Assembly: GCF_000219215.1 (NCBI RefSeq)
Contig: NC_015723.1
Span: forward strand, 558,001-622,000
Source of the DNA: Cupriavidus necator N-1
GTDB lineage: Bacteria; Pseudomonadota; Gammaproteobacteria; Burkholderiales; Burkholderiaceae
Direction of reading: 5' to 3'
Length of the DNA: 64,000 nucleotides
The position numbers were made by a program, and so were the translations under genes. The first letter of the stretch is position 1. The number at the start of each line of letters is the position of its first letter. The notes under the pieces were generated by a model. That model had not been told where the DNA came from. It worked only from the letters and a program-made list of their open reading frames with translations, and did not search any database. This document shows positions 1 to 64,000 of this stretch, piece by piece.

Positions 1-1
1 A

Positions 2-1300
2 CGCCCCGCCGATCCGCTTCCTTCCGCTGATTCCGCAGATGCTGCCGGTCCTTGCGTGCCGCCGCCGGCCGGCGCGACGCTGACCCTGGCGCAGGTGCGC
101 CTGGACGCACTTCGCTGCAATCGCGACATCATCGCCGCCCGCCGCGGCGTCGAAGCCAGCCAGGCGGACATACAGATCGCTTCGCAGCGGCCCAACCCGG
201 TGCTGAGCCTGGGCGTGACCAACATCAACCCGCATGCCGGCATCGGCTCGGGCAACCTGCGCAGCAAGACCGTGGACTCCACCCTGCGCGTGGACCAGCT
301 GATCGAGACCGCCAACAAGGGCGGCCTGCGCGTGGACGCCGCGCGCAAGGCCAGCGCGGCCGCCGGCGAAGTGGTGCAGGCGGTGGTGGTGCAGCAGACC
401 GCCGGGGCGGAGCAGGCCTTCTATGAGGCGGTGATCAGCCAGGAGCGCGTGGGCGTGCTCAGGGAGATGCTGGGCCTGTACGACCGCACCCGCCAGGCCA
501 GCGAGACCCGCCTCAAGGCCGGCGACGTCTCGCGCGCCGAAGTGACCAAGCTGCAGCTCGACGCGCTGCGCGCGCAGAACGACATGCGCCAGGCCATGGC
601 CGACCACAGCCGCGACAAGGCCCAGCTGGCGCAGGCCATGGGCGTGCCCGGCACGCTCGCCGACAACCGGCTGGTGCCGGACTGGCCGCCGCTGGATACC
701 CCCGTGCCGCAGGTCGACCCCGACACGCTGCAGCGCCGCCCCGACGTGACCGCGGCCGAGGCCCGCCTGGCGGCGGCCGCCGCCGCCCGCGACCTGGCAC
801 GCGCCGGCCGCGTGCCTGACGTGACCGTGGGCGCGCAGGCTGAGCACTATCCGGTCTCCGCCACCAATACCAATGGCAGCGGCAACAGCTACGGCGTGTT
901 CCTGACGATCCCGCTGTACGTGCGCCACCGCAACGGCGGCGAGGCCCGCCGCGCCGAGGTGGACTACTACGCCGCGCTGGACGAGCGCAACCGCGTGCTG
1001 CTTGAAGCCGGCAATGAGATGGAACGGCTGCGCAGCCAGCTCGAAGCCTCGCGCCAGTCACTGCGGCAGATGCGCGACGACGTGTTGCCCGCTGCCGAAA
1101 GCGTGGCCGGCAGCGCCGAGTTTGCCTACGGCAAGGGCGCCACCGGCGTGCTCGACCTGCTCGATGCCCGCCGCGCGCTGCGCCAGACCCGGCTCGACGC
1201 CGTCAGCGCCCAGGGCGATTACGCCAAGGCCCTGTCGGCCTACCGCGCCGCGCTGCAGACCTCCACGACCGGCACTGCGACGACCACCTCGCGTCCCTGA
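2..1300 (+). CDS. czcC: CzcC-like outer-membrane factor of metal RND efflux (5' partial)
   Basis: The reading frame is open from the first base of the window, so the true start lies upstream. The visible ~430 residues form a TolC/OEP-type outer-membrane efflux channel with long, Ala/Arg/Gln-rich helical stretches (two coiled-coil hairpin repeats) and a beta-strand segment around 'GVFLTIPLYVRHRNGGEA'. Such proteins provide the outer-membrane duct for RND pumps. It is followed at 22 bp by a membrane-fusion gene and then an RND pump gene, the C-B-A order of czc/cnr-type operons, so the partner assignment is firm. Exact metal specificity cannot be read from this subunit. The signal peptide is outside the window. 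Confidence 0.9.
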   Translation, partial: RPADPLPSADSADAAGPCVPPPAGATLTLAQVRLDALRCNRDIIAARRGVEASQADIQIASQRPNPVLSLGVTNINPHAGIGSGNLRSKTVDSTLRVDQLIETANKGGLRVDAARKASAAAGEVVQAVVVQQTAGAEQAFYEAVISQERVGVLREMLGLYDRTRQASETRLKAGDVSRAEVTKLQLDALRAQNDMRQAMADHSRDKAQLAQAMGVPGTLADNRLVPDWPPLDTPVPQVDPDTLQRRPDVTAAEARLAAAAAARDLARAGRVPDVTVGAQAEHYPVSATNTNGSGNSYGVFLTIPLYVRHRNGGEARRAEVDYYAALDERNRVLLEAGNEMERLRSQLEASRQSLRQMRDDVLPAAESVAGSAEFAYGKGATGVLDLLDARRALRQTRLDAVSAQGDYAKALSAYRAALQTSTTGTATTTSRP

Positions 1301-1321
1301 ACCGCAGTTCCAGCGAATCCA

Positions 1322-2545
1322 ATGCACTCTCTCCTGTCACGCATGTCCCGCCGCATGTCTTCCGTCCATTTCCCCGCCGGCCTGCCCGCACGGGTTGCTG
1401 CCCTGTCTCTGTGCGCGCTGGCGCTGGCCTCCTGCGGCAAGTCTGAAGCGCCCAAGGCCGATGACGAGCCCAAGGTCAGCGGCAATACCATCCAGTTCCC
1501 GGCCAGCGTGAAGACGCTGCCGGGCATCGCCGGCGAAGCCGCCAAGACCGGCGGCGAGCGCATGCTGAGCCTGCCCGGCCGGCTGGTGTGGAACGAGGAC
1601 AAGACCGTGCGCGTGTCGACGCCGTTTGCCGGCCGCGTCACCGAGATCCTGGTGCAGCCCGGCACCACCGTGAAAGCGGGCCAGCCGCTGGCCAGCCTGA
1701 CCTCGCCTGATTTCGGCGTAGCCCAGGCCGATGCGCGCAAGGCCGCCGCCGACAGCGCGGTCGCGGCCAAGGCGCTGGCACGGCAGCGCGAGCTGTACGG
1801 CGCCGGCATCATCGCGCAGAAGGAATTGGAACAGGCGCAGGCCGACGCCGCGCGTTCCGCGGCGGACCTGCAGCGCACCCAGGCGGCGCTGGGCCAGTAC
1901 GGCGCGGCCGCAGGCGGCGCGGGCGCCGTCAACCAGCGCTTTCCGCTGCGCAGCCCGATCGACGGCCTGGTGGTCGAGCGCAACATCAACCTTGGCATGG
2001 AACTGCGCCCCGACCAGCCGCCCGCCGCGCCGCTGTTCCTGGTGACCGATCCGACCACGCTGTGGGCGCAGGTCGACGCGGGCGAGGCTGACCTGAGCCT
2101 GTTCAAGCCGGGCGTGGACGTGCAGCTGACCACCGCTGCCTGGCCCGGAGAGACCTTCTCCGGCACCGTGATCAAGATCGCCGACTATGTCGATCCCACC
2201 GCGCGCAGCATCAAGGTGCGGCTGATGGTGCCCAACCCGGAGCGCCGCCTGAAGGCGGAGATGTTCGTCACCGCGAAGCTGCCGGCCGCATCGTTCAAGG
2301 GCATCGCCGTGCCGTCCAAGGCCGTGTTCCTGGCCGAGAACCGCAACTATGTGTTCGTGCGCACCGCCGCCAATACCTTTGAGCGCCGCCTGGTGCGCGT
2401 GGGCGTGACGCTGCCCGGCACCACCGAGCTGCTTGAAGGCGTGAAGGACGGCGAGACCGTGATCACCGACGGCAACCTCTACCTGCAGGACATCCTGCGC
2501 GATGCCACGGCCGTGAACGCGGCGCGTGCGTCCGAGAAGAAGTGA
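1322..2545 (+). CDS. czcB: CzcB-like periplasmic adaptor (membrane fusion) lipoprotein
   Basis: A 407-residue HlyD/CzcB-family adaptor that links the inner-membrane RND pump to the outer-membrane channel. The N-terminus has a hydrophobic stretch ending in a lipobox-like LALASC, so it is probably a lipoprotein. A barrel/lipoyl half ('VSTPFAGRVTEILVQPGTTVKAGQPLASL'-type region, around residues 90-125), an alpha-helical hairpin rich in Ala/Gln (130-200), the second lipoyl half ('LRSPIDGLVVERNINLG') and a C-terminal beta-barrel follow in the usual order. No His-rich N-terminal metal-binding tail is present. Later ATGs at 1343 and 1355 would give a more typical signal length; none has a clear ribosome binding site. 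Its end overlaps the region just before czcA, so the three genes are co-transcribed. Confidence 0.9.
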   Translation: MHSLLSRMSRRMSSVHFPAGLPARVAALSLCALALASCGKSEAPKADDEPKVSGNTIQFPASVKTLPGIAGEAAKTGGERMLSLPGRLVWNEDKTVRVSTPFAGRVTEILVQPGTTVKAGQPLASLTSPDFGVAQADARKAAADSAVAAKALARQRELYGAGIIAQKELEQAQADAARSAADLQRTQAALGQYGAAAGGAGAVNQRFPLRSPIDGLVVERNINLGMELRPDQPPAAPLFLVTDPTTLWAQVDAGEADLSLFKPGVDVQLTTAAWPGETFSGTVIKIADYVDPTARSIKVRLMVPNPERRLKAEMFVTAKLPAASFKGIAVPSKAVFLAENRNYVFVRTAANTFERRLVRVGVTLPGTTELLEGVKDGETVITDGNLYLQDILRDATAVNAARASEKK

Positions 2546-2558
2546 GGACGGCCGCCAC

Positions 2559-5500
2559 ATGATTTCGCGCATCGTCAGCTTTGCCCTGCACCAGAAGCTC
2601 TTTGTCTGGCTGGGCCTGCTTATCTTCGTCGGGGGCGGCCTGGCCGCGTTCAAGAACCTGCCGATCGAAGCCTTCCCGGATGTCTCCGACATCCAGGTCA
2701 ACGTCATCACGCTGTACCCGGGCCGCGCCGCCGAAGAGGTGGAGCGCCAGGTCACCATCCCCATCGAAACCGCGCTGGCCGGCACGCCCAACGCGGTGCG
2801 GGTGTTCTCGCATACGCAGTTCGGCCTGTCGTTCATGATGGTGACCTTCAATGACAAGGCCACCGACGTGACCGCGCGCCAGCAGATCCTGGAGCGCCTG
2901 CGCAGCGTGGACCTGCCCGACGGCGTGCATCCGGACCTGGCGCCGCTGTCCACCGCGATCGGCGAGATCTACCGCTTCCGCCTGACCGGCAAGGGCTATA
3001 CCGCGCAAGAGCTGCGCACGCTGCAGGACTGGGTGGTGGAGAAGAACCTGCGCCAGGTGCCGGGCGTGGCCGACCTGGTCACCATCGGCGGAACCATCAA
3101 GCAGTACGAGGTCAATCCCAACCTGGCGCGCATGCGCGATGCCAAGATCTCACTGTCGCAGCTGTTCACCGCGCTGCAGCGCGCCAATGCCAACGCCGGC
3201 GGCGGCGCCGTGGCGCACGGCCGGCAGCAGTTCCTGCTGCGCTCGCTGGGCAGCTTCCGTACCTCGGCCGATATCGCCAACGTGGTGGTGGCCGAGAACA
3301 ACGGCACCCCCATCCTTGTCAAGGATATCGCCGACGTGAGGGTCGGCAGCGCGCCGCCGCAAGGCCTGATGGGCCAGGACAACGAGGACGACATCGTCTC
3401 GGGCATCGTGGTGATGCGCAAGGGCGAGAACCCGTCGCTGGTGCTGGAGGCGCTGAAGAAGAGGATCGACCTGCTGGACGACCAGATCCTGCCCAAGGGC
3501 GTGAAGATCGTGCCGTACTACGACCGCTCCACGCTGATCGACAAGACCCTGCACACCGTGTTCGGCAACCTGGTGGAAGGCGCGCTGCTGGTGATGGCGG
3601 TGCTGTACCTGTTCCTGGCCAACGTGCGTGCCGCGGCAATCGTGGCGCTGATCATCCCGCTGGCGTTGCTGTCGACCTTCATCGGCCTGACCTGGGTGGG
3701 CATTCCGGCCAACCTGCTGTCTCTTGGCGCGATGGACTTCGGTATCATCGTCGACGGCGCGGTGATCGTGGTCGAGAACATCTTCAAGCGGCTGGGCGAG
3801 CTGAAGGAGCAGCAGATCAAGGACAGCAAGGCGCGCCTCCTCGCCATCCTGCAGGCCACCACGGAAGTGGGCCGTCCGACCGTGTTCTCGATGGTCATCA
3901 TCATTGCGGCGCACATCCCGATCTTCACGCTGCAGCGGCACGAGGGCAAGATCTTCGCGCCGATGGCCTACACGGTGACGGGCGCGCTGATCGGCTCCCT
4001 GATCCTCTCGCTGACGCTGGTGCCGCTGCTGTGCCACCTGCTGCTCACCAAGAACATCGCGCACGACGACAACTTCATCGTGCGCCACTGCAAGCGGCTC
4101 TATGAGCCGATGCTGGCCTGGGCGCTGGACCACAAGAAGCTGGTGGTGGGCGCGGCGGTGGGCCTGCTGGTGGTGACCGTGGGCGTGGGCAAGTTCCTTG
4201 GCAGCGAGTTCCTGCCCGAACTGGACGAAGGCTCGATGTGGGTCAGCTTCGACCTGCCCGCGTCGGTCTCGATCGATGAAGCGCGCGACCAGGCGCGGCT
4301 GCTGCGCGGCGTGATCCGCAAGACCCCGGAGGTCAACACCACCATCTCCAAGGTGGGCCGCCCCGATGACGGCACCGATCCCAAGCTGATCAACACCGTC
4401 GAGATCCTGGTCGACCTCAAGCCCGAGAAGCAGTGGCGCGACGGCTTCAACAAGCGCGGCATCATCGGCGAGATCGACAAGAACCTGCGCCAGCTCCCCG
4501 GCATCGAGCCCAATTTCTCGCAGCCGGTGCGTGACAACATCCTGGAGAGCATCTCGCAGATCAAGGGCCAGATCGTGATCAAGGTCCAGAGCGACAGCCT
4601 TGAGCACAACAAGCAGGTGGCCGACCAGATCCTGGCCAACGTGCAGTCGGTCAAGGGCGTGATGCGGGCCTTTATCGACCGCGACGGCGAGCTGCCGCAG
4701 TACGTGCTGGAGTTCGACCGCGCCCAGGCCGCGCGCTACGGCATCAACGTGGCCGACGTGCAGGACCTGATGGAAACCGCGCTGGCCGGCAAGGCCGCGA
4801 CCGAGCTGTGGGAGGGCGAGAAGCACTTCAGCGTTGCCGTGCGCCTGAAGCCGTCGGAGCGCGCGCTGCCGAACCTGCCCAATATCTTCATGCAGACCGC
4901 GGACGGCGCGCAGGTGCCGCTGTCACAGCTGGTGACCTTCCGCGCGGCATCCGGCGCGATGAACATCAGCCGCGAGAACGGCCAGCGCACCACCTCGATC
5001 GGCATTTTTATCCACGACCGCGACATGGGCAGCGTGGTGAAGGACATGCAGGCGCTGGTGGCCAAGAATGTCAAGGCCGAGGACGTCAAGATCAGCTGGT
5101 CGGGCGAGTTCGAGAACCAGGAGCGCGCCATGGCGCGGCTCTCGATCGTGGTGCCGCTGTCGGTGCTGGTGATCTTCCTGCTGCTGTTCAATGCGTTCAA
5201 GTCGTTCAAGAGCGCCACGCTGATCATCTCGAACATCCCGTTCGCGCTGATCGGCGGCGTGTTCGCGCTGTTCCTGACCGGCATTCCACTGTCGGTGTCG
5301 GCGGCGATCGGCTTTATCGCGCTGTTCGGCCAGGCGGTGCTCAACGGCGTGGTGATGGTGACCTACTTCAACCAGCTGCGCGATGAAGGTATGCCGGTGC
5401 GCCAGGCCGTGCTGACCGGCTCGATGGACCGGCTGCGCACGGTGCTGATGACCGCGCTGCTGGCCATGCTGGGTTTGTTCCCGATGGCCATCTCGCGCGC

Positions 5501-5681
5501 CATCGGCTCGGAGACGCAGCGCCCGCTGGCCATCGTCATCATCGGCGGGCTGATTACCGCCACCATGCTGACGCTGATCGTGCTGCCCACCCTGTATGAA
5601 TGGATGGTGGGCCGCAACTGGCCGGACGAGGAGGGCGACAAGCCCGACGAGAGCCGGTTGACGCCATCGATTGCGGGCTGA
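2559..5681 (+). CDS. czcA: CzcA-like heavy-metal RND efflux pump
   Basis: A 1040-residue inner-membrane RND proton antiporter of the HME family. I use the ATG at 2559 (MISRIVSFAL), which begins directly with the first transmembrane helix, rather than an upstream in-frame ATG inside czcB. Transmembrane helix 4 carries DFGIIVDGAVIVVEN (D393, D399, E406), the pattern DFGx3DGAx3VEN of the divalent-cation groups HME1/HME2 (Zn, Co, Cd, Ni), not the A(I)G..D(A)A..IEN form of Cu/Ag pumps. The three acidic residues match those known to be essential in C. metallidurans CzcA. Two large periplasmic loops lie between helices 1-2 and 7-8. It exports divalent metal across the envelope with the two upstream proteins. 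No metal-responsive regulator gene is adjacent. Confidence 0.95.
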   Translation: MISRIVSFALHQKLFVWLGLLIFVGGGLAAFKNLPIEAFPDVSDIQVNVITLYPGRAAEEVERQVTIPIETALAGTPNAVRVFSHTQFGLSFMMVTFNDKATDVTARQQILERLRSVDLPDGVHPDLAPLSTAIGEIYRFRLTGKGYTAQELRTLQDWVVEKNLRQVPGVADLVTIGGTIKQYEVNPNLARMRDAKISLSQLFTALQRANANAGGGAVAHGRQQFLLRSLGSFRTSADIANVVVAENNGTPILVKDIADVRVGSAPPQGLMGQDNEDDIVSGIVVMRKGENPSLVLEALKKRIDLLDDQILPKGVKIVPYYDRSTLIDKTLHTVFGNLVEGALLVMAVLYLFLANVRAAAIVALIIPLALLSTFIGLTWVGIPANLLSLGAMDFGIIVDGAVIVVENIFKRLGELKEQQIKDSKARLLAILQATTEVGRPTVFSMVIIIAAHIPIFTLQRHEGKIFAPMAYTVTGALIGSLILSLTLVPLLCHLLLTKNIAHDDNFIVRHCKRLYEPMLAWALDHKKLVVGAAVGLLVVTVGVGKFLGSEFLPELDEGSMWVSFDLPASVSIDEARDQARLLRGVIRKTPEVNTTISKVGRPDDGTDPKLINTVEILVDLKPEKQWRDGFNKRGIIGEIDKNLRQLPGIEPNFSQPVRDNILESISQIKGQIVIKVQSDSLEHNKQVADQILANVQSVKGVMRAFIDRDGELPQYVLEFDRAQAARYGINVADVQDLMETALAGKAATELWEGEKHFSVAVRLKPSERALPNLPNIFMQTADGAQVPLSQLVTFRAASGAMNISRENGQRTTSIGIFIHDRDMGSVVKDMQALVAKNVKAEDVKISWSGEFENQERAMARLSIVVPLSVLVIFLLLFNAFKSFKSATLIISNIPFALIGGVFALFLTGIPLSVSAAIGFIALFGQAVLNGVVMVTYFNQLRDEGMPVRQAVLTGSMDRLRTVLMTALLAMLGLFPMAISRAIGSETQRPLAIVIIGGLITATMLTLIVLPTLYEWMVGRNWPDEEGDKPDESRLTPSIAG

Positions 5682-5734
5682 TGACAGGGCCGCGGTCGCG
5701 GCCTGTGTGGCATTGCAGACAGGCCCCAGGCATG

Positions 5735-5768
5735 ACGCCGCCCCCACACCGGGCGGCGTTTTTTCTTT
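5735..5768 (+). terminator. Rho-independent terminator after czcCBA
   Basis: A 9-bp GC-rich stem (ACGCCGCCC / GGGCGGCGT) with a 7-nt loop is followed by TTTTTTCTTTT. It lies 54 bp after the czcA stop and ends the efflux operon. The remaining ~215 bp before the next gene shows no other feature I can name. Confidence 0.85.
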
Positions 5769-5984
5769 TAAGGCGCATTCCACAAGTCCCTCCGCAATCC
5801 GGTGCATGCCCCGCCGTGTGCGTCGCCCGAATCGCAATGTCGGAATAGTCTGACGCTCCTTTCGGAGCCGGACGCCTGCTTCCCATATTTCCCCGAGCCT
5901 ACTCTGTACTTACGGCATGGCCAGCAGCATAGCCGCCGGCCTCTCATGCGTACCCTGACGCATCCACCCGGAAAGGAGATCGAC

Positions 5985-6593
5985 ATGTTGAAGAAATGGC
6001 TGACCGCAGCAGTGTGTTCGATGATGGTTGCCGCACCGGCGGGATTTGCTTTGGCCCAGATGACCGCGCCAGCAACCACGACCGGAACGGCTGCAACCGG
6101 GACAAAGGCGGACTATGACGCCGCGGTGAAGCAGGCTGATGCGGACTACAAGGCTGCCTCCGCCAAGTGCGATGGCATGAAGGCCAACGCCAAGGACGTT
6201 TGCAAGGCCGAGGCCAAGCGCGACCGCGATGTGGCCAAGGCCCAGGCAGAAGCCCGCCGCGACGGCACGCAGAAGTCGATGGCCAAGGCCGAGAAGGTCA
6301 AGGCCGACCGCGACTATGACGTCGCCAAGGAAATGTGCGACGACAAGAAGGGCAATGACAAGGACGTTTGCAAGAAGGACGCCAAGGCCGCCCATGAAAA
6401 GGCACTGATGGCTGCCAAGGTCGACAAGGCCGCGGCGACCGGTTCGCGTGCCGACGTGGCGGAAGCCCGCGCCGACGCGAAGAAGGACGCCACTGACGCC
6501 GCCTACAAGGCCGACAAGGAACGCTGCGACGCGCTCTCGGGCGAGTCCAAGGACAAGTGCCAGGCCGATGTGAAGGCCAAGTACAGCAAGTAA
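5985..6593 (+). CDS. Exported Lys/Ala/Asp-rich protein with triplicated Cys-pair repeat
   Basis: A 202-residue protein of unknown function. The start at 5985 is chosen because AAAGGAG precedes it and the N-terminus (MLKKWLTAAVCSMMVAAPAGFALAQ) is a clear Sec signal peptide; the frame is open upstream but without a good site. The mature part is highly charged and probably helical. It contains three spaced copies of a unit built on C-x(7-8)-KDxC-x3-AK (AKCDGMKANAKDVCKAEAK, EMCDDKKGNDKDVCKKDAK, ERCDALSGESKDKCQADVK), with Ala/Lys-rich linkers. Paired cysteines in a periplasmic protein suggest three disulfide-closed helical hairpins or metal binding; this is inference. It stands alone between the efflux operon and a CsbD gene, so a stress or envelope role is plausible. 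Confidence 0.75.
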   Translation: MLKKWLTAAVCSMMVAAPAGFALAQMTAPATTTGTAATGTKADYDAAVKQADADYKAASAKCDGMKANAKDVCKAEAKRDRDVAKAQAEARRDGTQKSMAKAEKVKADRDYDVAKEMCDDKKGNDKDVCKKDAKAAHEKALMAAKVDKAAATGSRADVAEARADAKKDATDAAYKADKERCDALSGESKDKCQADVKAKYSK

Positions 6594-6695
6594 GCCTTCG
6601 CGGTGTCCCGCCAGCAATGGCGGGACACGCACCGCACCACACGCAAGGGGACGCCTCTGATGGCGCCCCCTTGCCACCGGATGAAGGAGCACGAC

Positions 6696-6899
6696 ATGAA
6701 CTGGGACCAGATCGAAGGCAAGTGGGAACAAGTGAAGGGCAAGGTCAAGGAGAAGTGGGGCAAGCTGACCGACGATGACATCGCGCAGATCAACGGCAAG
6801 CGTGATCAGCTTGCCGGCCGCATCCAGGAGCGCTATGGCTACACCAAGGAGCGCGCCGAGGAAGAAATGAAGGCGTGGGAACGGGACACGCGCTGGTAA
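6696..6899 (+). CDS. CsbD-family stress-response protein
   Basis: A 67-residue hydrophilic, Lys/Glu-rich protein starting MNWDQIEGKWEQVKGKVKEK, the hallmark of the CsbD/YjbJ family, whose members are abundant in stationary phase and under general stress in many bacteria; the molecular role is not known. The start at 6696 has AAGGAG six bases upstream. The frame is open upstream of this ATG but the extra residues do not resemble the family. It is followed by its own terminator and sits 102 bp after the Cys-repeat protein, possibly in the same transcript. Confidence 0.9.
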   Translation: MNWDQIEGKWEQVKGKVKEKWGKLTDDDIAQINGKRDQLAGRIQERYGYTKERAEEEMKAWERDTRW

Positions 6900-6918
6900 G
6901 CAGGGCGTGGCAGCACGG

Positions 6919-6956
6919 CAAGGCGGGTCGCCAGCGGGCGCCCCGCCTTGTTTCTT
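6919..6956 (+). terminator. Rho-independent terminator after csbD-like gene
   Basis: CAAGGCGGG pairs with CCCGCCTTG across a GC-rich apex, followed by TTTCTTGT. It is 19 bp after the stop codon. The next ~180 bp up to the kinase gene hold a weaker ACCCC/GGGGT hairpin near 6984-7006 and nothing else recognisable. Confidence 0.75.
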
Positions 6957-7139
6957 GTGTGGCGCGTACTCGATTCCCCTCAGGCACCCCCGGAACGAGG
7001 GGTGTTTCGGCGTAAATCGCGCAGCATTAAGCGCGGATTAGCTCTGAATGCAACCAAATGATGCACGCGCCACCCGCGCAGGGCATACCATGTCGCGTCG
7101 CCGACCCCACCATCCATCCGGCCTGCTTTCGCGCTCCGC

Positions 7140-8558
7140 ATGTACGCAGCCTTGCCCGCCTTCGTCTCGTCGATCTTCCTCGGTTACGGCCTCTATGTGC
7201 TGGTGACCAAGGGGGTGACGCGCGTCTCCACTTCGTTCTTCCTGCTGTGCGTGACCACCTTCGCCTGGCAGGGCACGTGGGTGTTCCTGTTCCAGGCCTC
7301 GCATCCCGATGTGGCGCTGGCGCTGGCCAGGCTCGGCTACCTCTTCATCCTGTTCCTGCCGACCACGTTCTACCACTTCATTGCCGAAGTCACCGAGTGC
7401 CGCCGCGAGCGGCCGTTGCTGCTGGCCTCCTACGGCCTGAGCCTGGTGCTGGCGGTGCTGCTGCTGACCACCAACCAGGTGGTCTCTGGCTACTACAGCT
7501 ATTTCTTCGGCGACTATCCCAAGGCCGGCCCGCTGCATCCGCTGCACCTGTTGCAGACGGTGCTGGTGGCGCTGCGCAGCGCCTGGCTGCTGGTGGCGGC
7601 GCGGCACAATGCAACGGCTGAACGCCGCAAGCGCTACAAGCTGTGCCTGGTGGCGGTGGCGCTCTATTCGCTGGCGGCGGTGGACTACGCCGTCAACTAC
7701 GGCGCGGCCTTCTATCCGCCGGGCGTGGTGTTCGTGGCGGCAAGCCTGGGCATCCTGGCGGTCAGCGTGGTGCGCTACGACCTGATGCATCCGTATTCGC
7801 TGGCCGCCACCGTGGCGCACGAGGTGCGCACGCCGCTGGCGACCATCCGCATGCAGGCGCAGGAGCTGGCGCGCACCTGGCCGCAGGTGCTGCACGGCTA
7901 CCAGCTGGCGGTCCAGCAGGGGCTGTACGAGGACCGCATGCGGCCCGGCCAGCTTGAGCGCGTGTCGAGCCTGGTCGGCGCCATCACGCGGGAAGTCGAT
8001 GGCACCAGCACCGTGATCGACATGGCGCTGGCCTCGGTCACGCTGGAGCGGCTGGACCGCAGCAGCTTTGCGCCACACGGCATTGCCGACTGCGTGCATG
8101 CGGCGCTGGAGCGCTACCCGTTCCAGGGCGAGGAGCGCGGCTGCGTGCAGGTTCGCGGCATCGACCAGGACTGGCGCTTTGTCGGCTCCGACACGCTGCT
8201 GGTCTATGTGCTGTTCAATCTGCTGAAGAACGCGCTGCATGCGATCAGGGCGGCCGGCGGCGGCCACATCGACATCACCGGCGCGACCGAGGGCCAGTAC
8301 CACGTGATCCGCTTTCGCGACACCGGCCCGGGCATTCCGGCCGACGTCATGCCGCGCATCTTTGATCCGTTCTTCTCCACCAAGGCGCATGGCACCGGTG
8401 CCGGCCTGGGCCTGGCCTTCTGCCGGCGCGTGATCGAGACCTTCGGCGGGCGCATTGAGTGCGAGTCGGTGCCGGCCGTGCATACCACCTTCACGCTCAG
8501 GCTGCCGCGCTTCACCGCCATGGCCGACAGCCGACTGCGCACCAGCACCGCCGGCTGA
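7140..8558 (+). CDS. Orphan 7-TM sensor histidine kinase
   Basis: A 472-residue membrane sensor kinase. Seven hydrophobic segments fill residues ~2-211 with short loops, resembling the 7-TM input modules of kinases that sense small lipophilic signals. The kinase core follows directly, with no HAMP or PAS: H-box VAHEVRTPLATIRM (His227), N-box FNLLKNALHAI, G1 DTGPGIP, F-box IFDPFFSTK and G2 GAGLGLAFC. All boxes needed for autophosphorylation are intact. No response-regulator gene is adjacent; the next gene is a convergent hotdog thioesterase 51 bp away. A ribosome binding site is not evident before the ATG at 7140, so the start is less certain than the identity. The ligand is unknown. Confidence 0.88.
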   Translation: MYAALPAFVSSIFLGYGLYVLVTKGVTRVSTSFFLLCVTTFAWQGTWVFLFQASHPDVALALARLGYLFILFLPTTFYHFIAEVTECRRERPLLLASYGLSLVLAVLLLTTNQVVSGYYSYFFGDYPKAGPLHPLHLLQTVLVALRSAWLLVAARHNATAERRKRYKLCLVAVALYSLAAVDYAVNYGAAFYPPGVVFVAASLGILAVSVVRYDLMHPYSLAATVAHEVRTPLATIRMQAQELARTWPQVLHGYQLAVQQGLYEDRMRPGQLERVSSLVGAITREVDGTSTVIDMALASVTLERLDRSSFAPHGIADCVHAALERYPFQGEERGCVQVRGIDQDWRFVGSDTLLVYVLFNLLKNALHAIRAAGGGHIDITGATEGQYHVIRFRDTGPGIPADVMPRIFDPFFSTKAHGTGAGLGLAFCRRVIETFGGRIECESVPAVHTTFTLRLPRFTAMADSRLRTSTAG

Positions 8559-8609
8559 CCCACGGCCGGCGGTGCCGGATTCAGACTCGCACGGGGTCAG
8601 CCGCCTGGC

Positions 8610-9107
8610 TCAGCTGGCCAGTGCCGGCAGCACCAGTTCATATTCCCTGACCCGCTCGATGATGCCCGCCGGAAAGCGCGTGATGCGCTTTTCCCGGTCG
8701 GCGAAGACGATCTGCTGGTAGCCCAGCGACACCGGCTTGCCCCCCACGCAGAACCGGAACAGCAGGTAGGCCGAGCATTGCCGGACCTGGAAGGTGTTCA
8801 GGTAGCAATCCACGCGCTGGAACGGGAACGTCTCCTCGACATACTCCTGGTGCGCACGCTTGGTCACGAAGACGCCGCCCGCGGCCAGCAGGTTGTCGTG
8901 GATGCATTCATGGAACCACCGCTCCCGGCAAATGCCCTGCCACTCGAAGTAGCGGGCGAAGTAGGTATTCATAAAGGCATTGGAATCCTTGAGATAAATG
9001 TCGATCGCATGGTGGAAGGTCTTGTGCGAAGCCGTCTCGAACGCGTCGGGTGCCAGTTGGGCCGTGCCGCGGTTCAGGATTTGGGGGATCACGTCTCGCA
9101 TCAACAT
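8610..9107 (-). CDS. Hotdog-fold acyl-CoA/acyl thioesterase
   Basis: A 165-residue protein with the hotdog signature NTYFARYFEWQGICRERWF near residues 44-62, close in form to the N-Y-x(5)-WQG-x-RE motif of YbgC/DynE7-type (polyketide-releasing) thioesterases. It would hydrolyse an acyl thioester in the cytoplasm; the substrate cannot be told. The start at 9107 is supported by AAGGAG seven bases upstream; a longer reading upstream lacks this support. It is transcribed towards the sensor kinase gene and divergently from the GntR gene, with about 300 bp between that contain a probable GntR operator. Confidence 0.8.
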   Translation of the reverse strand: MLMRDVIPQILNRGTAQLAPDAFETASHKTFHHAIDIYLKDSNAFMNTYFARYFEWQGICRERWFHECIHDNLLAAGGVFVTKRAHQEYVEETFPFQRVDCYLNTFQVRQCSAYLLFRFCVGGKPVSLGYQQIVFADREKRITRFPAGIIERVREYELVLPALAS

Positions 9108-9322
9108 AAATTGACTCCTTGAGATGGCCGCAAGCGGCAGCCACGCCTGCCCCCGGGAAGGTTGGGGCATGGTGGCATTCTGTCCGCTTGGGCAGTGGCA
9201 GGGTGGGCGCTGAAGTGGGGGTTCCTGCACGTTTCGGCGCGTGACGCCCGGTCGACAAACGCCCGGAATGCATGCCCGGGCCTGGCAAAACCGGAGAGGC
9301 ATGGATCGGCGTTAACCCGAGT

Positions 9323-9340
9323 AGTCTAGGTTTATAGACT
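9323..9340. promoter_or_regulatory. Predicted GntR/HutC-type operator
   Basis: AGTCTA and TAGACT form a 6-bp inverted repeat with a 6-bp spacer, and a second AGTC/GACT pair follows at 9348-9359. HutC-type GntR regulators are known to recognise GTCTA/TAGAC half-sites. The site lies in the 305-bp region between the divergent thioesterase and GntR genes, 72 bp before the GntR start, which suits autoregulation and possible control of both directions. Binding is inferred only from sequence. Confidence 0.55.
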
Positions 9341-9412
9341 TTCATATAGTCATCCGACTTGGCTGCCTTTGGGCGGTCACTGCATCGCCCGTTTCCCGAC
9401 CTCCCTTGCCGC

Positions 9413-10189
9413 ATGGCAGACACCACCTCCAGCGAACTCCTCTCGCGCAGCCGCCAGCCGGTCTACCTGCAGCTGGCCACCATCTTCCGCCGCCAGATCG
9501 AAAGCGGCGCCTGGCGCCAGGGCGAGCGCATTCCCTCCCTGGAGGAACTGTGCCGCCAGTACGGCGTGGCGCGCATGACCATGCACCATGCCTTGTCGAT
9601 GCTCGACGAAGAAGGGCTGGTGGAGCGCGCGCGCGGGCGCGGCACTTTCGTCAGGGCACCGTGCCAGGCGCGGCGGCAGGTGTCGCTGTCGACCAGCTGG
9701 GACGAGGCGGTGGCGGTGGGCGCGCAGCTGGACACCGAAGCGATGGTCGAGTCGGCCGGCAACGTGCCGCTGCCCGCCGATCTCGGCATGCCGTGCCCCG
9801 GTGAGCGCGCCGCCGACTACCACTTCCTGCGCCGGCTGCACCGGCTGGAAGGACGGCCGTTCGCGGTGGGCGAGGTCTATATCGAAGCCGGCGTCTTTGC
9901 GCGCGAGCCCGAGGCCTTCCGCCAGGGCGCCTCGGTGCCGGTGCTGGACCGCTTCCCCGGCCTGTCGGTCAGCACCGCGCGCCAGCGCCTGTCGATCGTC
10001 GCGGCCGGGGCCGAATCCGCCGCAGCGCTGGCGCTTGCCGTGGGCGCGCCGGTGGCTGAGCTGCGCCGCTTTGCCTGTGTCCCGGGCGAGCGCGGCGAGC
10101 TGATCGTCTACTACGCACGCATCGAATTCCCGACCGAGTTTGTCTGCCTGGATTTCGACCTGCTGGCGGCGCGGCCGCGCCCGGCCTGA
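9413..10189 (+). CDS. GntR-family regulator with UTRA (HutC-type) ligand domain
   Basis: A 258-residue transcription factor. The N-terminal winged helix spans residues ~15-85 (PVYLQLATIFRRQIESGAW, then IPSLEELCRQYGVARMTMHHALSMLDEEGLVERARGRGTFV), the standard GntR DNA-binding module. The C-terminal ~170 residues have the UTRA fold pattern (HFLRRLHRLEGRPFAVGEVYI, then ARQRLSIVAA, ending in IVYYARIEFPTEFVCLDFDL). The ATG at 9413 is preferred over an upstream in-frame ATG because the domain begins just after it. It lies 58 bp ahead of the ThDP-enzyme gene in the same direction and likely controls that operon in response to a metabolite. Confidence 0.88.
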   Translation: MADTTSSELLSRSRQPVYLQLATIFRRQIESGAWRQGERIPSLEELCRQYGVARMTMHHALSMLDEEGLVERARGRGTFVRAPCQARRQVSLSTSWDEAVAVGAQLDTEAMVESAGNVPLPADLGMPCPGERAADYHFLRRLHRLEGRPFAVGEVYIEAGVFAREPEAFRQGASVPVLDRFPGLSVSTARQRLSIVAAGAESAAALALAVGAPVAELRRFACVPGERGELIVYYARIEFPTEFVCLDFDLLAARPRPA

Positions 10190-10247
10190 CGCCCCCAGTG
10201 CAACCAATGCCAACCTGCTGACCCAGAACCTGAGCGGAACCCGAGAC

Positions 10248-11810
10248 ATGGAAACTACCCAACCGATGAACGGCGCCGAGAGCCTGGTCAAGACCCTGCT
10301 CGCCAACGGCGTGGACACCTGCTTTGCCAACCCGGGCACCAGCGAAATGCACTTCGTCGCGGCGCTGGACCGCATCCCGGGCATGCGCTGCGTGCTGGGC
10401 CTGTTCGAAGGCGTGGTCACCGGCGCGGCCGATGGCTATGCGCGCATGGCCGGCAAGCCCGCCGCCACGCTGCTGCATTGCGGCCCGGGACTGGCCAACG
10501 GCCTGGCCAACCTGCACAACGCGCGCCGCGCGCAGACGCCGGTGGTCAACATCATCGGCGACCAGGCCACCTACCACCGGCCGCTGGACGCACCGCTGAC
10601 CGCGGATACCGAAGGCTGGGCCCGTCCTGTCTCCGTGTGGACGCGCACGGCCACGCAGGCTGCGTCCGTCGGCGCCGATGCCTCGTCCGCGGTGCAGGCC
10701 GCATGCGCCGCGCCGGGCGGGGTCGCCAGCCTGATCCTGCCGTCCGATGTGTGCTGGGATGCTGGCGGCGTGGTGGCCGCGCCGCTGCCGCCGCTGGCGG
10801 TGCCCAAGGTCTCGCCCGACGCCGTGCAGCAGGCCGCGCGCGTGCTGCGCTCGGGCCAGCCCACGCTGGTCGTGCTGGGGGGCAGCGCGCTGCGCGAGGC
10901 GCCGCTGGCCGATGCGCACCGCATTGCCGCAGCGACCGGCGCCCGGCTGATCTCGCCCATGTCCAATGCGCGAGTGTCGCGCGGCAGCGGCCGCCTCGCG
11001 GTGGACCGCGTGCCATATTCAGGCGACGTCGCGCGCGACAAGCTGGCCGGCATCCGCAACGTGATCCTGGTCGGCGCACCGGCGCCGGTGACGTTCTTTG
11101 CCTACCCGGGCAAGTCGCCGCGCCCGTATCCGGAAGATGCCGTGATCCATGTGCTGGCACGTCCGGAGGAAGACCTGGCCGAAGCGCTGTCCCGGCTGGC
11201 TGACGAGGTGGGCGCACGCAATGCGCCACTGCCGGCTGCCGCGGCGCCCGCATCGGTGGAGCCCGCGCGCGGCGCGGTCACGTCCGAGGCGGTGGCACGG
11301 ACACTGACCGCCTTGCTGCCCGAACAAGCCATCGTGGTGGAAGAGAGCATCAGCTTCGGCCGCGCCTTCTATCCCGGCACGGTCCATGCGGCCCCGCACG
11401 ACTGGCTGCAGCTGACCGGCGGCGCCATCGGCGAAGGCCTGCCGCTGGCCGTGGGCGCGGCGGTGGCGGCGCCGGACCGGCGCGTGGTGGCACTGCAGGC
11501 CGATGGCTCGGCCATGTACACGCTGCAGTCGCTATGGACCATGGCGCGCGAGCAGCTCGATGTCACCGTGGTGCTGCTGGCCAACCGGAAGTACGCCATC
11601 CTGCTGGGCGAGCTGGCGGGCGTGGGGGCCAACCCGGGCAAGACCGCCCTGGACATGCTGGACATTGGCAATCCCGACCTGGACTGGGTCAAGCTGGCCA
11701 ACGGCATGGGCGTGGAGGGCGCGCAGGCCAGGGACATGGAAAGTTTTGCCGACCTGTTCCGCATGGCCAATGCGCGCAAGGGGCCGTTTGTGATCGAACT
11801 GGTGATCTGA
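10248..11810 (+). CDS. ThDP-dependent enzyme of acetolactate synthase/benzoylformate decarboxylase family
   Basis: A 520-residue three-domain ThDP enzyme. The PYR domain shows FANPGTSEMHF and the catalytic Glu in LFEGVVTGAADGYARM (residues ~50). The C-terminal PP domain has the metal/diphosphate motif as ADGSAMYT...NRKYAIL; the usual first residue is Gly (GDG), here Ala. The central domain lacks an obvious FAD site, which favours a decarboxylase or lyase over true acetolactate synthase. It probably cleaves or forms a C-C bond next to a carbonyl. The following genes (DUF35, thiolase-like) suggest a CoA-ester catabolic route. Start at 10248 (METTQPMNG) is preferred over an upstream in-frame ATG inside the GntR gene. 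Confidence 0.8.
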   Translation: METTQPMNGAESLVKTLLANGVDTCFANPGTSEMHFVAALDRIPGMRCVLGLFEGVVTGAADGYARMAGKPAATLLHCGPGLANGLANLHNARRAQTPVVNIIGDQATYHRPLDAPLTADTEGWARPVSVWTRTATQAASVGADASSAVQAACAAPGGVASLILPSDVCWDAGGVVAAPLPPLAVPKVSPDAVQQAARVLRSGQPTLVVLGGSALREAPLADAHRIAAATGARLISPMSNARVSRGSGRLAVDRVPYSGDVARDKLAGIRNVILVGAPAPVTFFAYPGKSPRPYPEDAVIHVLARPEEDLAEALSRLADEVGARNAPLPAAAAPASVEPARGAVTSEAVARTLTALLPEQAIVVEESISFGRAFYPGTVHAAPHDWLQLTGGAIGEGLPLAVGAAVAAPDRRVVALQADGSAMYTLQSLWTMAREQLDVTVVLLANRKYAILLGELAGVGANPGKTALDMLDIGNPDLDWVKLANGMGVEGAQARDMESFADLFRMANARKGPFVIELVI

Positions 11811-11941
11811 GCGCGGCGCTTTCCGCATTCAAAAATCCAGCCTTTGGCAGATGTGAATTGTTGCAATGCACAGACTGCGGCAAGCTCATTGCCGTGCCAT
11901 GGAAAGCCCATGGCGGCACCATCAAAAGTGAAGGAGACTCC

Positions 11942-12334
11942 ATGCCCCAACAAGAAGCGGCGGTGGGTCCGGACAAGGCTTATGCGGAGCAGCTCGCCGC
12001 TGGCCAGTTCCGCATCCAGCATTGCCAGGACTGCAAGCGCCACGTGTTTTTCCCGCGCAATATCTGCCCGCACTGCGGCGGCGACACGCTCGCCTGGGTC
12101 GCGCCCAAGGGTAGCGGCACGGTCTATTCCACCAGCGTGATCCGCCGCAAGCCGGAAGCCGGCGGCGACTACAACGTGGTGCTGGTCGATCTGGATGAGG
12201 GCGTGCGCATGATGAGCCGCGTGGAAGGCATCGCGCCCGCCAGCGTGCGCATCGGCATGCGCGTGCAGGCGCGCGTGGCGCAGGGCAAGGAAGGCGAGGC
12301 CGCTCTCGTCGTGTTCGATCCGGTGGAGGGCTGA
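11942..12334 (+). CDS. DUF35 Zn-ribbon/OB-fold acyl-CoA-associated protein
   Basis: A 130-residue protein of the DUF35 (rubredoxin-like Zn ribbon plus OB fold) family. Four cysteines, C28/C31 and C42/C45 in HCQDCK and ICPHCGG, form the ribbon; the OB-like half follows with VYSTSVIRRKP...YNVVLVDLDEGVRMMSRVEG. These proteins bind thiolase-fold partners and help hold CoA substrates, as with ChsH2-Ltp2 in steroid side-chain cleavage and BbsA-BbsB in benzylsuccinate oxidation. GAAGGAG precedes the ATG. The gene ends 4 bp before the thiolase-like gene, a tight pairing. The 131-bp gap upstream has no clear terminator. Confidence 0.88.
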   Translation: MPQQEAAVGPDKAYAEQLAAGQFRIQHCQDCKRHVFFPRNICPHCGGDTLAWVAPKGSGTVYSTSVIRRKPEAGGDYNVVLVDLDEGVRMMSRVEGIAPASVRIGMRVQARVAQGKEGEAALVVFDPVEG

Positions 12335-12338
12335 AGCC

Positions 12339-13511
12339 ATGAGTTTGTCCAATTTGCGTGGCAGCGTCGCCATTGTCGGGGTCGGCCAGTCGGGCATGGG
12401 CGAGGCCCACGGCAAGACGGAAATGGAAATCCTGGTGGAGGCCGCCAAGGCCGCCGTCAGGGATGCGGGCCTGTCGATGCGCGACATCGACGGCATCGCC
12501 ACTGCCAGCGTCGGCGCCAGCATGTGGGTGATGCCGGTGGCCGAGTACCTCGGCATCAAGCCCAAGTTTGTCGACAGCACCATGATCGGCGGCTCCAGCT
12601 TTGTCTCGCACATGCTGCCGGCGATGATGGCGCTCGAATCGGGCCAGTGCGATGCGGTGCTGGTCTGCTACGGCAGCAACCAGCGCACCTCCACCGTCGG
12701 CCGCGCCGGCATCTCCAAGGTGCGCGCGGTGCTGGACCCGCAGCCGTATGAGCACCCGTACAGCCCGCTGCAGCCGATCACGTCGTATGCACTCGCCGCG
12801 GCGCGCCATATGCACCAGTACGGCACCACGCGCGAGCACTTGGCCGAGGTCGCCGTGGCCGCGCGCAAGTGGGCGCAGCTCAATCCGGAAGCGATGATGC
12901 GGGACCCGCTCAGCATCGACGACGTGCTCAATGCGCGCATGGTTTCCGACCCGCTGTCAGTGCGTGACTGCTGCCTGGTCACCGATGGCGCCGGTGCCTA
13001 TGTGATGGTGCGCGCGGACCGCGCCAGGGACCTGGCCAAGCCGCCGGTCTATGTGCTGGGCAATGCCACCGCCACGTGGCACCGCCAGATCTCGTGCATG
13101 CCGGACCTGACTGTCACGGCCGCCAAGGAATCCGGCGAGCGCGCCTTCGCCATGGCGGGCCTCAAGCCGTCTGATGTCGATGTGGCTGAGCTTTATGATG
13201 CGTTCACCATCAATACGCTGCTGTTCTTGGAAGACCTGGGGTTCTGCGCCAAGGGCGAGGGCGGTCAGTTTGTCAGCGGCGGCGGCATTGCGCCGGGTGG
13301 GCGGCTGCCGGTGAATACCAATGGCGGTGGGTTGTCATGCGTGCATCCTGGGATGTATGGGATGTTCATCACTATTGAGGCGGTGCGGCAGTTGCGGGGG
13401 GAATGTGGGGAGCGGCAGGTGGAGGGTGCCGAAGTTGCCGTGGTGCATGGGAATGGAGGGACGTTGTCTAGTCAGGCTACGGCGATTCTGGGGACTGCGG
13501 CGACGGTTTAA
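12339..13511 (+). CDS. Thiolase-superfamily protein without nucleophilic Cys (probable Ltp2-like aldolase)
   Basis: A 390-residue SCP-x/thiolase-fold protein. At the place of the active-site cysteine it reads TMIGGSSFVSH, with no Cys. The usual His of the HDCF-type loop is Tyr (AELYDAFTINTLL). The C-terminal motif keeps the His (GGGLSCVHPGMYGM), followed by a Tyr. These changes are like those reported for Ltp2-type retro-aldolases, which use a thiolase scaffold with tyrosines. Together with the adjoining DUF35 protein, a heterodimeric CoA-ester aldolase/lyase is more likely than a thiolase. Real thiolytic activity is unlikely from the sequence. The last ~200 bp of the gene are less GC-rich and T-rich at third positions compared with the rest. 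Confidence 0.82.
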   Translation: MSLSNLRGSVAIVGVGQSGMGEAHGKTEMEILVEAAKAAVRDAGLSMRDIDGIATASVGASMWVMPVAEYLGIKPKFVDSTMIGGSSFVSHMLPAMMALESGQCDAVLVCYGSNQRTSTVGRAGISKVRAVLDPQPYEHPYSPLQPITSYALAAARHMHQYGTTREHLAEVAVAARKWAQLNPEAMMRDPLSIDDVLNARMVSDPLSVRDCCLVTDGAGAYVMVRADRARDLAKPPVYVLGNATATWHRQISCMPDLTVTAAKESGERAFAMAGLKPSDVDVAELYDAFTINTLLFLEDLGFCAKGEGGQFVSGGGIAPGGRLPVNTNGGGLSCVHPGMYGMFITIEAVRQLRGECGERQVEGAEVAVVHGNGGTLSSQATAILGTAATV

Positions 13512-13537
13512 TTGTGTTTTGGGCTTGGTGCCATTAC

Positions 13538-13785
13538 GGTCGCTTGTCGCCCTTGGCGGGCGTGGCTGTTTCGCCGGCGTAGCCGGCGAGTCACTTTTTG
13601 TCCGAGCGACAAAAAGTAACCAAAAAACGCGTCGCCAGAGCGGCTGGCAATCAATTCCACGGTGGTGGTAGTTCGCACGGTGGTGCTTTCCGTTTGGGCG
13701 TGGGTGCCCGTTCGACCCTGCTACGCCATGTGAGTCAGTGACAGTGCCTACGTTAACCCACTATTGAACGATCCCCATGCAGGGC
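13538..13785 (+). repeat. Left arm of long imperfect inverted repeat (intergenic hairpin element, copy A)
   Basis: Starting 26 bp after the thiolase-like gene, this ~248-bp stretch recurs in reverse complement at 15568-15372 and, beyond the IS, at 13977-13926. The two copies are alike over nearly their full length, from CGGTCGCTTGTCGCCCTTGG to TTGAACGATCCCCA. The copy contains the hairpin ACTTTTTGTC-CGAGC-GACAAAAAGT, preceded by a GCCGGCG..CGCCGGC-type stem. It gives no credible protein; a spurious frame crosses it. Confidence 0.8.
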
Positions 13786-13977
13786 GTAGGCCGCCTGCTG
13801 CCGACGGCATCGCGGGGACGCCTACGGCTGCTGCGCAGGCTCAAAATGCGCTGACGGTCATTGGGCGCTTGCGCGGAGCGCAGCCGAAGGCGTTGATGCG
13901 ATATCGCTGGAGAGCGCGGGCCACCGCCCGACTTGGGGATCGTTCAAAAGCCGGTTATCGCAGGCACTGGCACACAC

Positions 13978-15363
13978 GGGCCTGTCAGTTTTTTTGTGTG
14001 CAGGGCAGTTAAAGGCTCATCGTCATTTCGACCGGTGAGCCAGTATTATCTCAACGATGTGGATGGGTGAAGCGCTCCTCGTAGAGGATTGCAAACTGGT
14101 TCATGGCAGCCTTCCAGTCATGCGTTGAACTGCCCCACTTCCCGGTGATGTTGCGCAGGGCCAGCCACAGCAGCTTGGTCGCCGCTTCATCGCTGGGGAA
14201 GTGACCCCGCGTCTTGATGATCTTGCGCAGTTGGGCGTTGACGCTCTCGATCGCGTTGGTCGTGTAGATGATCTTGCGGATCGCCGGCGGGAACGTAAAG
14301 AACGGGATCACCTGGTCCCACGCGCGACGCCAGGACGCGGCGATCGGGGTGTACCGCTTGCCCCATTCCCCTTGCTCGAAGGCCGCCAGCTCGGCCAGCG
14401 CAGCCTCCACGGTGGGCGCGGTGTACACGGGCTTGAGCGCCGCAGCCACGGCCCGGCGCTCCTTCCAACTGGCGTATTCCAAACTGTTCCGGATCAGATG
14501 CACGATGCAGGTCTGCAGCGTGGTGTTCGGGAACACCGCGGCCAGGGCCTGTTCCATGCCCTTAAGACCATCGGTCACCGCGATCAGTATGTCCTGGGTG
14601 CCACGGGTCTTCAGGTCGTTGAACACCTTCATCCAGAACTTGGCACCTTCGGTGGTCTCGATCCACAGGCCCAGGATGTCGCGCGTGCCGTCCGGCAGCA
14701 CGCCCAAGGCCAGGTAGACGGCCTTGTTGCGCACCACGCCGTCCTCACGCATCTTGACCCGCAGCGCGTCGAAGAACACGACCGGATACATCACCTCAAG
14801 CGGGCGGGCCTGCCAGGCAGTGACTTCGTCCATCACTGCATCGGTCACCGAGCTGATGAACTCGGGCGAGACCTCGGTGCCGTACTGTTCGGCCAGAAAC
14901 GCCTGGATCTCGCGCACGGTCATGCCACGGGCGTACATGGCGATGATCTTGTCGTCGAACCCGGTGAAGCGCCGTTCGTGCTTGGGAATCAGGATCGGAT
15001 CGAAGCTGCCATCGCGGTCGCGCGGGATGTCCACCCTCAGCGGGCCATCCTCGGTCAGGACGGTCTTGGCGCTCTTGCCGTTGCGCTGGTTGGCCGTGCC
15101 GGCCGGGCGCTCCGCGCCCGGCTGGTAGCCCAGGTGATGGCCGAGCTCGGCGCCCAAGGCGCGCTCGATCAGGGCCTTCTTGAACGCCATCGAGGCGTCC
15201 TGAACCGCCTCGGCGGTCATGGGGCCCTTCACGAAATGGGCGATCAGGTCCTCGGGAATGGCCGGCAGCTCACGGTCTGCGGCTTGGCTGGTTTTCGTCT
15301 TGCGTGGCATACATGCTCCTTATCGACATGTTATGCCCTAAACACAAAATTTCTGACAGGTCC
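13978..15363 (-). mobile_element. Complete IS256-family insertion sequence, 1386 bp
   Basis: Both ends are visible: the left terminus GGGCCTGTCAG...TTTGTGTGCAGGGCA matches the reverse complement of the right terminus GGACCTGTCAG...TTTGTGTTTAGGGCA (about 26 of 30 positions). The element is flanked by identical 8-bp direct repeats GCACACAC at 13970-13977 and 15364-15371, the target duplication length typical of the family. It carries one intact transposase on the minus strand and no passenger gene. The intact duplication argues that it moved here by simple transposition and has not recombined since. Confidence 0.95.
14051..15310 (-). CDS. IS256-family (Mutator-type) transposase
   Basis: A 419-residue DDE transposase. 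The acidic residues appear in the expected contexts: VVFFDALRVKMREDG (first D), LIAVTDGLKGMEQAL (second D, followed by the helix and the CIVHLIRNSLEYASWK signature) and TTNAIESVNAQLRKI (E). The N-terminal half has the usual NGxxxKTVLTEDGPLRVDIPRDRDGSFDP segment. It is full length with no stop or frameshift, so the element is probably active. The start at 15310 (MPRKTKTSQ) has CTCC/GGAG upstream and lies 53 bp inside the element end. Confidence 0.95.
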   Translation of the reverse strand: MPRKTKTSQAADRELPAIPEDLIAHFVKGPMTAEAVQDASMAFKKALIERALGAELGHHLGYQPGAERPAGTANQRNGKSAKTVLTEDGPLRVDIPRDRDGSFDPILIPKHERRFTGFDDKIIAMYARGMTVREIQAFLAEQYGTEVSPEFISSVTDAVMDEVTAWQARPLEVMYPVVFFDALRVKMREDGVVRNKAVYLALGVLPDGTRDILGLWIETTEGAKFWMKVFNDLKTRGTQDILIAVTDGLKGMEQALAAVFPNTTLQTCIVHLIRNSLEYASWKERRAVAAALKPVYTAPTVEAALAELAAFEQGEWGKRYTPIAASWRRAWDQVIPFFTFPPAIRKIIYTTNAIESVNAQLRKIIKTRGHFPSDEAATKLLWLALRNITGKWGSSTHDWKAAMNQFAILYEERFTHPHR

Positions 15364-15592
15364 GCACACACTCACATGGCGTTAGCAGGGTCGAACCGCG
15401 ACCACATCCAAACGGCAAGCACCGCCGCCCATATGACCGACGCCGCGTAATTGATTGCTAGCCGCATAGGCGACGCGTTTCTTGCTTACTTCTTGTCGCT
15501 TGGACAAGAAGTAAGTCGCCGGCTACGCCGGCGAAACAGCCACGCATGCCAAGGGCGACAAGCGACCGCATGGCGCACAACCCAAGCCCACC

Positions 15593-16003
15593 TCAATCCG
15601 CCAACTCACTCCACCCTTGCTCACCCCCCAACCCGGGCAATAGTCGCACCACATATTCATGCAACCGCGACAATTCAAACGCAATCCCATCCGGAAACCC
15701 CTGCCGCCCACCCCGCTTATCGATCAGCAACTCAACCAGGAAAGCATGCAGAGCCGCCGGATTGGCAGCAAGCGCAGCCAACTGGTTGCCGATGCGTGCA
15801 TATCGGCGGCATAGCTCCACGGGGCGCGCCTCGGCCGGCAGCGACGCCAGCCACCGCATGGCGACATCTGAAAGCAAGGTATCTTCCGGCGACGGCGCTC
15901 GCCGCACGCCGCTCCAGTCAGGCTCGGCTTGCAATGGCGGCGCACCGTCCAGTACCTTCTTTGCTTCCTCAACGGTGACGAATTCAAAAGAGAGGGGTTC
16001 CAT
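15593..16003 (-). CDS. Small hypothetical protein
   Basis: A 136-residue acidic, Leu/Ala-rich soluble protein without signal peptide or membrane segment. I use the ATG at 16003 (MEPLSFEFVTVEEAKKVL), which has GGAG about five bases upstream; an upstream in-frame ATG at 16042 is less supported. Predicted mostly helical, with no motif I recognise. It ends 25 bp before copy B of the inverted repeat and follows the bcsZ gene on the same strand with a 130-bp gap. Coding seems genuine because its codon third positions are GC-rich, but the function is unknown. Confidence 0.65.
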   Translation of the reverse strand: MEPLSFEFVTVEEAKKVLDGAPPLQAEPDWSGVRRAPSPEDTLLSDVAMRWLASLPAEARPVELCRRYARIGNQLAALAANPAALHAFLVELLIDKRGGRQGFPDGIAFELSRLHEYVVRLLPGLGGEQGWSELAD

Positions 16004-16133
16004 GCCGGCTCCGGAATCAGACCAACGCGCACCGCTGCGCATTAACTCGCATTCTAGCGATTACGGCGCCTCGCAGGCTATCTTGACAGCCATGCCAGCC
16101 TCAGCCTTCGTGCGCCTTCTTCGCTAGCGCCTG

Positions 16134-17195
16134 TCAGCGCGCGGGGCATCCGGTCTCCCATGCGGGGACGAGCGCGCCGTCGCGCGCGAAGCGGAACTGG
16201 CCGTCGAGGTAGCCCAGGCCGAACAGCGTCAGCACCTGCGTGTAGTAGCCGGGCTGGCCGGTCTGCGTATCCACGCGTTCGGGCGGGAAGCCCTTGGCCG
16301 CCACGTAGTCCGCCAGCGGCGTGAAGGCGCGCAGCAGAGCGGCGCGCTGGGGCGCGTCGCTGGCCAGCATGCCGGCCCACAGGTAGACGCGGATCGCGTT
16401 GTAGGCGCTTTCGGCTTGCGTTTGCGCATCGGGCAGGAAGCCCCGCCCGGTCTCGTATTCCACCCAGTCCGGCGAGAAGCCGCGCGGTGCGGTGTCCAGC
16501 ATCAGCCTGGCCGAACTGGCCACCAGTTGCTGCCAGGCCGGTTCATCGGGCAGCAACGTGGCCAGCCGGCGCATGACCTGCATCGGCACGTAGCTTGGGT
16601 TGAGGCGCCAGCGGCGCTCGCTCAGCTTGAATCCCTGCGTTCCGGGCAACACGGTGCGGCCCAGGCCTGGCAGCACCGCCGTTTCCTCGCGCAGGATGCG
16701 CCGGGCCATCAGCGTGCCGAGCGCGGTGAAGCGCCGCTCCTGCCAGAGCCGGCCGGCCTCCAGCAGGGTGTAGGCGAGCCACAGGTCGGCGTCCGAGGCC
16801 GGGTTGGCATCGATCACGCCCCAGCTGTCCGCGGCCTTGCCGGCAGACCTGGCCTGCTCCGGCGGCAGCCGTCCCCAGATCCAGGCCGGCAGGTGCGCGA
16901 TCAGGTCCCCCTGAGCGAGGTTGTTCTCGGTCCACGCAAGCAGCTTGTCGAAGCTGGCGCGGTCATTGGCGGCGAGGGCAAATAACAGGCCGTAGGCCTG
17001 GCCTTCAGACACCGTGGCCTGGTTCTCGGTACTGGCGTCGATCACGCGGCCGTCGGCGCTCAGCAGGGTTTGCCTGAAGGCATCCCAGTCCGCCCACTTG
17101 CAGACCGGGGCGCTGGCAGCCGGGGCGGCCAGCGAGGCACAGGCCAGCGCACCGGCGAGCAGCCATCGGGTCAGGCCCGTCAGCGTGCGCCGCAT
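16134..17195 (-). CDS. bcsZ: Secreted GH8 endoglucanase (BcsZ-type cellulase)
   Basis: A 353-residue periplasmic endo-beta-1,4-glucanase of glycoside hydrolase family 8. A Sec signal peptide (MRRTLTGLTRWLLAGALACASLAAPAASA) supports the start at 17195. The general acid lies in TVSEGQAYGLLFALAAND (Glu of SEGQAYG) and the catalytic Asp region in DANPASDADLWLAYTLLEAG; SYVPMQVMRRLA and SAYNAIRVYLWAGML match the helical barrel core. BcsZ normally trims cellulose within the bcs operon, yet no bcsA/B/C is visible here, so it is orphaned in this window. Upstream, 17196-17530 is intergenic with no feature I can name. Confidence 0.88.
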   Translation of the reverse strand: MRRTLTGLTRWLLAGALACASLAAPAASAPVCKWADWDAFRQTLLSADGRVIDASTENQATVSEGQAYGLLFALAANDRASFDKLLAWTENNLAQGDLIAHLPAWIWGRLPPEQARSAGKAADSWGVIDANPASDADLWLAYTLLEAGRLWQERRFTALGTLMARRILREETAVLPGLGRTVLPGTQGFKLSERRWRLNPSYVPMQVMRRLATLLPDEPAWQQLVASSARLMLDTAPRGFSPDWVEYETGRGFLPDAQTQAESAYNAIRVYLWAGMLASDAPQRAALLRAFTPLADYVAAKGFPPERVDTQTGQPGYYTQVLTLFGLGYLDGQFRFARDGALVPAWETGCPAR

Positions 17196-17541
17196 GTCAG
17201 CGCCCGTTGCGCCGTGCCGCCAGCCACGAGGCGGAAGGCAGTGCGCCGTGACGGCGACCAGGAGCGGAGCGGGGCGGATCATATGCAGGATGCGGGTTCT
17301 TAGCATGCGTCCGGTTACAGGTGCCGCGCCGGCGAGGGCGTGGTGGCTGCGCTGCGCACGGATTTACCGGGAATTTCGAGCCATGTCCCGGCTCCGCCCG
17401 GCAGATACCCTGATCGCCACCTGCACTGCAACTCGGAGCAATGTTCAAGCCTGTGCGGGGCAGTGTAGACCTAGAAAGCACCGCGCGAGCCACATTTCCA
17501 CCGGGTCTAAAAAAAGATTCAGGGGTGATATAGAAAAGCAG

Positions 17542-17572
17542 AAACGCCGCCCCTGGCAAGGGGGCGGCGTTT
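17542..17572 (-). terminator. Rho-independent terminator after lipoprotein gene
   Basis: AAACGCCGCCCC and GGGGCGGCGTTT form a 12-bp stem with a 7-nt loop. On the minus strand it is followed by a T-rich tract (CTGCTTTTC). It lies 57 bp after the stop of the lipoprotein gene, ending the long minus-strand transcript that begins near 23.8 kb. Confidence 0.8.
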
Positions 17573-17628
17573 GCGGTTGGCAAACCGGCCGCTTCAGGCT
17601 ACCTGTTGGCGGCGCAGCGGCAACCGCC

Positions 17629-18291
17629 TCACCCGCAGGTTCCGTCGGCCACGCACACGCCGCGCGCCACCATCTCGCCCATGAAGTCCATGGAAGCCTG
17701 GTCGGCAATCGCGTCGCGCAGCGCATCCAGCGCGGCATCATGGGGATCGCTGGCATTGCCGGCCTCGAGCGGCGTGTCATGCCAGCGCCGAGGTACGGCA
17801 GCGGGGTCGATATCGACCCCGGCTCCTGTTGCCAGCGCCGCCAGCACGGAGGACTCCGCTTCGGCCATGGCGTCGGCAGACAGGTCCCTGGCGCGCCCCT
17901 GTCCGAAACTGTCGAATGCCTGGCCCGGCGGCCCGCCCAGCAGCTTCCACAACGCCAGTTCGGTCAGCGGCGAGCAGTTCACGGTGCGCCCGCCCAGCAC
18001 CAGGCCATGCAGCCGCAGGGGGTTCGGCTCGCCCTGCGCGAGTCCGCCCTCGCAGCGCACCATCAGCGCCCCGCCCGGCACCCGGGCCAGGCGGAATGCG
18101 CCCTTTGCATCGGTGCTTGCGTTGCGTACTTGTCCTTGCGCATCACGCAACTGCACGGTAGCGCCTGCCAGCGCGGCCCCGACCGCAGCCGTGCCGCTCA
18201 CTTCCGGCACATGGTCATCCCCGCATGCTGCGACAGCCGCGACCCCGCATGCGAGCACGAGGTGGCGCCAGGATCGAAGGTCCTTGCCCAT
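17629..18291 (-). CDS. Putative lipoprotein with carboxypeptidase-regulatory-like domain
   Basis: A 220-residue exported protein. The signal peptide ends in VAAVAAC-GDD, a lipobox. Residues ~30-85 (VSGTAAVGAALAGATVQLRDAQGQVRNASTDAKGAFRLARVPGGALMVRCEGG) form a CarboxypepD_reg-like beta sandwich of a type common in cell-surface proteins; the rest is helical and holds two Cys near the C-terminus. Function unknown. It begins 11 bp after the SurE-like gene, so the two are co-transcribed and may act together in the envelope. Confidence 0.75.
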   Translation of the reverse strand: MGKDLRSWRHLVLACGVAAVAACGDDHVPEVSGTAAVGAALAGATVQLRDAQGQVRNASTDAKGAFRLARVPGGALMVRCEGGLAQGEPNPLRLHGLVLGGRTVNCSPLTELALWKLLGGPPGQAFDSFGQGRARDLSADAMAEAESSVLAALATGAGVDIDPAAVPRRWHDTPLEAGNASDPHDAALDALRDAIADQASMDFMGEMVARGVCVADGTCG

Positions 18292-18302
18292 GGTTGCTCC
18301 GC

Positions 18303-19295
18303 CTAAGGTGCCAGGGTGGCCAGCTCGCGGCGCGAGCGGTTGAACAGGCCGCGCGCCAGCGGCGTCGGGCGGAAGTCAACGTCAAGCGGCGAGATCGTGA
18401 TGAACTTGGCCAGGAAGGCCGGCGTCTCGGCAATCCGCGCCAGCGCTGCCAGTTCGGTCTCCGGCGCGCCCACGTCGATCGATACCGTGTTGTCGGCATT
18501 GCGCTTGTAGGCGGTGGTAAAGGAATCCACCGTGCCAGGCGTGGTCAGGCGCACGCCGGCAGGGGTTCCGCCGGCGACGATCGGGTAGTTGATGCTCAGC
18601 GGGTGGGCCACCGGCAGCAATGGCTGGCCGGCAGTGCGCGTGGCTTCCAGGCTGGCAATTACGCGGGCCAGGAAGGCCCCGGCCTTGGGGAACGCAGCCA
18701 CGGTGCTGCCGAAGCCGGTGCGTGCTTCGGCAAAGTCCACGCCGACGCTCAGCGCAATGCCGGGCACACCGCGGCGCGCGGCGAACAGCACGTTCATCAC
18801 CGTGCCCGAGTGCGGGATGGAGTCCGACAGGTTCTCGCCGAAATTGGCCCCGGAGACGACCAGGTCCGGCACGAAGCTGCTTTCCGGTCCGACGATCTTC
18901 AGGCCCATGGCGGTGGCGTCCACCGGCGAGCCGCTGCCCAGGTAGTCCGGGTTGGTGGCATTGAGCGCGCTGCCCGCGACAAAGGTGGTCTTGACCCGGT
19001 GCACGCAGAACGTGTCGGCGCTGCCGGCGAGCGGATCGACCACCAGCCGGGTGCGCCCGTCGGGCACGGCATAGGCAGCGCCCGAGCCGCTCTGGTTGCT
19101 GGCCGGGCCTACCGTGATGACGCGGTGGCCGGCGTCCTGCAGGGCCTTGCGGACCGCGCTGATGCCAGGCGCGGCGCAGCCGTCGTCATTGGTCAGCAGC
19201 ACATTGAGTGCCTGGGCGGGGCTGGCCGCGGCAGCCAGTGCGGCGGCCGCGATACCGAGGGAAGCGAGCCGCAGGCAGGCGCGAAGTCGAAGCAT
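18303..19295 (-). CDS. Exported SurE-family nucleotidase/acid phosphatase
   Basis: A 330-residue protein with a signal peptide (MLRLRACLRLASLGIAAAALAAAASPAQA) followed by the SurE core: NVLLTNDDG (metal-binding DD), NQSGSG (the SurE Ser/Asn motif) and VSGANFGENLSDSIPHSGTVMNVLFAA. SurE proteins are metal-dependent 5'/3'-nucleotidases; family members with a signal peptide are annotated as acid phosphatases or survival proteins. The start at 19295 is set by the signal peptide and AGGAG ten bases upstream. It lies after the aldolase gene (92-bp gap) on the same strand. Whether it releases phosphate from nucleotides or another ester is unknown. Confidence 0.85.
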   Translation of the reverse strand: MLRLRACLRLASLGIAAAALAAAASPAQALNVLLTNDDGCAAPGISAVRKALQDAGHRVITVGPASNQSGSGAAYAVPDGRTRLVVDPLAGSADTFCVHRVKTTFVAGSALNATNPDYLGSGSPVDATAMGLKIVGPESSFVPDLVVSGANFGENLSDSIPHSGTVMNVLFAARRGVPGIALSVGVDFAEARTGFGSTVAAFPKAGAFLARVIASLEATRTAGQPLLPVAHPLSINYPIVAGGTPAGVRLTTPGTVDSFTTAYKRNADNTVSIDVGAPETELAALARIAETPAFLAKFITISPLDVDFRPTPLARGLFNRSRRELATLAP

Positions 19296-19387
19296 GGGAA
19301 CCTGTCTCCTTATTCTTATGCGTGGTGCAAGCAGTGCCCGGCCGCGCAGCGGCGCCGCCAGGCTTGATGGAAGCCGGGGCGGCACCG

Positions 19388-20413
19388 TCACGGCACCAGC
19401 AGGCCCCGTTTGCGCGCCAGCGTGATCGCCGTATCCTCGATCATGTCCTCCTGCCCGCCCACCAGCCGCTGCCGGCCGAGCTCGACCAGGATCTCGCGCG
19501 CGGGAATGCGGTACTTGGCCTCGGCGCGCTTGGCGAACAGCAGGAAGGACGAATACACGCCGGCATAGCCCAGCGTGAGCGCGTCGCGGTCGATGCGGAT
19601 GGGGTGGTCCATGATCGGCACCACCAGGTCCTCGGCCACGTCGGCGATGCGGTATACGTCGACGCCGGTCTCGATGCCCGTGCGCTCGCACACGGCCACC
19701 AGCACTTCCATCGGCGTATTGCCGGCACCGGCGCCCAGTCCCGCGGCGGCGGCGTCGATGCGGCTGGCGCCGCAGGCAATCGCGGCGAGCGAATTGGCCA
19801 CGCCCATGGCAAGGTTGTGGTGGCCGTGGAAGCCCAGCTCGGTCTCGGGGCGCAGCGCCTGCCGCACGGCGCCCAGCTTCTCGGTTACATCGTGCGGCAG
19901 CATGTGCCCGGCCGAGTCGGTGATATACAGGCAGTTGGCACCATAGCTTTCCATCAGCAGCGCCTGCTGCACCAATGTCTGCACCGGTGCCATGTGCGCC
20001 ATCATCAGAAAGCCCACGGTATCCATGCCCAGCTTGCGCGCCATGCCGATATGCTGCTCCGAGACATCGGCTTCGGTGCAGTGGGTGGCGACGCGGATGG
20101 TATGCACGCCGATCTCATGCGCCATGCGCAGGTGGTCGACGGTGCCGATGCCGGGCAGGAGCAGCGCGGAGACGCGCGCCTGCTTCAGTTCGCCCAGCAC
20201 CGCGCGCAGGTATTCCTCATCGCTGTGCGCGGGGAAGCCGTAGTTGACCGAGGCGCCGCCCAGGCCATCGCCGTGGGTGACCTCGATCAGCGGCACGCCG
20301 GCGGCGTCCAGCCCGCGGGCGATGCCTTTCATCTGTTCCAGCGAGATCTGGTGGCGCTTCGGGTGCATGCCGTCGCGCAGGGTCATGTCGTGCAGGGTGA
20401 TGCGTTGGACCAT
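19388..20413 (-). CDS. dmpG: 4-hydroxy-2-oxovalerate (hydroxy-oxoacid) aldolase
   Basis: A 341-residue class II pyruvate aldolase of the DmpG/MhpE/HsaF family. Motifs seen: [16 protein letters not shown] (Asp metal ligand and catalytic Arg), [34 protein letters not shown] (two metal-binding His). It splits 4-hydroxy-2-oxo acids to pyruvate and an aldehyde and works as a complex with the next-upstream aldehyde dehydrogenase, with channelling of the aldehyde. The stop of the dehydrogenase is 10 bp from this start. In steroid degradation the homologue makes pyruvate and propanal; the substrate length is not readable here. Confidence 0.97.
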
Positions 20414-20423
20414 GGCTGGCTCC

Positions 20424-21332
20424 TCAGGCGTTGGCGGCTTCTTGCGCGCTGCCGGCGCGCATGGCGGCGGCGATGCACTCGGCGGTGCGGGCGGCCGAGG
20501 CGGTCATGATGTCCAGGTTGCCGGCATACTTGGGCAGATAGTCGCCCAGGCCCTCGACCTCCAGGAAGATCGAGACGCGCTTGCCGTCGAACACCGGGCC
20601 GTTCTTCAGCGTGTAGCCGGGCACGTACTTGCGCACTTCGGCAATCATGTCGTGCACCGAGGCGGTAATCGCGGCAACGTCGGGCGCATCGTCGGTCAGG
20701 CAGTGGATGGTGTCGCGCATGATCAGCGGCGGCTCGGCCGGGTTGATCACGATGATGGCCTTGCCCTGGCGCGCGCCGCCGACGGCTTCGATCGCGCCCG
20801 CCGTGGTGCGCGTGAACTCGTCGATATTGCGGCGCGTGCCGGGCCCGACCGAGCGCGACGACACCGTTGCCACGATCTCGCCATAGGCCACCGGCTGCAC
20901 GCGCGATACCGCGTACACCATGGGGATGGTGGCCTGCCCGCCGCACGTGACCATATTGACGTTCATCTCGTTGCTGCCGATATGGGCGTCCAGGTTGACC
21001 GGCGGCACGCAGAACGGCCCGATCGCCGCCGGCGTCAGATCGATCACGCGCACGCCGCGCGCGGTCAGCTTGGCCGAGTGCTCGGCATGGACGTAGGCGG
21101 AGGTGGCATCGAAGGCGATGCGGATATCGTCGGCCTCCAGGTGCGGCAGCAGGCCGTCGATGCCGTCGCTGGTGGTCTTCAGCCCCAGCTCGCGCGCGCG
21201 CGCCAGGCCTTCGGAGGACGGCTCCACGCCGACCATCCAGACCGGTTCCAGGATGTCGCTGCGGCGCAGCTTGTAGAGCAGGTCGGTGCCGATATTGCCG
21301 GGCCCGATCAGGGCACATCGGATCTTGTTCAT
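20424..21332 (-). CDS. mhpF: Acylating acetaldehyde (propanal) dehydrogenase
   Basis: A 302-residue NAD-dependent CoA-acylating aldehyde dehydrogenase. The N-terminal Rossmann motif is [17 protein letters not shown]; the nucleophilic Cys lies in [39 protein letters not shown] is the family signature. It converts the aldehyde from the partner aldolase to acyl-CoA. The gene sits between hydratase and aldolase genes in the order hydratase-dehydrogenase-aldolase seen in meta-cleavage operons. The spacer in front of it holds a short tandem repeat (21351-21388). Confidence 0.97.
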
Positions 21333-21350
21333 GGGGTCTCGCTTGGCAGA

Positions 21351-21388
21351 GTCAGGAAGTCAGGAAAGTCAGGAAAGTCAGGAAGTCA
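21351..21388. repeat. Short tandem repeat (GTCAGGAA/GTCAGGAAA, ~4.5 units)
   Basis: Four units alternating 8 and 9 bp (GTCAGGAA, GTCAGGAAA, GTCAGGAAA, GTCAGGAA) and a partial fifth fill the gap between the hydratase stop and the acetaldehyde dehydrogenase start. The last unit runs into the hydratase stop codon. Such a tract could change length by slippage and alter the distance between the two genes. Confidence 0.8.
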
Positions 21389-22168
21389 GCAGAACATGGC
21401 GCTGCAGCCGCCGATGCCGGTGATATGCATGGACAGCCGGTCGCCCGCCTGCACCGGAATCAGCGCCGCCAGCGAACCCGACAGGATGGTCTCGCCGGCC
21501 AGCAGGGGAATGCCGAAGCTGCCCAAGGTGTTGGCCAGCCACGCCACCGCGTCGGCGGGATGCCCCAGCGCGGCGCTGCCAAGCCCGGTGGCCACGCACT
21601 CGCCGTTCTTCTCGAGGGTCATCGCGCATGCGCCCAGGTCCAGCGCGTGCGGGCAGACGCGTTCCTCGCCGAGCACATAGACGCCGCAAGAGGCGTTGTC
21701 GGCGACGGTGTCCTCGATGCGGATGCGCCAGTCCCGGATGCGCGAATCCACGATCTCGAAGCAGGCTGCCACCGCTTCGGTGGCGTCGAGCACATCGTCG
21801 CGCGTCACGCCCGGGCCGCGCAGGTCGCGCCGCAGGAAGAAGGCAATCTCGCCCTCGGCGCGCGGCTGGATCAGGGTATCGGTGGGGATGGGCTGCCCGG
21901 CTGCGTACTGCATGCTCTGCAGCAGGATGCCGAAGTCCGGCTGGTGCACGTCCAGCATCTGCTGGACGGCCTCGCTGGTCACGCCGATCTTCTTGCCGGT
22001 GATGCAGTCGCCGGCCGCCAGCCGGTGGGCGATAAAGCCTTGCTGGATGCGATAGGCAGCGTGGACGTCGAGCCCCAGTCCGCGGCCGCTGAGTGGCGGC
22101 ACCGGCGAGCGCGTGACCAGCGCATGGTGGAGTTCATTGCTGAGCGTGGTGATCAGGTCGGCGTTCAT
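21386..22168 (-). CDS. mhpD: 2-oxopent-4-enoate hydratase (MhpD/TesE type)
   Basis: A 260-residue member of the hydratase/decarboxylase (FAH-related) family. Typical segments are GKKIGVTSEAVQQMLDVHQPDFGILLQSM, the metal-binding RAEGEIAFFLRRDL and GSAALGHPADAVAWLANTLGSFGIPLLAGETILSGSLAALIPV. It adds water to 2-hydroxy-2,4-dienoates from ring cleavage to give 4-hydroxy-2-oxo acids for the aldolase downstream. It lies 67 bp after the outer-membrane protein gene on the same strand and completes a hydratase-dehydrogenase-aldolase set. Confidence 0.95.
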   Translation of the reverse strand: MNADLITTLSNELHHALVTRSPVPPLSGRGLGLDVHAAYRIQQGFIAHRLAAGDCITGKKIGVTSEAVQQMLDVHQPDFGILLQSMQYAAGQPIPTDTLIQPRAEGEIAFFLRRDLRGPGVTRDDVLDATEAVAACFEIVDSRIRDWRIRIEDTVADNASCGVYVLGEERVCPHALDLGACAMTLEKNGECVATGLGSAALGHPADAVAWLANTLGSFGIPLLAGETILSGSLAALIPVQAGDRLSMHITGIGGCSAMFC

Positions 22169-22235
22169 GGCAGGGGAGGTCGGGCCGCGCTGCCGCGGCG
22201 GCAGCGCGCCGCGGCAGTTCGGGTCAGGACAAAGG

Positions 22236-23798
22236 TCAGAACGAATACTTGGCGTTGAAGGCTACGTAGTCGCGGTCAGCCAGCGGACGGTTGGCGATGT
22301 TGGCCCCGCCGATGAACGCGGCGTAGGTCAGGTTGAGCTCCAGGTTGTTCAGGTACTTGAAGGTCAGCCCGACGCTGGCGCGCTTGTCGCCATAGCCCAT
22401 CAGCGTGCCGAAGGCGCCGGCCACCGCAGACTGGCCGCTGAACTGCTGAGCGTAGGTGAGTGGCACTGACATGTCCCAGCCATCGAACACATTGTTGTAG
22501 GTCAGCGACCAGCCCACCTGGAACGCCGCCGAGTTGCGGGTGTTCGACAGCTTGCCGAAGCCCATCACCGGGTCCACGCCCAGCACGTGCAGGTAGGCGA
22601 CTTCGCCCAGCAGCGTCTGCGAGTCGGCCAGGAAGGTCGGGCCCACCGAGTAGATGGCAGAGAGCTGGCCCTGCAGTGCCCGGCCGCGTGTCGCGGTGGG
22701 CGAGCCGGCCACGTCTACCAGCATCGGCACGCCGTCCTTGTAGCTGACTTCACCGGCAACGTTGGCGCCCAGCACCTGCGTGGAGAAGCTGGCGCCGGTC
22801 AGGTTGATGCCGCCGTAGAACTTCTGCTGGTACTGCAGCGTGGGGAAGAGCGAGGTGACCACGCTCGGGTTCTTGTCGTGATAGCGCAGCTGGTAGAGCC
22901 CGATCTCGGTGCTTTCAAATACGCGGAAGCGCGCGCCCACGCCCCATTGCCCCCAGTCGGAGGGGCGGATATCCGGGCCGCGCGGGATATTGAAGCCGGG
23001 TCCGATAATGAACTCCGCGCCCGGGCCGACCACGTCGGAGGTGCTGAAATAGCTGCCCGGCGCGAAGATCTGGTTCGGCTTGTAGGTGAACTGGTAATAG
23101 CCCATCACGCTGAATGCCGGCGTGACCTGCAGCTGCAGCGAAGCCTGTGGCACCGGCAGCAGGATGTCCTTGACCTCGGCCCCCGGCACGAAGGCCTTGG
23201 TCGCATCGGCAGGCCCTTGCGCGCCGGCGATATTGGCGAAGAACAGGCTCTCGCCCCAGGCGACCACCTGGTTGCCCAGCTTGAAGCTCAGCTGCGTGTC
23301 GCCGATCGGCGTCGCGCCATAGACATAGGCATCGAGCAGTTGCGCGCGGTGCTCGTGATAGTCCTGCGCGGAACCGGTGAACTGGTTGAACGGGCCGCTG
23401 TGGTTGACCGTGAACGGCGCATTGTTCGAGTTGGTGCCGCTATAGGCCCAGTCCTGGAACACGCTGCCGCGCACCAGTGCCCCGAAGGCATCGTGCTTGA
23501 CATGCGCTTCGCCCAGCAGCGAGACGCGGTTGGCGATCATGTCGCCGCGCTTGAAGTTGCGGTTGCCGTCGTCGCCGTTGATATTGGCCGGGCTCAGCAG
23601 CGTGTTGCTCTGGTGGCCGGTGCGCACCGCCGCCCCGTAGGAGGCGGTGACGCTGTAGTCGAGCGTGGTGTCATGGCCAAGATCGATGGTTTCGCCCGCC
23701 CTGGCCGGCGTTGCAAGCAGCGCGGCCAGTGCCGCCGCGGCAGCGATTGGCCGCAGCCGGTTGCGGCGTTTCAGTGGGCCGGATGGTGGATGGTGCAT
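22236..23798 (-). CDS. DUF1302-family outer-membrane protein
   Basis: A 520-residue exported protein rich in aromatic, alternating strands and ending in Phe (AFNAKYSF), as in beta-barrel outer-membrane proteins. The signal peptide ends LAALLATPARAG. The DUF1302 pattern is seen in LGNQVVAWGESLFFANIAG and the following VPQASLQLQVTP. Proteins of this type are often encoded in sterol, steroid or hydrophobic-substrate catabolic clusters and probably help uptake; the exact role is unknown. The ATG at 23798 has GGGGAG seven bases upstream. A 19-bp shared motif lies 94 bp upstream, so this gene may head the operon through the aldolase. Confidence 0.85.
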   Translation of the reverse strand: MHHPPSGPLKRRNRLRPIAAAAALAALLATPARAGETIDLGHDTTLDYSVTASYGAAVRTGHQSNTLLSPANINGDDGNRNFKRGDMIANRVSLLGEAHVKHDAFGALVRGSVFQDWAYSGTNSNNAPFTVNHSGPFNQFTGSAQDYHEHRAQLLDAYVYGATPIGDTQLSFKLGNQVVAWGESLFFANIAGAQGPADATKAFVPGAEVKDILLPVPQASLQLQVTPAFSVMGYYQFTYKPNQIFAPGSYFSTSDVVGPGAEFIIGPGFNIPRGPDIRPSDWGQWGVGARFRVFESTEIGLYQLRYHDKNPSVVTSLFPTLQYQQKFYGGINLTGASFSTQVLGANVAGEVSYKDGVPMLVDVAGSPTATRGRALQGQLSAIYSVGPTFLADSQTLLGEVAYLHVLGVDPVMGFGKLSNTRNSAAFQVGWSLTYNNVFDGWDMSVPLTYAQQFSGQSAVAGAFGTLMGYGDKRASVGLTFKYLNNLELNLTYAAFIGGANIANRPLADRDYVAFNAKYSF

Positions 23799-23892
23799 GG
23801 TGGTCTCCCCGTGGTGTCGGTGTTGGTTCATTGCCTGGCACTTCGAATGGCGCTCGCCTGGTCGCAAGCGTAGAGAGGGGCGGCCATGCACA

Positions 23893-23911
23893 AATCGGCA
23901 GAACGGACTAG
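23893..23911 (-). promoter_or_regulatory. Shared 19-bp motif, site 1 (before DUF1302 operon)
   Basis: Minus-strand CTAGTCCGTTCTGCCGATT; one of the weaker right halves. TACGCT follows 20 bases downstream, in place for a -10 hexamer. See the finding on the common motif. Confidence 0.55.
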
Positions 23912-23937
23912 GCGGTTTCCCTACGGGCGGTAGCCGC

Positions 23938-24726
23938 TCAGCTGCGATTGAGCGAAGCCGCGTTGAGGAAGGCCGGGCGCTCGCCGCCACCGTCGATCAC
24001 AAGGTTGGCGCCCGACACGTACGACGCCTGAGGCGATGCCAGGAACAGGCACGCGCCGGCGATGTCGTCCGGGTGCGCGAGCCGGCCCAGCGGCACCGTC
24101 GCGGCCATGGTGCGCAACGCCTCGGGGTCGCCGTAGTGCTGCTGCTGCGAGGTGTCGGTCAGCACCATGCCCGGGCTGACCGCGGCAACGCGCACCTTGG
24201 GCGCCCATTCCACCGCGAGCGTGCGCACCGCATTGAGGATGCCGGCCTTGGCGGCGCCGTAGGCCGCCGTGCCGGGCGAAGGACGCAGCGCGCTGACGCT
24301 GCCCACGAACAGCTGCGTGCCGCCGCCGGCCTGTTGCTGCATGCGTGCATTGGCGCGCTGCGCGAGCTGCAGCGGCGCCACCAGGTTGAGCCGGATCACC
24401 GATTCCAGCAGCCGTGGCGAGGCCTCCGCGACCAGCGCGAACGGCGAGCCGCCGGCGTTGTGGATGACCACGTCGAGCGTGGGGCTGGCCTGCGCGATCT
24501 GCGCCAGCATGGCATCGGCCTGTTCGATGTCGCGGATGTCCGCCGGGATGAAGCGGGCGCTGCGGCCATCCGCGGCCGGCAGTTCGCTGTCGTCAGCGGG
24601 CGCGGTGCGGCCGCATACGAAGACCTGCGCGCCGGCGCGCAGGAAGGCCTCGCCGATGGCGCGGCCGATGCCGCGCATGCCGCCCGTGACCAGCACAGTC
24701 TGGCCGGTGTAGTTGAATCCTGTCAT
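23938..24726 (-). CDS. SDR-family oxidoreductase
   Basis: A 262-residue classical short-chain dehydrogenase. Cofactor motif VTGGMRGIGRAIG, NAGG at residues ~88-91, catalytic Ser in VGSVSA and Y-x3-K in AAYGAAKAG. C-terminal VIDGGG is standard. NAD(P)-dependent oxidation or reduction of a hydroxy/keto group is expected; in this setting hydroxysteroid or hydroxyacyl-CoA dehydrogenation is a reasonable guess. The start at 24726 follows AAGGGGG. It is divergent from the meta-cleavage hydrolase gene, with 126 bp between. Confidence 0.88.
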   Translation of the reverse strand: MTGFNYTGQTVLVTGGMRGIGRAIGEAFLRAGAQVFVCGRTAPADDSELPAADGRSARFIPADIRDIEQADAMLAQIAQASPTLDVVIHNAGGSPFALVAEASPRLLESVIRLNLVAPLQLAQRANARMQQQAGGGTQLFVGSVSALRPSPGTAAYGAAKAGILNAVRTLAVEWAPKVRVAAVSPGMVLTDTSQQQHYGDPEALRTMAATVPLGRLAHPDDIAGACLFLASPQASYVSGANLVIDGGGERPAFLNAASLNRS

Positions 24727-24780
24727 GGGTCCCCCTTGATGCATGGAGCACCCATCGTAGGAGAAGTGGCAGTCCGGCTC

Positions 24781-24799
24781 GTAGTCCGAATGAACGATG
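24781..24799 (+). promoter_or_regulatory. Shared 19-bp motif, site 2 (before hydrolase operon)
   Basis: GTAGTCCGAATGAACGATG, ending 53 bp before the hydrolase ATG. TATGCT at 24823 lies 23 bases downstream as a candidate -10 hexamer. Confidence 0.6.
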
Positions 24800-24852
24800 C
24801 CCGCGCTGGCGGCGCTGCGCAATATGCTGGGCAAACCACGGGAGACGCCCTC

Positions 24853-25725
24853 ATGTCCGCTACGTCACAGCACACGCCTTTGTCCCCACACCCGAACCTG
24901 CCGGTCGGGCGCTTCACCACCACGTCAACGGGCCTGCGCCTGCACTGCCTGGACTCCGGCAGCGGCGAGCCGCTGGTCTTTATCCACGGCAGCGGGCCGG
25001 GCGCGAGCGGGCACAGCAACTTCCGCCACAACGCGCCGGCCTTCGCCGAGGCGGGCTTTCGCACCGTGGTGGTGGACCTGCCCGGGTATGGCCTGTCGTC
25101 CAAGCCAGACGATGTCGAGTACACCCTGGACTTCTTCGTCGCCGCGCTGCGTGAGCAGTTGCTGGCACTGGAGCTGCCGCGCTGCGTGCTGGTGGGCAAT
25201 TCGCTTGGCGGGGCCATCGCGCTGCAGTACGCGCTGGACTTCCCGGAGCATGTCAGCCGCCTGGTGATGATGGCGCCCGGCGGCGTGGAAGAGCGGGAGA
25301 CCTATTTCCAGATGGAGGGAATCCAGCGCATGGTGTCGCTGTTTACCGGCGGCCACATGAACCCGGACACCATGCGGCAGCTGCTGCAACTGCTGGTGCA
25401 TGACGCCAGCCTGGTCACCGACGCGCTGGTCGACGAGCGCATGGCGGTGTGCAGCGAGCAGCCGCGCGAGGTGCTGGCCACCATGAAGGTGCCCAACCTG
25501 ACCGCGCGGCTGGGCGAGATCCGGTGCCCGGTGCTTGGCTTCTGGGGCACGGAGGATCATTTCAATCCTGCCTCGGGCGCCACCAAATTCCTGGCCGGCT
25601 GCGCCGACGCGCGCTTCGTCATGATCAACCGCTGCGGCCACTGGGTGATGGTTGAGCACGCCGCCTATTTCAACCGTGAATGTCTCGGCTTCCTGGCGGA
25701 TACCGCCCAGGGCGGCGCGGCATAA
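24853..25725 (+). CDS. Meta-cleavage product hydrolase (BphD/HsaD/TesD-like alpha/beta hydrolase)
   Basis: A 290-residue alpha/beta hydrolase of the C-C bond hydrolase group. Oxyanion region FIHGSGPGASGHSNF, nucleophile Ser117 in VGNSLGGAIALQ, Asp235 in WGTEDHFNP and His263 in RCGHWVMVEH make a complete triad. These enzymes cut 2-hydroxy-6-oxo-dienoates made by extradiol dioxygenases; the released 2-hydroxy-dienoate is the substrate of the hydratase at 21386-22168. The start at 24853 has GGAG eight bases upstream; the frame is open far upstream but that part is the shadow of opposite-strand genes. It heads an operon with an SDR, a ketosteroid isomerase and a TetR regulator. No extradiol dioxygenase gene is in the window. 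Confidence 0.92.
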   Translation: MSATSQHTPLSPHPNLPVGRFTTTSTGLRLHCLDSGSGEPLVFIHGSGPGASGHSNFRHNAPAFAEAGFRTVVVDLPGYGLSSKPDDVEYTLDFFVAALREQLLALELPRCVLVGNSLGGAIALQYALDFPEHVSRLVMMAPGGVEERETYFQMEGIQRMVSLFTGGHMNPDTMRQLLQLLVHDASLVTDALVDERMAVCSEQPREVLATMKVPNLTARLGEIRCPVLGFWGTEDHFNPASGATKFLAGCADARFVMINRCGHWVMVEHAAYFNRECLGFLADTAQGGAA

Positions 25726-25764
25726 TTGGCTCGCACGCCCACACAACAAGACCCAGGAGACATC

Positions 25765-26550
25765 ATGGAATACCCGTATAGCCTGTTCGACCTGCGTGGC
25801 GAGGTTGCAGCCATCACCGGTGCCGCGCGCGGCATCGGCGCGGAAACCGCCCGCGTGCTGGCAGCTGCCGGCGCGAAGGTCGCGGTGCTTGACGTACTAG
25901 AAGCCGACGGCAAGGCGACCGCGGAAGCCATCTGCGCCGAGGGCGGCGAGGCCGCGTTCTGGAAGCTCGACGTCACCAGCGAAAGCGACGTGGCGCGCGT
26001 GTTCGCGGAGATCGCGGCGTGCTTTGGCGGCCTTGGCATCCTTGTGAACAACGCCGGCATCGAAGGGCCCAATGCGCCGACCCATGAGCTGGCGCTGGAG
26101 CAATGGCAGCAGGTCATGGCAGTGAACGTGACCGGCACCTTCCTGTGCACCAAGCACGCCATCGGGCACATGGAGCGCACCGGCGGCGGCGCCATTGTCA
26201 ACGTGTCGTCGATGTACGGCATCGCCGGTGGGCCGGACGTGCCGCCTTATCACGCGTCCAAGGCCGCGGTGCGGATGATGGCCAAGACCGATGCCATGCT
26301 CTACGCCGGCAAAGGAATTCGCGCCAACTCCATCCATCCCGGCTATATCCGCACGCCGATGCTCGAACACGTGGCCCAGGCCTCGGGGCAGAGCGAGGCG
26401 CTGTTTGACTACCTGGGCGGGCAGACTCCCGCGGGCAAGGTGGGCCAGCCGCGCGACATCGCCGCGGGCATCCTGTACCTCGTGTCCGACGCCGGGCGCT
26501 ATGTCACCGGCGCCGAGCTGGTGATCGACGGCGGCTACACCGCACGCTAG
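25765..26550 (+). CDS. SDR-family dehydrogenase (hydroxysteroid-dehydrogenase-like)
   Basis: A 261-residue classical SDR with ITGAARGIGAETARVL, NNAG (LVNNAGIEG), catalytic Ser/Tyr/Lys in VNVSSMYG and YHASKAA, and VIDGGYTAR at the end. It is the kind of enzyme that oxidises 3- or 17-hydroxyl groups of steroids, and its position 18 bp before a ketosteroid isomerase supports that (3-hydroxy-5-ene to 3-keto-4-ene conversion needs both). The start follows CCAGGAG. Substrate is inferred from neighbours only. Confidence 0.88.
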   Translation: MEYPYSLFDLRGEVAAITGAARGIGAETARVLAAAGAKVAVLDVLEADGKATAEAICAEGGEAAFWKLDVTSESDVARVFAEIAACFGGLGILVNNAGIEGPNAPTHELALEQWQQVMAVNVTGTFLCTKHAIGHMERTGGGAIVNVSSMYGIAGGPDVPPYHASKAAVRMMAKTDAMLYAGKGIRANSIHPGYIRTPMLEHVAQASGQSEALFDYLGGQTPAGKVGQPRDIAAGILYLVSDAGRYVTGAELVIDGGYTAR

Positions 26551-26568
26551 AACCACAAGGAGAACTCC

Positions 26569-26946
26569 ATGCCCGATAGCGCCGCGATGAAAGCCACGCT
26601 GCTCGCCTATGTCGATCGCTTCAATGCCGGTGACGCGCAGGGCGTTGCCGCGCTCTACGCCGACGATGCCACCGTCGAAGACCCGGTCGGCGCGCAGCCG
26701 ATCGCCGGTAAGCCGGCCATCCTGGCCTTCTACCAGCACACCACCGCGCTGGGCGCGCGCCTGGAGGTGGTGGTGCCGCCGCGCGGCTCGCACGGCGACT
26801 CCGCCGCGCTGACCTTTGCCGTGCGCGCCCGCCTGGAAGGGCGGCCGGCCCGCATCGACGTGACCGACATCATGACGTTCGGCGCGGATGGCCGCATCCG
26901 CAGCATGCGCGCCCACTGGGGGCCGGACGACGTGCATTTCCTGTAG
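26569..26946 (+). CDS. ksi: Delta-5-3-ketosteroid isomerase
   Basis: A 125-residue cone-fold (SnoaL/NTF2-like) protein that aligns through its length with Comamonas testosteroni KSI: [29 protein letters not shown] against [29 protein letters not shown]. All catalytic residues are kept at the same numbers or one off: Tyr14, Asp38 and Asp100 (Asp99 in the reference). It moves the double bond of 3-oxo-5-ene steroids to the conjugated 4-ene. AAGGAG precedes the start. It is the strongest single indicator that the cluster handles steroids. The next gene, a TetR regulator, starts 13 bp downstream. Confidence 0.93.
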   Translation: [125 protein letters not shown]

Positions 26947-26959
26947 GCCGGCCGCGCCC

Positions 26960-27613
26960 ATGGCCCGCCACACCCGCGAGGATGCCGCCGTCACGCGGGC
27001 GCGCATCCTGGCCAGCGCGCTGCAGCTGATCCGGCACCGCGGCCTGCATTGCGTCACCGTGGACGACGTGGCTCGCGCCATCGGCATGACGCGCGGGGCC
27101 GTCTATGGGCATTTCCATTCCCGCACCGAGTTGCTGGGCGCGCTGCTGTCGTGCGCCGAAGCCGACTTCACCGCCCGCCTCGCGCTGCTGGCGCAGGGCC
27201 GCGCCGGCAGCGGGCCAGGCACGCTGGAGCAAGCGCTGGCCGCCTTGCTCCATGGCGATGACCTGGCGCGCCACGTCAGCCTGCTGGCGGCGCTGCTGCA
27301 GCACAAGTGCGGCGACGACTGCGAGCTTTGCCCGCTGCGCGCCCGCGTGCTGACGGGCGTCGAGACGCTGCGCGCAACATTCGCTGGCCTGCTGCCGGCC
27401 CCCGGCCTGGCCAGCCTGCTGGTGGCGCACCTGTGGGGCCTGCTGAGCGCGCACGCCATGCACCTGGCCCCGTCCGGGCTGTCCGGCTGTGCCGCAGCGC
27501 TGGCCCGGCTGTATCAAGGACCTGATGTGCCGCCGCATCCGTCCCTGTCCGCTATCCCTTCCTGTCGACCCGACGCCACTTTCGATCCGGCGCTGCTGCG
27601 GGATACCCCCTAG
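26960..27613 (+). CDS. TetR/AcrR-family repressor
   Basis: A 217-residue regulator. The N-terminal helix-turn-helix is clear: RARILASALQLIRHRGLHCVTVDDVARAIGMTRGAVYGHFHSRTELLGAL. The ligand domain resembles AcrR/TtgR-type C-termini but has a Cys cluster (HKCGDDCELCPLRAR, residues ~116-130) that could bind metal or sense oxidation; this is inference. The start at 26960 lacks a good binding site and probably depends on translational coupling with the isomerase gene. Its TAG stop codon lies inside motif site 3. It likely represses the hydrolase-SDR-isomerase operon it closes. Confidence 0.85.
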   Translation: MARHTREDAAVTRARILASALQLIRHRGLHCVTVDDVARAIGMTRGAVYGHFHSRTELLGALLSCAEADFTARLALLAQGRAGSGPGTLEQALAALLHGDDLARHVSLLAALLQHKCGDDCELCPLRARVLTGVETLRATFAGLLPAPGLASLLVAHLWGLLSAHAMHLAPSGLSGCAAALARLYQGPDVPPHPSLSAIPSCRPDATFDPALLRDTP

Positions 27614-27628
27614 TCTGCTCGGACGAAG
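27610..27628 (+). promoter_or_regulatory. Shared 19-bp motif, site 3
   Basis: CTAGTCTGCTCGGACGAAG overlaps the TetR stop codon and ends 72 bp before the small exported protein gene. TACGAT follows 20 bases downstream as a candidate -10 hexamer. Confidence 0.6.
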
Positions 27629-27700
27629 AGTTTCGGGCCGGCGCTGACTACGATGCTTTCAAAAGTATGGGAACCCAGCAAGGGTGCGAAGGAGACAGCG

Positions 27701-27937
27701 ATGAAGCGGCTCGGATTTCGTTGGGCGGCGGGCCTGGCCGGTGCCGGCGCCGCGATGGGCGCGGCCTGGGCGATTGCCGTGGGCGGCGACCTTGCCACCG
27801 CGCATGGCAGCCAGGGCGAGATGCCCGCTGTCAGCGTGGCCTCCGCCGACGCGGCGCAGGACCACTGCAACGACGCCTGCGTGCGCAGCCGCGGCACCGC
27901 GGCGTTGGTGGTGCTGAGCCAGAGACCTCCGCAATGA
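27701..27937 (+). CDS. Small exported or membrane-anchored protein, unknown
   Basis: A 78-residue protein with a basic, then Ala/Gly-rich hydrophobic N-terminus (MKRLGFRWAAGLAGAGAAMGAAWAIAVGG) and a short tail with two Cys (DHCNDACVRSRG). The start has AAGGAG six bases upstream, and a shared regulatory motif with a candidate -10 lies in front, so expression is likely real. No family is recognised. It ends at a strong palindrome and is convergent with the SRPBCC gene. Confidence 0.6.
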   Translation: MKRLGFRWAAGLAGAGAAMGAAWAIAVGGDLATAHGSQGEMPAVSVASADAAQDHCNDACVRSRGTAALVVLSQRPPQ

Positions 27938-27939
27938 CC

Positions 27940-27973
27940 GGTCGATCGGCCTGCAGATGCAGGCCGATCGACC
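27940..27973. terminator. 16-bp perfect hairpin between convergent genes
   Basis: GGTCGATCGGCCTGCA and its exact complement are separated by only GA. There is no T-run on either side, so it is not a standard intrinsic terminator, but its position, 3 bp after one stop and 13 bp from the opposite stop, suits a bidirectional terminator or transcript-end stabiliser. Confidence 0.55.
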
Positions 27974-27985
27974 AGCATCTGCCTG

Positions 27986-28465
27986 TCAGCGCCGGCCAGC
28001 CTGCCGTTGCGCATTCAGCGCTTCCGCGCGCGCCTTGACGTCCCGTGCCACCTGGTCGAAGCCCTGCTTCACCCAGGCACCGTGCTCGCGCATGATGGTC
28101 TCCGCGTTCAGCCCGAGGAACAGGTCAGTGGTGAAGTAGCGGGTGCGCCCGGGTCCGGCGGCTTCCAGGTACTGGTCGCGCCGGGCGGCATCCTTGTTCT
28201 CGTCGGTGGGGCGCTGCTCCCACGAGAGCAGGCGCTCCGGCTCCCACGCAACCAGGTACTCGTTGACCGGGATGACCTGGTCGGTGCCCGGGATACGCAC
28301 CTGCATGTACACCATGTCGCCGAGACGACCGGTGGTCTCCAGCCCCGGGCAGAACGTATTCCATTCCGCGTAGCGCGCAAAGTCGGTCAGCACTTCCCAC
28401 ACCAGCGCTACCGGCGCGTCGATCTCCACCTGGATCGACGTCACGAGATTCTCCGCTTTGGCCAT
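27986..28465 (-). CDS. SRPBCC (START-like) ligand-binding protein
   Basis: A 159-residue protein of the polyketide cyclase/START superfamily: IQVEIDAPVALVWEVLTDFARYAEWNTFCPGLE at the N-terminus, central strands YMQVRIPGTDQVIPVNEYLVAWEPERLLSWEQRP, and a long C-terminal helix. Such proteins bind hydrophobic ligands in a deep cavity; some have cyclase or hydrolase roles. The start at 28465 has AAGGAGGGG upstream. A shared motif lies 62 bp upstream on the same strand, placing it in the putative regulon; binding of a pathway intermediate is a guess. Confidence 0.82.
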   Translation of the reverse strand: MAKAENLVTSIQVEIDAPVALVWEVLTDFARYAEWNTFCPGLETTGRLGDMVYMQVRIPGTDQVIPVNEYLVAWEPERLLSWEQRPTDENKDAARRDQYLEAAGPGRTRYFTTDLFLGLNAETIMREHGAWVKQGFDQVARDVKARAEALNAQRQAGRR

Positions 28466-28527
28466 TGGCCCCTCCTTCATGAAAGTCATTGGGAAGGGAC
28501 ACACTAGAGCCGTGCATGTGGGCTTCG

Positions 28528-28561
28528 CATACCCCGAACGGACGAGTCCGGGTGGACGAAG
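28528..28561. promoter_or_regulatory. Overlapping divergent pair of the shared motif, sites 4 and 5
   Basis: Minus strand CTCGTCCGTTCGGGGTATG (28546-28528) faces the SRPBCC gene, with TAGTGT 21 bases further on; plus strand CGAGTCCGGGTGGACGAAG (28543-28561) faces the VOC gene 238 bp away. The ~334-bp gap between these genes holds nothing else I can name. Confidence 0.5.
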
Positions 28562-28799
28562 GCGAAGTCGTCGAGGTCATGCAGATTGAGGCTTGCCCCG
28601 AGGGCGCGCTGTCCGGCGGCGGCGGCGCGCGGCGGGGTCTCAGTCTCCAACTGCTGTGAGCTTGGTGCCGGCCATCCGGGATGGCTGGCATTTTTTTTGG
28701 TTCAACGCCAAACTCCGGGGTGGCGGCGCGGACCTTGAGGAAGAGCCGTCTCTCGCAAACGTCGGGCCGCGCGCAGGCCTACATACTTCAGGAGAACTC

Positions 28800-29174
28800 A
28801 TGTTTGACCACGTCAAATTCGGAGTCAGCGACTATGCAGCGAGCAAGGCGTTCTTCCTCAAGGCACTCGAACCGCTCGGCGTAGCTGTTGCCTCGGAGGG
28901 GCCGCCAACGTATGGTGTCGAGCTTTGCCCAAAGGGGAAGGCTTCATTGTGCTTGTTCCAGACCGAGGAGAAGCCGGCGCATCTACACCTGGCGTTCACG
29001 GCCGAGAATCGCCAGCAAGTCGAAGCTTTCCATCGCGCGGCCCTGGAGGCGGGTGCCAAAGACAATGGTGCGCCTGGTCTGCGCCCGCACTACCACGCCA
29101 ACTACTACGCAGCGTTCGTCATTGGTCCGGACGGGCACAACATCGAAGTGGTTTGCCACCAACCCGAAGCCTGA
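28800..29174 (+). CDS. VOC-family (glyoxalase/dioxygenase-fold) protein
   Basis: A 124-residue single-domain vicinal-oxygen-chelate protein: MFDHVKFGVSDYAASKAFFLKALEPLG at the start, HLHLAFTAENRQQVEAFHRAAL in the middle and YHANYYAAFVIGPDGHNIEVVCH at the end, with the usual His/Glu metal ligands in plausible places. Function cannot be assigned; relatives are annotated as glyoxalases or lactoylglutathione lyase-like proteins. AGGAG lies seven bases before the ATG. Possibly in the shared regulon through site 5. Confidence 0.85.
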   Translation: MFDHVKFGVSDYAASKAFFLKALEPLGVAVASEGPPTYGVELCPKGKASLCLFQTEEKPAHLHLAFTAENRQQVEAFHRAALEAGAKDNGAPGLRPHYHANYYAAFVIGPDGHNIEVVCHQPEA

Positions 29175-29193
29175 CCCTTCCATCGAGGGACGA

Positions 29194-29904
29194 TTATTTC
29201 CCTTCCGGGTATCCCAGCTTCGGATACCAGTCCGCCCCCCGGCCTTCCGGCGTGGTGTCCAGCAGGGTCCACAGCGGATCCAGGTCCGGCGCGCCGCGCG
29301 GGTCCTGACCCGGGTCGGCCGAGAGGGCGTACATCTCGCTGCTCCAGAAATGGCGGATCTTGCCGTCCCGGCGCGTAAAGACCGAGTAGGCGGGGACGTC
29401 GGCATCCTCGGCGCTGACATAGTCGCGGGTGAAATCGCCATCCACGTCCGCATAGACCTTCAGCTTGGTCCAGCCTCGTGCCTTCTTGGCGGCGACAAGG
29501 CGATCGATGGGTGAGCGGGCGATCATCGCCAGCGCCACGCGCTGCTCGATGTCCGGAACCTTGTGATCCCACGACGCCATCACCGATGTGCACATGGGGC
29601 AAGGCTGTTCCCGCTGCGGTCCGAACATATAGCTGTAGATGACCAGGGTGTCCTTGTCGCCGAACAGTTCGGCCAGCGTGACCGGACCGCGTTCTCCCTG
29701 GAAGGTATAGCGCTTTGCGACCTCGCCGCCCGCGGGCAGGCCGCGGCGCTGTTCGGCCACGCGCTCGATGTGGCGCCGCAGCTCGATCTCCTCCGCAAGC
29801 AACGCATTGCGCGCCTTGCGGTACTCCGCGCTTTCATTGGGAAACCGGACGGGGTTTTGTTGCGCCAGCTCTGTTGAGGGAATGAGTTTTGCAGTGGTGT
29901 TCAT
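29194..29904 (-). CDS. DUF899 family (thioredoxin-like) protein
   Basis: A 236-residue protein with the DUF899 pattern: an N-terminal amphipathic helix (YRKARNALLAEEIELRRHIERVAEQRRGLP), then TLAELFGDKDTLVIYSYMFGPQREQPCPMCTSVM with a CPMC redox-like pair, and FTRRDGKIRHFWSSEM. The fold is thioredoxin-related but its reaction is unknown. Convergent with the VOC gene (19 bp between stops). The start at 29904 follows GGGGGA. Confidence 0.85.
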   Translation of the reverse strand: MNTTAKLIPSTELAQQNPVRFPNESAEYRKARNALLAEEIELRRHIERVAEQRRGLPAGGEVAKRYTFQGERGPVTLAELFGDKDTLVIYSYMFGPQREQPCPMCTSVMASWDHKVPDIEQRVALAMIARSPIDRLVAAKKARGWTKLKVYADVDGDFTRDYVSAEDADVPAYSVFTRRDGKIRHFWSSEMYALSADPGQDPRGAPDLDPLWTLLDTTPEGRGADWYPKLGYPEGK

Positions 29905-29942
29905 TTCGGTCCCCCTGCCAGGATAGCTACCGCGAATGGCCA

Positions 29943-29978
29943 GGAAATGTGATGCCGTCGCGCTGCTACGACATTTCC
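29943..29978. promoter_or_regulatory. Inverted repeat GGAAATGT-N20-ACATTTCC in divergent promoter region
   Basis: An 8-bp perfect inverted repeat, with a related CGAAATGT at about 30011, in the 341-bp gap between the divergent DUF899 and hydroxyacid dehydrogenase genes. It may bind a regulator; none is adjacent. The rest of the gap shows nothing recognisable. Confidence 0.3.
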
Positions 29979-30245
29979 GCGGCCCTCTCGTAGTTCGTGT
30001 CAGCCCGGGCCGAAATGTGCCGCGCCATGCAGGGCCGATGCTGCCTGTCCCTTTCCATTTGAGAAAGGACGGTGGAGAAAGCCGCGATTCCAGCCCGGCC
30101 TGCCTTCCCCTCATCATGTCTGTGGCGCAATAGCGCGGCAGATGCCTGCCGCCCTTCGACCGCAGCCCGTCCTTACGCGCCAGTGCGATGAGCCGTGCCT
30201 CACATCGGCACGCTGCGGCCGACCCGCAAACCTGGAAGCCATGCA

Positions 30246-31202
30246 ATGAAGATCGTATTCCTGGACCGTTCCACCATCTCGCCGCAGACCACGCTGCGAG
30301 CGCTGCCGTTCCCGCATGAGCTTGAACTCTACGGGGAAACGGCTGACGAGGACGTCGCCGCGCGCATTGCCGCCGCGGACGTGGTCATCATCAACAAGGT
30401 GAAGCTGGATGCCCGGCAGCTTGAGCAGGCACCGAACCTGAAGCTCATCGCCATCGCGGCAACCGGCACCGATGTCGTCGACCTGCAAGCCTGTGCCGCC
30501 CGCGGCATCGTCGTCTCCAACATCCGCAACTATGCCGTCCATACGGTGCCGGAACATACCTTTGCCCTGATCTTCGCGCTGCGGCGAAGCCTGGCCGCCT
30601 ACCACGATGCGGTCCGGCGCGGCCGCTGGCAGGAATCCGGATCCTTCTGCTTCTTTGACTACACGATCAAGGACTTGCACGGGTCGGTGCTTGGCATCAT
30701 CGGCGACGGCGTGCTCGGCCAATCGGTGGCCAGGATGGCGAGTGCGCTGGGCATGCGACCGCTGTTTGCGGCCCACAAGGGACGCGAGGGCATGGGCCCG
30801 CTCTACACGCCTTTCGACGAGGTGCTGCGTCGTAGCGACATCATCACCTTGCATTGCCCGCTGGTGGCGCAGACACGCAACCTGATCGACGCCGCTGAGT
30901 TCTCGAAGATGGAACGGCGTCCGTTGCTGATCAACACCGCCCGAGGCGGGCTGGTCAATGAAGCGGCGCTGGTGGAAGCGCTGCAATCCGGAATGGTGGC
31001 CGGGGCCGGCTTTGACGTTGCGACGCAGGAGCCGCCCGGCGCGGAACACCCGTTCCATCAGTTGAAGGATGCGCCGAACTTCATCCTGACCCCGCACGTT
31101 GCATGGGCCAGCGACGAGGCCGTGCAAGGCCTGGCCGACCAGCTTATCGACAATATCTGTGCCTTCGCGCAAGGAGCGCCCAGGAACGTGGTGGGCGGAT
31201 GA
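30246..31202 (+). CDS. D-2-hydroxyacid (glycerate/hydroxypyruvate-type) dehydrogenase
   Basis: A 318-residue NAD(P)-dependent enzyme. The nucleotide site is HGSVLGIIGDGVLGQSVARMA (GxGxxG form GDGVLG), preceded by IAATGTDVVDL and followed by the catalytic Arg in NTARGGLVNEAALVEAL, Glu in DVATQEPP and His in TPHVAW. It reduces a 2-keto acid or oxidises a D-2-hydroxy acid. The next gene is a (broken) glycerate kinase, which favours glycerate/hydroxypyruvate as substrate. The start has no strong binding site. Confidence 0.88.
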   Translation: MKIVFLDRSTISPQTTLRALPFPHELELYGETADEDVAARIAAADVVIINKVKLDARQLEQAPNLKLIAIAATGTDVVDLQACAARGIVVSNIRNYAVHTVPEHTFALIFALRRSLAAYHDAVRRGRWQESGSFCFFDYTIKDLHGSVLGIIGDGVLGQSVARMASALGMRPLFAAHKGREGMGPLYTPFDEVLRRSDIITLHCPLVAQTRNLIDAAEFSKMERRPLLINTARGGLVNEAALVEALQSGMVAGAGFDVATQEPPGAEHPFHQLKDAPNFILTPHVAWASDEAVQGLADQLIDNICAFAQGAPRNVVGG

Positions 31203-31233
31203 GGTGCCCCGCCAACGATGGATGGAGCCCAAA

Positions 31234-32386
31234 ATGAAATCAGCAGGACTCAAGGTGCTGGTTGCGCCTGACTCGTTCAAAGGCAGCCTCTGCGCGACTG
31301 AGGTGGCGGATTGCATCCGCGCCGGCATCCGGCGCGCGGTGCCTGGTGCGGATGTCACCGTGGCACCGATTGCCGATGGCGGCGAAGGGACCGCCGAAGT
31401 CCTGGCGGCCTCGCTTGTGGGCGTGTGGCAGGAGGTGGTTGCCACCGATGCCAATGGCGTGCCAAAGCCGGTGCGGTACTTCCGCGGCCGGACGCAGGAG
31501 TTTGGCGAGCTCGCGATCGTCGAGGTGGCTGAGATTGTCGGCCTTCCGCACGCCCTGGTGGCGCCGGGGCAACGCACGACCAGGGGAATCGGTCATGTCA
31601 TCCGCGGGATCGCTGAGCAGGGTGTCGATACCATCGTGATCACTGGGCGGATCTTCCACCAATGACGCAGGGGCCGGCCTGCTGGCGGAAACCGGTTTTT
31701 GCTTTACCGATGCGCAGGGCAACGCATTGTGGCCAACCCTGGATACGCTGGACGCGATCTGCGCCGCAACGTATCTGCAGCCTGCGCAGCTTGGCCGAGT
31801 CCGGCTGCTGGGCCTGTCCGACGTCAACAATCCGCTCTGCGGGCCAAACGGTGCGACCTTTGTCTTCGGCCCGCAGAAGGGCGTGCAAGACCTGGCCGCT
31901 GCGGATGCCCGGCTGGAGCGGTTTGCAAAGCGATGTGCGGCCGTCGTCGGGCAGGATGTTGCCGATGCGCAAGGCAGCGGCGCTGCCGGCGGCATCGGCT
32001 TTTCGTTGCGCCTGCTCGGCGCCGAGATCGTTCCCGGCGCGGACTTTGTGCTGGGAGCTGCCGGCCTCGATGCCGGACTCGGCGCCTTCGACTGGGTCAT
32101 TACCGGCGAGGGACGGTCCGATGCGCAGACCATGATGGGAAAAGGTCCTGCCATGATCGCGCGCATGGCGCGCCAGGCGGGTGTGCCGGTGACGCTGCTC
32201 TCGGGGGCCGTCGAGCCCGATGCCGGGCTGGCCGACGCCTTCGACGGGTGCATCTCGATCCAGCAGGGGCCGGTATCGATCCGCTTTGCGATGGAGCATG
32301 CGGCGGCATTGCTTGAGGATGCTGCGTGCCAGCTTGCCCGCCTTTACCTCGCGGCCAGCCGCCAGGAAAACCGCCCGGGCGTATAG
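31234..32386 (+). pseudogene. Glycerate 2-kinase, disrupted by a frameshift near 31641
   Basis: Reading from 31234, the first ~137 codons encode the N-terminal part of a GarK/GlxK-type glycerate kinase (LKVLVAPDSFKGSLCATEVA, VAPIADGGEGTAEVL) and then stop at 31663-31665 after VDTIVIT. The rest continues in another frame as LGGSSTNDAGAGLLAETGF to the C-terminal ITGEGRSDAQTMMGKGP. Restoring two bases before CTGGGCGGATC, or removing one, gives the family consensus VIGLGGSSTNDAG; a 2-bp deletion is the simplest event. No other lesion is visible, so the change is either recent or a sequencing error. It would have phosphorylated glycerate with the enzyme upstream. Confidence 0.85.
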
Positions 32387-32413
32387 CAAAAAAGTCTCCC
32401 CACCTGGGGAGAC
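32387..32413 (-). terminator. Rho-independent terminator of the Bug/CoA-transferase operon
   Basis: GTCTCCCC and GGGGAGAC form an 8-bp stem with an ACCT loop. On the minus strand it is followed by six T. It lies 21 bp after the Bug protein stop; it may also end the plus-strand glycerate kinase transcript. Confidence 0.85.
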
Positions 32414-32433
32414 CTTCCACGCATCGACGATAC

Positions 32434-33402
32434 TTAGTCCGCGCGAATATTCGATGCCTTGACCACACGCGACCAGGATGCCAGTTCCTGATCGATGAAC
32501 TTGCCCAGCTCCTGCGGCCCCATGTAGGCAGCGAAGGCGCCTTGTTCCTCGATCTTCTTCCTGTACGTGTCGCTGGCCACGATCTTCTTCACCTCCTGGG
32601 ACAAGCGCTCGACGATGGCCGGCGGGGTATTCGCCGGCGCAAACAGTGCAAACCAGGACTCCACCTCATACCCTGGCAGGCCAGCCTCCGCGGTGGTCGG
32701 CACATTGGGCATGGAGGGATGGCGCTTCGGTCCGGCATAGGCAAGCGCCTTGATCTTGCCCGCTTGCACATGCCCGATCACGCTGGGCGGGGTCGTGATG
32801 AACATGTCGACCTGCCCGCTGATCAGGTCGGTGATCACGGGCCCGGCGCCCTTGTACGGTACGTGCGTCATCGGCACCCTGGTCTGCCGCGCCAGCATCT
32901 CGCCGGCGATATGCTGGATCGAACCATTGCCGGACGAGGCATAGAACAGGCCTTTGCCATTGCTTTTGCCGTAGGCGACCAGTTCGGCTATCGATGTCAC
33001 GGGCAGCTTGCCGCTGACGGCGATGACGTGCGGCGCGCGCATGACCAGCGCCACCGGGACGAAGTTGGACGGCTTCCAGCGGATCTGCGGGAACAGCGCC
33101 GGATTGCCGACGTGGTAGCCGGAATACTGGAGCAGCAGCGTATAGCCGTCCGGCGCGGCCCGCGCCACGGCTTCGGTGCCGATATTGCCGCTGGCACCGG
33201 GCTTGTTGTCCACCACCACGGGTTGGCCAAGTGCGGCCTGCAGTTGTTCGCCAACCAGGCGGGCCACGATATCGGTGGATCCGGCCGGTGCGCTGGGCAC
33301 CACCAGGGTGACCGGCTTGCTGGGGTAGGCGTTGGCGCTATGGGCCGGGGCGGCCGCAGCCAGGGCTGCCAGGGCGGCCGCGGCGATCGTCATGCGTTTC
33401 AT
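32434..33402 (-). CDS. Bug-family (TctC-like) periplasmic solute-binding protein
   Basis: A 322-residue exported protein: signal peptide MKRMTIAAAALAALAAAAPAHSANA, then the Bug hallmarks YPSKPVTLVVPSAPAGSTDIVARLVGEQL, VVVDNKPGASGNIGTEAVARAAPDGYT and MTHVPYKGAGPVITDLISGQVDMF. These bind carboxylates in the periplasm for tripartite or sensory systems; genomes of this group have many copies. GGAG precedes the start. It closes an operon with a CoA-transferase and an HMG-CoA-lyase-type enzyme, which suggests that it captures the di- or hydroxy-acid they degrade. Confidence 0.92.
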   Translation of the reverse strand: MKRMTIAAAALAALAAAAPAHSANAYPSKPVTLVVPSAPAGSTDIVARLVGEQLQAALGQPVVVDNKPGASGNIGTEAVARAAPDGYTLLLQYSGYHVGNPALFPQIRWKPSNFVPVALVMRAPHVIAVSGKLPVTSIAELVAYGKSNGKGLFYASSGNGSIQHIAGEMLARQTRVPMTHVPYKGAGPVITDLISGQVDMFITTPPSVIGHVQAGKIKALAYAGPKRHPSMPNVPTTAEAGLPGYEVESWFALFAPANTPPAIVERLSQEVKKIVASDTYRKKIEEQGAFAAYMGPQELGKFIDQELASWSRVVKASNIRAD

Positions 33403-33440
33403 GGGGGTCTCCTCCATCGATTTGTCGGGTTGGCCGATCT

Positions 33441-33826
33441 TCAGTCGACCAGTTCTGATATCTCGATCAGGTTCAGGTCCGGATCGCGCACGTAGACCGA
33501 GCGGATCTTCTGCGTGGCGCCGGTGCGCGCCACAGGTCCTTCGACAATGGGCCACTGGCATCGCTGAAGATGGGCGATGACGCCGTCGAGCGGGACCGAA
33601 GCGATAAAGCAGAGATCGAGTAGCCGGGAACGGGCAGGTGTGCCTTGGGCTCGAACTCGGCGCCGCGCTGGTGGAGATTGATCTTCTGGTTGCCGAAGCG
33701 GAAAGCCAGGCGACCGTTGCCGAAGGTTTCAGGCTGCATCTGCATGACTTCGGTATAGAAGTGCCGCGTGGCTTCGAGGTCAACACAGGTGAGCACCAGA
33801 TGGTCAAGATGATCGATCAGGGACAT
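33441..33826 (-). pseudogene. VOC-family protein, frameshifted near 33612
   Basis: The N-terminal ~68 codons read as a VOC/glyoxalase protein (MSLIDHLDHLVLTCVDLEATRHFYTEVM, then LAFRFGNQKINLHQ), after which the frame is lost at VPGYSISALS. The correct continuation in the next frame is DLCFIASVPLDGVIAHLQ...SVYVRDPDLNLIEISELVD, ending at 33441. A single missing base near 33610-33615 explains it. The downstream half is intact, so this is recent decay or a base-calling error. It lies between the lyase and Bug genes of the same operon; the metal-ligand Glu falls in the shifted part. Confidence 0.82.
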
Positions 33827-33845
33827 GATGGTTTCCAGGCAGGTG

Positions 33846-34799
33846 TCAGGGTTGGAAAGCCCGCTGTTCGGGGATCGCGTCGGCGGCAGGCATCGGATGC
33901 AGGTCGAGGCGGCGGCCGGCCTTCAGCAGCTGGCTTGGGACGTCATGGCCGATCAGGCCTGGCAAGCGCGCGGCGGCATCGAGGATGGCCGCCAGGTCGA
34001 CGCCGGTGTCATAGCCGTCCAGTTCAAGCATATGGACGAGTTCTTCGGTGCAGACATTGCCGGTCGCGCCCGGCGCATACGGGCAGCCACCGAGGCCGCC
34101 CAGCGAAGCGTCGAAGCGGTCGATGCCCTGGTCCAGCGCGGCGAGCGTGTTGGCCAGCGCCAGGCCCCGGGTATTGTGGAAATGCAGGGTCAGCGCCAGG
34201 CTGGGGAACTGCCGCCGCGCGGCTTCGCACAGCCTGGCGACCTGGGACGGAAACGCCATGCCGGTGGTGTCGCACAGCGTCACGCCGTGAGCCCCCAGGT
34301 CAGCGAAGCGCTGCATCCAGCCCAGCACGTTTTCCAGCGGCACGTCGCCTTCCATCGGGCAACCCATTGCGGTCGACAGCGAGATGTTGATCGCGGTCGG
34401 CGTCTCCCTCACCACGCGGATGACGTCGGCAAGCTGGGCAAACGATTGCTCGCGCGACATGCGCAGGTTGGTGCGGTTGTGGCTTTCGCTGACCGACATC
34501 ACCAGGTTGACCTCGTCCACCTGGCAGGAAAGCGCGCGCTCGGCGCCGCGCACATTCGGCACCAGCACCGTGTAGACCACACCCTCGCGCCGCGCGATGC
34601 GATGCATCACCGCTTCTGCGTCGCGCAGCGCGGGAATCGCCCTAGGCGAGGTGAAGGAAGTCACCTCGATCCTGGCATAGCCGCATGCGCTCAGGGCGTC
34701 GATCAGGGCGACCTTGTCATCGGTCTCGACAAAGCGGGCCTCGTTCTGGAAGCCGTCTCGCGTGGCGACTTCATGTATGTAAACCTTTCTGGCAGTCAT
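33846..34799 (-). CDS. HMG-CoA-lyase-family enzyme (HMG-CoA or citramalyl-CoA lyase)
   Basis: A 317-residue TIM-barrel lyase of the HMGL-like/DRE-TIM group: VYIHEVATRDGFQNEARFV (catalytic Arg and metal Asp of TRDGFQ), LTLHFHNTRGLALANTLAALDQG (metal His pair HFHN) and LGGLGGCPYAPGATGNVCTEELVHML (the conserved loop Cys). It cleaves an acyl-CoA with a beta- or gamma-hydroxy branch to acetyl-CoA or pyruvate. AAGGAG lies six bases before the start. The adjacent class III CoA-transferase (13-bp gap) would activate its substrate, which matches itaconate/citramalate- or 3-hydroxy-3-methylglutarate-type degradation; which one cannot be told. Confidence 0.88.
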   Translation of the reverse strand: MTARKVYIHEVATRDGFQNEARFVETDDKVALIDALSACGYARIEVTSFTSPRAIPALRDAEAVMHRIARREGVVYTVLVPNVRGAERALSCQVDEVNLVMSVSESHNRTNLRMSREQSFAQLADVIRVVRETPTAINISLSTAMGCPMEGDVPLENVLGWMQRFADLGAHGVTLCDTTGMAFPSQVARLCEAARRQFPSLALTLHFHNTRGLALANTLAALDQGIDRFDASLGGLGGCPYAPGATGNVCTEELVHMLELDGYDTGVDLAAILDAAARLPGLIGHDVPSQLLKAGRRLDLHPMPAADAIPEQRAFQP

Positions 34800-34812
34800 G
34801 CCGGTCTCCTTG

Positions 34813-36015
34813 TCAGATAATCCCTGCCGCGCGCCATGCCTCGCGCTGCGCCGCGCCGATGCCAAGGCCTTCCAGCACCGCGTCGGTATGCTGGCCAAGC
34901 GCGGGGGCGGGGTTGGGCAGTGCGCCGGGGGTGGCGCTCAGCTTCGGTACGATGCCGGGCAACTGGACGGGTGTGCCGTCCGGCAATTGCGCGTCCAGGA
35001 TCATGTCGCGCGCGCGGTAGTGCGGATCGCTGGCGATATCGGCGATGTCGTAGATCTTGCCCGCGGGGATGCGGGCGCCATTGAGGGCGTCGAGGGCCGC
35101 TTCGAGGCTGCGCTGTGCCGCCCATTCGCCAATGGCGGCGTCGAGCATCGCAACCTGGCTGACCCGGCCGTCGTTGTGGGCCAGGGCCGGGTCGTCGCGC
35201 AGGTCGGGGCGCTCGATCATATCCATCAGCCGCCTGAAGATGCCATCGCCATTGCCGGCGATCAGCACGTACTTGCCGTCGGCACAGCGGTACGCATTGG
35301 TGGGCGCGATGCCGGGAAGACTGCTGCCGGCCGCTTGCCGCACGGTGCCGAACACCGAGTATTCCGGCAACAGGCTCTCCATCATGCTGAACACCGACTC
35401 GTACAAGGCCACATCCACGACCTGGCCCTGGCCGCCGTTCTGCTCCCGGTGCCGCAACGCCAGCAGGATGCCGATCACACCGTGCAGGGCGGACAGGGAG
35501 TCGCCGATCGATACCCCCACGCGCACCGGGGTGCGGCCCGGCTCGCCGCTCAGGTGGCGCAAGCCGCCCATCGCTTCGCCAATGACGCCGAAGCCCGGCC
35601 GGTCGCGATAGGGCCCGGTCTGGCCATAGCCGGACACGCGCAGCATCACCAGCCCGGGGTTGGCCGCCCGCAGGCTGTCCCAGCCCAGGCCCCAGTTTTC
35701 CAGCGTGCCCGGGCGGAAGTTCTCGATCAGCACGTCGCTTTGCGCGGCCAGCTTGCGCACGACTTCCTGGCCTTGCGCCGTGCGCAGGTCCAGCGTGACG
35801 GACTGCTTGTCGCGGGACTGTGCCTCCCACCAGACCGAGGTGCCTTCATGCAACAGCCGCCACTTGCGCAGCGGATCGCCCGTGCCGGGCGGCTCGACCT
35901 TGATGACTTCCGCGCCGAACGCCGCCAGCATGCGCGCGGCAAACGGCCCGGCGATCAGTTGCCCCAGTTCCAGGACGCGTACGCCGGCAAGGGGCTTTGA
36001 CTTGCTTGTTTCCAT
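34813..36015 (-). CDS. CaiB/BaiF-family (class III) CoA-transferase
   Basis: A 400-residue enzyme with GVRVLELGQLIAGPFAARMLAAFGAEVIKVEPPGTGDPLR, the typical N-terminus, the catalytic Asp region SRDKQSVTLDLRTAQGQEV, and VLIENFRPGTLENWGLG. It transfers CoA between carboxylic acids. The start at 36015 (METSKSK) is eight bases from AGGAG; another ATG two codons upstream is too close to it. First gene of the CoA-transferase/lyase/VOC/Bug operon and divergent from a LysR regulator (~280 bp apart) that probably controls it. Confidence 0.92.
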   Translation of the reverse strand: METSKSKPLAGVRVLELGQLIAGPFAARMLAAFGAEVIKVEPPGTGDPLRKWRLLHEGTSVWWEAQSRDKQSVTLDLRTAQGQEVVRKLAAQSDVLIENFRPGTLENWGLGWDSLRAANPGLVMLRVSGYGQTGPYRDRPGFGVIGEAMGGLRHLSGEPGRTPVRVGVSIGDSLSALHGVIGILLALRHREQNGGQGQVVDVALYESVFSMMESLLPEYSVFGTVRQAAGSSLPGIAPTNAYRCADGKYVLIAGNGDGIFRRLMDMIERPDLRDDPALAHNDGRVSQVAMLDAAIGEWAAQRSLEAALDALNGARIPAGKIYDIADIASDPHYRARDMILDAQLPDGTPVQLPGIVPKLSATPGALPNPAPALGQHTDAVLEGLGIGAAQREAWRAAGII

Positions 36016-36294
36016 CTCCATAGCTCCTGCTGTGTGCTGGAGATAGTGGGTCAAAAGCCGTTGCCTGGTAATCGATGGATTCTCAACCGTCCTTTCCTTG
36101 CAGGAAAAGGTGGCCCGTGTTGCCGCTAGGGAGCCCCGCGACCGGCACAACCCGCCGCTTTGCCAGCTATCCCAGGCGGATCAAGGCTTGCATTGAGATG
36201 CCGGGGGGCGGGCGTGCCATTTGACAAGGCGCGATCGGCTTACTAGCCTTTCCTGACTTTCAACCCGGTCAGCGCGCTTCGCCAGTGCAATACG

Positions 36295-37212
36295 ATGATC
36301 AATCCTGCCCATTTCGATCTCCAGTCCCTGCGTGTCTTCCAGCTGGTGGCCCAGTGCGGCGGGCTGACGCAGGCGGCGAACAAGTCACACATGACGCTCT
36401 CGGCCCTGAGCAAACGGATCGCGGACCTTGAGCGCACGGTGGGATGCGCACTGTTCCTGCGCGTTCGGCGTGGGCTTGAGCTGACGCCCGCTGGCCATGA
36501 GCTGGTCCAGCATGCGCGCATGGTGCTCGACAAGGTCAACCAGATGGCGGGCGAGATGAGCGACTTCGCCACCGGCGTGCGCGGACACGTCAAGGTCTGG
36601 GCCAATACGTCAGCCGTGATCCAGTTTCTTCCGCACGACCTGGCAAGCTTCCTCGTCTCGCAGCCGCTGATCAGGATCAGCCTGGAGGAGCGCCTGAGCC
36701 AGGACGTGGTGGTGGCGCTACTGTCCGGTGAAACCGATATCGGCGTGTTCGCCGACAACGTGCCGGCTTATGACATCAGGAAGTCCGTCTATCGGCGCGA
36801 CCGCCTGGTCGTCCTGGTGCCTGCCGGACATCCGCTGGCCGGGCGCTCGGAAGTGAGTTTCGACGAAACCCTGGAGTACGACTTTGTCGGCCTCAACCAG
36901 GGCAGCTCGCTGCTGCAGCGTCTGACCGCCGCTGCATCGGCACTGGACAAGGTCGTGCGGCTGAGGATCCAGGTCAGCAGCTTCGATGCGATCTGCCGGA
37001 TGATCGAGGCGGGGTTGGGCATCGGCGTCCTGCCAGATGGCGCGGTCCGGCCCGAACTGCTGGGTGCCGGGCTGCATGCCGTCTACCTGTCCGACGCCTG
37101 GGCATCACGCATTCTCTGGCTGGGCGTGAGGGACGAAGCGGGTCTCCTGCCGGAGGCAAGGACGCTCCTGGAGCATCTGCGCGCAGCGGGGTCGGCCAGC
37201 GCGAGTTGTTGA
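36295..37212 (+). CDS. LysR-family regulator (of the CoA-transferase operon)
   Basis: A 305-residue LTTR. Winged HTH at residues ~7-65 (FDLQSLRVFQLVAQCGGLTQAANKSHMTLSALSKRIADLERTVGCALF, then RVRRGLELTPAG), linker helix, and a periplasmic-binding-like effector domain to the C-terminus. Divergent placement next to the CoA-transferase operon is the usual arrangement for LysR control; the effector is probably a pathway acid. I did not find a convincing T-N11-A box by eye in the shared intergenic region. Confidence 0.9.
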   Translation: MINPAHFDLQSLRVFQLVAQCGGLTQAANKSHMTLSALSKRIADLERTVGCALFLRVRRGLELTPAGHELVQHARMVLDKVNQMAGEMSDFATGVRGHVKVWANTSAVIQFLPHDLASFLVSQPLIRISLEERLSQDVVVALLSGETDIGVFADNVPAYDIRKSVYRRDRLVVLVPAGHPLAGRSEVSFDETLEYDFVGLNQGSSLLQRLTAAASALDKVVRLRIQVSSFDAICRMIEAGLGIGVLPDGAVRPELLGAGLHAVYLSDAWASRILWLGVRDEAGLLPEARTLLEHLRAAGSASASC

Positions 37213-37310
37213 TGACATGGATGTGCCGTGATGCCGGTCACCGACGGCCCACAGGACGCATTTCACCGTCAGCACGGCCTGCCAGGAGATGACGGTGCGC
37301 CTAGCGGCGG

Positions 37311-38222
37311 CTAGTCACGCAAATGCTCGTCCATGAATTTCCGGAATATTTCCATGCTCGGTGCCTCGGTTCGCCCCGCCAGGGTGAAAAAGGCATAGCG
37401 GGGGCCGTCATCGACCGCTGGGGTAGTGTCCAGTTCGCATAGTTTTCCTGCGGCAATCTCCGCACGCACTGCCGCGACGATGCTGAACAGTATCGCGTCG
37501 GAATCCAGCACAGCTTCGACCAGGCTCCGGACATTCTCGCACCTGAGGCTCAGGCAATGCTCCGGATCGGCGCGCGGTCCGAAGCGCTTCACGAGGTTGC
37601 GCGCGACTTCCGTGCTGAGCGGGGCGGAAGCCAGCGGATAACGCATGACATCGTCAAACGTCACAGCGTCTCCGCCGGCGGCCTGTTGCACAAGCGGATG
37701 TCCTGTGCGGCAGATAAAGCGACCCTGCAACGCGTTCAGCAACTCGTGGCGAAGGTCCGTTGCTGGCGCCACGCTGCTCACCTCCACGACGACTGCATCA
37801 AGCGATCGCTGACGCAGTTGGATCATCAGCGCATCGGAAGTACCAAGCGACACGCTGACCTGTATGCCGGGATGGTGCCTGGCCATGAATCGCAGAAACG
37901 GCGTCGCCAGCACTGCGCCCGGCCCGGCGCCCAGGCCGACGCGGATGGCACCCAGGTGGTGGTGGTGGAACAGTTCGACGCTGCGATGCAGTTCCGCTTC
38001 CTCGAACACGATGCGCCGGGCCCGGTTGGCAATCAGCTCCCCCAATGGGGTCAGCACATTGCGCTTGCCGTGCCGGTCGATCAGGCGGCCTCCCAGTTCA
38101 TCCTCCAACGTCTGGATGCTCCGGCTCAGCGCGGACTGGGTCAGGTGCAGGCGTTGCGCCGCCTGGCTGAAGGATGCCATATCCGCCACCATCAGCAGAT
38201 GCTTGAGATGTTTAAGATGCAT
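37311..38222 (-). CDS. LysR-family regulator (of the Bug/M20 unit)
   Basis: A 303-residue LTTR with MHLKHLKHLLMVADMASFSQAAQRLHLTQSALSRSIQTLEDELGGRLIDR as the DNA-binding segment and an effector domain following. It is divergent from the Bug-protein/M20 peptidase pair with a 114-bp gap that has a LysR-type box (38267-38281). Convergent with the preceding LysR gene, ~98 bp between stops. Confidence 0.9.
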   Translation of the reverse strand: MHLKHLKHLLMVADMASFSQAAQRLHLTQSALSRSIQTLEDELGGRLIDRHGKRNVLTPLGELIANRARRIVFEEAELHRSVELFHHHHLGAIRVGLGAGPGAVLATPFLRFMARHHPGIQVSVSLGTSDALMIQLRQRSLDAVVVEVSSVAPATDLRHELLNALQGRFICRTGHPLVQQAAGGDAVTFDDVMRYPLASAPLSTEVARNLVKRFGPRADPEHCLSLRCENVRSLVEAVLDSDAILFSIVAAVRAEIAAGKLCELDTTPAVDDGPRYAFFTLAGRTEAPSMEIFRKFMDEHLRD

Positions 38223-38266
38223 TGCGCACTTTGTAATGAGATTTTTGAATAAATTTTAGACTGATA

Positions 38267-38281
38267 ATGCATTGGACGCAT
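38267..38281. promoter_or_regulatory. LysR-type T-N11-A box
   Basis: ATGCATTGGACGCAT is an inverted repeat ATGC-N7-GCAT that contains T-N11-A, in the gap between the divergent LysR and Bug genes, 56 bp before the Bug start. Likely recognition site of the adjacent LysR protein. Confidence 0.55.
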
Positions 38282-38336
38282 GATGGATGGCACTTTACGA
38301 TCCGATTCCACAAGAACACGGATTGAGGAGACAGCC

Positions 38337-39335
38337 ATGACCCGATTCAAGAACGTCGGCCGCCGTTGGCTCGGCGGCTTGGTTGCAGCACTGCTTTTTG
38401 CCGGCCTGGCGCCGGCACACGGCTTTCCTGACCGGCCGGTAACGCTGATGGTGCCGTTCCCGGCGGGCGGCCTCTCCGACGTTGTTGCCCGGAACCTGAA
38501 CGGGCCCCTCGCCCGGCAGTTCGGGCAGCCGGTCATCGTCGAAAACCTCGGGGGAGCTGGTGGAGCAATTGCCGCGCAGAAGGTCCTTCACGCACCGGCC
38601 GACGGCCATTTGCTATTGCAGGCAGGGCCCGGCGAACTCATCACTACGCCGCTGGCCAATGCCGCAATCAAATTCAGGAGCGAGGATTTCCGGCTGGTGC
38701 ATATGGTCGGCGCTGTCGATCTTGCCATCCTGGTGCGCAGGGATCTGCCGGTAAAGGATGTCGACGAACTGGCCGCCTATGCCGCGCAGGCAGCCAAGGC
38801 CGGCAAACCACTGACGTACGCGAGCGTCGGCATCGGCTCGCTCTATCACCTCCTGGGGGCGCATATGTCCCAAACCATCGGAGCGCCGATGACTCACGTG
38901 CCATACAAGGGCGGCGCGCCCGTGATCCAGGACCTCGTTGGCGGAATCGTCGATATCTTTATCTCGCCGTTTGGCAAGCCTGATATCGAACGCATGCGCA
39001 CCGGCCAGGTCAGGATGCTGGCGGTCCTGTCGCCCACACGCGTGGATGCAGTGAAGTCGGTGCCCAGCGTCAATGAAAGCAAGGCGCTGCGGGGCTTCAA
39101 CTATTCAACCTGGGCCGGGATCTTCGTGAAGAAGGACACTGCCGAGCCGGTTGTGCAAGCAGTGCACAACGCGATTGTGCATACGCTGGCCGACCCCTCG
39201 GTGCGTGCCAGCCTGGATACCGCGAACCTGCCTGCGTCCAAGCCGGTGTCGCTTGCAGAAAGTCAGAAGGCCTATCAGCAGAGCATCGAACAATACCGCG
39301 GCATTGCCCGCGCCATCGGCTTGCAGCCGCAATAA
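38337..39335 (+). CDS. Bug-family (TctC-like) periplasmic solute-binding protein
   Basis: A 332-residue exported protein. Signal peptide MTRFKNVGRRWLGGLVAALLFAGLAPAHG, then FPDRPVTLMVPFPAGGLSDVVARNLNGPL, PVIVENLGGAGGAIAAQKVLHAPADGH and MTHVPYKGGAPVIQDLVGGIVDIF, the Bug hallmarks. The start at 38337 has GAGGAG and the signal peptide. It lies 7 bp before an M20 amidohydrolase gene, so its ligand may be an N-acyl amino acid or similar amide; that is inference. Confidence 0.92.
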   Translation: MTRFKNVGRRWLGGLVAALLFAGLAPAHGFPDRPVTLMVPFPAGGLSDVVARNLNGPLARQFGQPVIVENLGGAGGAIAAQKVLHAPADGHLLLQAGPGELITTPLANAAIKFRSEDFRLVHMVGAVDLAILVRRDLPVKDVDELAAYAAQAAKAGKPLTYASVGIGSLYHLLGAHMSQTIGAPMTHVPYKGGAPVIQDLVGGIVDIFISPFGKPDIERMRTGQVRMLAVLSPTRVDAVKSVPSVNESKALRGFNYSTWAGIFVKKDTAEPVVQAVHNAIVHTLADPSVRASLDTANLPASKPVSLAESQKAYQQSIEQYRGIARAIGLQPQ

Positions 39336-39342
39336 GGACGCC

Positions 39343-40518
39343 ATGCATCCCATCCTGGCCGCGCTGCGGGACAGCGCCGAAGAGTTCGTAGCAGTTCGCC
39401 GTGACCTGCACCGGCATCCGGAACTCGGCTTCGAGGAACATCGCACCAGCGACATCGTGGCCAGCCTGCTCGCCGAATGGGGCTATGAGGTCGAGCGCGG
39501 GCTGGGGACAACGGGTGTCGTCGCCCGCCTTCGACGCGGTACGGGCAACCGCAGCCTTGGCATCCGCGCCGACATGGATGCCTTGCCGATAGAAGAGGCC
39601 ACAGGGCTCCCCTATGCCAGCTGCCATCCCGGCGTAATGCACGCCTGCGGGCATGATGGGCATACCACCATGATACTTTGCGCAGCAAAGTATCTCGCCC
39701 GGCGCGGCGGTTTCAGTGGAACCCTGAACCTTATCTTCCAGCCGGCAGAGGAGGGGTTGGGCGGTGCAAAGAAGATGATGGAGGACGGACTGTTCAGGAA
39801 GTACCCTTGCGATGCCGTCTTCGCCATGCACAATGTACCGGGCACCGCATCGGGCCGTCTGCTCTTGCGTGAGGGCGCGGCGCAGGCTTCGGCCGACAAC
39901 GTGACCATTACGCTGGAAGGCGTCGGTGGCCATGCAGCGATCCCACACCACGCGGCCGATCCTGTCGTGGCCGGCGCCTCCATCGTGATGGCCTTGCAGA
40001 CCATCGTGGCGCGCAATGTCGATCCGCTGCAAGCGGCGGTCATTACCGTGGGCGCGTTCCAGGCCGGTACCGTCTCCAATATCATTCCCTCGCATGCCGT
40101 GCTCAGGCTGAGTGTCCGCGCACTGGACCGCGATGTGCGAGAGCAGATCGAACAGCGTGTCAGGGATCTGGTATCGGCGCAGGCGCAGAGCTATGGCGTC
40201 ACGGCGCAGGTCGATTATCAGCGCGGGTACCCAGTCCTGGTGAATACGCCGGCTGAAACGGCGTTCGCGAGCCAGGTCGCCCTGGAGTTACTGGGCCCGA
40301 GCCACGTCAATTGCCAGGCGTCGCCCATTGCCGCCAGTGAGGACTTTGCCTTCATGCTGGATGCCGTGCCCGGCTGCTACCTGTGGATTGGAAACGGCGA
40401 AGGCGGAAAGGTCGGAGGCTGCTCGGTCCACAATCCCGGCTACGACTTCAATGACGGGAACATTGCTGTCGGTGCGGCGTATTGGGCCCTGCTATGCGAA
40501 CGTTTCCTCGTGGACTAA
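39343..40518 (+). CDS. M20-family amidohydrolase (hippurate hydrolase/N-acyl-amino-acid deacylase type)
   Basis: A 391-residue binuclear metallo-amidohydrolase. RRDLHRHPELGFEEHRTSDIV, metal ligands in RADMDALPIEE and HPGVMHACGHDGHTTM, the catalytic Glu pair in FQPAEEGLGGAKKMMEDG and the dimerisation domain GVGGHAAIPHHAADPV are all present. It hydrolyses N-acyl amino acids or related amides in the cytoplasm. Co-transcribed with the Bug protein upstream. Convergent with a glutamine synthetase paralogue 79 bp on; no terminator was seen between them. Confidence 0.92.
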   Translation: MHPILAALRDSAEEFVAVRRDLHRHPELGFEEHRTSDIVASLLAEWGYEVERGLGTTGVVARLRRGTGNRSLGIRADMDALPIEEATGLPYASCHPGVMHACGHDGHTTMILCAAKYLARRGGFSGTLNLIFQPAEEGLGGAKKMMEDGLFRKYPCDAVFAMHNVPGTASGRLLLREGAAQASADNVTITLEGVGGHAAIPHHAADPVVAGASIVMALQTIVARNVDPLQAAVITVGAFQAGTVSNIIPSHAVLRLSVRALDRDVREQIEQRVRDLVSAQAQSYGVTAQVDYQRGYPVLVNTPAETAFASQVALELLGPSHVNCQASPIAASEDFAFMLDAVPGCYLWIGNGEGGKVGGCSVHNPGYDFNDGNIAVGAAYWALLCERFLVD

Positions 40519-40597
40519 CGATCGGCCGGCGGGATGCACAGTCTTCCATCACCGGCTGGGCCGCCAGCGTTCGTCGTCCCAGCGCCACCTACGGTGA

Positions 40598-42073
40598 TCA
40601 AATGTCGAAGTAGAGTTGGAATTCCCACGGGTGCGGCCGCACCTTCAATGTATCGATCTCGCGCGTGCGCTTGTAGTCAATCCAGGTGCTGATCAGGTCT
40701 TCAGTGAAAACATCACCTTTTCGCAGGAACGCTGAGTCGGCTTCCAGCGCACAAAGCGACTCTTCGAGGGAGCCTGGTACCTGCCGGATGCGGGCGGCTT
40801 CCTCCGGTGGCAGATCATAGATGTTCTTGTCGAGCGGGTCGCCGGGGTCCGTCTGGTTTTCAATGCCGTCCAGGCCGGCGAGCAGCATTGCCGAGAAGGC
40901 GAGGTAGGCATTGGCCGACGGGTCAGGACAGCGAAATTCAACGCGCCTGGCGCTCGGGGAATCCGAAACCATTGGAATCCTGGCCGCGGCGGATCGGTTG
41001 CGCTGCGACATGGCCAGATTGACAGGCGCCTCGTATCCGGGCACCAGTCGCTTATAGGAGTTTGTGCTCGGTGCGCAGAAAGCCATCAGCGCGGGGGCGT
41101 GGCTGAGCAAGCCGCCTATATACCAACGGCACATCTGGGACGTCTGCGCCCAACCGTTCTTGTCATAGAAGAGGTTCTCGGCGTCGCGCCAGAGGCTCTG
41201 GTGGCAATGCATGCCGCTCGCGTTGTCGGCAAACAGGGGCTTGGGCATGAAGGTGGCGACCTTGCCGTGGCGGCGCGCAACGTTCTTGCAGATGTACTTG
41301 TACATCATCACGTTGTCTGCCATGCGCATCAGTGGCGCAAAGCGCATGTCGATTTCGTTCTGGCCGGCCGTGGCGACCTCATGGTGATGCACCTCGACCT
41401 GGATGCCGGCCTGCATCAGCGCGAGCACGATTTCGGAGCGGATGTCCTGCAGCGTATCGCTCGGCGGCACGGGAAAATACCCTCCCTTGTAGCGCTGCTT
41501 GTAGCCGAGATTGCCGCCACCATAGGCGCCTTCGTCACGGCCCGAGGTCCATTCGCCTTCGGCGGATTCGACATGGTAGTAGCCAGAGTGCTGGTCCTGT
41601 CCGAAGCGGATGGAGTCGAAAATAAAGAATTCCAGTTCGGGGCCAAGGTAGCAAACCGTGGCAAGACCGGTTTGCCGGAGATACAACTCTGCCTTGCGTG
41701 CGATGTGGCGCGGATCGCGTGAGTACGGCTGGTGCAGGACAGGGTCCAGCACGTCGCAGATCAGCGCCAGCGTTGGTGCTGCGCAAAACGGATCGATGAA
41801 TGCCGTGGCCGGGTCAGGCCTGACTAGCATGTCGGACTCATGGATTTCCTGGAACCCGCGAATGGAAGACCCGTCGAAGCCGATGCCGGCCGAGAACAAG
41901 TCGTCGTTGACTTCCGGCAGCGTGATCGAGAAGTGCTGCCACACGCCGGGCAAGTCGGTGAACCTGAGGTCAACGACCTGGATTGCGTGCGTCCGGATCA
42001 GATCGATGACTTCGCCGGGATTTTGCGGCGGCGCAACGTGATAGCTGCCGGGTTCTATTGAGACCATGCCCAT
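40598..42073 (-). CDS. glnA: Type I glutamine synthetase paralogue
   Basis: A 491-residue GS. Core motifs: IGFDGSSIRGF, LGPELEFFIFD, VEVHHHEVATAGQNEIDMRFAPL, FMPKPLFADNASGMHCHQSLW (NGSGMHxHxS type, with A for G), KRLVPGYEAPVNLAMSQRNRSAAARIP and the adenylylation loop KNIYDLPPEE with its Tyr, so GlnE control is possible. The N-terminus (VSIEPGSYHVAPPQNPGEVIDLIRTHAIQ) differs from housekeeping GlnA. The ATG at 42073 is five bases from GGAGG; an upstream ATG at 42085 has none. It stands apart from ntr genes, next to an amidohydrolase, and may serve ammonium handling in catabolism. Confidence 0.92.
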   Translation of the reverse strand: MGMVSIEPGSYHVAPPQNPGEVIDLIRTHAIQVVDLRFTDLPGVWQHFSITLPEVNDDLFSAGIGFDGSSIRGFQEIHESDMLVRPDPATAFIDPFCAAPTLALICDVLDPVLHQPYSRDPRHIARKAELYLRQTGLATVCYLGPELEFFIFDSIRFGQDQHSGYYHVESAEGEWTSGRDEGAYGGGNLGYKQRYKGGYFPVPPSDTLQDIRSEIVLALMQAGIQVEVHHHEVATAGQNEIDMRFAPLMRMADNVMMYKYICKNVARRHGKVATFMPKPLFADNASGMHCHQSLWRDAENLFYDKNGWAQTSQMCRWYIGGLLSHAPALMAFCAPSTNSYKRLVPGYEAPVNLAMSQRNRSAAARIPMVSDSPSARRVEFRCPDPSANAYLAFSAMLLAGLDGIENQTDPGDPLDKNIYDLPPEEAARIRQVPGSLEESLCALEADSAFLRKGDVFTEDLISTWIDYKRTREIDTLKVRPHPWEFQLYFDI

Positions 42074-42223
42074 ATCCGCCTCCATCGTCCGCCAGCAACA
42101 TCATTCAACATTAGCCTGTCAGATTCCGAATGGAAAGCGCCTCACCAACCTGCAGCCATTGCCGAATGGCTGTGGTCGCCAGCCTGACTCAAGCCGGCTT
42201 CCCCAGACTTTCGTTTGGTTCGC

Positions 42224-42703
42224 CTATTGTTCCCGCGCAGGCGATAGCACGAGTAGCGTAGACGTGCCATGGGCCAGGACGCGCCCGTCCCTCGCAAGCA
42301 CGCGAGCTTCCGCGGTAATGATTTGACGGCCGTGGCTGACAACGCGGCCTTCGACACGGACCCTGCCTGTATCAGGCTTGATCGGCCGGGAGAAATTTCC
42401 CTTGGTTTCGACAGTGGTGTAACCAGTGCCGGCGGGAAGAAGGGAGTTGGCTGCGCACGCGGCTGCGCTGTCAATCAGCGTCAGAGGCCATCCGCCGTGC
42501 ACCGAACCCATTGGATTGAGCAGTCTGGACGACGGCTCGCCTTCGAACGCGGCGAATCCGTCGCCGACCTCAACTAACCAGAAGTCGAGGACCTGTGAGA
42601 TAGGCGGCTGTGGCAGGTGACCGTCCACAATGGCTTGAAGAATTGCCCGGCCGTTCATGTTTGCGACGTCGGCGGGTGAGGCAAGGCCATATCGATATTC
42701 CAT
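42224..42703 (-). CDS. PaaI-family hotdog thioesterase
   Basis: A 159-residue protein with the PaaI-type signature RLLNPMGSVHGGWPLTLIDSAAACAANSLLPAGTGYTTVETKGNFSRPIKPDTG. It should hydrolyse an acyl- or aryl-CoA thioester. The start at 42703 (MEYRYGLASP) has GAGGAG upstream. It is divergent from a MarR gene with a strong palindrome in the gap, so MarR likely represses both. The 150 bp between its stop and the GS start show nothing else. Confidence 0.9.
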   Translation of the reverse strand: MEYRYGLASPADVANMNGRAILQAIVDGHLPQPPISQVLDFWLVEVGDGFAAFEGEPSSRLLNPMGSVHGGWPLTLIDSAAACAANSLLPAGTGYTTVETKGNFSRPIKPDTGRVRVEGRVVSHGRQIITAEARVLARDGRVLAHGTSTLLVLSPAREQ

Positions 42704-42730
42704 CTCGTCAGATCTCCTCTTCGTTGGTAT

Positions 42731-42763
42731 TATATGCAGATACAAACAATGCATCTGCATATA
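42731..42763. promoter_or_regulatory. MarR-type operator: 11-bp perfect inverted repeat
   Basis: TATATGCAGAT and ATCTGCATATA are exact complements separated by 11 bp. They fill the 68-bp gap between the divergent thioesterase and MarR genes, covering the likely promoter of both. Confidence 0.75.
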
Positions 42764-42771
42764 GTATCGAC

Positions 42772-43230
42772 ATGGAAAAGCGAAGGCAAGGAGCCAGGAG
42801 CCTGCGCGCAGACGCCGCTGCGGTTCTCGATGTCGATCTCGGCTGGTGGTCGCGCCTGTTGGCGCGCAGAATTACAGCGGAGCTGGATGAGGCCCTGGCT
42901 TCGTCTGGCCTGTCCAGCACGCAATTTGGATTGATGTGCCTGATCGCGTCAGCAACAGACGACACCCTTGGCTCGTTGGCGCAACGAGCCGGACTGAATC
43001 AATCGACAATGTCGAGGAATGTGGATCAGCTTGTCAGCACGGGGCTGGTGGAAGTCGTCACGTCCGAAGCGGATCGCCGCCGCCGCGCGGTGTGGTTGAC
43101 AGAGGCCGGCGCCTTTAAGTTGCAGCAGGCTCTGGCGCTGTGGCAGCCCGCCCACCGCGCGTTGCGGCAAAAGCTGGGCTCAGAGTTGCACGACATGGTA
43201 GGCGAGGTCGCGGCAAGGCTGGCAGAGTAG
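42772..43230 (+). CDS. MarR-family repressor
   Basis: A 152-residue winged-helix regulator: DLGWWSRLLARRITAELDEALASSGLSSTQFGLMCLIASATDDTLGSLAQRAGLNQSTMSRNVDQLVSTGLVEVVTSEADRRRRAVWLTEAG shows helices, HTH and the Asp/Arg-rich wing. It probably represses itself and the divergent thioesterase through the 42731-42763 palindrome and is released by an aromatic or acyl-CoA ligand. The start at 42772 lies nine bases after the palindrome; no strong ribosome binding site. Confidence 0.9.
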   Translation: MEKRRQGARSLRADAAAVLDVDLGWWSRLLARRITAELDEALASSGLSSTQFGLMCLIASATDDTLGSLAQRAGLNQSTMSRNVDQLVSTGLVEVVTSEADRRRRAVWLTEAGAFKLQQALALWQPAHRALRQKLGSELHDMVGEVAARLAE

Positions 43231-43309
43231 CGGCAGGGCGCCTGACCGACAACGACGCTGTTGTGGCATCCTTCCATTTCCAAAAAGAAAAAGAAGGATA
43301 GGGGTCAAC

Positions 43310-43600
43310 ATGTATAAGGGCTTGCTGGTAGTTGCGACCGTCGCGGCCGCCTTCATCTATTACAAAACGCACGCGCCTCTGGTAAATCCCGTTGCCCAGG
43401 CCGAGCCACAGCAGATCGAGGTTTCAGCCGTGGCAGCCACGGCGGAACCGGCATTTCGCTGCGAGGGCAAACAGCACTGCAGCCAGATGGCATCCTGCGC
43501 GGAAGCGCGCTTCTATCTGAAAAACTGCCCGGCGGTAAAGATGGATGGGGATGGCGACGGTATTCCATGTGAGACGCCACCCCTCCAGTGTATGTTTTGA
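43310..43600 (+). CDS. Excalibur-domain calcium-binding exported protein
   Basis: A 96-residue protein with an N-terminal membrane anchor or signal (MYKGLLVVATVAAAFIYYKTHAP) and a C-terminal Excalibur domain: CSQMASCAEARFYLKNCPAVKMDGDGDGIPCE, with the EF-hand-like DGDGDGIPCE loop and paired Cys. Probably periplasmic; the biological role is unknown. AAGGATAGGGG precedes the ATG. Confidence 0.88.
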   Translation: MYKGLLVVATVAAAFIYYKTHAPLVNPVAQAEPQQIEVSAVAATAEPAFRCEGKQHCSQMASCAEARFYLKNCPAVKMDGDGDGIPCETPPLQCMF

Positions 43601-43695
43601 CGCGCCGTTGCCGGGCCACGCTCTGCGGCTCACGCCTGCACGGCGACATTACTCATGAAGACAAGGGCAGGTCAGCGGTCGCATCAAGGCTGGGC

Positions 43696-44664
43696 TCATG
43701 CCAGGCAACGGCTAAACCGTTGCTCGGTGACCCGGGTTCCCCATTGCGTCCCCTCGGATTCGTCCACCAATTGAAAACCAAATGACTCGTATAGATGGCG
43801 TGCCGCATCCAATCCCTTGAACGTCCATAGGTAGGTCTCGCGATATCGCTCGTCGACAAATTTCATCGCGTGTGACATCAGTTGCCGTCCGACACCGGAA
43901 CCACGCAATGTGTCATCCACAATGAACCAGCGCAAATGGGCGATGCCCTGTTCATCATCCCCGTCGATTGCGAGCGAGGCGAGCGACCGGCCGTTTTCGG
44001 CGTAGAGCCACAGCGCCTTATCATCGGCTGGCATCTTGCCGATAAACTCGGCAAGCTCTGTCGCTACCTTCTTTTCGAAGAACGCGCCGAAGCCCCAATG
44101 CTCCGAGTAAAACCGGGCGTGCAAGCTTGCCACGTCACCAATGCAGCCGGGTTGGTAGCCCTCCAGGATCCGTCCGGGCACGGCATCTGCGGGGGCGGTC
44201 TTGACCGCGTTGCCTTGCGTAAGTGCGTCGGCGTACAGCGCGAGAGAGCGGACCAGGGCCTGCTGGTCAGCCGGAACCATCCGCCGAAGCGCGTTGGACA
44301 CCTGATCCGTTGCGAAGCGGTCGATCTTCTTTCTAAGCTTCTGCCCGGCCTCGGTCAGGTACAGCTCGGATGAACGTGCATCTTCGCTTGCGGTCTTGCG
44401 CTCCACGAGTCCGCCAGCCTCCAGCCTTGCGACCTGCCTGCTCGTGTTCGATTTGTCCAGGCGCAGGATGTTGCCCAAATCCTTTGCGCTGATCCCTGGC
44501 TGCGCCCCGATTTCCATGATCGCGTGAACCGCCGACGGGGCAAGGTCGCTATCGGCCAGGGTGGCTCGCATGAAACCGAGCTCGCGAACCAGTCTTCGGG
44601 AAAAGTCGCGAAGTTCGAGAATCGTCGCTTCTCGAGACTTGGCTGGAATATCGACAAGGTCCAC
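43696..44664 (-). CDS. MarR-GNAT fusion (HTH regulator with acetyltransferase domain)
   Basis: A 322-residue two-domain protein. Residues ~15-150 are a MarR winged helix (LGFMRATLADSDLAPSAVHAIMEIGAQPGISAKDLGNILRLDKSNTSRQVARLEAGGLVERKTASEDARSSELYLTEAG); residues ~175-320 are a GNAT domain with the acetyl-CoA loop LRGSGVGRQLMSHAM and a C-terminal YLWTFKGLDAARHLYESFGF. I set the start at a GTG (44664) with AGGAGG six bases upstream rather than a TTG further up. Such fusions are known, with unclear substrates. Two palindromes lie just upstream, and an isochorismatase-like gene is divergent. Confidence 0.88.
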   Translation of the reverse strand: MDLVDIPAKSREATILELRDFSRRLVRELGFMRATLADSDLAPSAVHAIMEIGAQPGISAKDLGNILRLDKSNTSRQVARLEAGGLVERKTASEDARSSELYLTEAGQKLRKKIDRFATDQVSNALRRMVPADQQALVRSLALYADALTQGNAVKTAPADAVPGRILEGYQPGCIGDVASLHARFYSEHWGFGAFFEKKVATELAEFIGKMPADDKALWLYAENGRSLASLAIDGDDEQGIAHLRWFIVDDTLRGSGVGRQLMSHAMKFVDERYRETYLWTFKGLDAARHLYESFGFQLVDESEGTQWGTRVTEQRFSRCLA

Positions 44665-44680
44665 CGGCGCCCTCCTATGA

Positions 44681-44718
44681 GTTGCGTTTCGCAACCAATA
44701 TAGTTGTGAGTAGCAACT
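44681..44718. promoter_or_regulatory. Two tandem palindromes before the MarR-GNAT gene
   Basis: GTTGCGTTTCGCAAC (44681-44695) and AGTTGTGAGTAGCAACT (44702-44718) share GTTGC/GCAAC half-sites. They sit 17-54 bp from the GTG start, in the divergent gap with the isochorismatase-like gene, as expected for an autorepressor. Confidence 0.65.
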
Positions 44719-44891
44719 TAATCAAGGTCTTGGCTTGCCCGATCATCGATCACCTGCTGGAGCGCTTCAGGGAGACCCGGAACGGCCAACCGATTGGTCG
44801 TGGTAGAGTCGATCATCATTCCTTATCGCGCAGCCATATGTCGCCACCCGTTGAACATGGACCCGTCGGTTCAGCAGGCCATCAACAGGGC

Positions 44892-45494
44892 ATGGAAAGC
44901 GCCGCTGATGCGCACAGCGTGACCATGCAGATTCCGGCAATCGTTCCAGCGAAAACTGCGCTGGTGGTCATGCATTACCAGACCGACATCCTGGCGTTAT
45001 TTCCCTCGGTCGCGCCCGCTTTGCTCTCCAATACGCGCAAGCTGTGTGACGCTGCACGGGCCCGGGGCGTCAGCGTCTATTTCGCCAAGATCCACTTTGC
45101 TCCAGGCTATCCGGAAGTCAGTCCGTTGAACAGGAACGGGCAGGGAATCAAGCAGCTTGGTCTTTTCGTCGACGACCAGATCTCGCCGGAACTCGGCCAG
45201 CAGGCCACTGAGCCGCTCATCATCGCGCATCGTGCCAGCGTGTTCTTTGGTACCGACCTGCAGGTGCGGCTTTCCGCGCAGGGTATCGATACCCTGCTTA
45301 TGGTGGGCATTGCGTCGACCGGTGTGGTGCTGTCGTCGGTCGCGTACGCGAGCGATGCGGACTTCCGTTTATTCACGGTCAAGGATTGCTGCTCCGACCC
45401 GGATCAGGTCGTGCACGATCATCTCTTTTCAACCGCGTTCGATTCGCGCACAACGGTGCTCTCGCTCGCTGATGCCTTGCGGTTGCTTGCCTAG
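44892..45494 (+). CDS. Isochorismatase-like (cysteine hydrolase superfamily) protein without the canonical Cys
   Basis: A 200-residue alpha/beta protein: ALVVMHYQTDILALFPS (the conserved Asp), IIAHRASVFFGTDLQVRLSAQGIDTLLMVGIASTGVVLSSVAYASDADFRL. In catalytic members the second motif has a Lys before HR and the third a Cys in G-x-T-N-x-C; here these are Ala and Val. True isochorismatases also lack the Cys, but they keep the Lys. Activity is therefore uncertain. The start at 44892 is a compromise; ATGs at 44838 and 44925 are possible. Probably controlled by the divergent MarR-GNAT protein. Confidence 0.75.
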   Translation: MESAADAHSVTMQIPAIVPAKTALVVMHYQTDILALFPSVAPALLSNTRKLCDAARARGVSVYFAKIHFAPGYPEVSPLNRNGQGIKQLGLFVDDQISPELGQQATEPLIIAHRASVFFGTDLQVRLSAQGIDTLLMVGIASTGVVLSSVAYASDADFRLFTVKDCCSDPDQVVHDHLFSTAFDSRTTVLSLADALRLLA

Positions 45495-45539
45495 CATTTG
45501 CTGGCATTTCGTCCTGCCCGGAATGCCGCCGTGCATCCC

Positions 45540-45980
45540 TCAGGCAGACGGCACGAGCAGATGATCGGTCAGGTTACCCCTCAGATCGAGCACCGCATAA
45601 TTGCGGCGACTGAAGCGCCAGCGTCCCTCGACCTTTTCGAAGGCGTCATGATAGCGACCGGCCGCGATCACCTGCAGCGCGATACGGTCGGTTGCCTGAA
45701 GGACCGTATAGTACGATCTGACGGTCGCTGTCAGGCGGTCCGGAGCAATCTCAATGATCGGATTGCTGATGACATGCCTGGTTCTGGGCGTTCCATCTGC
45801 GTGCAATTTCACATAGGCTTGCCAGAGCTTCAGCATGGCCGCGGAACCTCGCTGCACGGCATCTCCGGTTTCGATCTCTGCGTGTTCGAACAGTGCAGCG
45901 ACCCCGGGCAGATCACCGGCGTCCATGCGCTCGGCATAGATGTAGAGGAGATTGGCAAGCTGCACTGCATCGTCGGTCAT
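45540..45980 (-). CDS. SnoaL/NTF2-like protein
   Basis: A 146-residue cone-fold protein (SnoaL_4 type): LANLLYIYAERMDAGDLPGVAALFEHAEIET, then RHVISNPIIEIAPDRLTATVRSYYTVLQATD and the C-terminal GRYHDAFEKVEGRWRFSRRNYAVLDLRGNLTDHL. Relatives include dehydratases, isomerases and ring-hydroxylating-dioxygenase small subunits; the function here is open. GGAG lies eight bases before the ATG. It follows the LuxR gene on the same strand, with its own copy of the shared motif and a TTTAAT -10 candidate. Confidence 0.8.
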   Translation of the reverse strand: MTDDAVQLANLLYIYAERMDAGDLPGVAALFEHAEIETGDAVQRGSAAMLKLWQAYVKLHADGTPRTRHVISNPIIEIAPDRLTATVRSYYTVLQATDRIALQVIAAGRYHDAFEKVEGRWRFSRRNYAVLDLRGNLTDHLLVPSA

Positions 45981-46032
45981 CGACTTGTCTCCGGTAGATT
46001 GGGAGAATTAAAGCAGTCCGGCGATATTCCGG

Positions 46033-46051
46033 CATCGTCCGCTTGGAGTAA
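46033..46051 (-). promoter_or_regulatory. Shared 19-bp motif, site 6 (before SnoaL-like gene)
   Basis: Minus-strand TTACTCCAAGCGGACGATG, 52 bp before the SnoaL-like ATG. TTTAAT follows 20 bases downstream, a good -10 match. This is among the clearest motif/-10 pairs. Confidence 0.65.
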
Positions 46052-46058
46052 GAAGCCC

Positions 46059-47198
46059 TCACCCCATCCCCACCACACTGGACAGCAACATCTTCACCAG
46101 CACCGCCTGCCGCGTTGCCCCGGTCTTGGCAAAGATGCCCCGCAGGTGTGCCCGCGCCGTGTTCTTCTTGACGCCAAGCCGCATCGCGGCTTCATCCAGC
46201 GTTAGCCCGTCGACCATCAGTAAAGCCAGTTCGATCTCGGTCGGGGTCAGGTGGAACAGCTTGCGCAGGTTGGCGTGGGTGTTGCGCGGCGATCCTGCCG
46301 GGTCGCGGATGAACACCGCCACTGCGGGTCGGCGTGACTTGTCTTCGCTGCGATAGCTGAGCGGGATCGGCCGCACCAGCACGCTCAGGGGCGTGGGCGC
46401 GGCGGGCCGGCTCAGCGTGGTGACTTCGCTGCGCGGTGCGGCCAGCGCGTGGGCCTGGGCAGCGCCTTCCAGGATCTTGCGGAACCTGCGGTTTTCCACC
46501 GGGCAGTGCGCGTGCAGCGCGCCGTCTGACAGGTAGAGGCCGTCGCGCGCCTGCAGCAGGCGGCCGGCGACGTCGTTGGTCCGGATGGTCCTGCCGTGCT
46601 CGTCCAGGATCACAGTGCCGACCTGCAGCCGGTCGACGGCATCCGCGTACAGGGACCGTTCAGAAGCAAGAACGTCGAGCGCGGCATGCAGGTCCACTGC
46701 GCGCTTCAGGTGCGGCAGCAGGCCGTGCAGCAGTGCCTTGTCGGCCTCGCCGAAGTCCTGTCCCGCGTCGGTGCGGCTGATGAACAGCGCGCACTCCACG
46801 CCGTCGGGCGTGACCAGGTTGGCCGCCAGGATATAGCGCAGGCCCAGTGGTTGAAGGTATTGAGTGTAGAACGGATGCGCCAGCCAGCCGGCTTCGCCAA
46901 ACAGTTCGTCGGCGCTGAAGAGCCGGTCCGGGTGCAGGTCCAGGAAGGGGCACAGCGCGTAGTACTGCTCGCTGTATGAGGGCTCGCCCGGCAGGTGCGG
47001 GCCGTAGTCGGAGGCATTGACGATCAGGCCCGGCCGGTCGGTGGCCGGGTGGCGCAGCACCAGCGTGACGAAGGTGGCGCCCAGGCGCTGGCGCACGCTT
47101 TCCAGGAAGCCGGCCCAGGGCACGGCTTCGGTCGGGCCCTGGTAGAGCTGGGCGAGCAGGGCGCTCAGCTCGGCGGCCGGCAGGGGGTCTGGCAGCAT
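46059..47198 (-). CDS. LuxR-type regulator (TeiR-like), copy 1
   Basis: A 379-residue regulator. The N-terminal ~290 residues are a ligand/PAS-like region with LYQGPTEAVPWAGFLESVRQRLGATF, LRHPATDRPGLIVNAS and LHGLLPHLKRAVDLHAAL. The C-terminal LuxR HTH reads HLTPTEIELALLMVDGLTLDEAAMRLGVKKNTARAHLRGIFAKTGATRQAVLVKML. It is a clear paralogue of the LuxR protein at 57913-59097. Length and type resemble TeiR, the LuxR-type activator of testosterone degradation in Comamonas testosteroni. A shared motif lies 238 bp upstream; a 121-bp repeat separates the two. Start at 47198 (MLPDPLPAAEL) is preferred over an ATG in the repeat-flanking sequence. Confidence 0.88.
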   Translation of the reverse strand: MLPDPLPAAELSALLAQLYQGPTEAVPWAGFLESVRQRLGATFVTLVLRHPATDRPGLIVNASDYGPHLPGEPSYSEQYYALCPFLDLHPDRLFSADELFGEAGWLAHPFYTQYLQPLGLRYILAANLVTPDGVECALFISRTDAGQDFGEADKALLHGLLPHLKRAVDLHAALDVLASERSLYADAVDRLQVGTVILDEHGRTIRTNDVAGRLLQARDGLYLSDGALHAHCPVENRRFRKILEGAAQAHALAAPRSEVTTLSRPAAPTPLSVLVRPIPLSYRSEDKSRRPAVAVFIRDPAGSPRNTHANLRKLFHLTPTEIELALLMVDGLTLDEAAMRLGVKKNTARAHLRGIFAKTGATRQAVLVKMLLSSVVGMG

Positions 47199-47218
47199 GA
47201 TGGCGGTGCGACGGTTTG

Positions 47219-47339
47219 CTCCCCTCTCCCGCATGCGGGAGAGGGGCAGGGGGTGAGGGCCGGCGGTGGCATACCACCAGCCCGATCGTGGACATTCCCG
47301 CCCTCACCCCAACCCTCTCCCGCAAACGGGAGAGGGAGC
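47219..47339 (+). repeat. Dispersed palindromic repeat, copy 1
   Basis: A 121-bp element: CTCCCCTCTCCCGC..GCGGGAGAGGGG hairpin, a GGGGGTGAGGG..GCCCTCACCCC pair around a variable core, and a second CTCTCCCG..CGGGAGAG hairpin. The same element in the same orientation occurs at 60847-60970. Palindromic REP-like elements of this kind are common in beta- and gammaproteobacteria. This copy lies between the motif site at 47437 and the LuxR start. Confidence 0.85.
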
Positions 47340-47436
47340 ATCCAATCGGTCATGCAAAGGCAATGACTTGCGCCAGACGTGGCGGCAGTCCAGGGCAGGA
47401 ATCCCTGTCCCATCGTACCGACCCCGTCCGTCGCCT

Positions 47437-47455
47437 CATCGTCCGTTCGGCCTAG
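47437..47455 (-). promoter_or_regulatory. Shared 19-bp motif, site 7 (before LuxR copy 1)
   Basis: Minus-strand CTAGGCCGAACGGACGATG; its first bases overlap the cysNC stop codon. TACGAT follows 19 bases downstream. The LuxR gene starts 238 bp away, or about 117 bp if the repeat element is discounted. Confidence 0.6.
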
Positions 47456-49386
47456 GGTTTCTCCCGCAGCCACGCCACGATCCGCTCCGCCGCCTGCTCC
47501 GCCGTGTCGACGGTGGTGTCGATGCGGATCTCGGGCCGCTCGGGCGGCTGGTACGGCGAGTCGATGCCGGTGAAGTTCTTCAGCTCGCCGCGCCGCGCCT
47601 TGCGATACAGGCCCTTGGGGTCGCGTTGCTCAGCCACCGCCAGCGGCGTGTCGATGAAGACTTCGACGAAATCGCCGTTGCCGGCGAGCGCGCGCGCCAT
47701 GTCGCGCTCCGAGCGGAACGGCGAGATGAAGGACACCAGCACGATCAGGCCCGCATCGAGCATCAGCCTTGCCACTTCCGCCACGCGCCGGATATTCTCG
47801 ACGCGGTCGGCCTCGGCGAAGCCCAGGTCCTTGTTCAGGCCGTGGCGCACGTTGTCGCCGTCGAGCAGGTAGGTGTGGTGGCCCAGCGTGTGCAGGCGCT
47901 TTTCCACCAGGTTGGCGATGGTGGACTTGCCTGCGCCGGAGAGCCCGGTGAACCAGACGATGCGCGGCGACTGGTGCTTGAGTGCGGCATGGGCGCGGCG
48001 GTCCACGTCGATGGCCTGCCAGTGCACGTTCTGCGCCCTGCGCAGCGCAAAGCGCAGCATGCCGGCGCCGACCGTGTTGTTGCTGAGGCGGTCGATGATG
48101 ATGAAGCCGCCCAGCTCGCGGTTGCGCGCGTAGGGATCGAAGGCCACCGGCTGGTCCAGGTGCAGGTTGCACACGCCGATCTCGTTCAGCTCCAGCGTGC
48201 GCGCGGCCAGGTGTTCGAGCGTGTTGACATTGACCTTGTACTTGGGCTGCGCCACGGTCACGCCCACGGTGCGTGTGCCGAGCTTGAGCAGGTAGGGGCG
48301 CCCGGGCAGCATGGCGTCCTCGTTCATCCACACCAGCGTGGCCTCGAACTGGTCGGCCACCGCCGGCGGGTCTTCCGGGCAGGCCAGCACGTCGCCGCGG
48401 CTGATGTCGATCTCGTCCTCCAGCGTCAGCGTCACCGCCTGGCCGCGCATGGCGTGCTCGCACGCGCCGGCGGCGCCAACGATGCCGGCCACGCGGCTCT
48501 CGCGGCCCGAGGGCAGCGCGCGCACGCGGTCGCCGCGGCGGATCTCGCCGGCGCTGACGGTGCCGGCAAAACCGCGGAAGTCCAGGTTGGGCCGGTTGAC
48601 CCACTGCACCGGCAGCCGGAACGATTCGCCCTGCACGGGCGCATTGTCGATCGGCACGTTCTCCAGGTGGGCCATCAGCGTCGGGCCGTGGTACCACGGG
48701 GTATTGGCGCTGGGCTCGGTGATGTTGTCGCCGCGCAGGGCCGACATCGGAATGCAGGTGATATCGGTCAGGCCGATCTGCCGGGCAAACTCCCGGTACT
48801 CGTTCTCGATGCGCGTATGGACCTCGCGCGAGTAGTCGACCATGTCCAGCTTGTTGACCGCCAGCACCACGCGGCGGATGCCAAGCGTCGCCACCAGGTA
48901 GCTGTGGCGGCGCGTCTGGGTCTGCACGCCGCGGCGCGCATCCACCAGCAGGATGGCCAGGTCGGCGGTGGAAGCGCCGGTGACCATGTTGCGCGTGTAC
49001 TGTTCGTGCCCCGGCGTGTCGGCCACGATGAACTTGCGCTTGTCGGTGGCGAAGAAGCGGTAGGCCACGTCGATGGTGATGCCTTGTTCGCGCTCCGCGG
49101 CCAGGCCGTCCACCAGCAGCGCGAAGTCGAGGTTCTGGCCCTGCGTGCCCATCTTCTTCGAGTCGGCTTCCAGCTGGGCGAGCTGGTCTTCGAACAGCAT
49201 CTTCGATTCATACAGCAGCCGGCCGATCAGCGTGCTCTTGCCGTCGTCGACGCTGCCGCAGGTGATGAAGCGCAGCAGGCTCTTGCTTTGCTGGGCGCGC
49301 AAGTAGTGGGCGATCTCGCCCGAGGTGCCGGTGGCTTGCGCGGCGTCTTGCGCAAGCGCGGGCGCGGTGTCGATCAGGGTTTCCAT
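47452..49386 (-). CDS. cysN: CysN-CysC fusion: sulfate adenylyltransferase GTPase subunit + APS kinase (NodQ-like)
   Basis: A 644-residue bifunctional protein. The N-terminal ~450 residues are the CysN GTPase: P-loop GSVDDGKST (residues 44-52), [25 protein letters not shown], and two EF-Tu-like barrels. From about residue 465 an APS kinase domain follows: [49 protein letters not shown] and [45 protein letters not shown]. With CysD it makes PAPS from sulfate, ATP and GTP. The fusion is the form used for sulfonation, as in rhizobial NodQ. ATG overlaps the cysD stop (ATGA). Confidence 0.96.
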
Positions 49387-50282
49387 CAGAAGTATCCCTC
49401 CTGCTTCTTCTTTTCCATCGAACCGGCTGAGTCGCTGTCGATCAACCGTCCCTGGCGCTCCGAGGTGGTCGCCAGCAGCATTTCCTGGATGATGCCGCCG
49501 AGGGTGTCGGCCTCGCTCTCGATCGCGCCGGTGAGCGGGTAGCAGCCCAGCGTGCGGAAGCGCACCTTGCGCAGCTGCGGCGTTTCTCCAGGGCGCAGCG
49601 GCAGGCGCTCATCGTCGACCATGATCAGCGTGCCGTCTCGCTCCACCACCGGGCGCTCCTTGGCGTAGTAGAGCGGCACGATGGGGATGTCGTTCAGGTA
49701 GATGTATTGCCAGATGTCCAGCTCGGTCCAGTTGGACAGCGGGAACACGCGCAGGCTTTCGCCCTTGCGCTTGCGGGTGTTGTACTGGCGCCAGAGCTCG
49801 GGCCGCTGCATCTTCGGGTCCCAGCGGTGCTGGGCGGTGCGTACCGAGAACACGCGCTCCTTGGCACGCGACTTTTCCTCGTCGCGGCGCGCGCCGCCGA
49901 AGGCGGCGTCAAAGCCGTAGTGGTCCAGCGCCTGCTTCAGGCCCTGGGTCTTCCACACGTCGGTATGGACGGCGGAGCCGTGCTCGTGCGGGCTGATATT
50001 GCGTGCCAGCCCCTCGGGGTTGACATGCACGCGCAGGTCCAGGCCAAGGCGCGCGGCGGTCTGGTCGCGGAATGCGATCATCTCGCCGAACTTCCACGTG
50101 GTATCGACGTGCAGCAGCGGGAACGGCGGCCGCGCGGGGTGGAAGGCCTTCATGGCAAGGTGCAGCATCACGGCGCTGTCCTTGCCGATGGAATAGAGCA
50201 TGACGGGGTTTTCGCATTCCGCCACCACCTCCCGCATGATGTGGATGCTCTCCGCCTCCAGTTGCTCCAGGTGGGTCAACAT
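49386..50282 (-). CDS. cysD: Sulfate adenylyltransferase subunit 2
   Basis: A 298-residue ATP-pyrophosphatase-type subunit with the PP-loop [18 protein letters not shown], the family signature [22 protein letters not shown] and [23 protein letters not shown]. It forms APS with the CysN part of the next gene (4-bp overlap). No other sulfate assimilation gene (cysH, cysI, cysG) is nearby, so this pair is probably not the housekeeping route. The gene is divergent from the DUF1214/sulfotransferase operon with a long palindrome between. Confidence 0.96.
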
Positions 50283-50371
50283 CGGGATCTCCTCTTGGTT
50301 TGCCGGCGCCGTGCAGGGATGTCGCGGCGGTCAGGCATGGACACAAGGTAGCGAGCCGGGGCCCTTCGCCA

Positions 50372-50390
50372 CTTCGTCCGGGCGGACTAA
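50372..50390 (-). promoter_or_regulatory. Shared 19-bp motif, site 8 (facing cysD)
   Basis: Minus-strand TTAGTCCGCCCGGACGAAG; TACCTT follows 21 bases downstream, and the cysD ATG is 89 bp away. It forms, with site 9, one arm of a palindrome with 22-bp arms. Confidence 0.65.
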
Positions 50391-50417
50391 GAAATGGCGG
50401 GACACGGCGCGCATTTC

Positions 50418-50436
50418 CTAGTCCACCCGGACGAGG
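50418..50436 (+). promoter_or_regulatory. Shared 19-bp motif, site 9 (facing the sulfotransferase operon)
   Basis: CTAGTCCACCCGGACGAGG; TATCGT at 50458 follows 21 bases downstream, and the DUF1214 start is 58 bp away. It mirrors site 8: 50375-50396 and 50412-50433 are complementary at 20 of 22 positions. Confidence 0.7.
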
Positions 50437-50494
50437 CTGGGGCGGCCCCGCGCTGGGTATCGTTGCTTCGCCGACGAACCACGGGAGCAGGCAG

Positions 50495-51613
50495 ATGGCG
50501 AACTCCGCCGAAGAACAATTGCTGTGCGGCCAGACCTGGGCCGAGTTTTGCGAGGTCCTCAAGCGCAGCGGGCAGCAGATCCTGCGCCCGGAGGCGCCGG
50601 CGGACGCGCTCACGCGCGCCGAGGGCTTCCGCTACCTGAGCCGCCTGCTGCGCATTGCGCTGGAGATGCATGTGGAATTCGCCGATCCGGCGTTTCCCGA
50701 CTTCTTCTCACCGTCGCACGAAACCGCCAAGATCGGCGCAGACAATCCGGACAATCTCTATCGCTACGCACGCCTGGACGGCGGTGCCGAGTACCGCATC
50801 CGCGGCCGGCGCGGCACGGTGGCCTACCTGAGTTTCGGTACGCAGAAGGGCGGCTACGAAACCGACGGGCGCATGGTCCAGACCGGCTTTCTCGACAGCA
50901 ACAAGCTGGCAGTGGCGGCGGATGGCAGTTTCGAAATCGTCCTCAGCGCGCGCCAGCACGAAGGCAACTGGGTGCGCATGGAGCCGGGCACCAATGCGCT
51001 GGTGGTGCGGCAGACCTTTATGGACCGCAAGGCTGAGACCCCGGCCGAACTGCACATCGAGCGCCTCAATGGCAGCGACAAGCCGCCCGTGCTCGATGCC
51101 GAGCGCCTGCACGGCGGCCTGCTGCGCGCCGCGGGCTTTGTCGAGGGCACCGCGCGCATCTTCGCCGACTGGGCGCAGGGCTATGGCGGCCATGTCAACG
51201 CACTGCCGCCCGCCGATCAGGCCGTATGCCAGGCCGCAGGCGGCGATCCCAACATCTTCTACTACCACTCCTGCTGGGCGCTGGCGGACGACGAAGCGCT
51301 GGTGGTCGAGGTGGACCGGGTGCCGGCCTGCGATTTCTGGAATTTCCAGATCAACAACTACTGGATGGAGTCGCTCGACTACCGCTACCACGACATCTGC
51401 CTGAACAAGCACAGTGCCCGGCTGGATGCCAGCGGCGGCGTCACCGTCATCCTCAGCGCGCGCGATCCTGGCCTGCCCAACTGGCTGGAGACCGCGGGCC
51501 ACCGCAACGGCACCATGTGCTGGCGCTGGGTGGGGGCGGCGCAGCCGGTGCATCCACGCACGCGCGTGGTCAAGCTTGAATCGCTCAGGAATGAATGCAG
51601 GGAGAACGTATGA
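50495..51613 (+). CDS. DUF1214 domain protein
   Basis: A 372-residue soluble protein without signal peptide. The C-terminal region resembles DUF1214: ALVVEVDRVPACDFWNFQINNYWMESLDYRYHDICLNKHSARLDASGGVTVILSARDPGLPNWLETAGHRNGTMCWRWV. The N-terminal half has FGTQKGGYETDGRMVQTGFLDSNKLAVAADGSFEIVLSA. Biochemical role is unknown. Its stop overlaps the sulfotransferase start (ATGA), implying coupled translation and a joint role. The start at 50495 is weakly preceded by GGGAG. Confidence 0.8.
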   Translation: MANSAEEQLLCGQTWAEFCEVLKRSGQQILRPEAPADALTRAEGFRYLSRLLRIALEMHVEFADPAFPDFFSPSHETAKIGADNPDNLYRYARLDGGAEYRIRGRRGTVAYLSFGTQKGGYETDGRMVQTGFLDSNKLAVAADGSFEIVLSARQHEGNWVRMEPGTNALVVRQTFMDRKAETPAELHIERLNGSDKPPVLDAERLHGGLLRAAGFVEGTARIFADWAQGYGGHVNALPPADQAVCQAAGGDPNIFYYHSCWALADDEALVVEVDRVPACDFWNFQINNYWMESLDYRYHDICLNKHSARLDASGGVTVILSARDPGLPNWLETAGHRNGTMCWRWVGAAQPVHPRTRVVKLESLRNECRENV

Positions 51614-52803
51614 ACACCATCGCATCCGAACACACCACGGTGCTTGACGTGGAGCGCTTGCTGGCACAGGCCAGCGAACAGGCCGGCGGACTGACTGACT
51701 TTGGCCCGGGCGACTACCGCGAGGCGCTGGAGGTGCTGTCCGACTCGCTTGCACGCGAAGCCGGGCTGTCGCCGCAGGGCGCGCAGATGCTGCAAGGCAA
51801 GCTGCAGGCGCAACTGGTGAATCGGCTGGTGATCCAGGACTACTGCCGGCGCCATCCCGAGATCCTGGAAGAGGGCGTCGACGATCCGCTGGTGATCGTC
51901 GGCCTGCCGCGCACCGGCACCACGCTGCTGCAGCGCATGCTGGCCACGGACGCGCGCTTCCACTCGGCGGCGTGGTGGGAAACGCGCTACCCGGCGCCGC
52001 TGCCCGGCGAGGACGTGCGCGACGCCGGCCGGCGCATCGGGCTGGCGCGCGAGGAAGTGGCGCAGATGATCCGCTTTATCCCGGACATCCTCGCCATCCA
52101 TCCGCTCGACGCCATGGCGGCCGACGAGGAATTCATGCTGATGGAGCATTCCTTCCTGTGCGCGATGGATTCCTACGCCAACGTGCCGTCCTATACCGAC
52201 TGGCTGGCGCGGCACGACCGCACCCAGGTCTATGCCTACCTGAAGACCATGCTGCAGTTCCTGCAGTGGCAGAAGCGGCAGCGCGGCGAGGCGCCGGCGC
52301 AGCGGTGGGTGCTGAAGACGCCGCAGCACCTGCATACGCTGGAAATCCTGTTCCGGGTCTTCCCCGGCGCGCAGGTCGTGCTGACCCATCGCGACCCCGC
52401 CCAGACCATTCCGTCGATGGCCAGCATGGCGCATACGCTGTGGAAGCTATACGCCGATGCGCCCGACGCCGTCACGGTGGGGCGGCAGTGGGGCGGGCAG
52501 ATGCAGCGCGCCACCGCCCATGCCATGACGGTGCGCGACAGTCTGCCTGCCGACCGCTTCCTCGACGTGCGCTTCGAGGATACGGTGAGCGATCCCTTCG
52601 GCGTGGCGCAGGCGGTCTACCGCTTTGCCGGCATGCCGCTGACCGAGTCCGCCCGCGCCGGCATCTGGGCATGGATGGAGGGCAACCCGCGCAACCAGCG
52701 CGCGGCGCACGCTTATACGCTGGAGCAGTTCGGCCTGAGCCAGGAACAACTGGAACGCGATTTCGCCGGCTACCGCGCGCGGCACATCCTGAAGCAAAAC
52801 TAA
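51610..52803 (+). CDS. PAPS-dependent sulfotransferase family protein
   Basis: A 397-residue sulfotransferase. The 5'-phosphosulfate loop is DDPLVIVGLPRTGTTLLQRML (PRTGTT at residues ~100-105). A second conserved region, WVLKTPQHLHTLEILFRVFPGAQVVLTHRDPAQTIPSMASM, fits the 3'-phosphate-binding Arg/Ser segment. LDVRFEDTVSDPFGVAQAVYRFAGMPLTESA follows as in related proteins. It should transfer a sulfuryl group from PAPS to a hydroxyl or amine. The divergent cysD/cysNC pair makes PAPS, and the genes share a palindromic promoter region. Acceptor unknown; a sterol/steroid-like alcohol is a plausible guess from context. Confidence 0.88.
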   Translation: MNTIASEHTTVLDVERLLAQASEQAGGLTDFGPGDYREALEVLSDSLAREAGLSPQGAQMLQGKLQAQLVNRLVIQDYCRRHPEILEEGVDDPLVIVGLPRTGTTLLQRMLATDARFHSAAWWETRYPAPLPGEDVRDAGRRIGLAREEVAQMIRFIPDILAIHPLDAMAADEEFMLMEHSFLCAMDSYANVPSYTDWLARHDRTQVYAYLKTMLQFLQWQKRQRGEAPAQRWVLKTPQHLHTLEILFRVFPGAQVVLTHRDPAQTIPSMASMAHTLWKLYADAPDAVTVGRQWGGQMQRATAHAMTVRDSLPADRFLDVRFEDTVSDPFGVAQAVYRFAGMPLTESARAGIWAWMEGNPRNQRAAHAYTLEQFGLSQEQLERDFAGYRARHILKQN

Positions 52804-52836
52804 GACAGCGCACTGCGCATCACAGGAGACAACACC

Positions 52837-53628
52837 ATGCTGTTGAAGGACAAGATCGTCATCGTATCCGGCATCGGCCCCGGGCTGGGCGTCAAGCTGG
52901 CCGTGGAGGCGGCGCGCGAAGGCGCCCGCGCCGTTGCCATCGCCGCGCGCACCGCGGCGAAACTGGACGACGCCCAGGCCCGCATCGACGCACTGGGCGC
53001 CGACTGCGAAGTGCTCAAGGTGGTGACCGACATCACCGACCGGGCCCAGTCCCGGCATCTGGCCAGCGAGACCATGCGCCGCTTCGGCCGCATCGACGCG
53101 CTGGTCAACAGCGCCTTCCAGCACGGCAACTTCCCCGAGCCGGTGGAAGCGGCCGACCTGGATGTCTGGCGCCAGGTGTTCGACACCAACGTGTTCGGCA
53201 CCATGACCCTGACGCAGGAGGTGGCGGCGCTGATGAAGCCGCAGGGCGGCGGCGCCATTGTCATGATCAACACCCAGGCCACGCGCAAGCCGATGCCCGG
53301 CGAATCGGGCTACGCGGCGTCCAAGGGCGCGCTGGCAGTGGCGGTCAAGTACCTGGCGCGCGAACTGGGCCCGCATGGCATCCGCGCCAACAGCATCTTC
53401 ATGGGCTGGATGTGGGGGGAGCCGGTGCAGGGCTATGTGCGCCACGCCGCGGCCGAGCAGGGCGTGAGCGAGGACACCGTGATCGCGCCGGTGGCCGCGC
53501 AGATTGCGCTGGGCCGCATGCCGACCGACGACGACTGCGCGCGCGCGGCGCTGTTTCTCGTGTCAGACTACGCTAGGGCCATCACCGGCGCTTCGCTGGA
53601 TGCCAACGGCGGCGATTTCATGCCCTGA
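52837..53628 (+). CDS. Atypical SDR-family oxidoreductase
   Basis: A 263-residue SDR with changed motifs: cofactor loop VSGIGPGLGVKLA instead of TGxxxGIG, NSAF in place of NNAG, and MINTQATRKPM where the catalytic Ser normally stands; Y-x3-K is kept (GYAASKGAL). The C-terminus has DANGGDFMP. It may work on a bulky alcohol/ketone or have an altered reaction. CAGGAG precedes the start. It lies 33 bp after the sulfotransferase gene and so belongs to the same operon. Confidence 0.85.
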   Translation: MLLKDKIVIVSGIGPGLGVKLAVEAAREGARAVAIAARTAAKLDDAQARIDALGADCEVLKVVTDITDRAQSRHLASETMRRFGRIDALVNSAFQHGNFPEPVEAADLDVWRQVFDTNVFGTMTLTQEVAALMKPQGGGAIVMINTQATRKPMPGESGYAASKGALAVAVKYLARELGPHGIRANSIFMGWMWGEPVQGYVRHAAAEQGVSEDTVIAPVAAQIALGRMPTDDDCARAALFLVSDYARAITGASLDANGGDFMP

Positions 53629-53646
53629 GTCCTGACCACACCTGCC

Positions 53647-54612
53647 ATGACACGCTACTTTGCCTTCAACGGCGATGCCGACGGCCTGTGCGCCCTGCAG
53701 CAGCTGCGCCTGGCGGATGCCGGCGACGCCACGCTGGTCACCGGCGTCAAGCGCGATATCCGGCTGCTCGAGCGCATCGACGCCGGGCCGGGCGACACCG
53801 TGACCGCGCTGGACATCTCGCTCGAGCAGAACCGCGATGGCCTGATGCGGCTGCTCGGCGCCGGTGCGCGGGTGGACTACTTCGACCACCACCATGCCGG
53901 CGAACTGCCCGGGCATGCCGGCCTGCGCGCGCATATCGACGAGGGGCCGGAGGTCTGCACCAGTATCCTGGTCGACCGCCACCTGGACGGCTGCCACCGG
54001 CGCTGGGCGATCACCGCCGCGTTCGGCGACAACCTGGGCGGCGTGGCGCGCGCGCTGGCGGCGCAGGCGGGGTTGGGCGAGTGCGAAACCGCGGTGCTGG
54101 AACAGCTGGGCACGTGCCTGAACTACAACGCCTATGGCGAGTGCGTGGCGGACCTGCATTTCGATCCCGCCGAGCTGGCGCGGCACATGCTGCCGTTTGC
54201 CGACCCGCTGGCGTTCGCCGCGCAATGCGGGGCCTATGCGGTGCTGTGCGAGGGATATGAGGACGACATGGCCCGCGGGCGCTGCCTGGCGCCCGCGCAC
54301 GAAGTGCCCGGCGCCGCGCTGCTGGTGCTGCCGGACGCGCCGTGGGCGCGGCGCGCGATCGGCGTGCTGGCCAATGAACTGGTGCGCGGCCGGCCCGGCG
54401 ACGCCATCGGCCTGCTCTCGCCGAAGTCCGGCGGCGGCTTTGCCGTCAGCGTGCGGGTGCCCGCGCACAGCGCCACCGGGGCGGCCGATTTCTGCCGCGG
54501 CTTCGAGACCGGCGGCGGCCGGCGCCTGGCAGGCGGCATCAACCACCTGCCAGACGCCGAAGTGGAGCGCTTCACGCGCAGCTTTGCCGATTGCTTCGGC
54601 TGCCGTTCCTGA
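53647..54612 (+). CDS. DHH-family phosphoesterase
   Basis: A 321-residue protein with DHH/DHHA1 organisation: motif I FNGDADGLCALQQL (D10, D12), motif II Asp56 in VTALDISLEQN, DHH at residues 80-82 (DYFDHHHAGELPGH), motif IV HIDEGPEVCTSILVDRHL, and a C-terminal DHHA1-like GLLSPKSGGGFAVSVR...GGGRRLAGGINHLP. It should be a Mn-dependent phosphodiesterase or phosphatase. Some DHH proteins (NrnA) hydrolyse 3',5'-PAP, the by-product of sulfotransferases, which would suit its position 18 bp after the SDR. That role is inference; related proteins also occur outside such clusters. Confidence 0.82.
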   Translation: MTRYFAFNGDADGLCALQQLRLADAGDATLVTGVKRDIRLLERIDAGPGDTVTALDISLEQNRDGLMRLLGAGARVDYFDHHHAGELPGHAGLRAHIDEGPEVCTSILVDRHLDGCHRRWAITAAFGDNLGGVARALAAQAGLGECETAVLEQLGTCLNYNAYGECVADLHFDPAELARHMLPFADPLAFAAQCGAYAVLCEGYEDDMARGRCLAPAHEVPGAALLVLPDAPWARRAIGVLANELVRGRPGDAIGLLSPKSGGGFAVSVRVPAHSATGAADFCRGFETGGGRRLAGGINHLPDAEVERFTRSFADCFGCRS

Positions 54613-54616
54613 CAGT

Positions 54617-55717
54617 TCAGCACGGCGGCACGAACTCGGTGACCTCCAGGTCGAAGCCGGTGACGGCGCGATACGGCACCGGATGGCTGAGCAGGCGCAG
54701 CTTGTGCGCCCCCACATCGCGCAGGATCTGCGCCCCGACCCCCAGCGCGCGTTGCGCGAAGGCCGGCGCCGGCGAGGCGCCGGCCGGCGCTGCCAGCCGG
54801 TCCAGCCGCTGCTGCGGCGATTCACGTTCATCCAGCAGCACCAGCACCCCGCAACCTTCGGCGCCGATGCGCGCGAGCGAGCGCTCCAGGTTCCACGCGG
54901 GCTGGGCCGGCGTGCCGAAGCCCAGCACGTCGCGCTGCATTTCCACGGTCTGAACGCGTGTCAGCACCGGCTGCCCAGGATCGGGCTGGCCCAGCACCAG
55001 CGCCAGATGGAGCGCATCGACCGGCGTGTCATGGTAGGCGTGCACGGTGAAGCATCCGTAGGGCGTGGCCAGTTCCGTCGAATGCGTGCGGCGCAGTGCG
55101 CTTTCGGTCAGCAGCCGGTGGTGGATCAGCCCGCTGATCGAAACCGCCGGCAGGCCATGGTGCCGCGCGAAGGCTAGCAGCGCGGGGCCGCGCAGCAGGT
55201 CGCCATCGTCATCGAGCAGCATCGCATAGGCGCCGGCGGCGACGCGCCCGGCCAGCGCCGGCAGGTCGGAGCAGGCCTCGGCAAAGCCCGCGCGGCGCAG
55301 CACGCCGTCGGGCTGCGCCACCACCGGGAAGATGTGGCCGGGCTGGACCAGGTCATGCGGCTGCGCGCGCGCTGCCGCCGCCACGCGCAGCGTGAGCGCG
55401 CGGTCGGCGGCGGAAATGCCGGTGCTGACGCCGCTGGCCGCTTCGATCGACACCGTGTAGCGCTCGCGCTGGCGGTGGTTTGCGGCCATCGGCGGCAACT
55501 GCAGCAGCGCGCGGCGCGCCTCGGTGATCGCCATGCAGACCAGGCCGCGCGCCTCGGCGGCCATGAAGTTGACATCGGCCTCGCTGGCGCGTTCCGCGGC
55601 AACCAGGACGCAGCCAGTGGCTTCGTCGGTCTCGTCTTCGATCACCAGCACACGCTGGCCCGCGACCAGCGCCGCGAGCACGTCGGCCATCGGCGGCAGG
55701 GGGGTGGCGGGGCTCAT
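54617..55717 (-). CDS. Degenerate RibBA paralogue (DHBP synthase/GTP cyclohydrolase II-like)
   Basis: A 366-residue protein with the RibB-RibA domain order. The RibB half has NFMAAEARGLVCMAI, GVSTGISAADRALTLRVAA and QPGHIFPVVAQPDGVLRRAGFAEACSDLPALAG, but the catalytic loop reads EDETDEATGCVL where active enzymes have D-D-E-x-R-E-N-E-x-D, and HTEA is FAEA. The RibA half (PVLTRVQTVEMQRDVLGF...) lacks all three Zn-binding Cys. It is therefore probably not a normal riboflavin enzyme. The ATG overlaps the esterase stop by 4 bp. It is convergent with the DHH gene, 4 bp between stops. Confidence 0.85.
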   Translation of the reverse strand: MSPATPLPPMADVLAALVAGQRVLVIEDETDEATGCVLVAAERASEADVNFMAAEARGLVCMAITEARRALLQLPPMAANHRQRERYTVSIEAASGVSTGISAADRALTLRVAAAARAQPHDLVQPGHIFPVVAQPDGVLRRAGFAEACSDLPALAGRVAAGAYAMLLDDDGDLLRGPALLAFARHHGLPAVSISGLIHHRLLTESALRRTHSTELATPYGCFTVHAYHDTPVDALHLALVLGQPDPGQPVLTRVQTVEMQRDVLGFGTPAQPAWNLERSLARIGAEGCGVLVLLDERESPQQRLDRLAAPAGASPAPAFAQRALGVGAQILRDVGAHKLRLLSHPVPYRAVTGFDLEVTEFVPPC

Positions 55718-56670
55718 GCTGCCTCCTGTCGGGCGTTGCCACCAAAGGCCTGGCGCAGCGACGTAGCGGCAGCATCCAGCGCATCGCTGGCGGCATCGAT
55801 CATCCCTTGCATGCTGATAAAACCGTGGAACTGGCCCGGCCAGCGGCGCACGGCGGCGCCGCCGCCCGCGCGCTGCAGGGCCTCGCCATAGGCCTCGCCC
55901 TGGTCGCGCAGCGGGTCGTATTCCGCGGTGATGATGGTGGCCGGCGGCAGGCCATGCAGCTCGCGCTGGTGCAGCGGGCTGGCGCGCACATCGGTGGCGT
56001 CGGCCGGGTTGGCCAGGTACTGGGCGCGATACCAGTCAAGTTCCGCGGCGCCGAGGAAGTAGCCCTGCGCGCATTCGCGATAGCTGGCGCTGGCGGCCGC
56101 GGCGTCGCTGCAGTCCAGGTAGGGGTAGAGCAGCAGCTGGTGCCGCAGCGCGATGCCGCTGCCGCGCAACTGCTGGCAGGCCACGGCGGCAAGGTTGCCG
56201 CCGGCACTGTCGCCAGCCACAGCCAGCCGGGCCGGGTCGGCGCCCAGTTGCGCCGCATGCGCGGCGGCCCAGCGCACGGCCGCGACGGCGTCGTCGGCGG
56301 CGGCGGGGAAGCGTGCTTCCGGCGCGAGCCGGTAGTCGACCGACAGCACCAGCGCGACGCTGCGGCGCGCCAGGCTGCGGCAGATGTTGTCGTGCGAATC
56401 GAGGCCGCAGAGGACAAAGCCGCCGCCATGGAAATAGACCACGAGCGGCAGTGCCGTGCTGTCGTCGGGCCGGTACAGGCGGGCCTGCAGCGGGCCTGCG
56501 GCGCCAACGATGGTGAGGTCCTGCTGCGTGGCGACGGTGTCGCCGGGCGCGAACGCGGGCATGGCCGCCAGCGCGGCGCGGTAGTCGGCGGCGCGCAGGG
56601 TGGAAAAGTCGGGGCTGGGCATGGCGGCCATGGCTTCAAGCACGGCGCGGGCCTGGGGATCGAGCGGCAT
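55714..56670 (-). CDS. HSL-family alpha/beta hydrolase (esterase)
   Basis: A 318-residue hormone-sensitive-lipase-type esterase: oxyanion motif FHGGGFVLCGLDSHD, nucleophile GDSAGGNLAAVA, Asp in TAEYDPLRDQGEAYGE and His in GQFHGFISMQGM, a full triad. It would cleave short or bulky esters in the cytoplasm, possibly lactone or acyl esters of the pathway substrate. Placed between an SDR (33 bp upstream) and the RibBA-like gene (4-bp overlap). Confidence 0.92.
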   Translation of the reverse strand: MPLDPQARAVLEAMAAMPSPDFSTLRAADYRAALAAMPAFAPGDTVATQQDLTIVGAAGPLQARLYRPDDSTALPLVVYFHGGGFVLCGLDSHDNICRSLARRSVALVLSVDYRLAPEARFPAAADDAVAAVRWAAAHAAQLGADPARLAVAGDSAGGNLAAVACQQLRGSGIALRHQLLLYPYLDCSDAAAASASYRECAQGYFLGAAELDWYRAQYLANPADATDVRASPLHQRELHGLPPATIITAEYDPLRDQGEAYGEALQRAGGGAAVRRWPGQFHGFISMQGMIDAASDALDAAATSLRQAFGGNARQEAA

Positions 56671-56703
56671 GGGGTCTCCTGGATTGCAGTGGGGAAATCG
56701 GTG

Positions 56704-57519
56704 TCAGAGCGCGAACGCCGGCGGGGTGCCGGCGGCAATGCCTTGCGCGCGCGCCAGCGCCGCTTGCACGGCCTGCTCGTGCGGCAGGATCCAGAACCGG
56801 CCGGCCGAGACCCCGTCCAGAATGTAGCGCGCGACCGCGTCCGGCGTCATGCCGGCGGCAATGCCGCTGCGCAGCGCGCCGTTCATCTGGTCCACCTCCT
56901 GCGGCCCGCCGCCGTCCAGGCCGGCCGCGATGCCGGTGGCCACCGGACCGGGGCAGACCACGGACACGCCCAGCGGCAGGCCCGCAGCCTGCAGCTCCAG
57001 CGCGAGCCCTTCGCTGAGCGCCACCACCGCTTGCTTGGACAGCGTGTAGGGGGCCAGCCAAGGCCCCACGGCGAGGCCGGCCATCGAGGCCACGTTGACG
57101 ATATGGCCGGCGCCTTGCGCCGCCATGCGCGGCACGAAGCAGCGCAGCGCGTGCAGCACGCTCCACAGGTTGACGCGCATCACGTGGTCGAACACCTCCG
57201 GCGGCAGCTCCCAGCAGCGGCCGGTGGCGAGCACGCCGGCGTTGTTGACCAGCAGGTCGACACGGCCCAGGCGCAGGAAACTTTCCTCGCACAGGTGCTC
57301 GATCTGCCGCACGTCGCAGACATCGGTAGGCACGGCGATGACGTTTGCCCCCTGGCCGGCAAGCGTCTCGCGCACCGCTTCAAGCGCGCGGGCGTCGATA
57401 TCGGCCAGCGCCAGCGCGTAGCCTTGCGCTGCCAGGGCCTGCGCGAGCGCGCGGCCGATGCCGCTGGCCGCTCCGGTGATCACTGCGGCCTGCTGCCGCG
57501 GGTCTGCCGCCATGGTCAT
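56704..57519 (-). CDS. SDR-family oxidoreductase
   Basis: A 271-residue classical SDR: VITGAASGIGRALAQAL, LVNNAGVLATGR, catalytic Ser in VNVASMAG and YTLSKQA. The C-terminal part (SAGRFWILPHEQAVQAALARAQG) matches SDRs with a flexible substrate lid. It heads the SDR-esterase-RibBA-like operon. Start taken at 57519 (MTMAADP), four bases after GGAG; 57513 is an alternative. A shared motif with a -10 candidate is 72 bp upstream. Confidence 0.88.
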   Translation of the reverse strand: MTMAADPRQQAAVITGAASGIGRALAQALAAQGYALALADIDARALEAVRETLAGQGANVIAVPTDVCDVRQIEHLCEESFLRLGRVDLLVNNAGVLATGRCWELPPEVFDHVMRVNLWSVLHALRCFVPRMAAQGAGHIVNVASMAGLAVGPWLAPYTLSKQAVVALSEGLALELQAAGLPLGVSVVCPGPVATGIAAGLDGGGPQEVDQMNGALRSGIAAGMTPDAVARYILDGVSAGRFWILPHEQAVQAALARAQGIAAGTPPAFAL

Positions 57520-57591
57520 GGTTCTCCGTGAAAAGAAGGCGGCGGGGATCGCCGCGCATGGCTGACTTGTAACGGCAGCGCGGCGGCACGG

Positions 57592-57610
57592 CATCGTCTG
57601 TTTGGGTAGG
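57592..57610 (-). promoter_or_regulatory. Shared 19-bp motif, site 10 (before SDR-esterase operon)
   Basis: Minus-strand CCTACCCAAACAGACGATG; TACAAG lies 20 bases downstream, and the SDR start is 72 bp away. Confidence 0.55.
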
Positions 57611-57669
57611 AGGGCGGCGTCACATGGTGTCTAGGGGTTTGCCCTTGAACGCCCTGGATGGGTCTGTCC

Positions 57670-57688
57670 TTAGTCTGTTTGGAGTATG
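57670..57688 (+). promoter_or_regulatory. Shared motif, site 11, upstream of LuxR copy 2
   Basis: TTAGTCTGTTTGGAGTATG, a weaker match; CTAGTCCGGCCAGCGTTTG at 57732 keeps only the left half. Both lie in the 393-bp gap between divergent SDR and LuxR genes. Confidence 0.4.
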
Positions 57689-57813
57689 TGTTCGGCCCGC
57701 CGGCGCGTGAGGATTGGCCTGTCCCGCAAGACTAGTCCGGCCAGCGTTTGTAGCCGGTCTTGACTAGGGCAAACCATGAAGGCGGGGGCAAGCCGCGACC
57801 CCTATGCCGTCCC

Positions 57814-57819
57814 TATAAT
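57814..57819 (+). promoter_or_regulatory. Candidate -10 hexamer of LuxR copy 2
   Basis: A perfect TATAAT lies 94 bp before the chosen LuxR start without a good -35 hexamer 17 bp upstream (AGCCGC), which suggests activator dependence. It is not at the usual distance from either motif copy upstream. Confidence 0.45.
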
Positions 57820-57912
57820 CAGGGCACAAAAAAGGGCCACAGAGCCCGTAGCAGGCCAGCGCCGACCCGGCAAGTCCGAAGCGCTGAGCACGCCACAATG
57901 GAGACAGAGGAA

Positions 57913-59097
57913 ATGCTGATGGAGGTTAGCCAGAACCAGGCGACCGCACACCTGTTCGCACAGGCAACGGTGTCGCTGTCGGAGTTCAGCACATTGCTGG
58001 GCAATATCTACCAGGGCCCGATGGAGCAGGTGCCCTGGGGCAAGGCACTGGAACAGATCCGCCGCCAGCTCAACGCCAACTATTGCACCCTGATCCTGCG
58101 CTCGCCGGCCACGGACCGGCCCGGGCTGATGGTCAATGCGTCCGAGCATGGCTCGACCTTGCCCGGCGAGACCTCCTACAACAACTACTACTACGCGCTC
58201 GACCCGTTCATCGGCCTGCCGTCGGACCGGGTGGTGACCATCGATGAACATCTCGGGCCCGGCGCCTGGTGCCAGAGCGAGCTCTACCAGCAGTTCCTCA
58301 AGGACATCGGCATCCGCTACATCCTTGGCGCAGACCTGCGTACCGATGACGGCGTCGAATGCCGCTTCCGCGTGTGCCGCGAGCATGACGGGCGTGACTT
58401 CTCCGCCGCCGACAAGGCGCTGTGCACCGCGCTGCTGCCGCACCTGAAGCGCGCGGTGGACCTGCACTCGCGCATCGACGTGGTTGAATCGGAACGCACG
58501 GTGTATGCCAGCGCCATCGACCGCATGCTGGTCGGGATGGTGATCCTGGACGAGTCCGGCGCCATCATCAAGACCAATGCCGCCGCCGATGAAATCCTTG
58601 GCGCCAAGGATGGCATCCGCGTCGCCAAAGGCGGGCTGGACGTGGAATACGGCCAGGAGAACCGCAAGTTCCAGCGCCTGCTGCGCCAGGCCATGATGGG
58701 CCACCTCGGCACCACGCCGGCGCTGATGGAGGCGATGTCGATCACGCGCCCGTCCGGCAGCGCCAGGCTGGGCGTGCTGATCCGCACCATCCCGCTCAGC
58801 GAGTGGTCCGAGGACAACCGCAAGCGCCCCGCCTCCGTGGTGTTCATCCGCGACCCGGAGCGGCGCTCGCAGGCCTCGCACGAGGTGGTGCGCCAGCTCT
58901 TTGACTTCACGCCGGCGGAGACGCAGCTGGCGCTCCAGCTGGCCAACGGGCTCACGCTCGATGAGGCTGCGGACGAGCTCGGCATCAGCAAGAACACGGC
59001 GCGCGCGCACCTGCGGGCGATTTTCTCCAAGACCGGCGTGACCCGGCAGGCCACGCTGGTGCGTATGCTGCTGAGCAGCGTGATTTCGCTGGGCTAA
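57913..59097 (+). CDS. LuxR-type regulator (TeiR-like), copy 2
   Basis: A 394-residue paralogue of the regulator at 46059-47198: YQGPMEQVPWGKALEQIRRQLNANY, LRSPATDRPGLMVNASEHGSTLPGETSY, YYALDPF and LLPHLKRAVDLHSRIDVVESERTVYASAIDRMLVGMVILDE match almost segment by segment. The C-terminal LuxR HTH is FTPAETQLALQLANGLTLDEAADELGISKNTARAHLRAIFSKTGVTRQATLVRMLL. GGAG lies nine bases before the ATG at 57913; ATGs at 57898 and 57919 are alternatives. Probably one of the activators of the shared motif; which paralogue binds which site is open. Confidence 0.88.
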   Translation: MLMEVSQNQATAHLFAQATVSLSEFSTLLGNIYQGPMEQVPWGKALEQIRRQLNANYCTLILRSPATDRPGLMVNASEHGSTLPGETSYNNYYYALDPFIGLPSDRVVTIDEHLGPGAWCQSELYQQFLKDIGIRYILGADLRTDDGVECRFRVCREHDGRDFSAADKALCTALLPHLKRAVDLHSRIDVVESERTVYASAIDRMLVGMVILDESGAIIKTNAAADEILGAKDGIRVAKGGLDVEYGQENRKFQRLLRQAMMGHLGTTPALMEAMSITRPSGSARLGVLIRTIPLSEWSEDNRKRPASVVFIRDPERRSQASHEVVRQLFDFTPAETQLALQLANGLTLDEAADELGISKNTARAHLRAIFSKTGVTRQATLVRMLLSSVISLG

Positions 59098-59112
59098 GCG
59101 ACGTAACGCACG

Positions 59113-59457
59113 TCAAGGCTTTGCGCTGAGCACCAGCGCAAAGCCTTCCGGCGTTTCCAGCACCGCACGCGTCTCATGCGGCCCCTGCGCCGCGGGCAGC
59201 GTCACGCTGGCGCCGGCACCGACCAGCCGCGCCATCGCCGCGGCGATATCGTCACCCTCATCCACCTTGAAGGCCAGCGCGGGCTGGTCCACCAGGCGTT
59301 CCTCGCCGGCCACCAGCGCCAGCGTCAGCGCGCCCGCGTCGAGCGCGCAATAGCGGCTTTCGTCGCGAAATTTCACCGGTAGTCCAAGTCCTTCCGTGAA
59401 GAACGGCAGCGCGGTGTCGATGTCCGCGACGGGGTAAAGCAGCAGCCTGGCTTGCAT
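59113..59457 (-). CDS. VOC-family protein
   Basis: A 114-residue glyoxalase-fold protein: MQARLLLYPVADIDTALPFFTEGLGLPVKFRDESRYCALDAG, then QPALAFKVDEGDDIAAAMARLVGAGASVTLPAAQGPHETRAVLETPEGFALVLSAKP. No clear metal His at the N-terminus, so it may bind a ligand rather than catalyse. Convergent with the LuxR gene (15 bp) and divergent from the luciferase-like gene. Confidence 0.8.
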   Translation of the reverse strand: MQARLLLYPVADIDTALPFFTEGLGLPVKFRDESRYCALDAGALTLALVAGEERLVDQPALAFKVDEGDDIAAAMARLVGAGASVTLPAAQGPHETRAVLETPEGFALVLSAKP

Positions 59458-59530
59458 GATGTCCTGATCCTCCTGGTGAAAGCGGGCGTGATGCCCGTGG
59501 CCAATGATAGGGATGCTCCATGTCCTGCTC

Positions 59531-59549
59531 ATAATCCAATCAGACGATG
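59531..59549 (+). promoter_or_regulatory. Shared 19-bp motif, site 12 (before LLM monooxygenase)
   Basis: ATAATCCAATCAGACGATG, 119 bp before the monooxygenase ATG. No good -10 at the usual distance (CACACT at 20 bases). Confidence 0.45.
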
Positions 59550-59668
59550 TTGCAACGCCTTGCGCCGACCACACTGCGATCACACAGGCCGCTTCGGGCC
59601 GGTGGCGCGGCAACCGGCGGCGCCCCGGCGGCGGTCCTGAACCATCAATGCCAGAGAAGGGGACTGCA

Positions 59669-60820
59669 ATGCGTTTTTCACTGATCTATGAAGCCCAGAC
59701 CGTCGATGCCTCGCGTGCCGGCGACCACAAGGTGTTCGATGAAATCATGGAACAGGTGGTGCTGGCCGAGGACATGGGCTTTGACGTGGTCTGGGCGGTC
59801 GAGCACACCGCACTGACCAACTATGCGCACATGAGCGCGCCGGAGACCTTCCTGGCCTTCGTTGCCGGGCGCACGCAGCGCATCGGCATCGGCCACGGCG
59901 TGGTGTGCCTGCCGCCGGCGATGAACCATCCGGTCAAGGTGGCCGAGCGCATCGCCACGCTGGACATCCTGTCCGGCGGCCGCGTGCACTTCGGCGTGGG
60001 CAAGGGCGGCACCCAGCAGGAGGCCGGCACCTTCGGCTACGACCTGAACAGCCTGCACCCGATGATCGACGAATCGATGTACCTGATCCCGAAGATCATG
60101 ACGCAGGACGAGATCGAGCACGACGGCGAGTTCATCAAGATCCCGCGCCGCCCGATCCACCCCAAGCCGCGCCAGGACCCGCACCCGCTGATGTACCTGG
60201 CCTGCACCAATGCCGACACGCTGCAGCGCGCCGGCGCGCGCGGCATGGGCGCGCTGGTGCTCGGCTTTGGCGGCCCCGAGGATGTTGCCAGGAAGAACGA
60301 AATCTACCGTACCGCGTGGGAGACCCGCAAGCCGGAGGACCAGGTGGGCTTCCGCCCGCACCAGCACCTGGCCGCGCTGTGCCCGACCATCGTGCTGGAA
60401 GACGGCCTGGCCGCGCGCAAGATCGGCATCAAGGGCCAGCGCTATTTCATGGAGTCGCTGTCGTACTGGTATGCCGGCGGCGAGCGGCCGGACCCGTCCA
60501 CCTGGGACGACGAGCATGTCACCGCCACGGACGCGCAGGGCAAGGCCGTCATCAACACGAAGTTCGCCTCCGAGAAGGTCTCGGTGGATTTCAGCGACCC
60601 GTCGATGATGATGCTCAACCCCAACCATGCCTACGGCACCGTCGAGGACTGCATCGGCTACGTGCAGCGCCTGATAGATTCCGGCGCCGACGAGATCCTG
60701 TTCATCTGCCAGATGGGCACGGTGCCGCAATGGGCGCAGCTGGAAACCATCCGCAATATCGGCGAGCACGTGATCCCGCACTTCCGCAAGCAGGGACGGA
60801 AGCTGCGCGCGCTGGCTTGA
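59669..60820 (+). CDS. Luciferase-like (LLM) flavin-dependent monooxygenase
   Basis: A 383-residue TIM-barrel protein of the bacterial luciferase superfamily: VLAEDMGFDVVWAVEHTALTNYAHMSAPETFLAFVAGRTQRIGIGHGVVCLPPAMNHPVKVAERIATLDILSGGRVHFGVGKGG is the F420/FMN-binding part. It likely uses reduced FMN and oxygen for hydroxylation or Baeyer-Villiger oxidation; a reductase is not adjacent. The ATG at 59669 has AAGGGG seven bases upstream. Its position before the HsaA-like and KstD-like genes places it in the ring-degradation block. Confidence 0.9.
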   Translation: MRFSLIYEAQTVDASRAGDHKVFDEIMEQVVLAEDMGFDVVWAVEHTALTNYAHMSAPETFLAFVAGRTQRIGIGHGVVCLPPAMNHPVKVAERIATLDILSGGRVHFGVGKGGTQQEAGTFGYDLNSLHPMIDESMYLIPKIMTQDEIEHDGEFIKIPRRPIHPKPRQDPHPLMYLACTNADTLQRAGARGMGALVLGFGGPEDVARKNEIYRTAWETRKPEDQVGFRPHQHLAALCPTIVLEDGLAARKIGIKGQRYFMESLSYWYAGGERPDPSTWDDEHVTATDAQGKAVINTKFASEKVSVDFSDPSMMMLNPNHAYGTVEDCIGYVQRLIDSGADEILFICQMGTVPQWAQLETIRNIGEHVIPHFRKQGRKLRALA

Positions 60821-60846
60821 TCACGGCTACGTAACGCTGCGGTTTT

Positions 60847-60970
60847 CTCCCCTCTCCCGCTTGCGGGAGAGGGGCAGGGGGTGAGGGTAGGCGGTGGCAT
60901 ACCGCAGGCCTTACTTCGCAGGACACGCCCGCCCTCACCCCAACCCTCTCCCGCAAGCGGGAGAGGGAGC
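60847..60970 (+). repeat. Dispersed palindromic repeat, copy 2
   Basis: Same element as 47219-47339 and in the same orientation, identical in the outer hairpins and in GGCGGTGGCATACC, variable in the centre. It begins 26 bp after the luciferase-like gene and may end its transcript. Confidence 0.85.
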
Positions 60971-61005
60971 ACGCAAGCGGAAGCTGAAGGGCCTGAAGCA
61001 CATAG

Positions 61006-61024
61006 CTAGTCCCAACAGACGATG
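61006..61024 (+). promoter_or_regulatory. Shared 19-bp motif, site 13 (before HsaA-like gene)
   Basis: CTAGTCCCAACAGACGATG, among the best matches, 71 bp before the HsaA-like start. The -10 region is not distinct (AAACAT at 20 bases). Confidence 0.6.
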
Positions 61025-61095
61025 GCACCCCGCCCCGCCGGTGCAAACATCGATGCCAGCCCAAGACAAAGCGACATAGCAACAAGGAGACCGCG

Positions 61096-62289
61096 GTGCA
61101 TCACGACAACAATCCCAAGGAACTGGCGGCACGGCTGATCGCGCGTGCCGAACAGATGATTCCGGTGCTGGCCCAGCGCGCCGCGCAGGCCGAGGCCGAA
61201 GCGCGCATTCCCGCCGAGACCATTGCCGACATGCAGGCCGCGGGCTTCTTCAAGGTGCTGCAGCCCCGCCGCCACGGCGGCTACGAGCTCGATCCGCAGA
61301 CCTTCTTCCGCATCCAGATGGCGCTGGCCAAGGGCTGCATGTCGACCGCCTGGGTCTATGGCGTGGTCGGTGTGCACAACTGGCAGCTGGCGCTGTTCGA
61401 CGAGCGCGCGCAGCAGGAAGTGTGGGGCAGCAACCCTGCCACGCTGATCGCCTCGACCTATATGCCGGTGGGCAAGGTCACGCCGGTCGAAGGCGGCTAT
61501 CGCTTCTCCGGCCACTGGAAGTTCTCCAGCGGCAGCGAGCTGTGCGACTGGATCTTCCTGGGCGGGCTGGTGCCGCCGGCCGAGCCGGGCGGCGCCTATG
61601 ACTACCGCACCTTCCTGCTGCCGCGCTCCGACTACAAGATCGTGCGCAACTGGGATGTGCTGGGCCTGCGTGCGACCGGCAGCCACGATATCGTGGTCGA
61701 GGACGTGTTCGTGCCCGATTACCGCACCCACCGCGCCGTCGATGGCGCCATGGGCACCAGCCCGGGGCTGGCGGTCAATGACGCGCCGCTGTACCGGCTG
61801 CCGTTCGCGCAGATCTTTGTGCGCGCGGTGTGCACCGCCTGCATCGGGGCGCTGGAAGGCACGCTCGATGACTTTGTCGCCTATGCCGACGGCCGCGTCA
61901 GCAGCAACGGTGGCGGCAAGACTGCGGAAGACGGCGGCGCGCAGATGGCTTGCGCCAACGCGCAGGTGGCCATCGACGAGATGCGAACCATCCTTGAACG
62001 CAACTTCGACGAGCTGCTGGCCGTTGCGCGTGAAGGCGGCCAGGTGCAGACCCCGCGCCGCCTGCATTTCCGCTACCAGTCCGCGCAAGTGGCCGAGCGC
62101 TGCGCGCAACTGGCCAACGGCCTGCTGCGCTATGCCGGCGGCAACGGCATCTACCGCAGCAACCCGATGGTGCGCCGTTTCCTCGACCTGCATGCGGCCC
62201 GCGCCCACTACGCCAACAACCTGGACCGCTTCGGCCAGAACCTGGGCGGCGTGATGATGGGCCGCGCCAACACTGACTTCTTCATCTGA
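61096..62289 (+). CDS. HsaA-like flavin-dependent monooxygenase (acyl-CoA dehydrogenase fold)
   Basis: A 397-residue acyl-CoA-dehydrogenase-fold protein of the group C/D flavin hydroxylase type: IPAETIADMQAAGFFKVLQPRRHGGYELDPQTFFRIQMALAKGCMSTAWVYGVVGVHNWQLALFD, SGHWKFSSGSELCDWIFLGG and VRNWDVLGLRATGSHDIVVEDVFVPDYR. These are typical of HsaA and related two-component monooxygenases that hydroxylate phenols (3-HSA in steroid breakdown) rather than of dehydrogenases. GTG start with AAGGAG six bases upstream. Followed 26 bp later by the KstD-like gene. The flavin reductase partner (HsaB) is not in the window. Confidence 0.88.
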   Translation: MHHDNNPKELAARLIARAEQMIPVLAQRAAQAEAEARIPAETIADMQAAGFFKVLQPRRHGGYELDPQTFFRIQMALAKGCMSTAWVYGVVGVHNWQLALFDERAQQEVWGSNPATLIASTYMPVGKVTPVEGGYRFSGHWKFSSGSELCDWIFLGGLVPPAEPGGAYDYRTFLLPRSDYKIVRNWDVLGLRATGSHDIVVEDVFVPDYRTHRAVDGAMGTSPGLAVNDAPLYRLPFAQIFVRAVCTACIGALEGTLDDFVAYADGRVSSNGGGKTAEDGGAQMACANAQVAIDEMRTILERNFDELLAVAREGGQVQTPRRLHFRYQSAQVAERCAQLANGLLRYAGGNGIYRSNPMVRRFLDLHAARAHYANNLDRFGQNLGGVMMGRANTDFFI

Positions 62290-62315
62290 GCCGCGCGCCG
62301 GCACGGAGACCCAAT

Positions 62316-64000
62316 ATGAGCCAGAGCAGAGCGCGCATGCAGCCCAGCGAGTTTGACGTGGTGGTGGTCGGCTCGGGCGCCGGCGGCATGCTGGCCGCCT
62401 GCCGCGCCGCGGACCGCGGACTGTCGGTGGTGGTGCTGGAAAAGAGCAGCCAGTACGGCGGCACCTCGGCGGTGTCCGGCGGCGGCATCTGGATTCCGCT
62501 CAACCACCATATCGCGCCGGCAGGCGGGCGCGACGACTACGCCACGGCGCTGGAATACATCCTGGCGTGCGCCGGCGAGCACGGCGATCCGCAGCGCGTG
62601 CGCGCCTATCTTGAGCAGGCGCCCCGCATGCTCCAGTACCTGGAGCAGCAGGCCGGCGTGCGCTACTACACGCTGCCGCGCTACGCGGACTACTTCCAGA
62701 AGGTTCCGGGTGCGATGCCGGGTTACCGCGCGCTCGACCCGATGCCGTTCGATGGCGCGCAGCTGCGCGAGGAATTCTCGCGGCTGCGGCCGCCGTCGCC
62801 AGGCACGCTGGTGGGCGGGCGCGTGGCCGTGACCTCGGCCGAGGCGCATGCGCTGCTGTGCCGCGCGCCCGGCTGGCTGGGCCTGGCGGCGCGCCAGTTT
62901 TCCCGCTACTGGCTCGACCTGGGCTGGCGCCGCAAGACCCGGCGCGACCGCCGGCTCACGCTCGGCAACAGCCTGGTCGGTGGCCTGCGGCGGGCCATGA
63001 TGGACCGCGCGATCCCGCTGTGGCTCGATACCGCGCTGCAGGACCTGATCGTCGAGGACGGCACCGTCCGCGGCGTGCGCGCGGTGCAGGACGGGCGCGT
63101 GGTGGAGATCCGCGCGCTGCGCGGCGTGATCCTGGCCGCCGGCGGCTTCGAGCGCAACCAGGCCATGCGCGAACAGTACCTGCCGCAACCGACCCAGGCC
63201 GCCTGGAGCGCGACGCCGCCCAACAACACCGGCGACGGCATCCGCGCCGCCCAGGCCGCCGGCGCCGGCGTGGCGCTGATGTCCCACGTCTGGGGCGCAC
63301 CCACCGTGCATGTGCAGGGCGAGGAAAAGCAGCGCGCGCTCTTTATCGAGCGCGCCATGCCCGGCTGCCTGGTGGTGAACGGGCAGGGCCGGCGCTTCGT
63401 CAACGAGGCCGCGCCGTATTCCGAGTTCGTGCCCGCCATGTACCGCGACCACGAGAAGACCGGCAGCAGCGTGCCGGCGTGGATGGTGTTCGACGCCACC
63501 TTCCGCCACAAATACCCGTGCGGGCCGATCCTGCCCGGCTCGGTCATGCCGGACCGCAGCATTCCGGCAAGCCTGTCCGGCATCCTGGTGCGCGCCGACT
63601 CGCTGGCACAGCTGGCGCAGCGGATCGGTGTCGATGCCGGCGGCCTGGCCGACAGCGTGGCGCGCATGAACCGCTACGCGGCCACCGGCGTGGACGAGGA
63701 GTTCGGCAAGGGCGACAACCTGTTCGATACCTACTACAGCGACCCGGCAGTGCAGCCCAACCCGTGCCTGGCGCCGATCGGCAAGGCGCCGTTCTACGCC
63801 GTGCGGCTCGATGCCGGCGACATCGGCACCAAGGGCGGCCTGGTGACGGACGCCAGCGCGCGCGTGCTGCGCGACGACGGCACCGCCATTGCCGGGCTCT
63901 TCGCCATCGGCAATACCAGTGCCTCGATGATGGGCACCAGCTATCCCGGCGCGGGCTCCACCCTGGGCCCGGCCATGACCTTCGGCTTTATTGCTGCCGA
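62316..64000 (+). CDS. kstD: KstD-like 3-ketosteroid delta-1-dehydrogenase (3' partial)
   Basis: The frame is open from the ATG at 62316 to the window end (561 codons). N-terminal FAD site VVVVGSGAGGMLAACRAADRG, then VLEKSSQYGGTSAVSGGGIWIPLN. Near the end, PFYAVRLDAGDIGTKGGLVTDASARVL and FAIGNTSASMMGTSYPGAGSTLGPAMTFGFIAA carry the KstD-type Tyr and Gly motifs, which set it apart from fumarate reductases. It inserts the 1,2 double bond of 3-ketosteroids, the step before 9-alpha-hydroxylation opens ring B. The last residues lie beyond the window. Confidence 0.9.
   Translation, partial: MSQSRARMQPSEFDVVVVGSGAGGMLAACRAADRGLSVVVLEKSSQYGGTSAVSGGGIWIPLNHHIAPAGGRDDYATALEYILACAGEHGDPQRVRAYLEQAPRMLQYLEQQAGVRYYTLPRYADYFQKVPGAMPGYRALDPMPFDGAQLREEFSRLRPPSPGTLVGGRVAVTSAEAHALLCRAPGWLGLAARQFSRYWLDLGWRRKTRRDRRLTLGNSLVGGLRRAMMDRAIPLWLDTALQDLIVEDGTVRGVRAVQDGRVVEIRALRGVILAAGGFERNQAMREQYLPQPTQAAWSATPPNNTGDGIRAAQAAGAGVALMSHVWGAPTVHVQGEEKQRALFIERAMPGCLVVNGQGRRFVNEAAPYSEFVPAMYRDHEKTGSSVPAWMVFDATFRHKYPCGPILPGSVMPDRSIPASLSGILVRADSLAQLAQRIGVDAGGLADSVARMNRYAATGVDEEFGKGDNLFDTYYSDPAVQPNPCLAPIGKAPFYAVRLDAGDIGTKGGLVTDASARVLRDDGTAIAGLFAIGNTSASMMGTSYPGAGSTLGPAMTFGFIAA

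Follow-up and report, generated by a model that had tools for sequence, protein, structure and literature searches.

A conserved promoter box predicted to be the operator of TesR/TeiR-type LuxR-family activators at steroid and sulfonation genes of Cupriavidus necator

A promoter motif that recurs in a 64,000-nt stretch of the Cupriavidus necator N-1 genome (the window) is very probably the operator of TesR/TeiR-type LuxR-family activators, by which steroid catabolism would be coupled to a sulfonation module. The motif itself is real. Its reading as an operator draws on sites, spacing, conservation, co-occurrence and synteny, from which we infer protein binding, ligand, activation and start sites.

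Results

The box is an imperfect dyad at a fixed distance from a -10 element

All 13 copies of the motif listed in the first-pass annotation are present in sequence, position and strand (Table 1). The motif is the 16-bp imperfect dyad TMGTCY-N4-RGACKA. This bears out the rough dyad proposed for TAGTCC/GGACGA, with a gap of 4 nt between these halves. Scored with a model of box plus -10 built from 79 external sites, ten of the copies are strong (at least 19.8 bits), while the remaining three are weak. Six further strong sites lie just beyond the window, including sites upstream of kshA- and tesB-like genes.

The matrix that collected the external sites was trained on sites of the own genome, and the collected set includes orthologous promoters from Cupriavidus. 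Even after flank filtering (ungapped 55% flank filter) some related promoters remain, so that the following counts are of sites and not of independent events: a -10-like TAnnnT (A41+T45) stands at one spacing in 50 of the 79 and at the next offset in 18, compared with a mean of 2.5 over offsets other than 41 and with 3/79 on the mirror strand. The spacing of this element, which was not known to the matrix, puts the predicted dyad centre at -42.5, in agreement with the position near -42 suggested before. The gap from the box to the -10-like hexamer, first put at 19-23 bases, is 20 nt at most sites and 19 or 21 nt at a few.

Table 1. Boxes, regulators and associated genes in the window. Scores are for box plus -10 unless stated otherwise.
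Feature	Position	Strand	Remarks
Putative TesR-type box, strong	23893..23911	-	Before DUF1302 gene 22236-23627 (-); 19.8 bits; -10 TACGCT, 20-nt gap
Box, strong	24781..24799	+	80 bp before alpha/beta hydrolase gene 24880-25725 (tesD/hsaD-like); 30.0 bits
Box, strong	27610..27628	+	72 bp before short uncertain ORF 27701-27937; 28.2 bits; -10 TACGAT
Box, weak	28528..28546	-	62 bp before polyketide-cyclase-like gene 27986-28465; box 13.3 bits, about 11.8 with -10 summed; better -10 one nt further
Box, weak	28543..28561	+	Overlaps box 28528..28546; 16.1 bits
Box, strong	46033..46051	-	53 bp before SnoaL_4 gene 45540-45980; 28.7 bits
Regulator 1 (TesR/TeiR-type LuxR-family)	46059..47198	-	379 aa; 52% identity to regulator 2
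Box, strong	47437..47455	-	238 bp before regulator 1; 22.1 bits; -10 one nt closer
CysNC: sulfate adenylyltransferase subunit 1 + APS kinase	47452..49386	-	
CysD-type sulfate adenylyltransferase subunit 2	49386..50282	-	PF01507; plasmid homologues annotated cysD
Box, strong	50372..50390	-	89 bp before cysD; 24.8 bits
Box, strong	50418..50436	+	58 bp before DUF1214 gene; 20.6 bits
DUF1214-matching protein	50495..51613	+	Heads putative sulfotransferase operon
Sulfotransferase	51610..52803	+	PF13469
Short-chain dehydrogenase	52837..53628	+	
DHH-like protein (by eye), candidate pAp phosphatase	53647..54612	+	No family match
Box, weak	57592..57610	-	Before SDR gene 56704-57483; 12.2 bits
Box, strong	57670..57688	+	209 bp before regulator 2; 26.7 bits
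Regulator 2 (TesR/TeiR-type LuxR-family)	57898..59097	+	399 aa
Box, strong	59531..59549	+	119 bp before LLM; 31.8 bits
Luciferase-like monooxygenase (LLM)	59669..60820	+	
Box, strong	61006..61024	+	71 bp before tesA2/hsaA-like gene; 33.8 bits
HsaA/TesA2-like flavin monooxygenase	61096..62289	+	HsaA model 380.5 bits, under cut-off 450

The SnoaL-like gene behind the box at 46033 is absent from the gene-caller output. Read on the opposite strand, the box at 59531 scores 23.1 bits (59530-) and also suits the glyoxalase gene 59113-59457.

LuxR-family regulators lie within the steroid gene cluster

Two LuxR-type regulators, each with an upstream copy, had been noted in the first pass. This holds for regulators 1 and 2, but the region contains three close paralogues, and regulator 3 (75542-76729), located upstream of a tesB-like gene, has no same-strand box. 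A fourth close LuxR regulator is encoded on C4, where it adjoins boxes and a second KshA. Around two distant relatives in the own genome (C3 and C4:807400), no site above 13 bits occurs in the 20 kb examined. The gene cluster that houses the three regional regulators is of the 9,10-seco steroid type, with KshA, HsaA-like, HsaC-like and FAD-binding KstD-like proteins, an aldolase and an acetaldehyde dehydrogenase nearby, the HsaA, HsaC and KstD model scores falling under their cut-offs.

In regulator 2, PF00196 (GerE) at residues 337-390 marks a C-terminal LuxR-type helix-turn-helix and is the only Pfam match at E<=1e-5, with none to an autoinducer domain. The predicted parts of the protein are a sensor domain (about 22-195), a PAS-like part (197-320) and the helix-turn-helix (325-394); in a fold comparison of the modelled sensor domain, LasR/CepR2 and phytochrome GAF domains tie. 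Regulators 1 and 3 have no Pfam match of their own at E<=1e-5 and align at 52% and 70%, respectively, through the helix-turn-helix. The TesR/TeiR-type assignment is based on synteny in a Comamonas-like genome (G588), where a regulator 40-41% identical to regulator 2 is the last gene of a tesB-to-tesR-like operon. This operon starts with a tesB-like gene and is colinear with 15 genes of the own genome (77808..91201). Moreover, boxes in G588 precede tesB-, tesA2-, tesD- and kshA-like genes.

Box and regulator are conserved together

In 74 of 77 related loci, retrieved with a peptide that forms part of the recognition helix, the conservation proposed as a check is borne out by one or more sites above 17 bits; the other three (L094, L107, L115) encode a close relative and have no such site. 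Together with the own region, 255 of 258 sites above 17 bits lie outside called ORFs, and the downstream start follows within 300 bp in 220 of the 250 sites with a measured distance, some genes being overlooked by the gene caller. Where a locus holds the respective homologue, among loci of which many are close relatives or overlap, a box occurs within 350 bp upstream of LLM in 42/43, tesB-like in 13/14, tesA2-like in 44/51, cysD in 19/20 (all 20 at least 72% identical), DUF1214 in 19/21, tesD-like in 7/11 and kshA-like genes in 6/13.

On plasmids, where 286 records have a regulator match, six regions were examined. Strong boxes (score at least 24) appear in three of these (L145, L146, L150), which belong to Vibrio, Sphingobium and Novosphingobium; the L150 box scores 25.0, and 1 of 30 column-permuted controls reached 25.2. 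The regions without a strong site peak at 15.1 (L147), 18.4 (L148) and 18.9 (L149, for which the permuted-column maximum is 20.9). The regulators beside the boxes are 37-40% identical in the Vibrio and Sphingobium plasmids and 31% in Novosphingobium P6W, in which the box is upstream of LLM; N. aromaticivorans has a weak one only.

Across genomes, co-occurrence was scored with the pattern box+N20+TANNNT at up to one mismatch and, in the genus set, with the regulator at E<=1e-50. The tests assume independent genomes, an assumption that does not hold. Box plus -10 is found in 28/28 genomes of the genus with the regulator and in 6/32 without it (Fisher 1.4e-11), and in the family of G093, to which the own genome does not belong, in 10/10 versus 6/289 (5.9e-15). 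In an order sample, with a close regulator defined by a post hoc limit of E<1e-90, the figures are 4/4 versus 3/296 (1.1e-7); at the preset E<=1e-30 they are 4/24 versus 3/276, because 20 genomes hold distant relatives only. The reversed pattern matches in 0/60, 4/299 and 7/300 genomes of the genus, family and order sets. A class-level search found the regulator in just 2/274 genomes, too few to use.

The box could instead serve a different regulator that accompanies steroid clusters, such as one of TetR or LysR type, and the LuxR-type genes would then be mere targets; we consider this improbable. A TetR gene does lie at 26960-27613, and since the pathway and the LuxR regulator are nearly always found together, co-occurrence cannot fully separate the regulator from another factor of the cluster. 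Also in favour of it are G864, G899 and G918, where boxes accompany steroid or sulfonation genes and no regulator is found at E<=1e-50 (in G864 with 32 of 39 candidates scored), and G224, in which a 24.5-bit box (-10 TACGCT) stands 155 bp before a distant relative (27%) with a different recognition helix. However, the copy of the system on C4, apart from the cluster, again pairs a LuxR gene with boxes, and the constant position at -42.5 together with the -10 spacing suits an activator. Further, in a few cases, to which G224 is contrary, an altered recognition helix accompanies a weak or absent box (N. aromaticivorans, L148, L149 and the two distant own relatives).

Still less probable is a box that forms part of an alternative sigma-factor promoter, with GGACGATG as -35 element and no activator site. 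In its favour, the 3' half is strongly conserved and spans the -35 position, but the dyad symmetry, the possible use of both strands at 59530/59531 and the sigma-70-like TAnnnT argue for an activator site, and no sigma-factor family was found among the region proteins scanned, which represent part of the region's genes.

Low-mismatch matches concentrate at this locus

Dinucleotide shuffles of the window (n=30) yielded no match above 19.5 compared with 11 real ones, and 0.37 matches per shuffle above 12 compared with 15. In ten 20-kb control stretches of the same genome, the top score was 15.9 with the box+(-10) model and 15.2 with the 13-site matrix. Shuffles and control stretches thus disfavour chance as the origin of the ten strong sites. 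The genome-wide density check (8.48 Mb) shows concentration at low mismatch: of 10 box-alone matches at up to one mismatch, 9 fall within C1:585-636k, and box+(-10) at up to two mismatches gives 10 matches, nine at this cluster and one on C4, preceding SDR and FAD-dependent dehydrogenase genes (labelled by eye). At up to three mismatches, 37 matches stand against 18 for the reversed pattern. The 81 matches to the box alone at up to two mismatches are background, because the reversed pattern matches more often (350). That look-alikes were simply chosen from GC-rich DNA can hardly be entertained for the strong sites, though chance may apply to the three weak ones: this background and the three weak sites among 13 would fit it, but the shuffles, the control stretches, the six extra strong sites and the cross-genome co-occurrence do not.

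A de novo count also ranks AGGAGA, which resembles a ribosome-binding site. No RNA family was detected within the window at gathering thresholds.

The sulfonation genes

A homologue of the DHH-like protein comes after cysD-cysNC in L184. Among the literature matches listed, none concerned, by title, bacterial steroid sulfonation in catabolism.

Discussion

In the mechanism that we propose, an activator dimer would occupy T(A/C)GTCY-N4-RGAC(G/T)A, an imperfect dyad with its centre at -42.5, which would stand in for the -35 element. By class II activation, the dimer would recruit sigma-70 polymerase to the -10 box, 20 nt further downstream. The predicted activator would combine a LuxR-type helix-turn-helix with a PAS-like part and a sensor domain of the autoinducer/GAF-like type, its ligand being presumably a steroid or a steroid metabolite. 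It would turn on the 9,10-seco-type steroid genes and the PAPS-making/sulfotransferase module, and at least two regulator genes would themselves be among its targets. Counting against this reading are the three related loci and three plasmid regions that lack a strong site, the modest share of kshA- and tesD-like genes with a box, and regulator 3 with none on its strand.

In Comamonas testosteroni, TesR/TeiR is known genetically (PMC6895838, PMC6678751, PMC8700777). TesR is required for induction of the clusters tesB-tesR, tesA1-tesG and tesA2-ORF18 (PMC6895838), and tesD belongs to the tesG-tesA1 group (PMC13101464). As the own regulator matches TesR/TeiR by synteny, control of steroid clusters by a protein of this type is already described, which the first pass did not take into account. 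No operator sequence for TesR/TeiR was found in the available parts of the literature searched. A search for LuxR and promoter in Cupriavidus steroid degradation returned no paper, and the matches listed for CTAGTCC with steroid were, by title, eukaryotic or cell studies. The likeness to C. testosteroni lies in the LuxR-type regulator that ends the tesB-to-tesR operon and in boxes at tesB-, tesA2- and tesD-like genes, as seen in G588; it is a likeness by synteny. In contrast to that system as reported, an explicit operator and promoter geometry are given here, and the own genome has four close regulator copies with sulfonation genes in the set. TeiR has been reported as polar and kinase-linked (PMC6678751, PMC8399759) and as a membrane protein (PMC6678751), a picture that the model of the own regulator does not suggest. 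The own regulators differ from the class II activators LuxR, TraR and LasR by their length of 379-399 aa, an extra PAS-like part and the lack of an autoinducer-domain Pfam match at E<=1e-5.

Quorum-sensing LuxR proteins, the acyl-homoserine-lactone receptors, have two domains in about 240 aa and belong to the autoinducer-binding sequence family, and the lux box of such activators differs from the motif found here. With 399 aa and three predicted parts, regulator 2 does not have this architecture. In actinobacterial cholesterol degradation, a single operator code serves the large steroid regulon of KstR/KstR2. The present box resembles this single code; unlike the predicted activators, KstR/KstR2 are TetR-type repressors (PMC6678751, PMC8700777). 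The pdc cluster of Caenibius tardaugens has a LuxR-type gene beside LLM, with fold changes on progesterone of 32 for LLM and 3 for the LuxR gene, the latter being termed not induced in one place and upregulated in another (PMC12239570). The genes at 57898 and 59669 form the same LuxR/LLM pair with a box between them, and no operator was found in the available parts of PMC12239570.

It is possible, though we advance it tentatively, that one operator code of TesR-type activators was carried along with steroid catabolism, by gene transfer, into Alpha-, Beta- and Gammaproteobacteria as well as Binataceae-type bacteria. In Burkholderiales, this code would have taken in a dedicated module for PAPS formation, sulfotransfer and PAP recycling, which would make sulfonation an induced step of steroid breakdown and not a detoxification side line. 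An operator that can be read would allow the probable regulon of a steroid degrader of this kind to be listed from sequence, would predict start sites and name the likely binding protein, and would add cysD-cysNC and the sulfotransferase genes as unexpected members. The operator could also supply promoter parts for steroid biosensors. The motif appears to be the binding site of a steroid-response regulator that is already known, though poorly understood, and whose network would thereby become readable and testable.

Recurrence of the box in the steroid cluster

The recurring promoter motif, which had been picked out by eye in the window, is borne out by matrix scanning. In the 8.48-Mb genome (four contigs; the window is C1:558001-622000), a 13-site matrix was scanned over C1:518001-682000 together with ten 20-kb control stretches. 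Outside the window, it reveals six strong intergenic sites with scores of 18.7 to 24.9, compared with a control maximum of 15.2. Between 29000 and 45500 of the window, no site exceeds 12 bits; this block, containing glutamine synthetase, LysR, MarR-GNAT, CoA transferase and TctC genes, interrupts the steroid cluster.

Strong intergenic boxes outside the window (window numbering continued)
Position	Strand	Location
71284	-	before SDR gene
71319	+	before SnoaL-like gene
76803	+	before EthD gene
77720	+	before HsaC/tesB-like extradiol dioxygenase gene
97182	+	before kshA
100954	-	before DUF1329 gene

A box-like sequence at 90242+ (17.6) is intragenic (gene 89888-90691) and has a counterpart within this gene's coding sequence in the surveyed genome G588 (G588:C1:5412147); an internal promoter is possible in both cases. 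A borderline palindromic site (17 bits per strand) is located between divergent genes at window coordinate -1680 (C1:556.3k). The region is flanked by Mutator-family transposase genes at 14051-15310 (with a Pfam match) and 106686-107945 (locus L035), which encode identical proteins; a composite element or island is possible. Near kshA, an MMPL-family transporter with a sterol-sensing-domain match is encoded at L034:9479-11920, corresponding to window coordinates 93479-95920.

Site shape and promoter geometry

Conservation at related loci had been proposed as a check by the first-pass annotation, and 74 of 77 public-genome loci encoding a regulator relative contain at least one match above 17 bits to a matrix from 16 C. 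necator sites. The same scan gives no match above 17 bits at L094, L107 and L115, which also encode a relative. Including the C. necator region, 258 sites were collected, and a flank-identity filter left 91, of which 79 are external. Their consensus is the dyad TMGTCY-N4-RGACKA, usually preceded by C or T and followed by TG. The matrix is blind beyond column 19, where A occupies column 41 in 65/91 and T column 45 in 69/91 sites, while the commonest base of column 40 is T (29/91). Among the 79 external sites, 50 have A41 together with T45; the pair is seen at the next offset in 18, at the other offsets in a mean of 2.5, and on the mirror strand in 3/79. With T45 taken as -7, this -10-like signal at one spacing would put the dyad centre at -42.5, in agreement with the earlier placement of the motif centre near -42.

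Nearly all sites (255/258) lie outside called ORFs, and a downstream start follows within 300 bp for 220/250. When the spaced trimers of intergenic segments were counted de novo, blind to the motif, pieces of the box took most of the top ranks, both in C. necator (20 segments) and in 11 external loci (108 segments); an AGGAGA element also ranked there.

Co-occurrence of box and regulator

Three LuxR-family paralogues are encoded in the cluster, at 46059-47198, 57898-59097 and 75542-76729 (the last outside the window); the second shares 52% identity with the first and 70% with the third. A fourth regulator at C4:8674-9804 is surrounded by box-like sites, one of which precedes a second KshA gene by 61 bp. 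Among the relatives listed, the closest to the window regulator are from Cupriavidus (98% identity).

The box followed by a -10 element occurs in 28/28 genomes of the genus with the regulator (E<=1e-50) versus 6/32 without, and in the family of genome G093 in 10/10 versus 6/289. In the order sample, the preset threshold (E<=1e-30) yields 4/24 versus 3/276, and restriction to close relatives (E<1e-90, set after inspection of the list) 4/4 versus 3/296. The reversed pattern matches in 0 (genus), 4 (family) and 7 (order) genomes.

Among the genus exceptions, G864 carries the box at a tesD/DUF1302-type block and G899 at a kshA orthologue (92%); the stretches retrieved from both encode no regulator. 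G918 has a mismatch-free box before a row of cysD, cysNC (matched in three pieces) and a DHH-like gene (L184 10535-14478); no close regulator was found in this genome, nor any in the stretch fetched. G879 and G917 share a recurring match, TAGTCCCGCCGGACGATG..ATTAGGTAAAAG (e.g., G879:C1:2194069), present in at least 10 listed Cupriavidus genomes with and without regulator. One of the family exceptions, G669, in which no regulator was found, has the steroid gene at 77% identity in an assembly 76% complete. TCGTCC-type boxes with -10 elements are seen at G638:C99:315378 and G816:C24:149540, ~31 and ~10 kb, respectively, from a homologue of gene 85480; both genomes belong to one genus and are without close regulator.

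Relation to TesR

In the 6.2-Mb genome G588, a regulator of 40-41% identity is the last gene of a row that begins with a tesB-like gene and is colinear with 15 C. necator genes (77808 to 91201). The title of a 2004 paper, as cited in PMC6895838, PMC13101464 and others, names a tesB-to-tesR cluster of C. testosteroni, and the G588 row has the layout given in that title. Box scores are 31.7 bits upstream of the tesB-like gene, 31.0 upstream of the tesD-like gene and 25.1 upstream of a kshA-like gene. A box of 31.3 bits precedes the tesA2-like row, which includes homologues of 62337, the FAD-binding 64611, the reductase 67093 and the CoA ligase 68159. According to excerpts of PMC6895838, TesR is required for clusters tesB-tesR, tesA1-tesG and tesA2-ORF18; they also repeat the claim that tesR-like genes are confined to C. 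testosteroni strains. Contrary to this claim, regulator relatives are far more widespread among the matches listed in our sequence searches, and an excerpt of PMC8399759 describes two putative tesR-like genes in P. stutzeri Chol1.

In the model of the regulator, the sensor domain (~22-195) shares its fold with LasR/CepR2 and phytochrome GAF domains and is followed by a PAS-like part and an HTH. The PAS label derives from the secondary structure and from a weak hit to a PAS model, at 20.5 bits against a cut-off of 22.9. The mean pLDDT of 79.5 and pTM of 0.50 render domain placement uncertain.

Breadth and recognition helix

A plasmid region of Vibrio alfacsensis carries cysN/cysD (L145 28007-30412) in a steroid-type cluster, along with acyl-CoA genes, a ChsH2-like gene and a TesR-type regulator of 40% identity. 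Boxes scoring 28.2 and 24.0 bits, both with a correctly spaced -10, are found upstream of an ETF gene and of a tesA2-like gene; the model scan gives none before cysD. Boxes of 25.0 precede a gene annotated as KshA-type oxygenase in Sphingobium TomTYG64 and a luciferase-like monooxygenase gene in Novosphingobium P6W, for which 1/30 permuted controls reached 25.2. N. aromaticivorans has a weak box (15.1), and two other Sphingobium regions show no site above 18.9. In two metagenome-assembled loci, labelled Deltaproteobacteria (L108) and Candidatus Binataceae (L109), a kshA-like gene, the regulator and a tesA2-like gene follow one another and are accompanied by boxes.

Apart from the peptide-selected loci, the recognition-helix sequence is NTARAHLR in Vibrio, locus L146, genomes G588, G093 and G245, and the C4 copy of C. 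necator, and NTARSHLR in Novosphingobium P6W. It differs in N. aromaticivorans, loci L148 and L149 and two distant C. necator relatives, where sites are weak or absent. As a counter-example, genome G224 has a different helix, yet a 24.5-bit box lies 155 bp before its distant regulator relative (L142 about 11300). The range of the box may be wider than the TesR-like clade.

Sulfonation genes and the proposed regulon

Two boxes 46 bp apart front divergent sets, cysD-cysNC on one side and, on the other, DUF1214, sulfotransferase and SDR genes together with one whose product looks DHH-like by eye. The box is present in 19/20 loci with a cysD homologue and 19/21 with a DUF1214 homologue; all 20 cysD homologues share at least 72% identity, and the box at cysD therefore reflects conservation among close relatives. 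At DUF1214 homologues, it is found in Paraburkholderia (L123, 53% identity) and absent in Pandoraea (L121, 54% identity). The cysD-cysNC-DHH row of G918 fits a role of the DHH-like protein as PAP-recycling partner.

Sites, the -42.5 geometry and regulator co-occurrence together lend good support to the LuxR-type class II regulon first proposed for the window. The literature searched was the open-licence set, which excludes the original TeiR paper, and it yielded no earlier report of the operator. The box is best described as the putative operator of a regulator type already known, TesR/TeiR. The sulfonation genes, which may take part in steroid breakdown, are suggested as a new member of its regulon.
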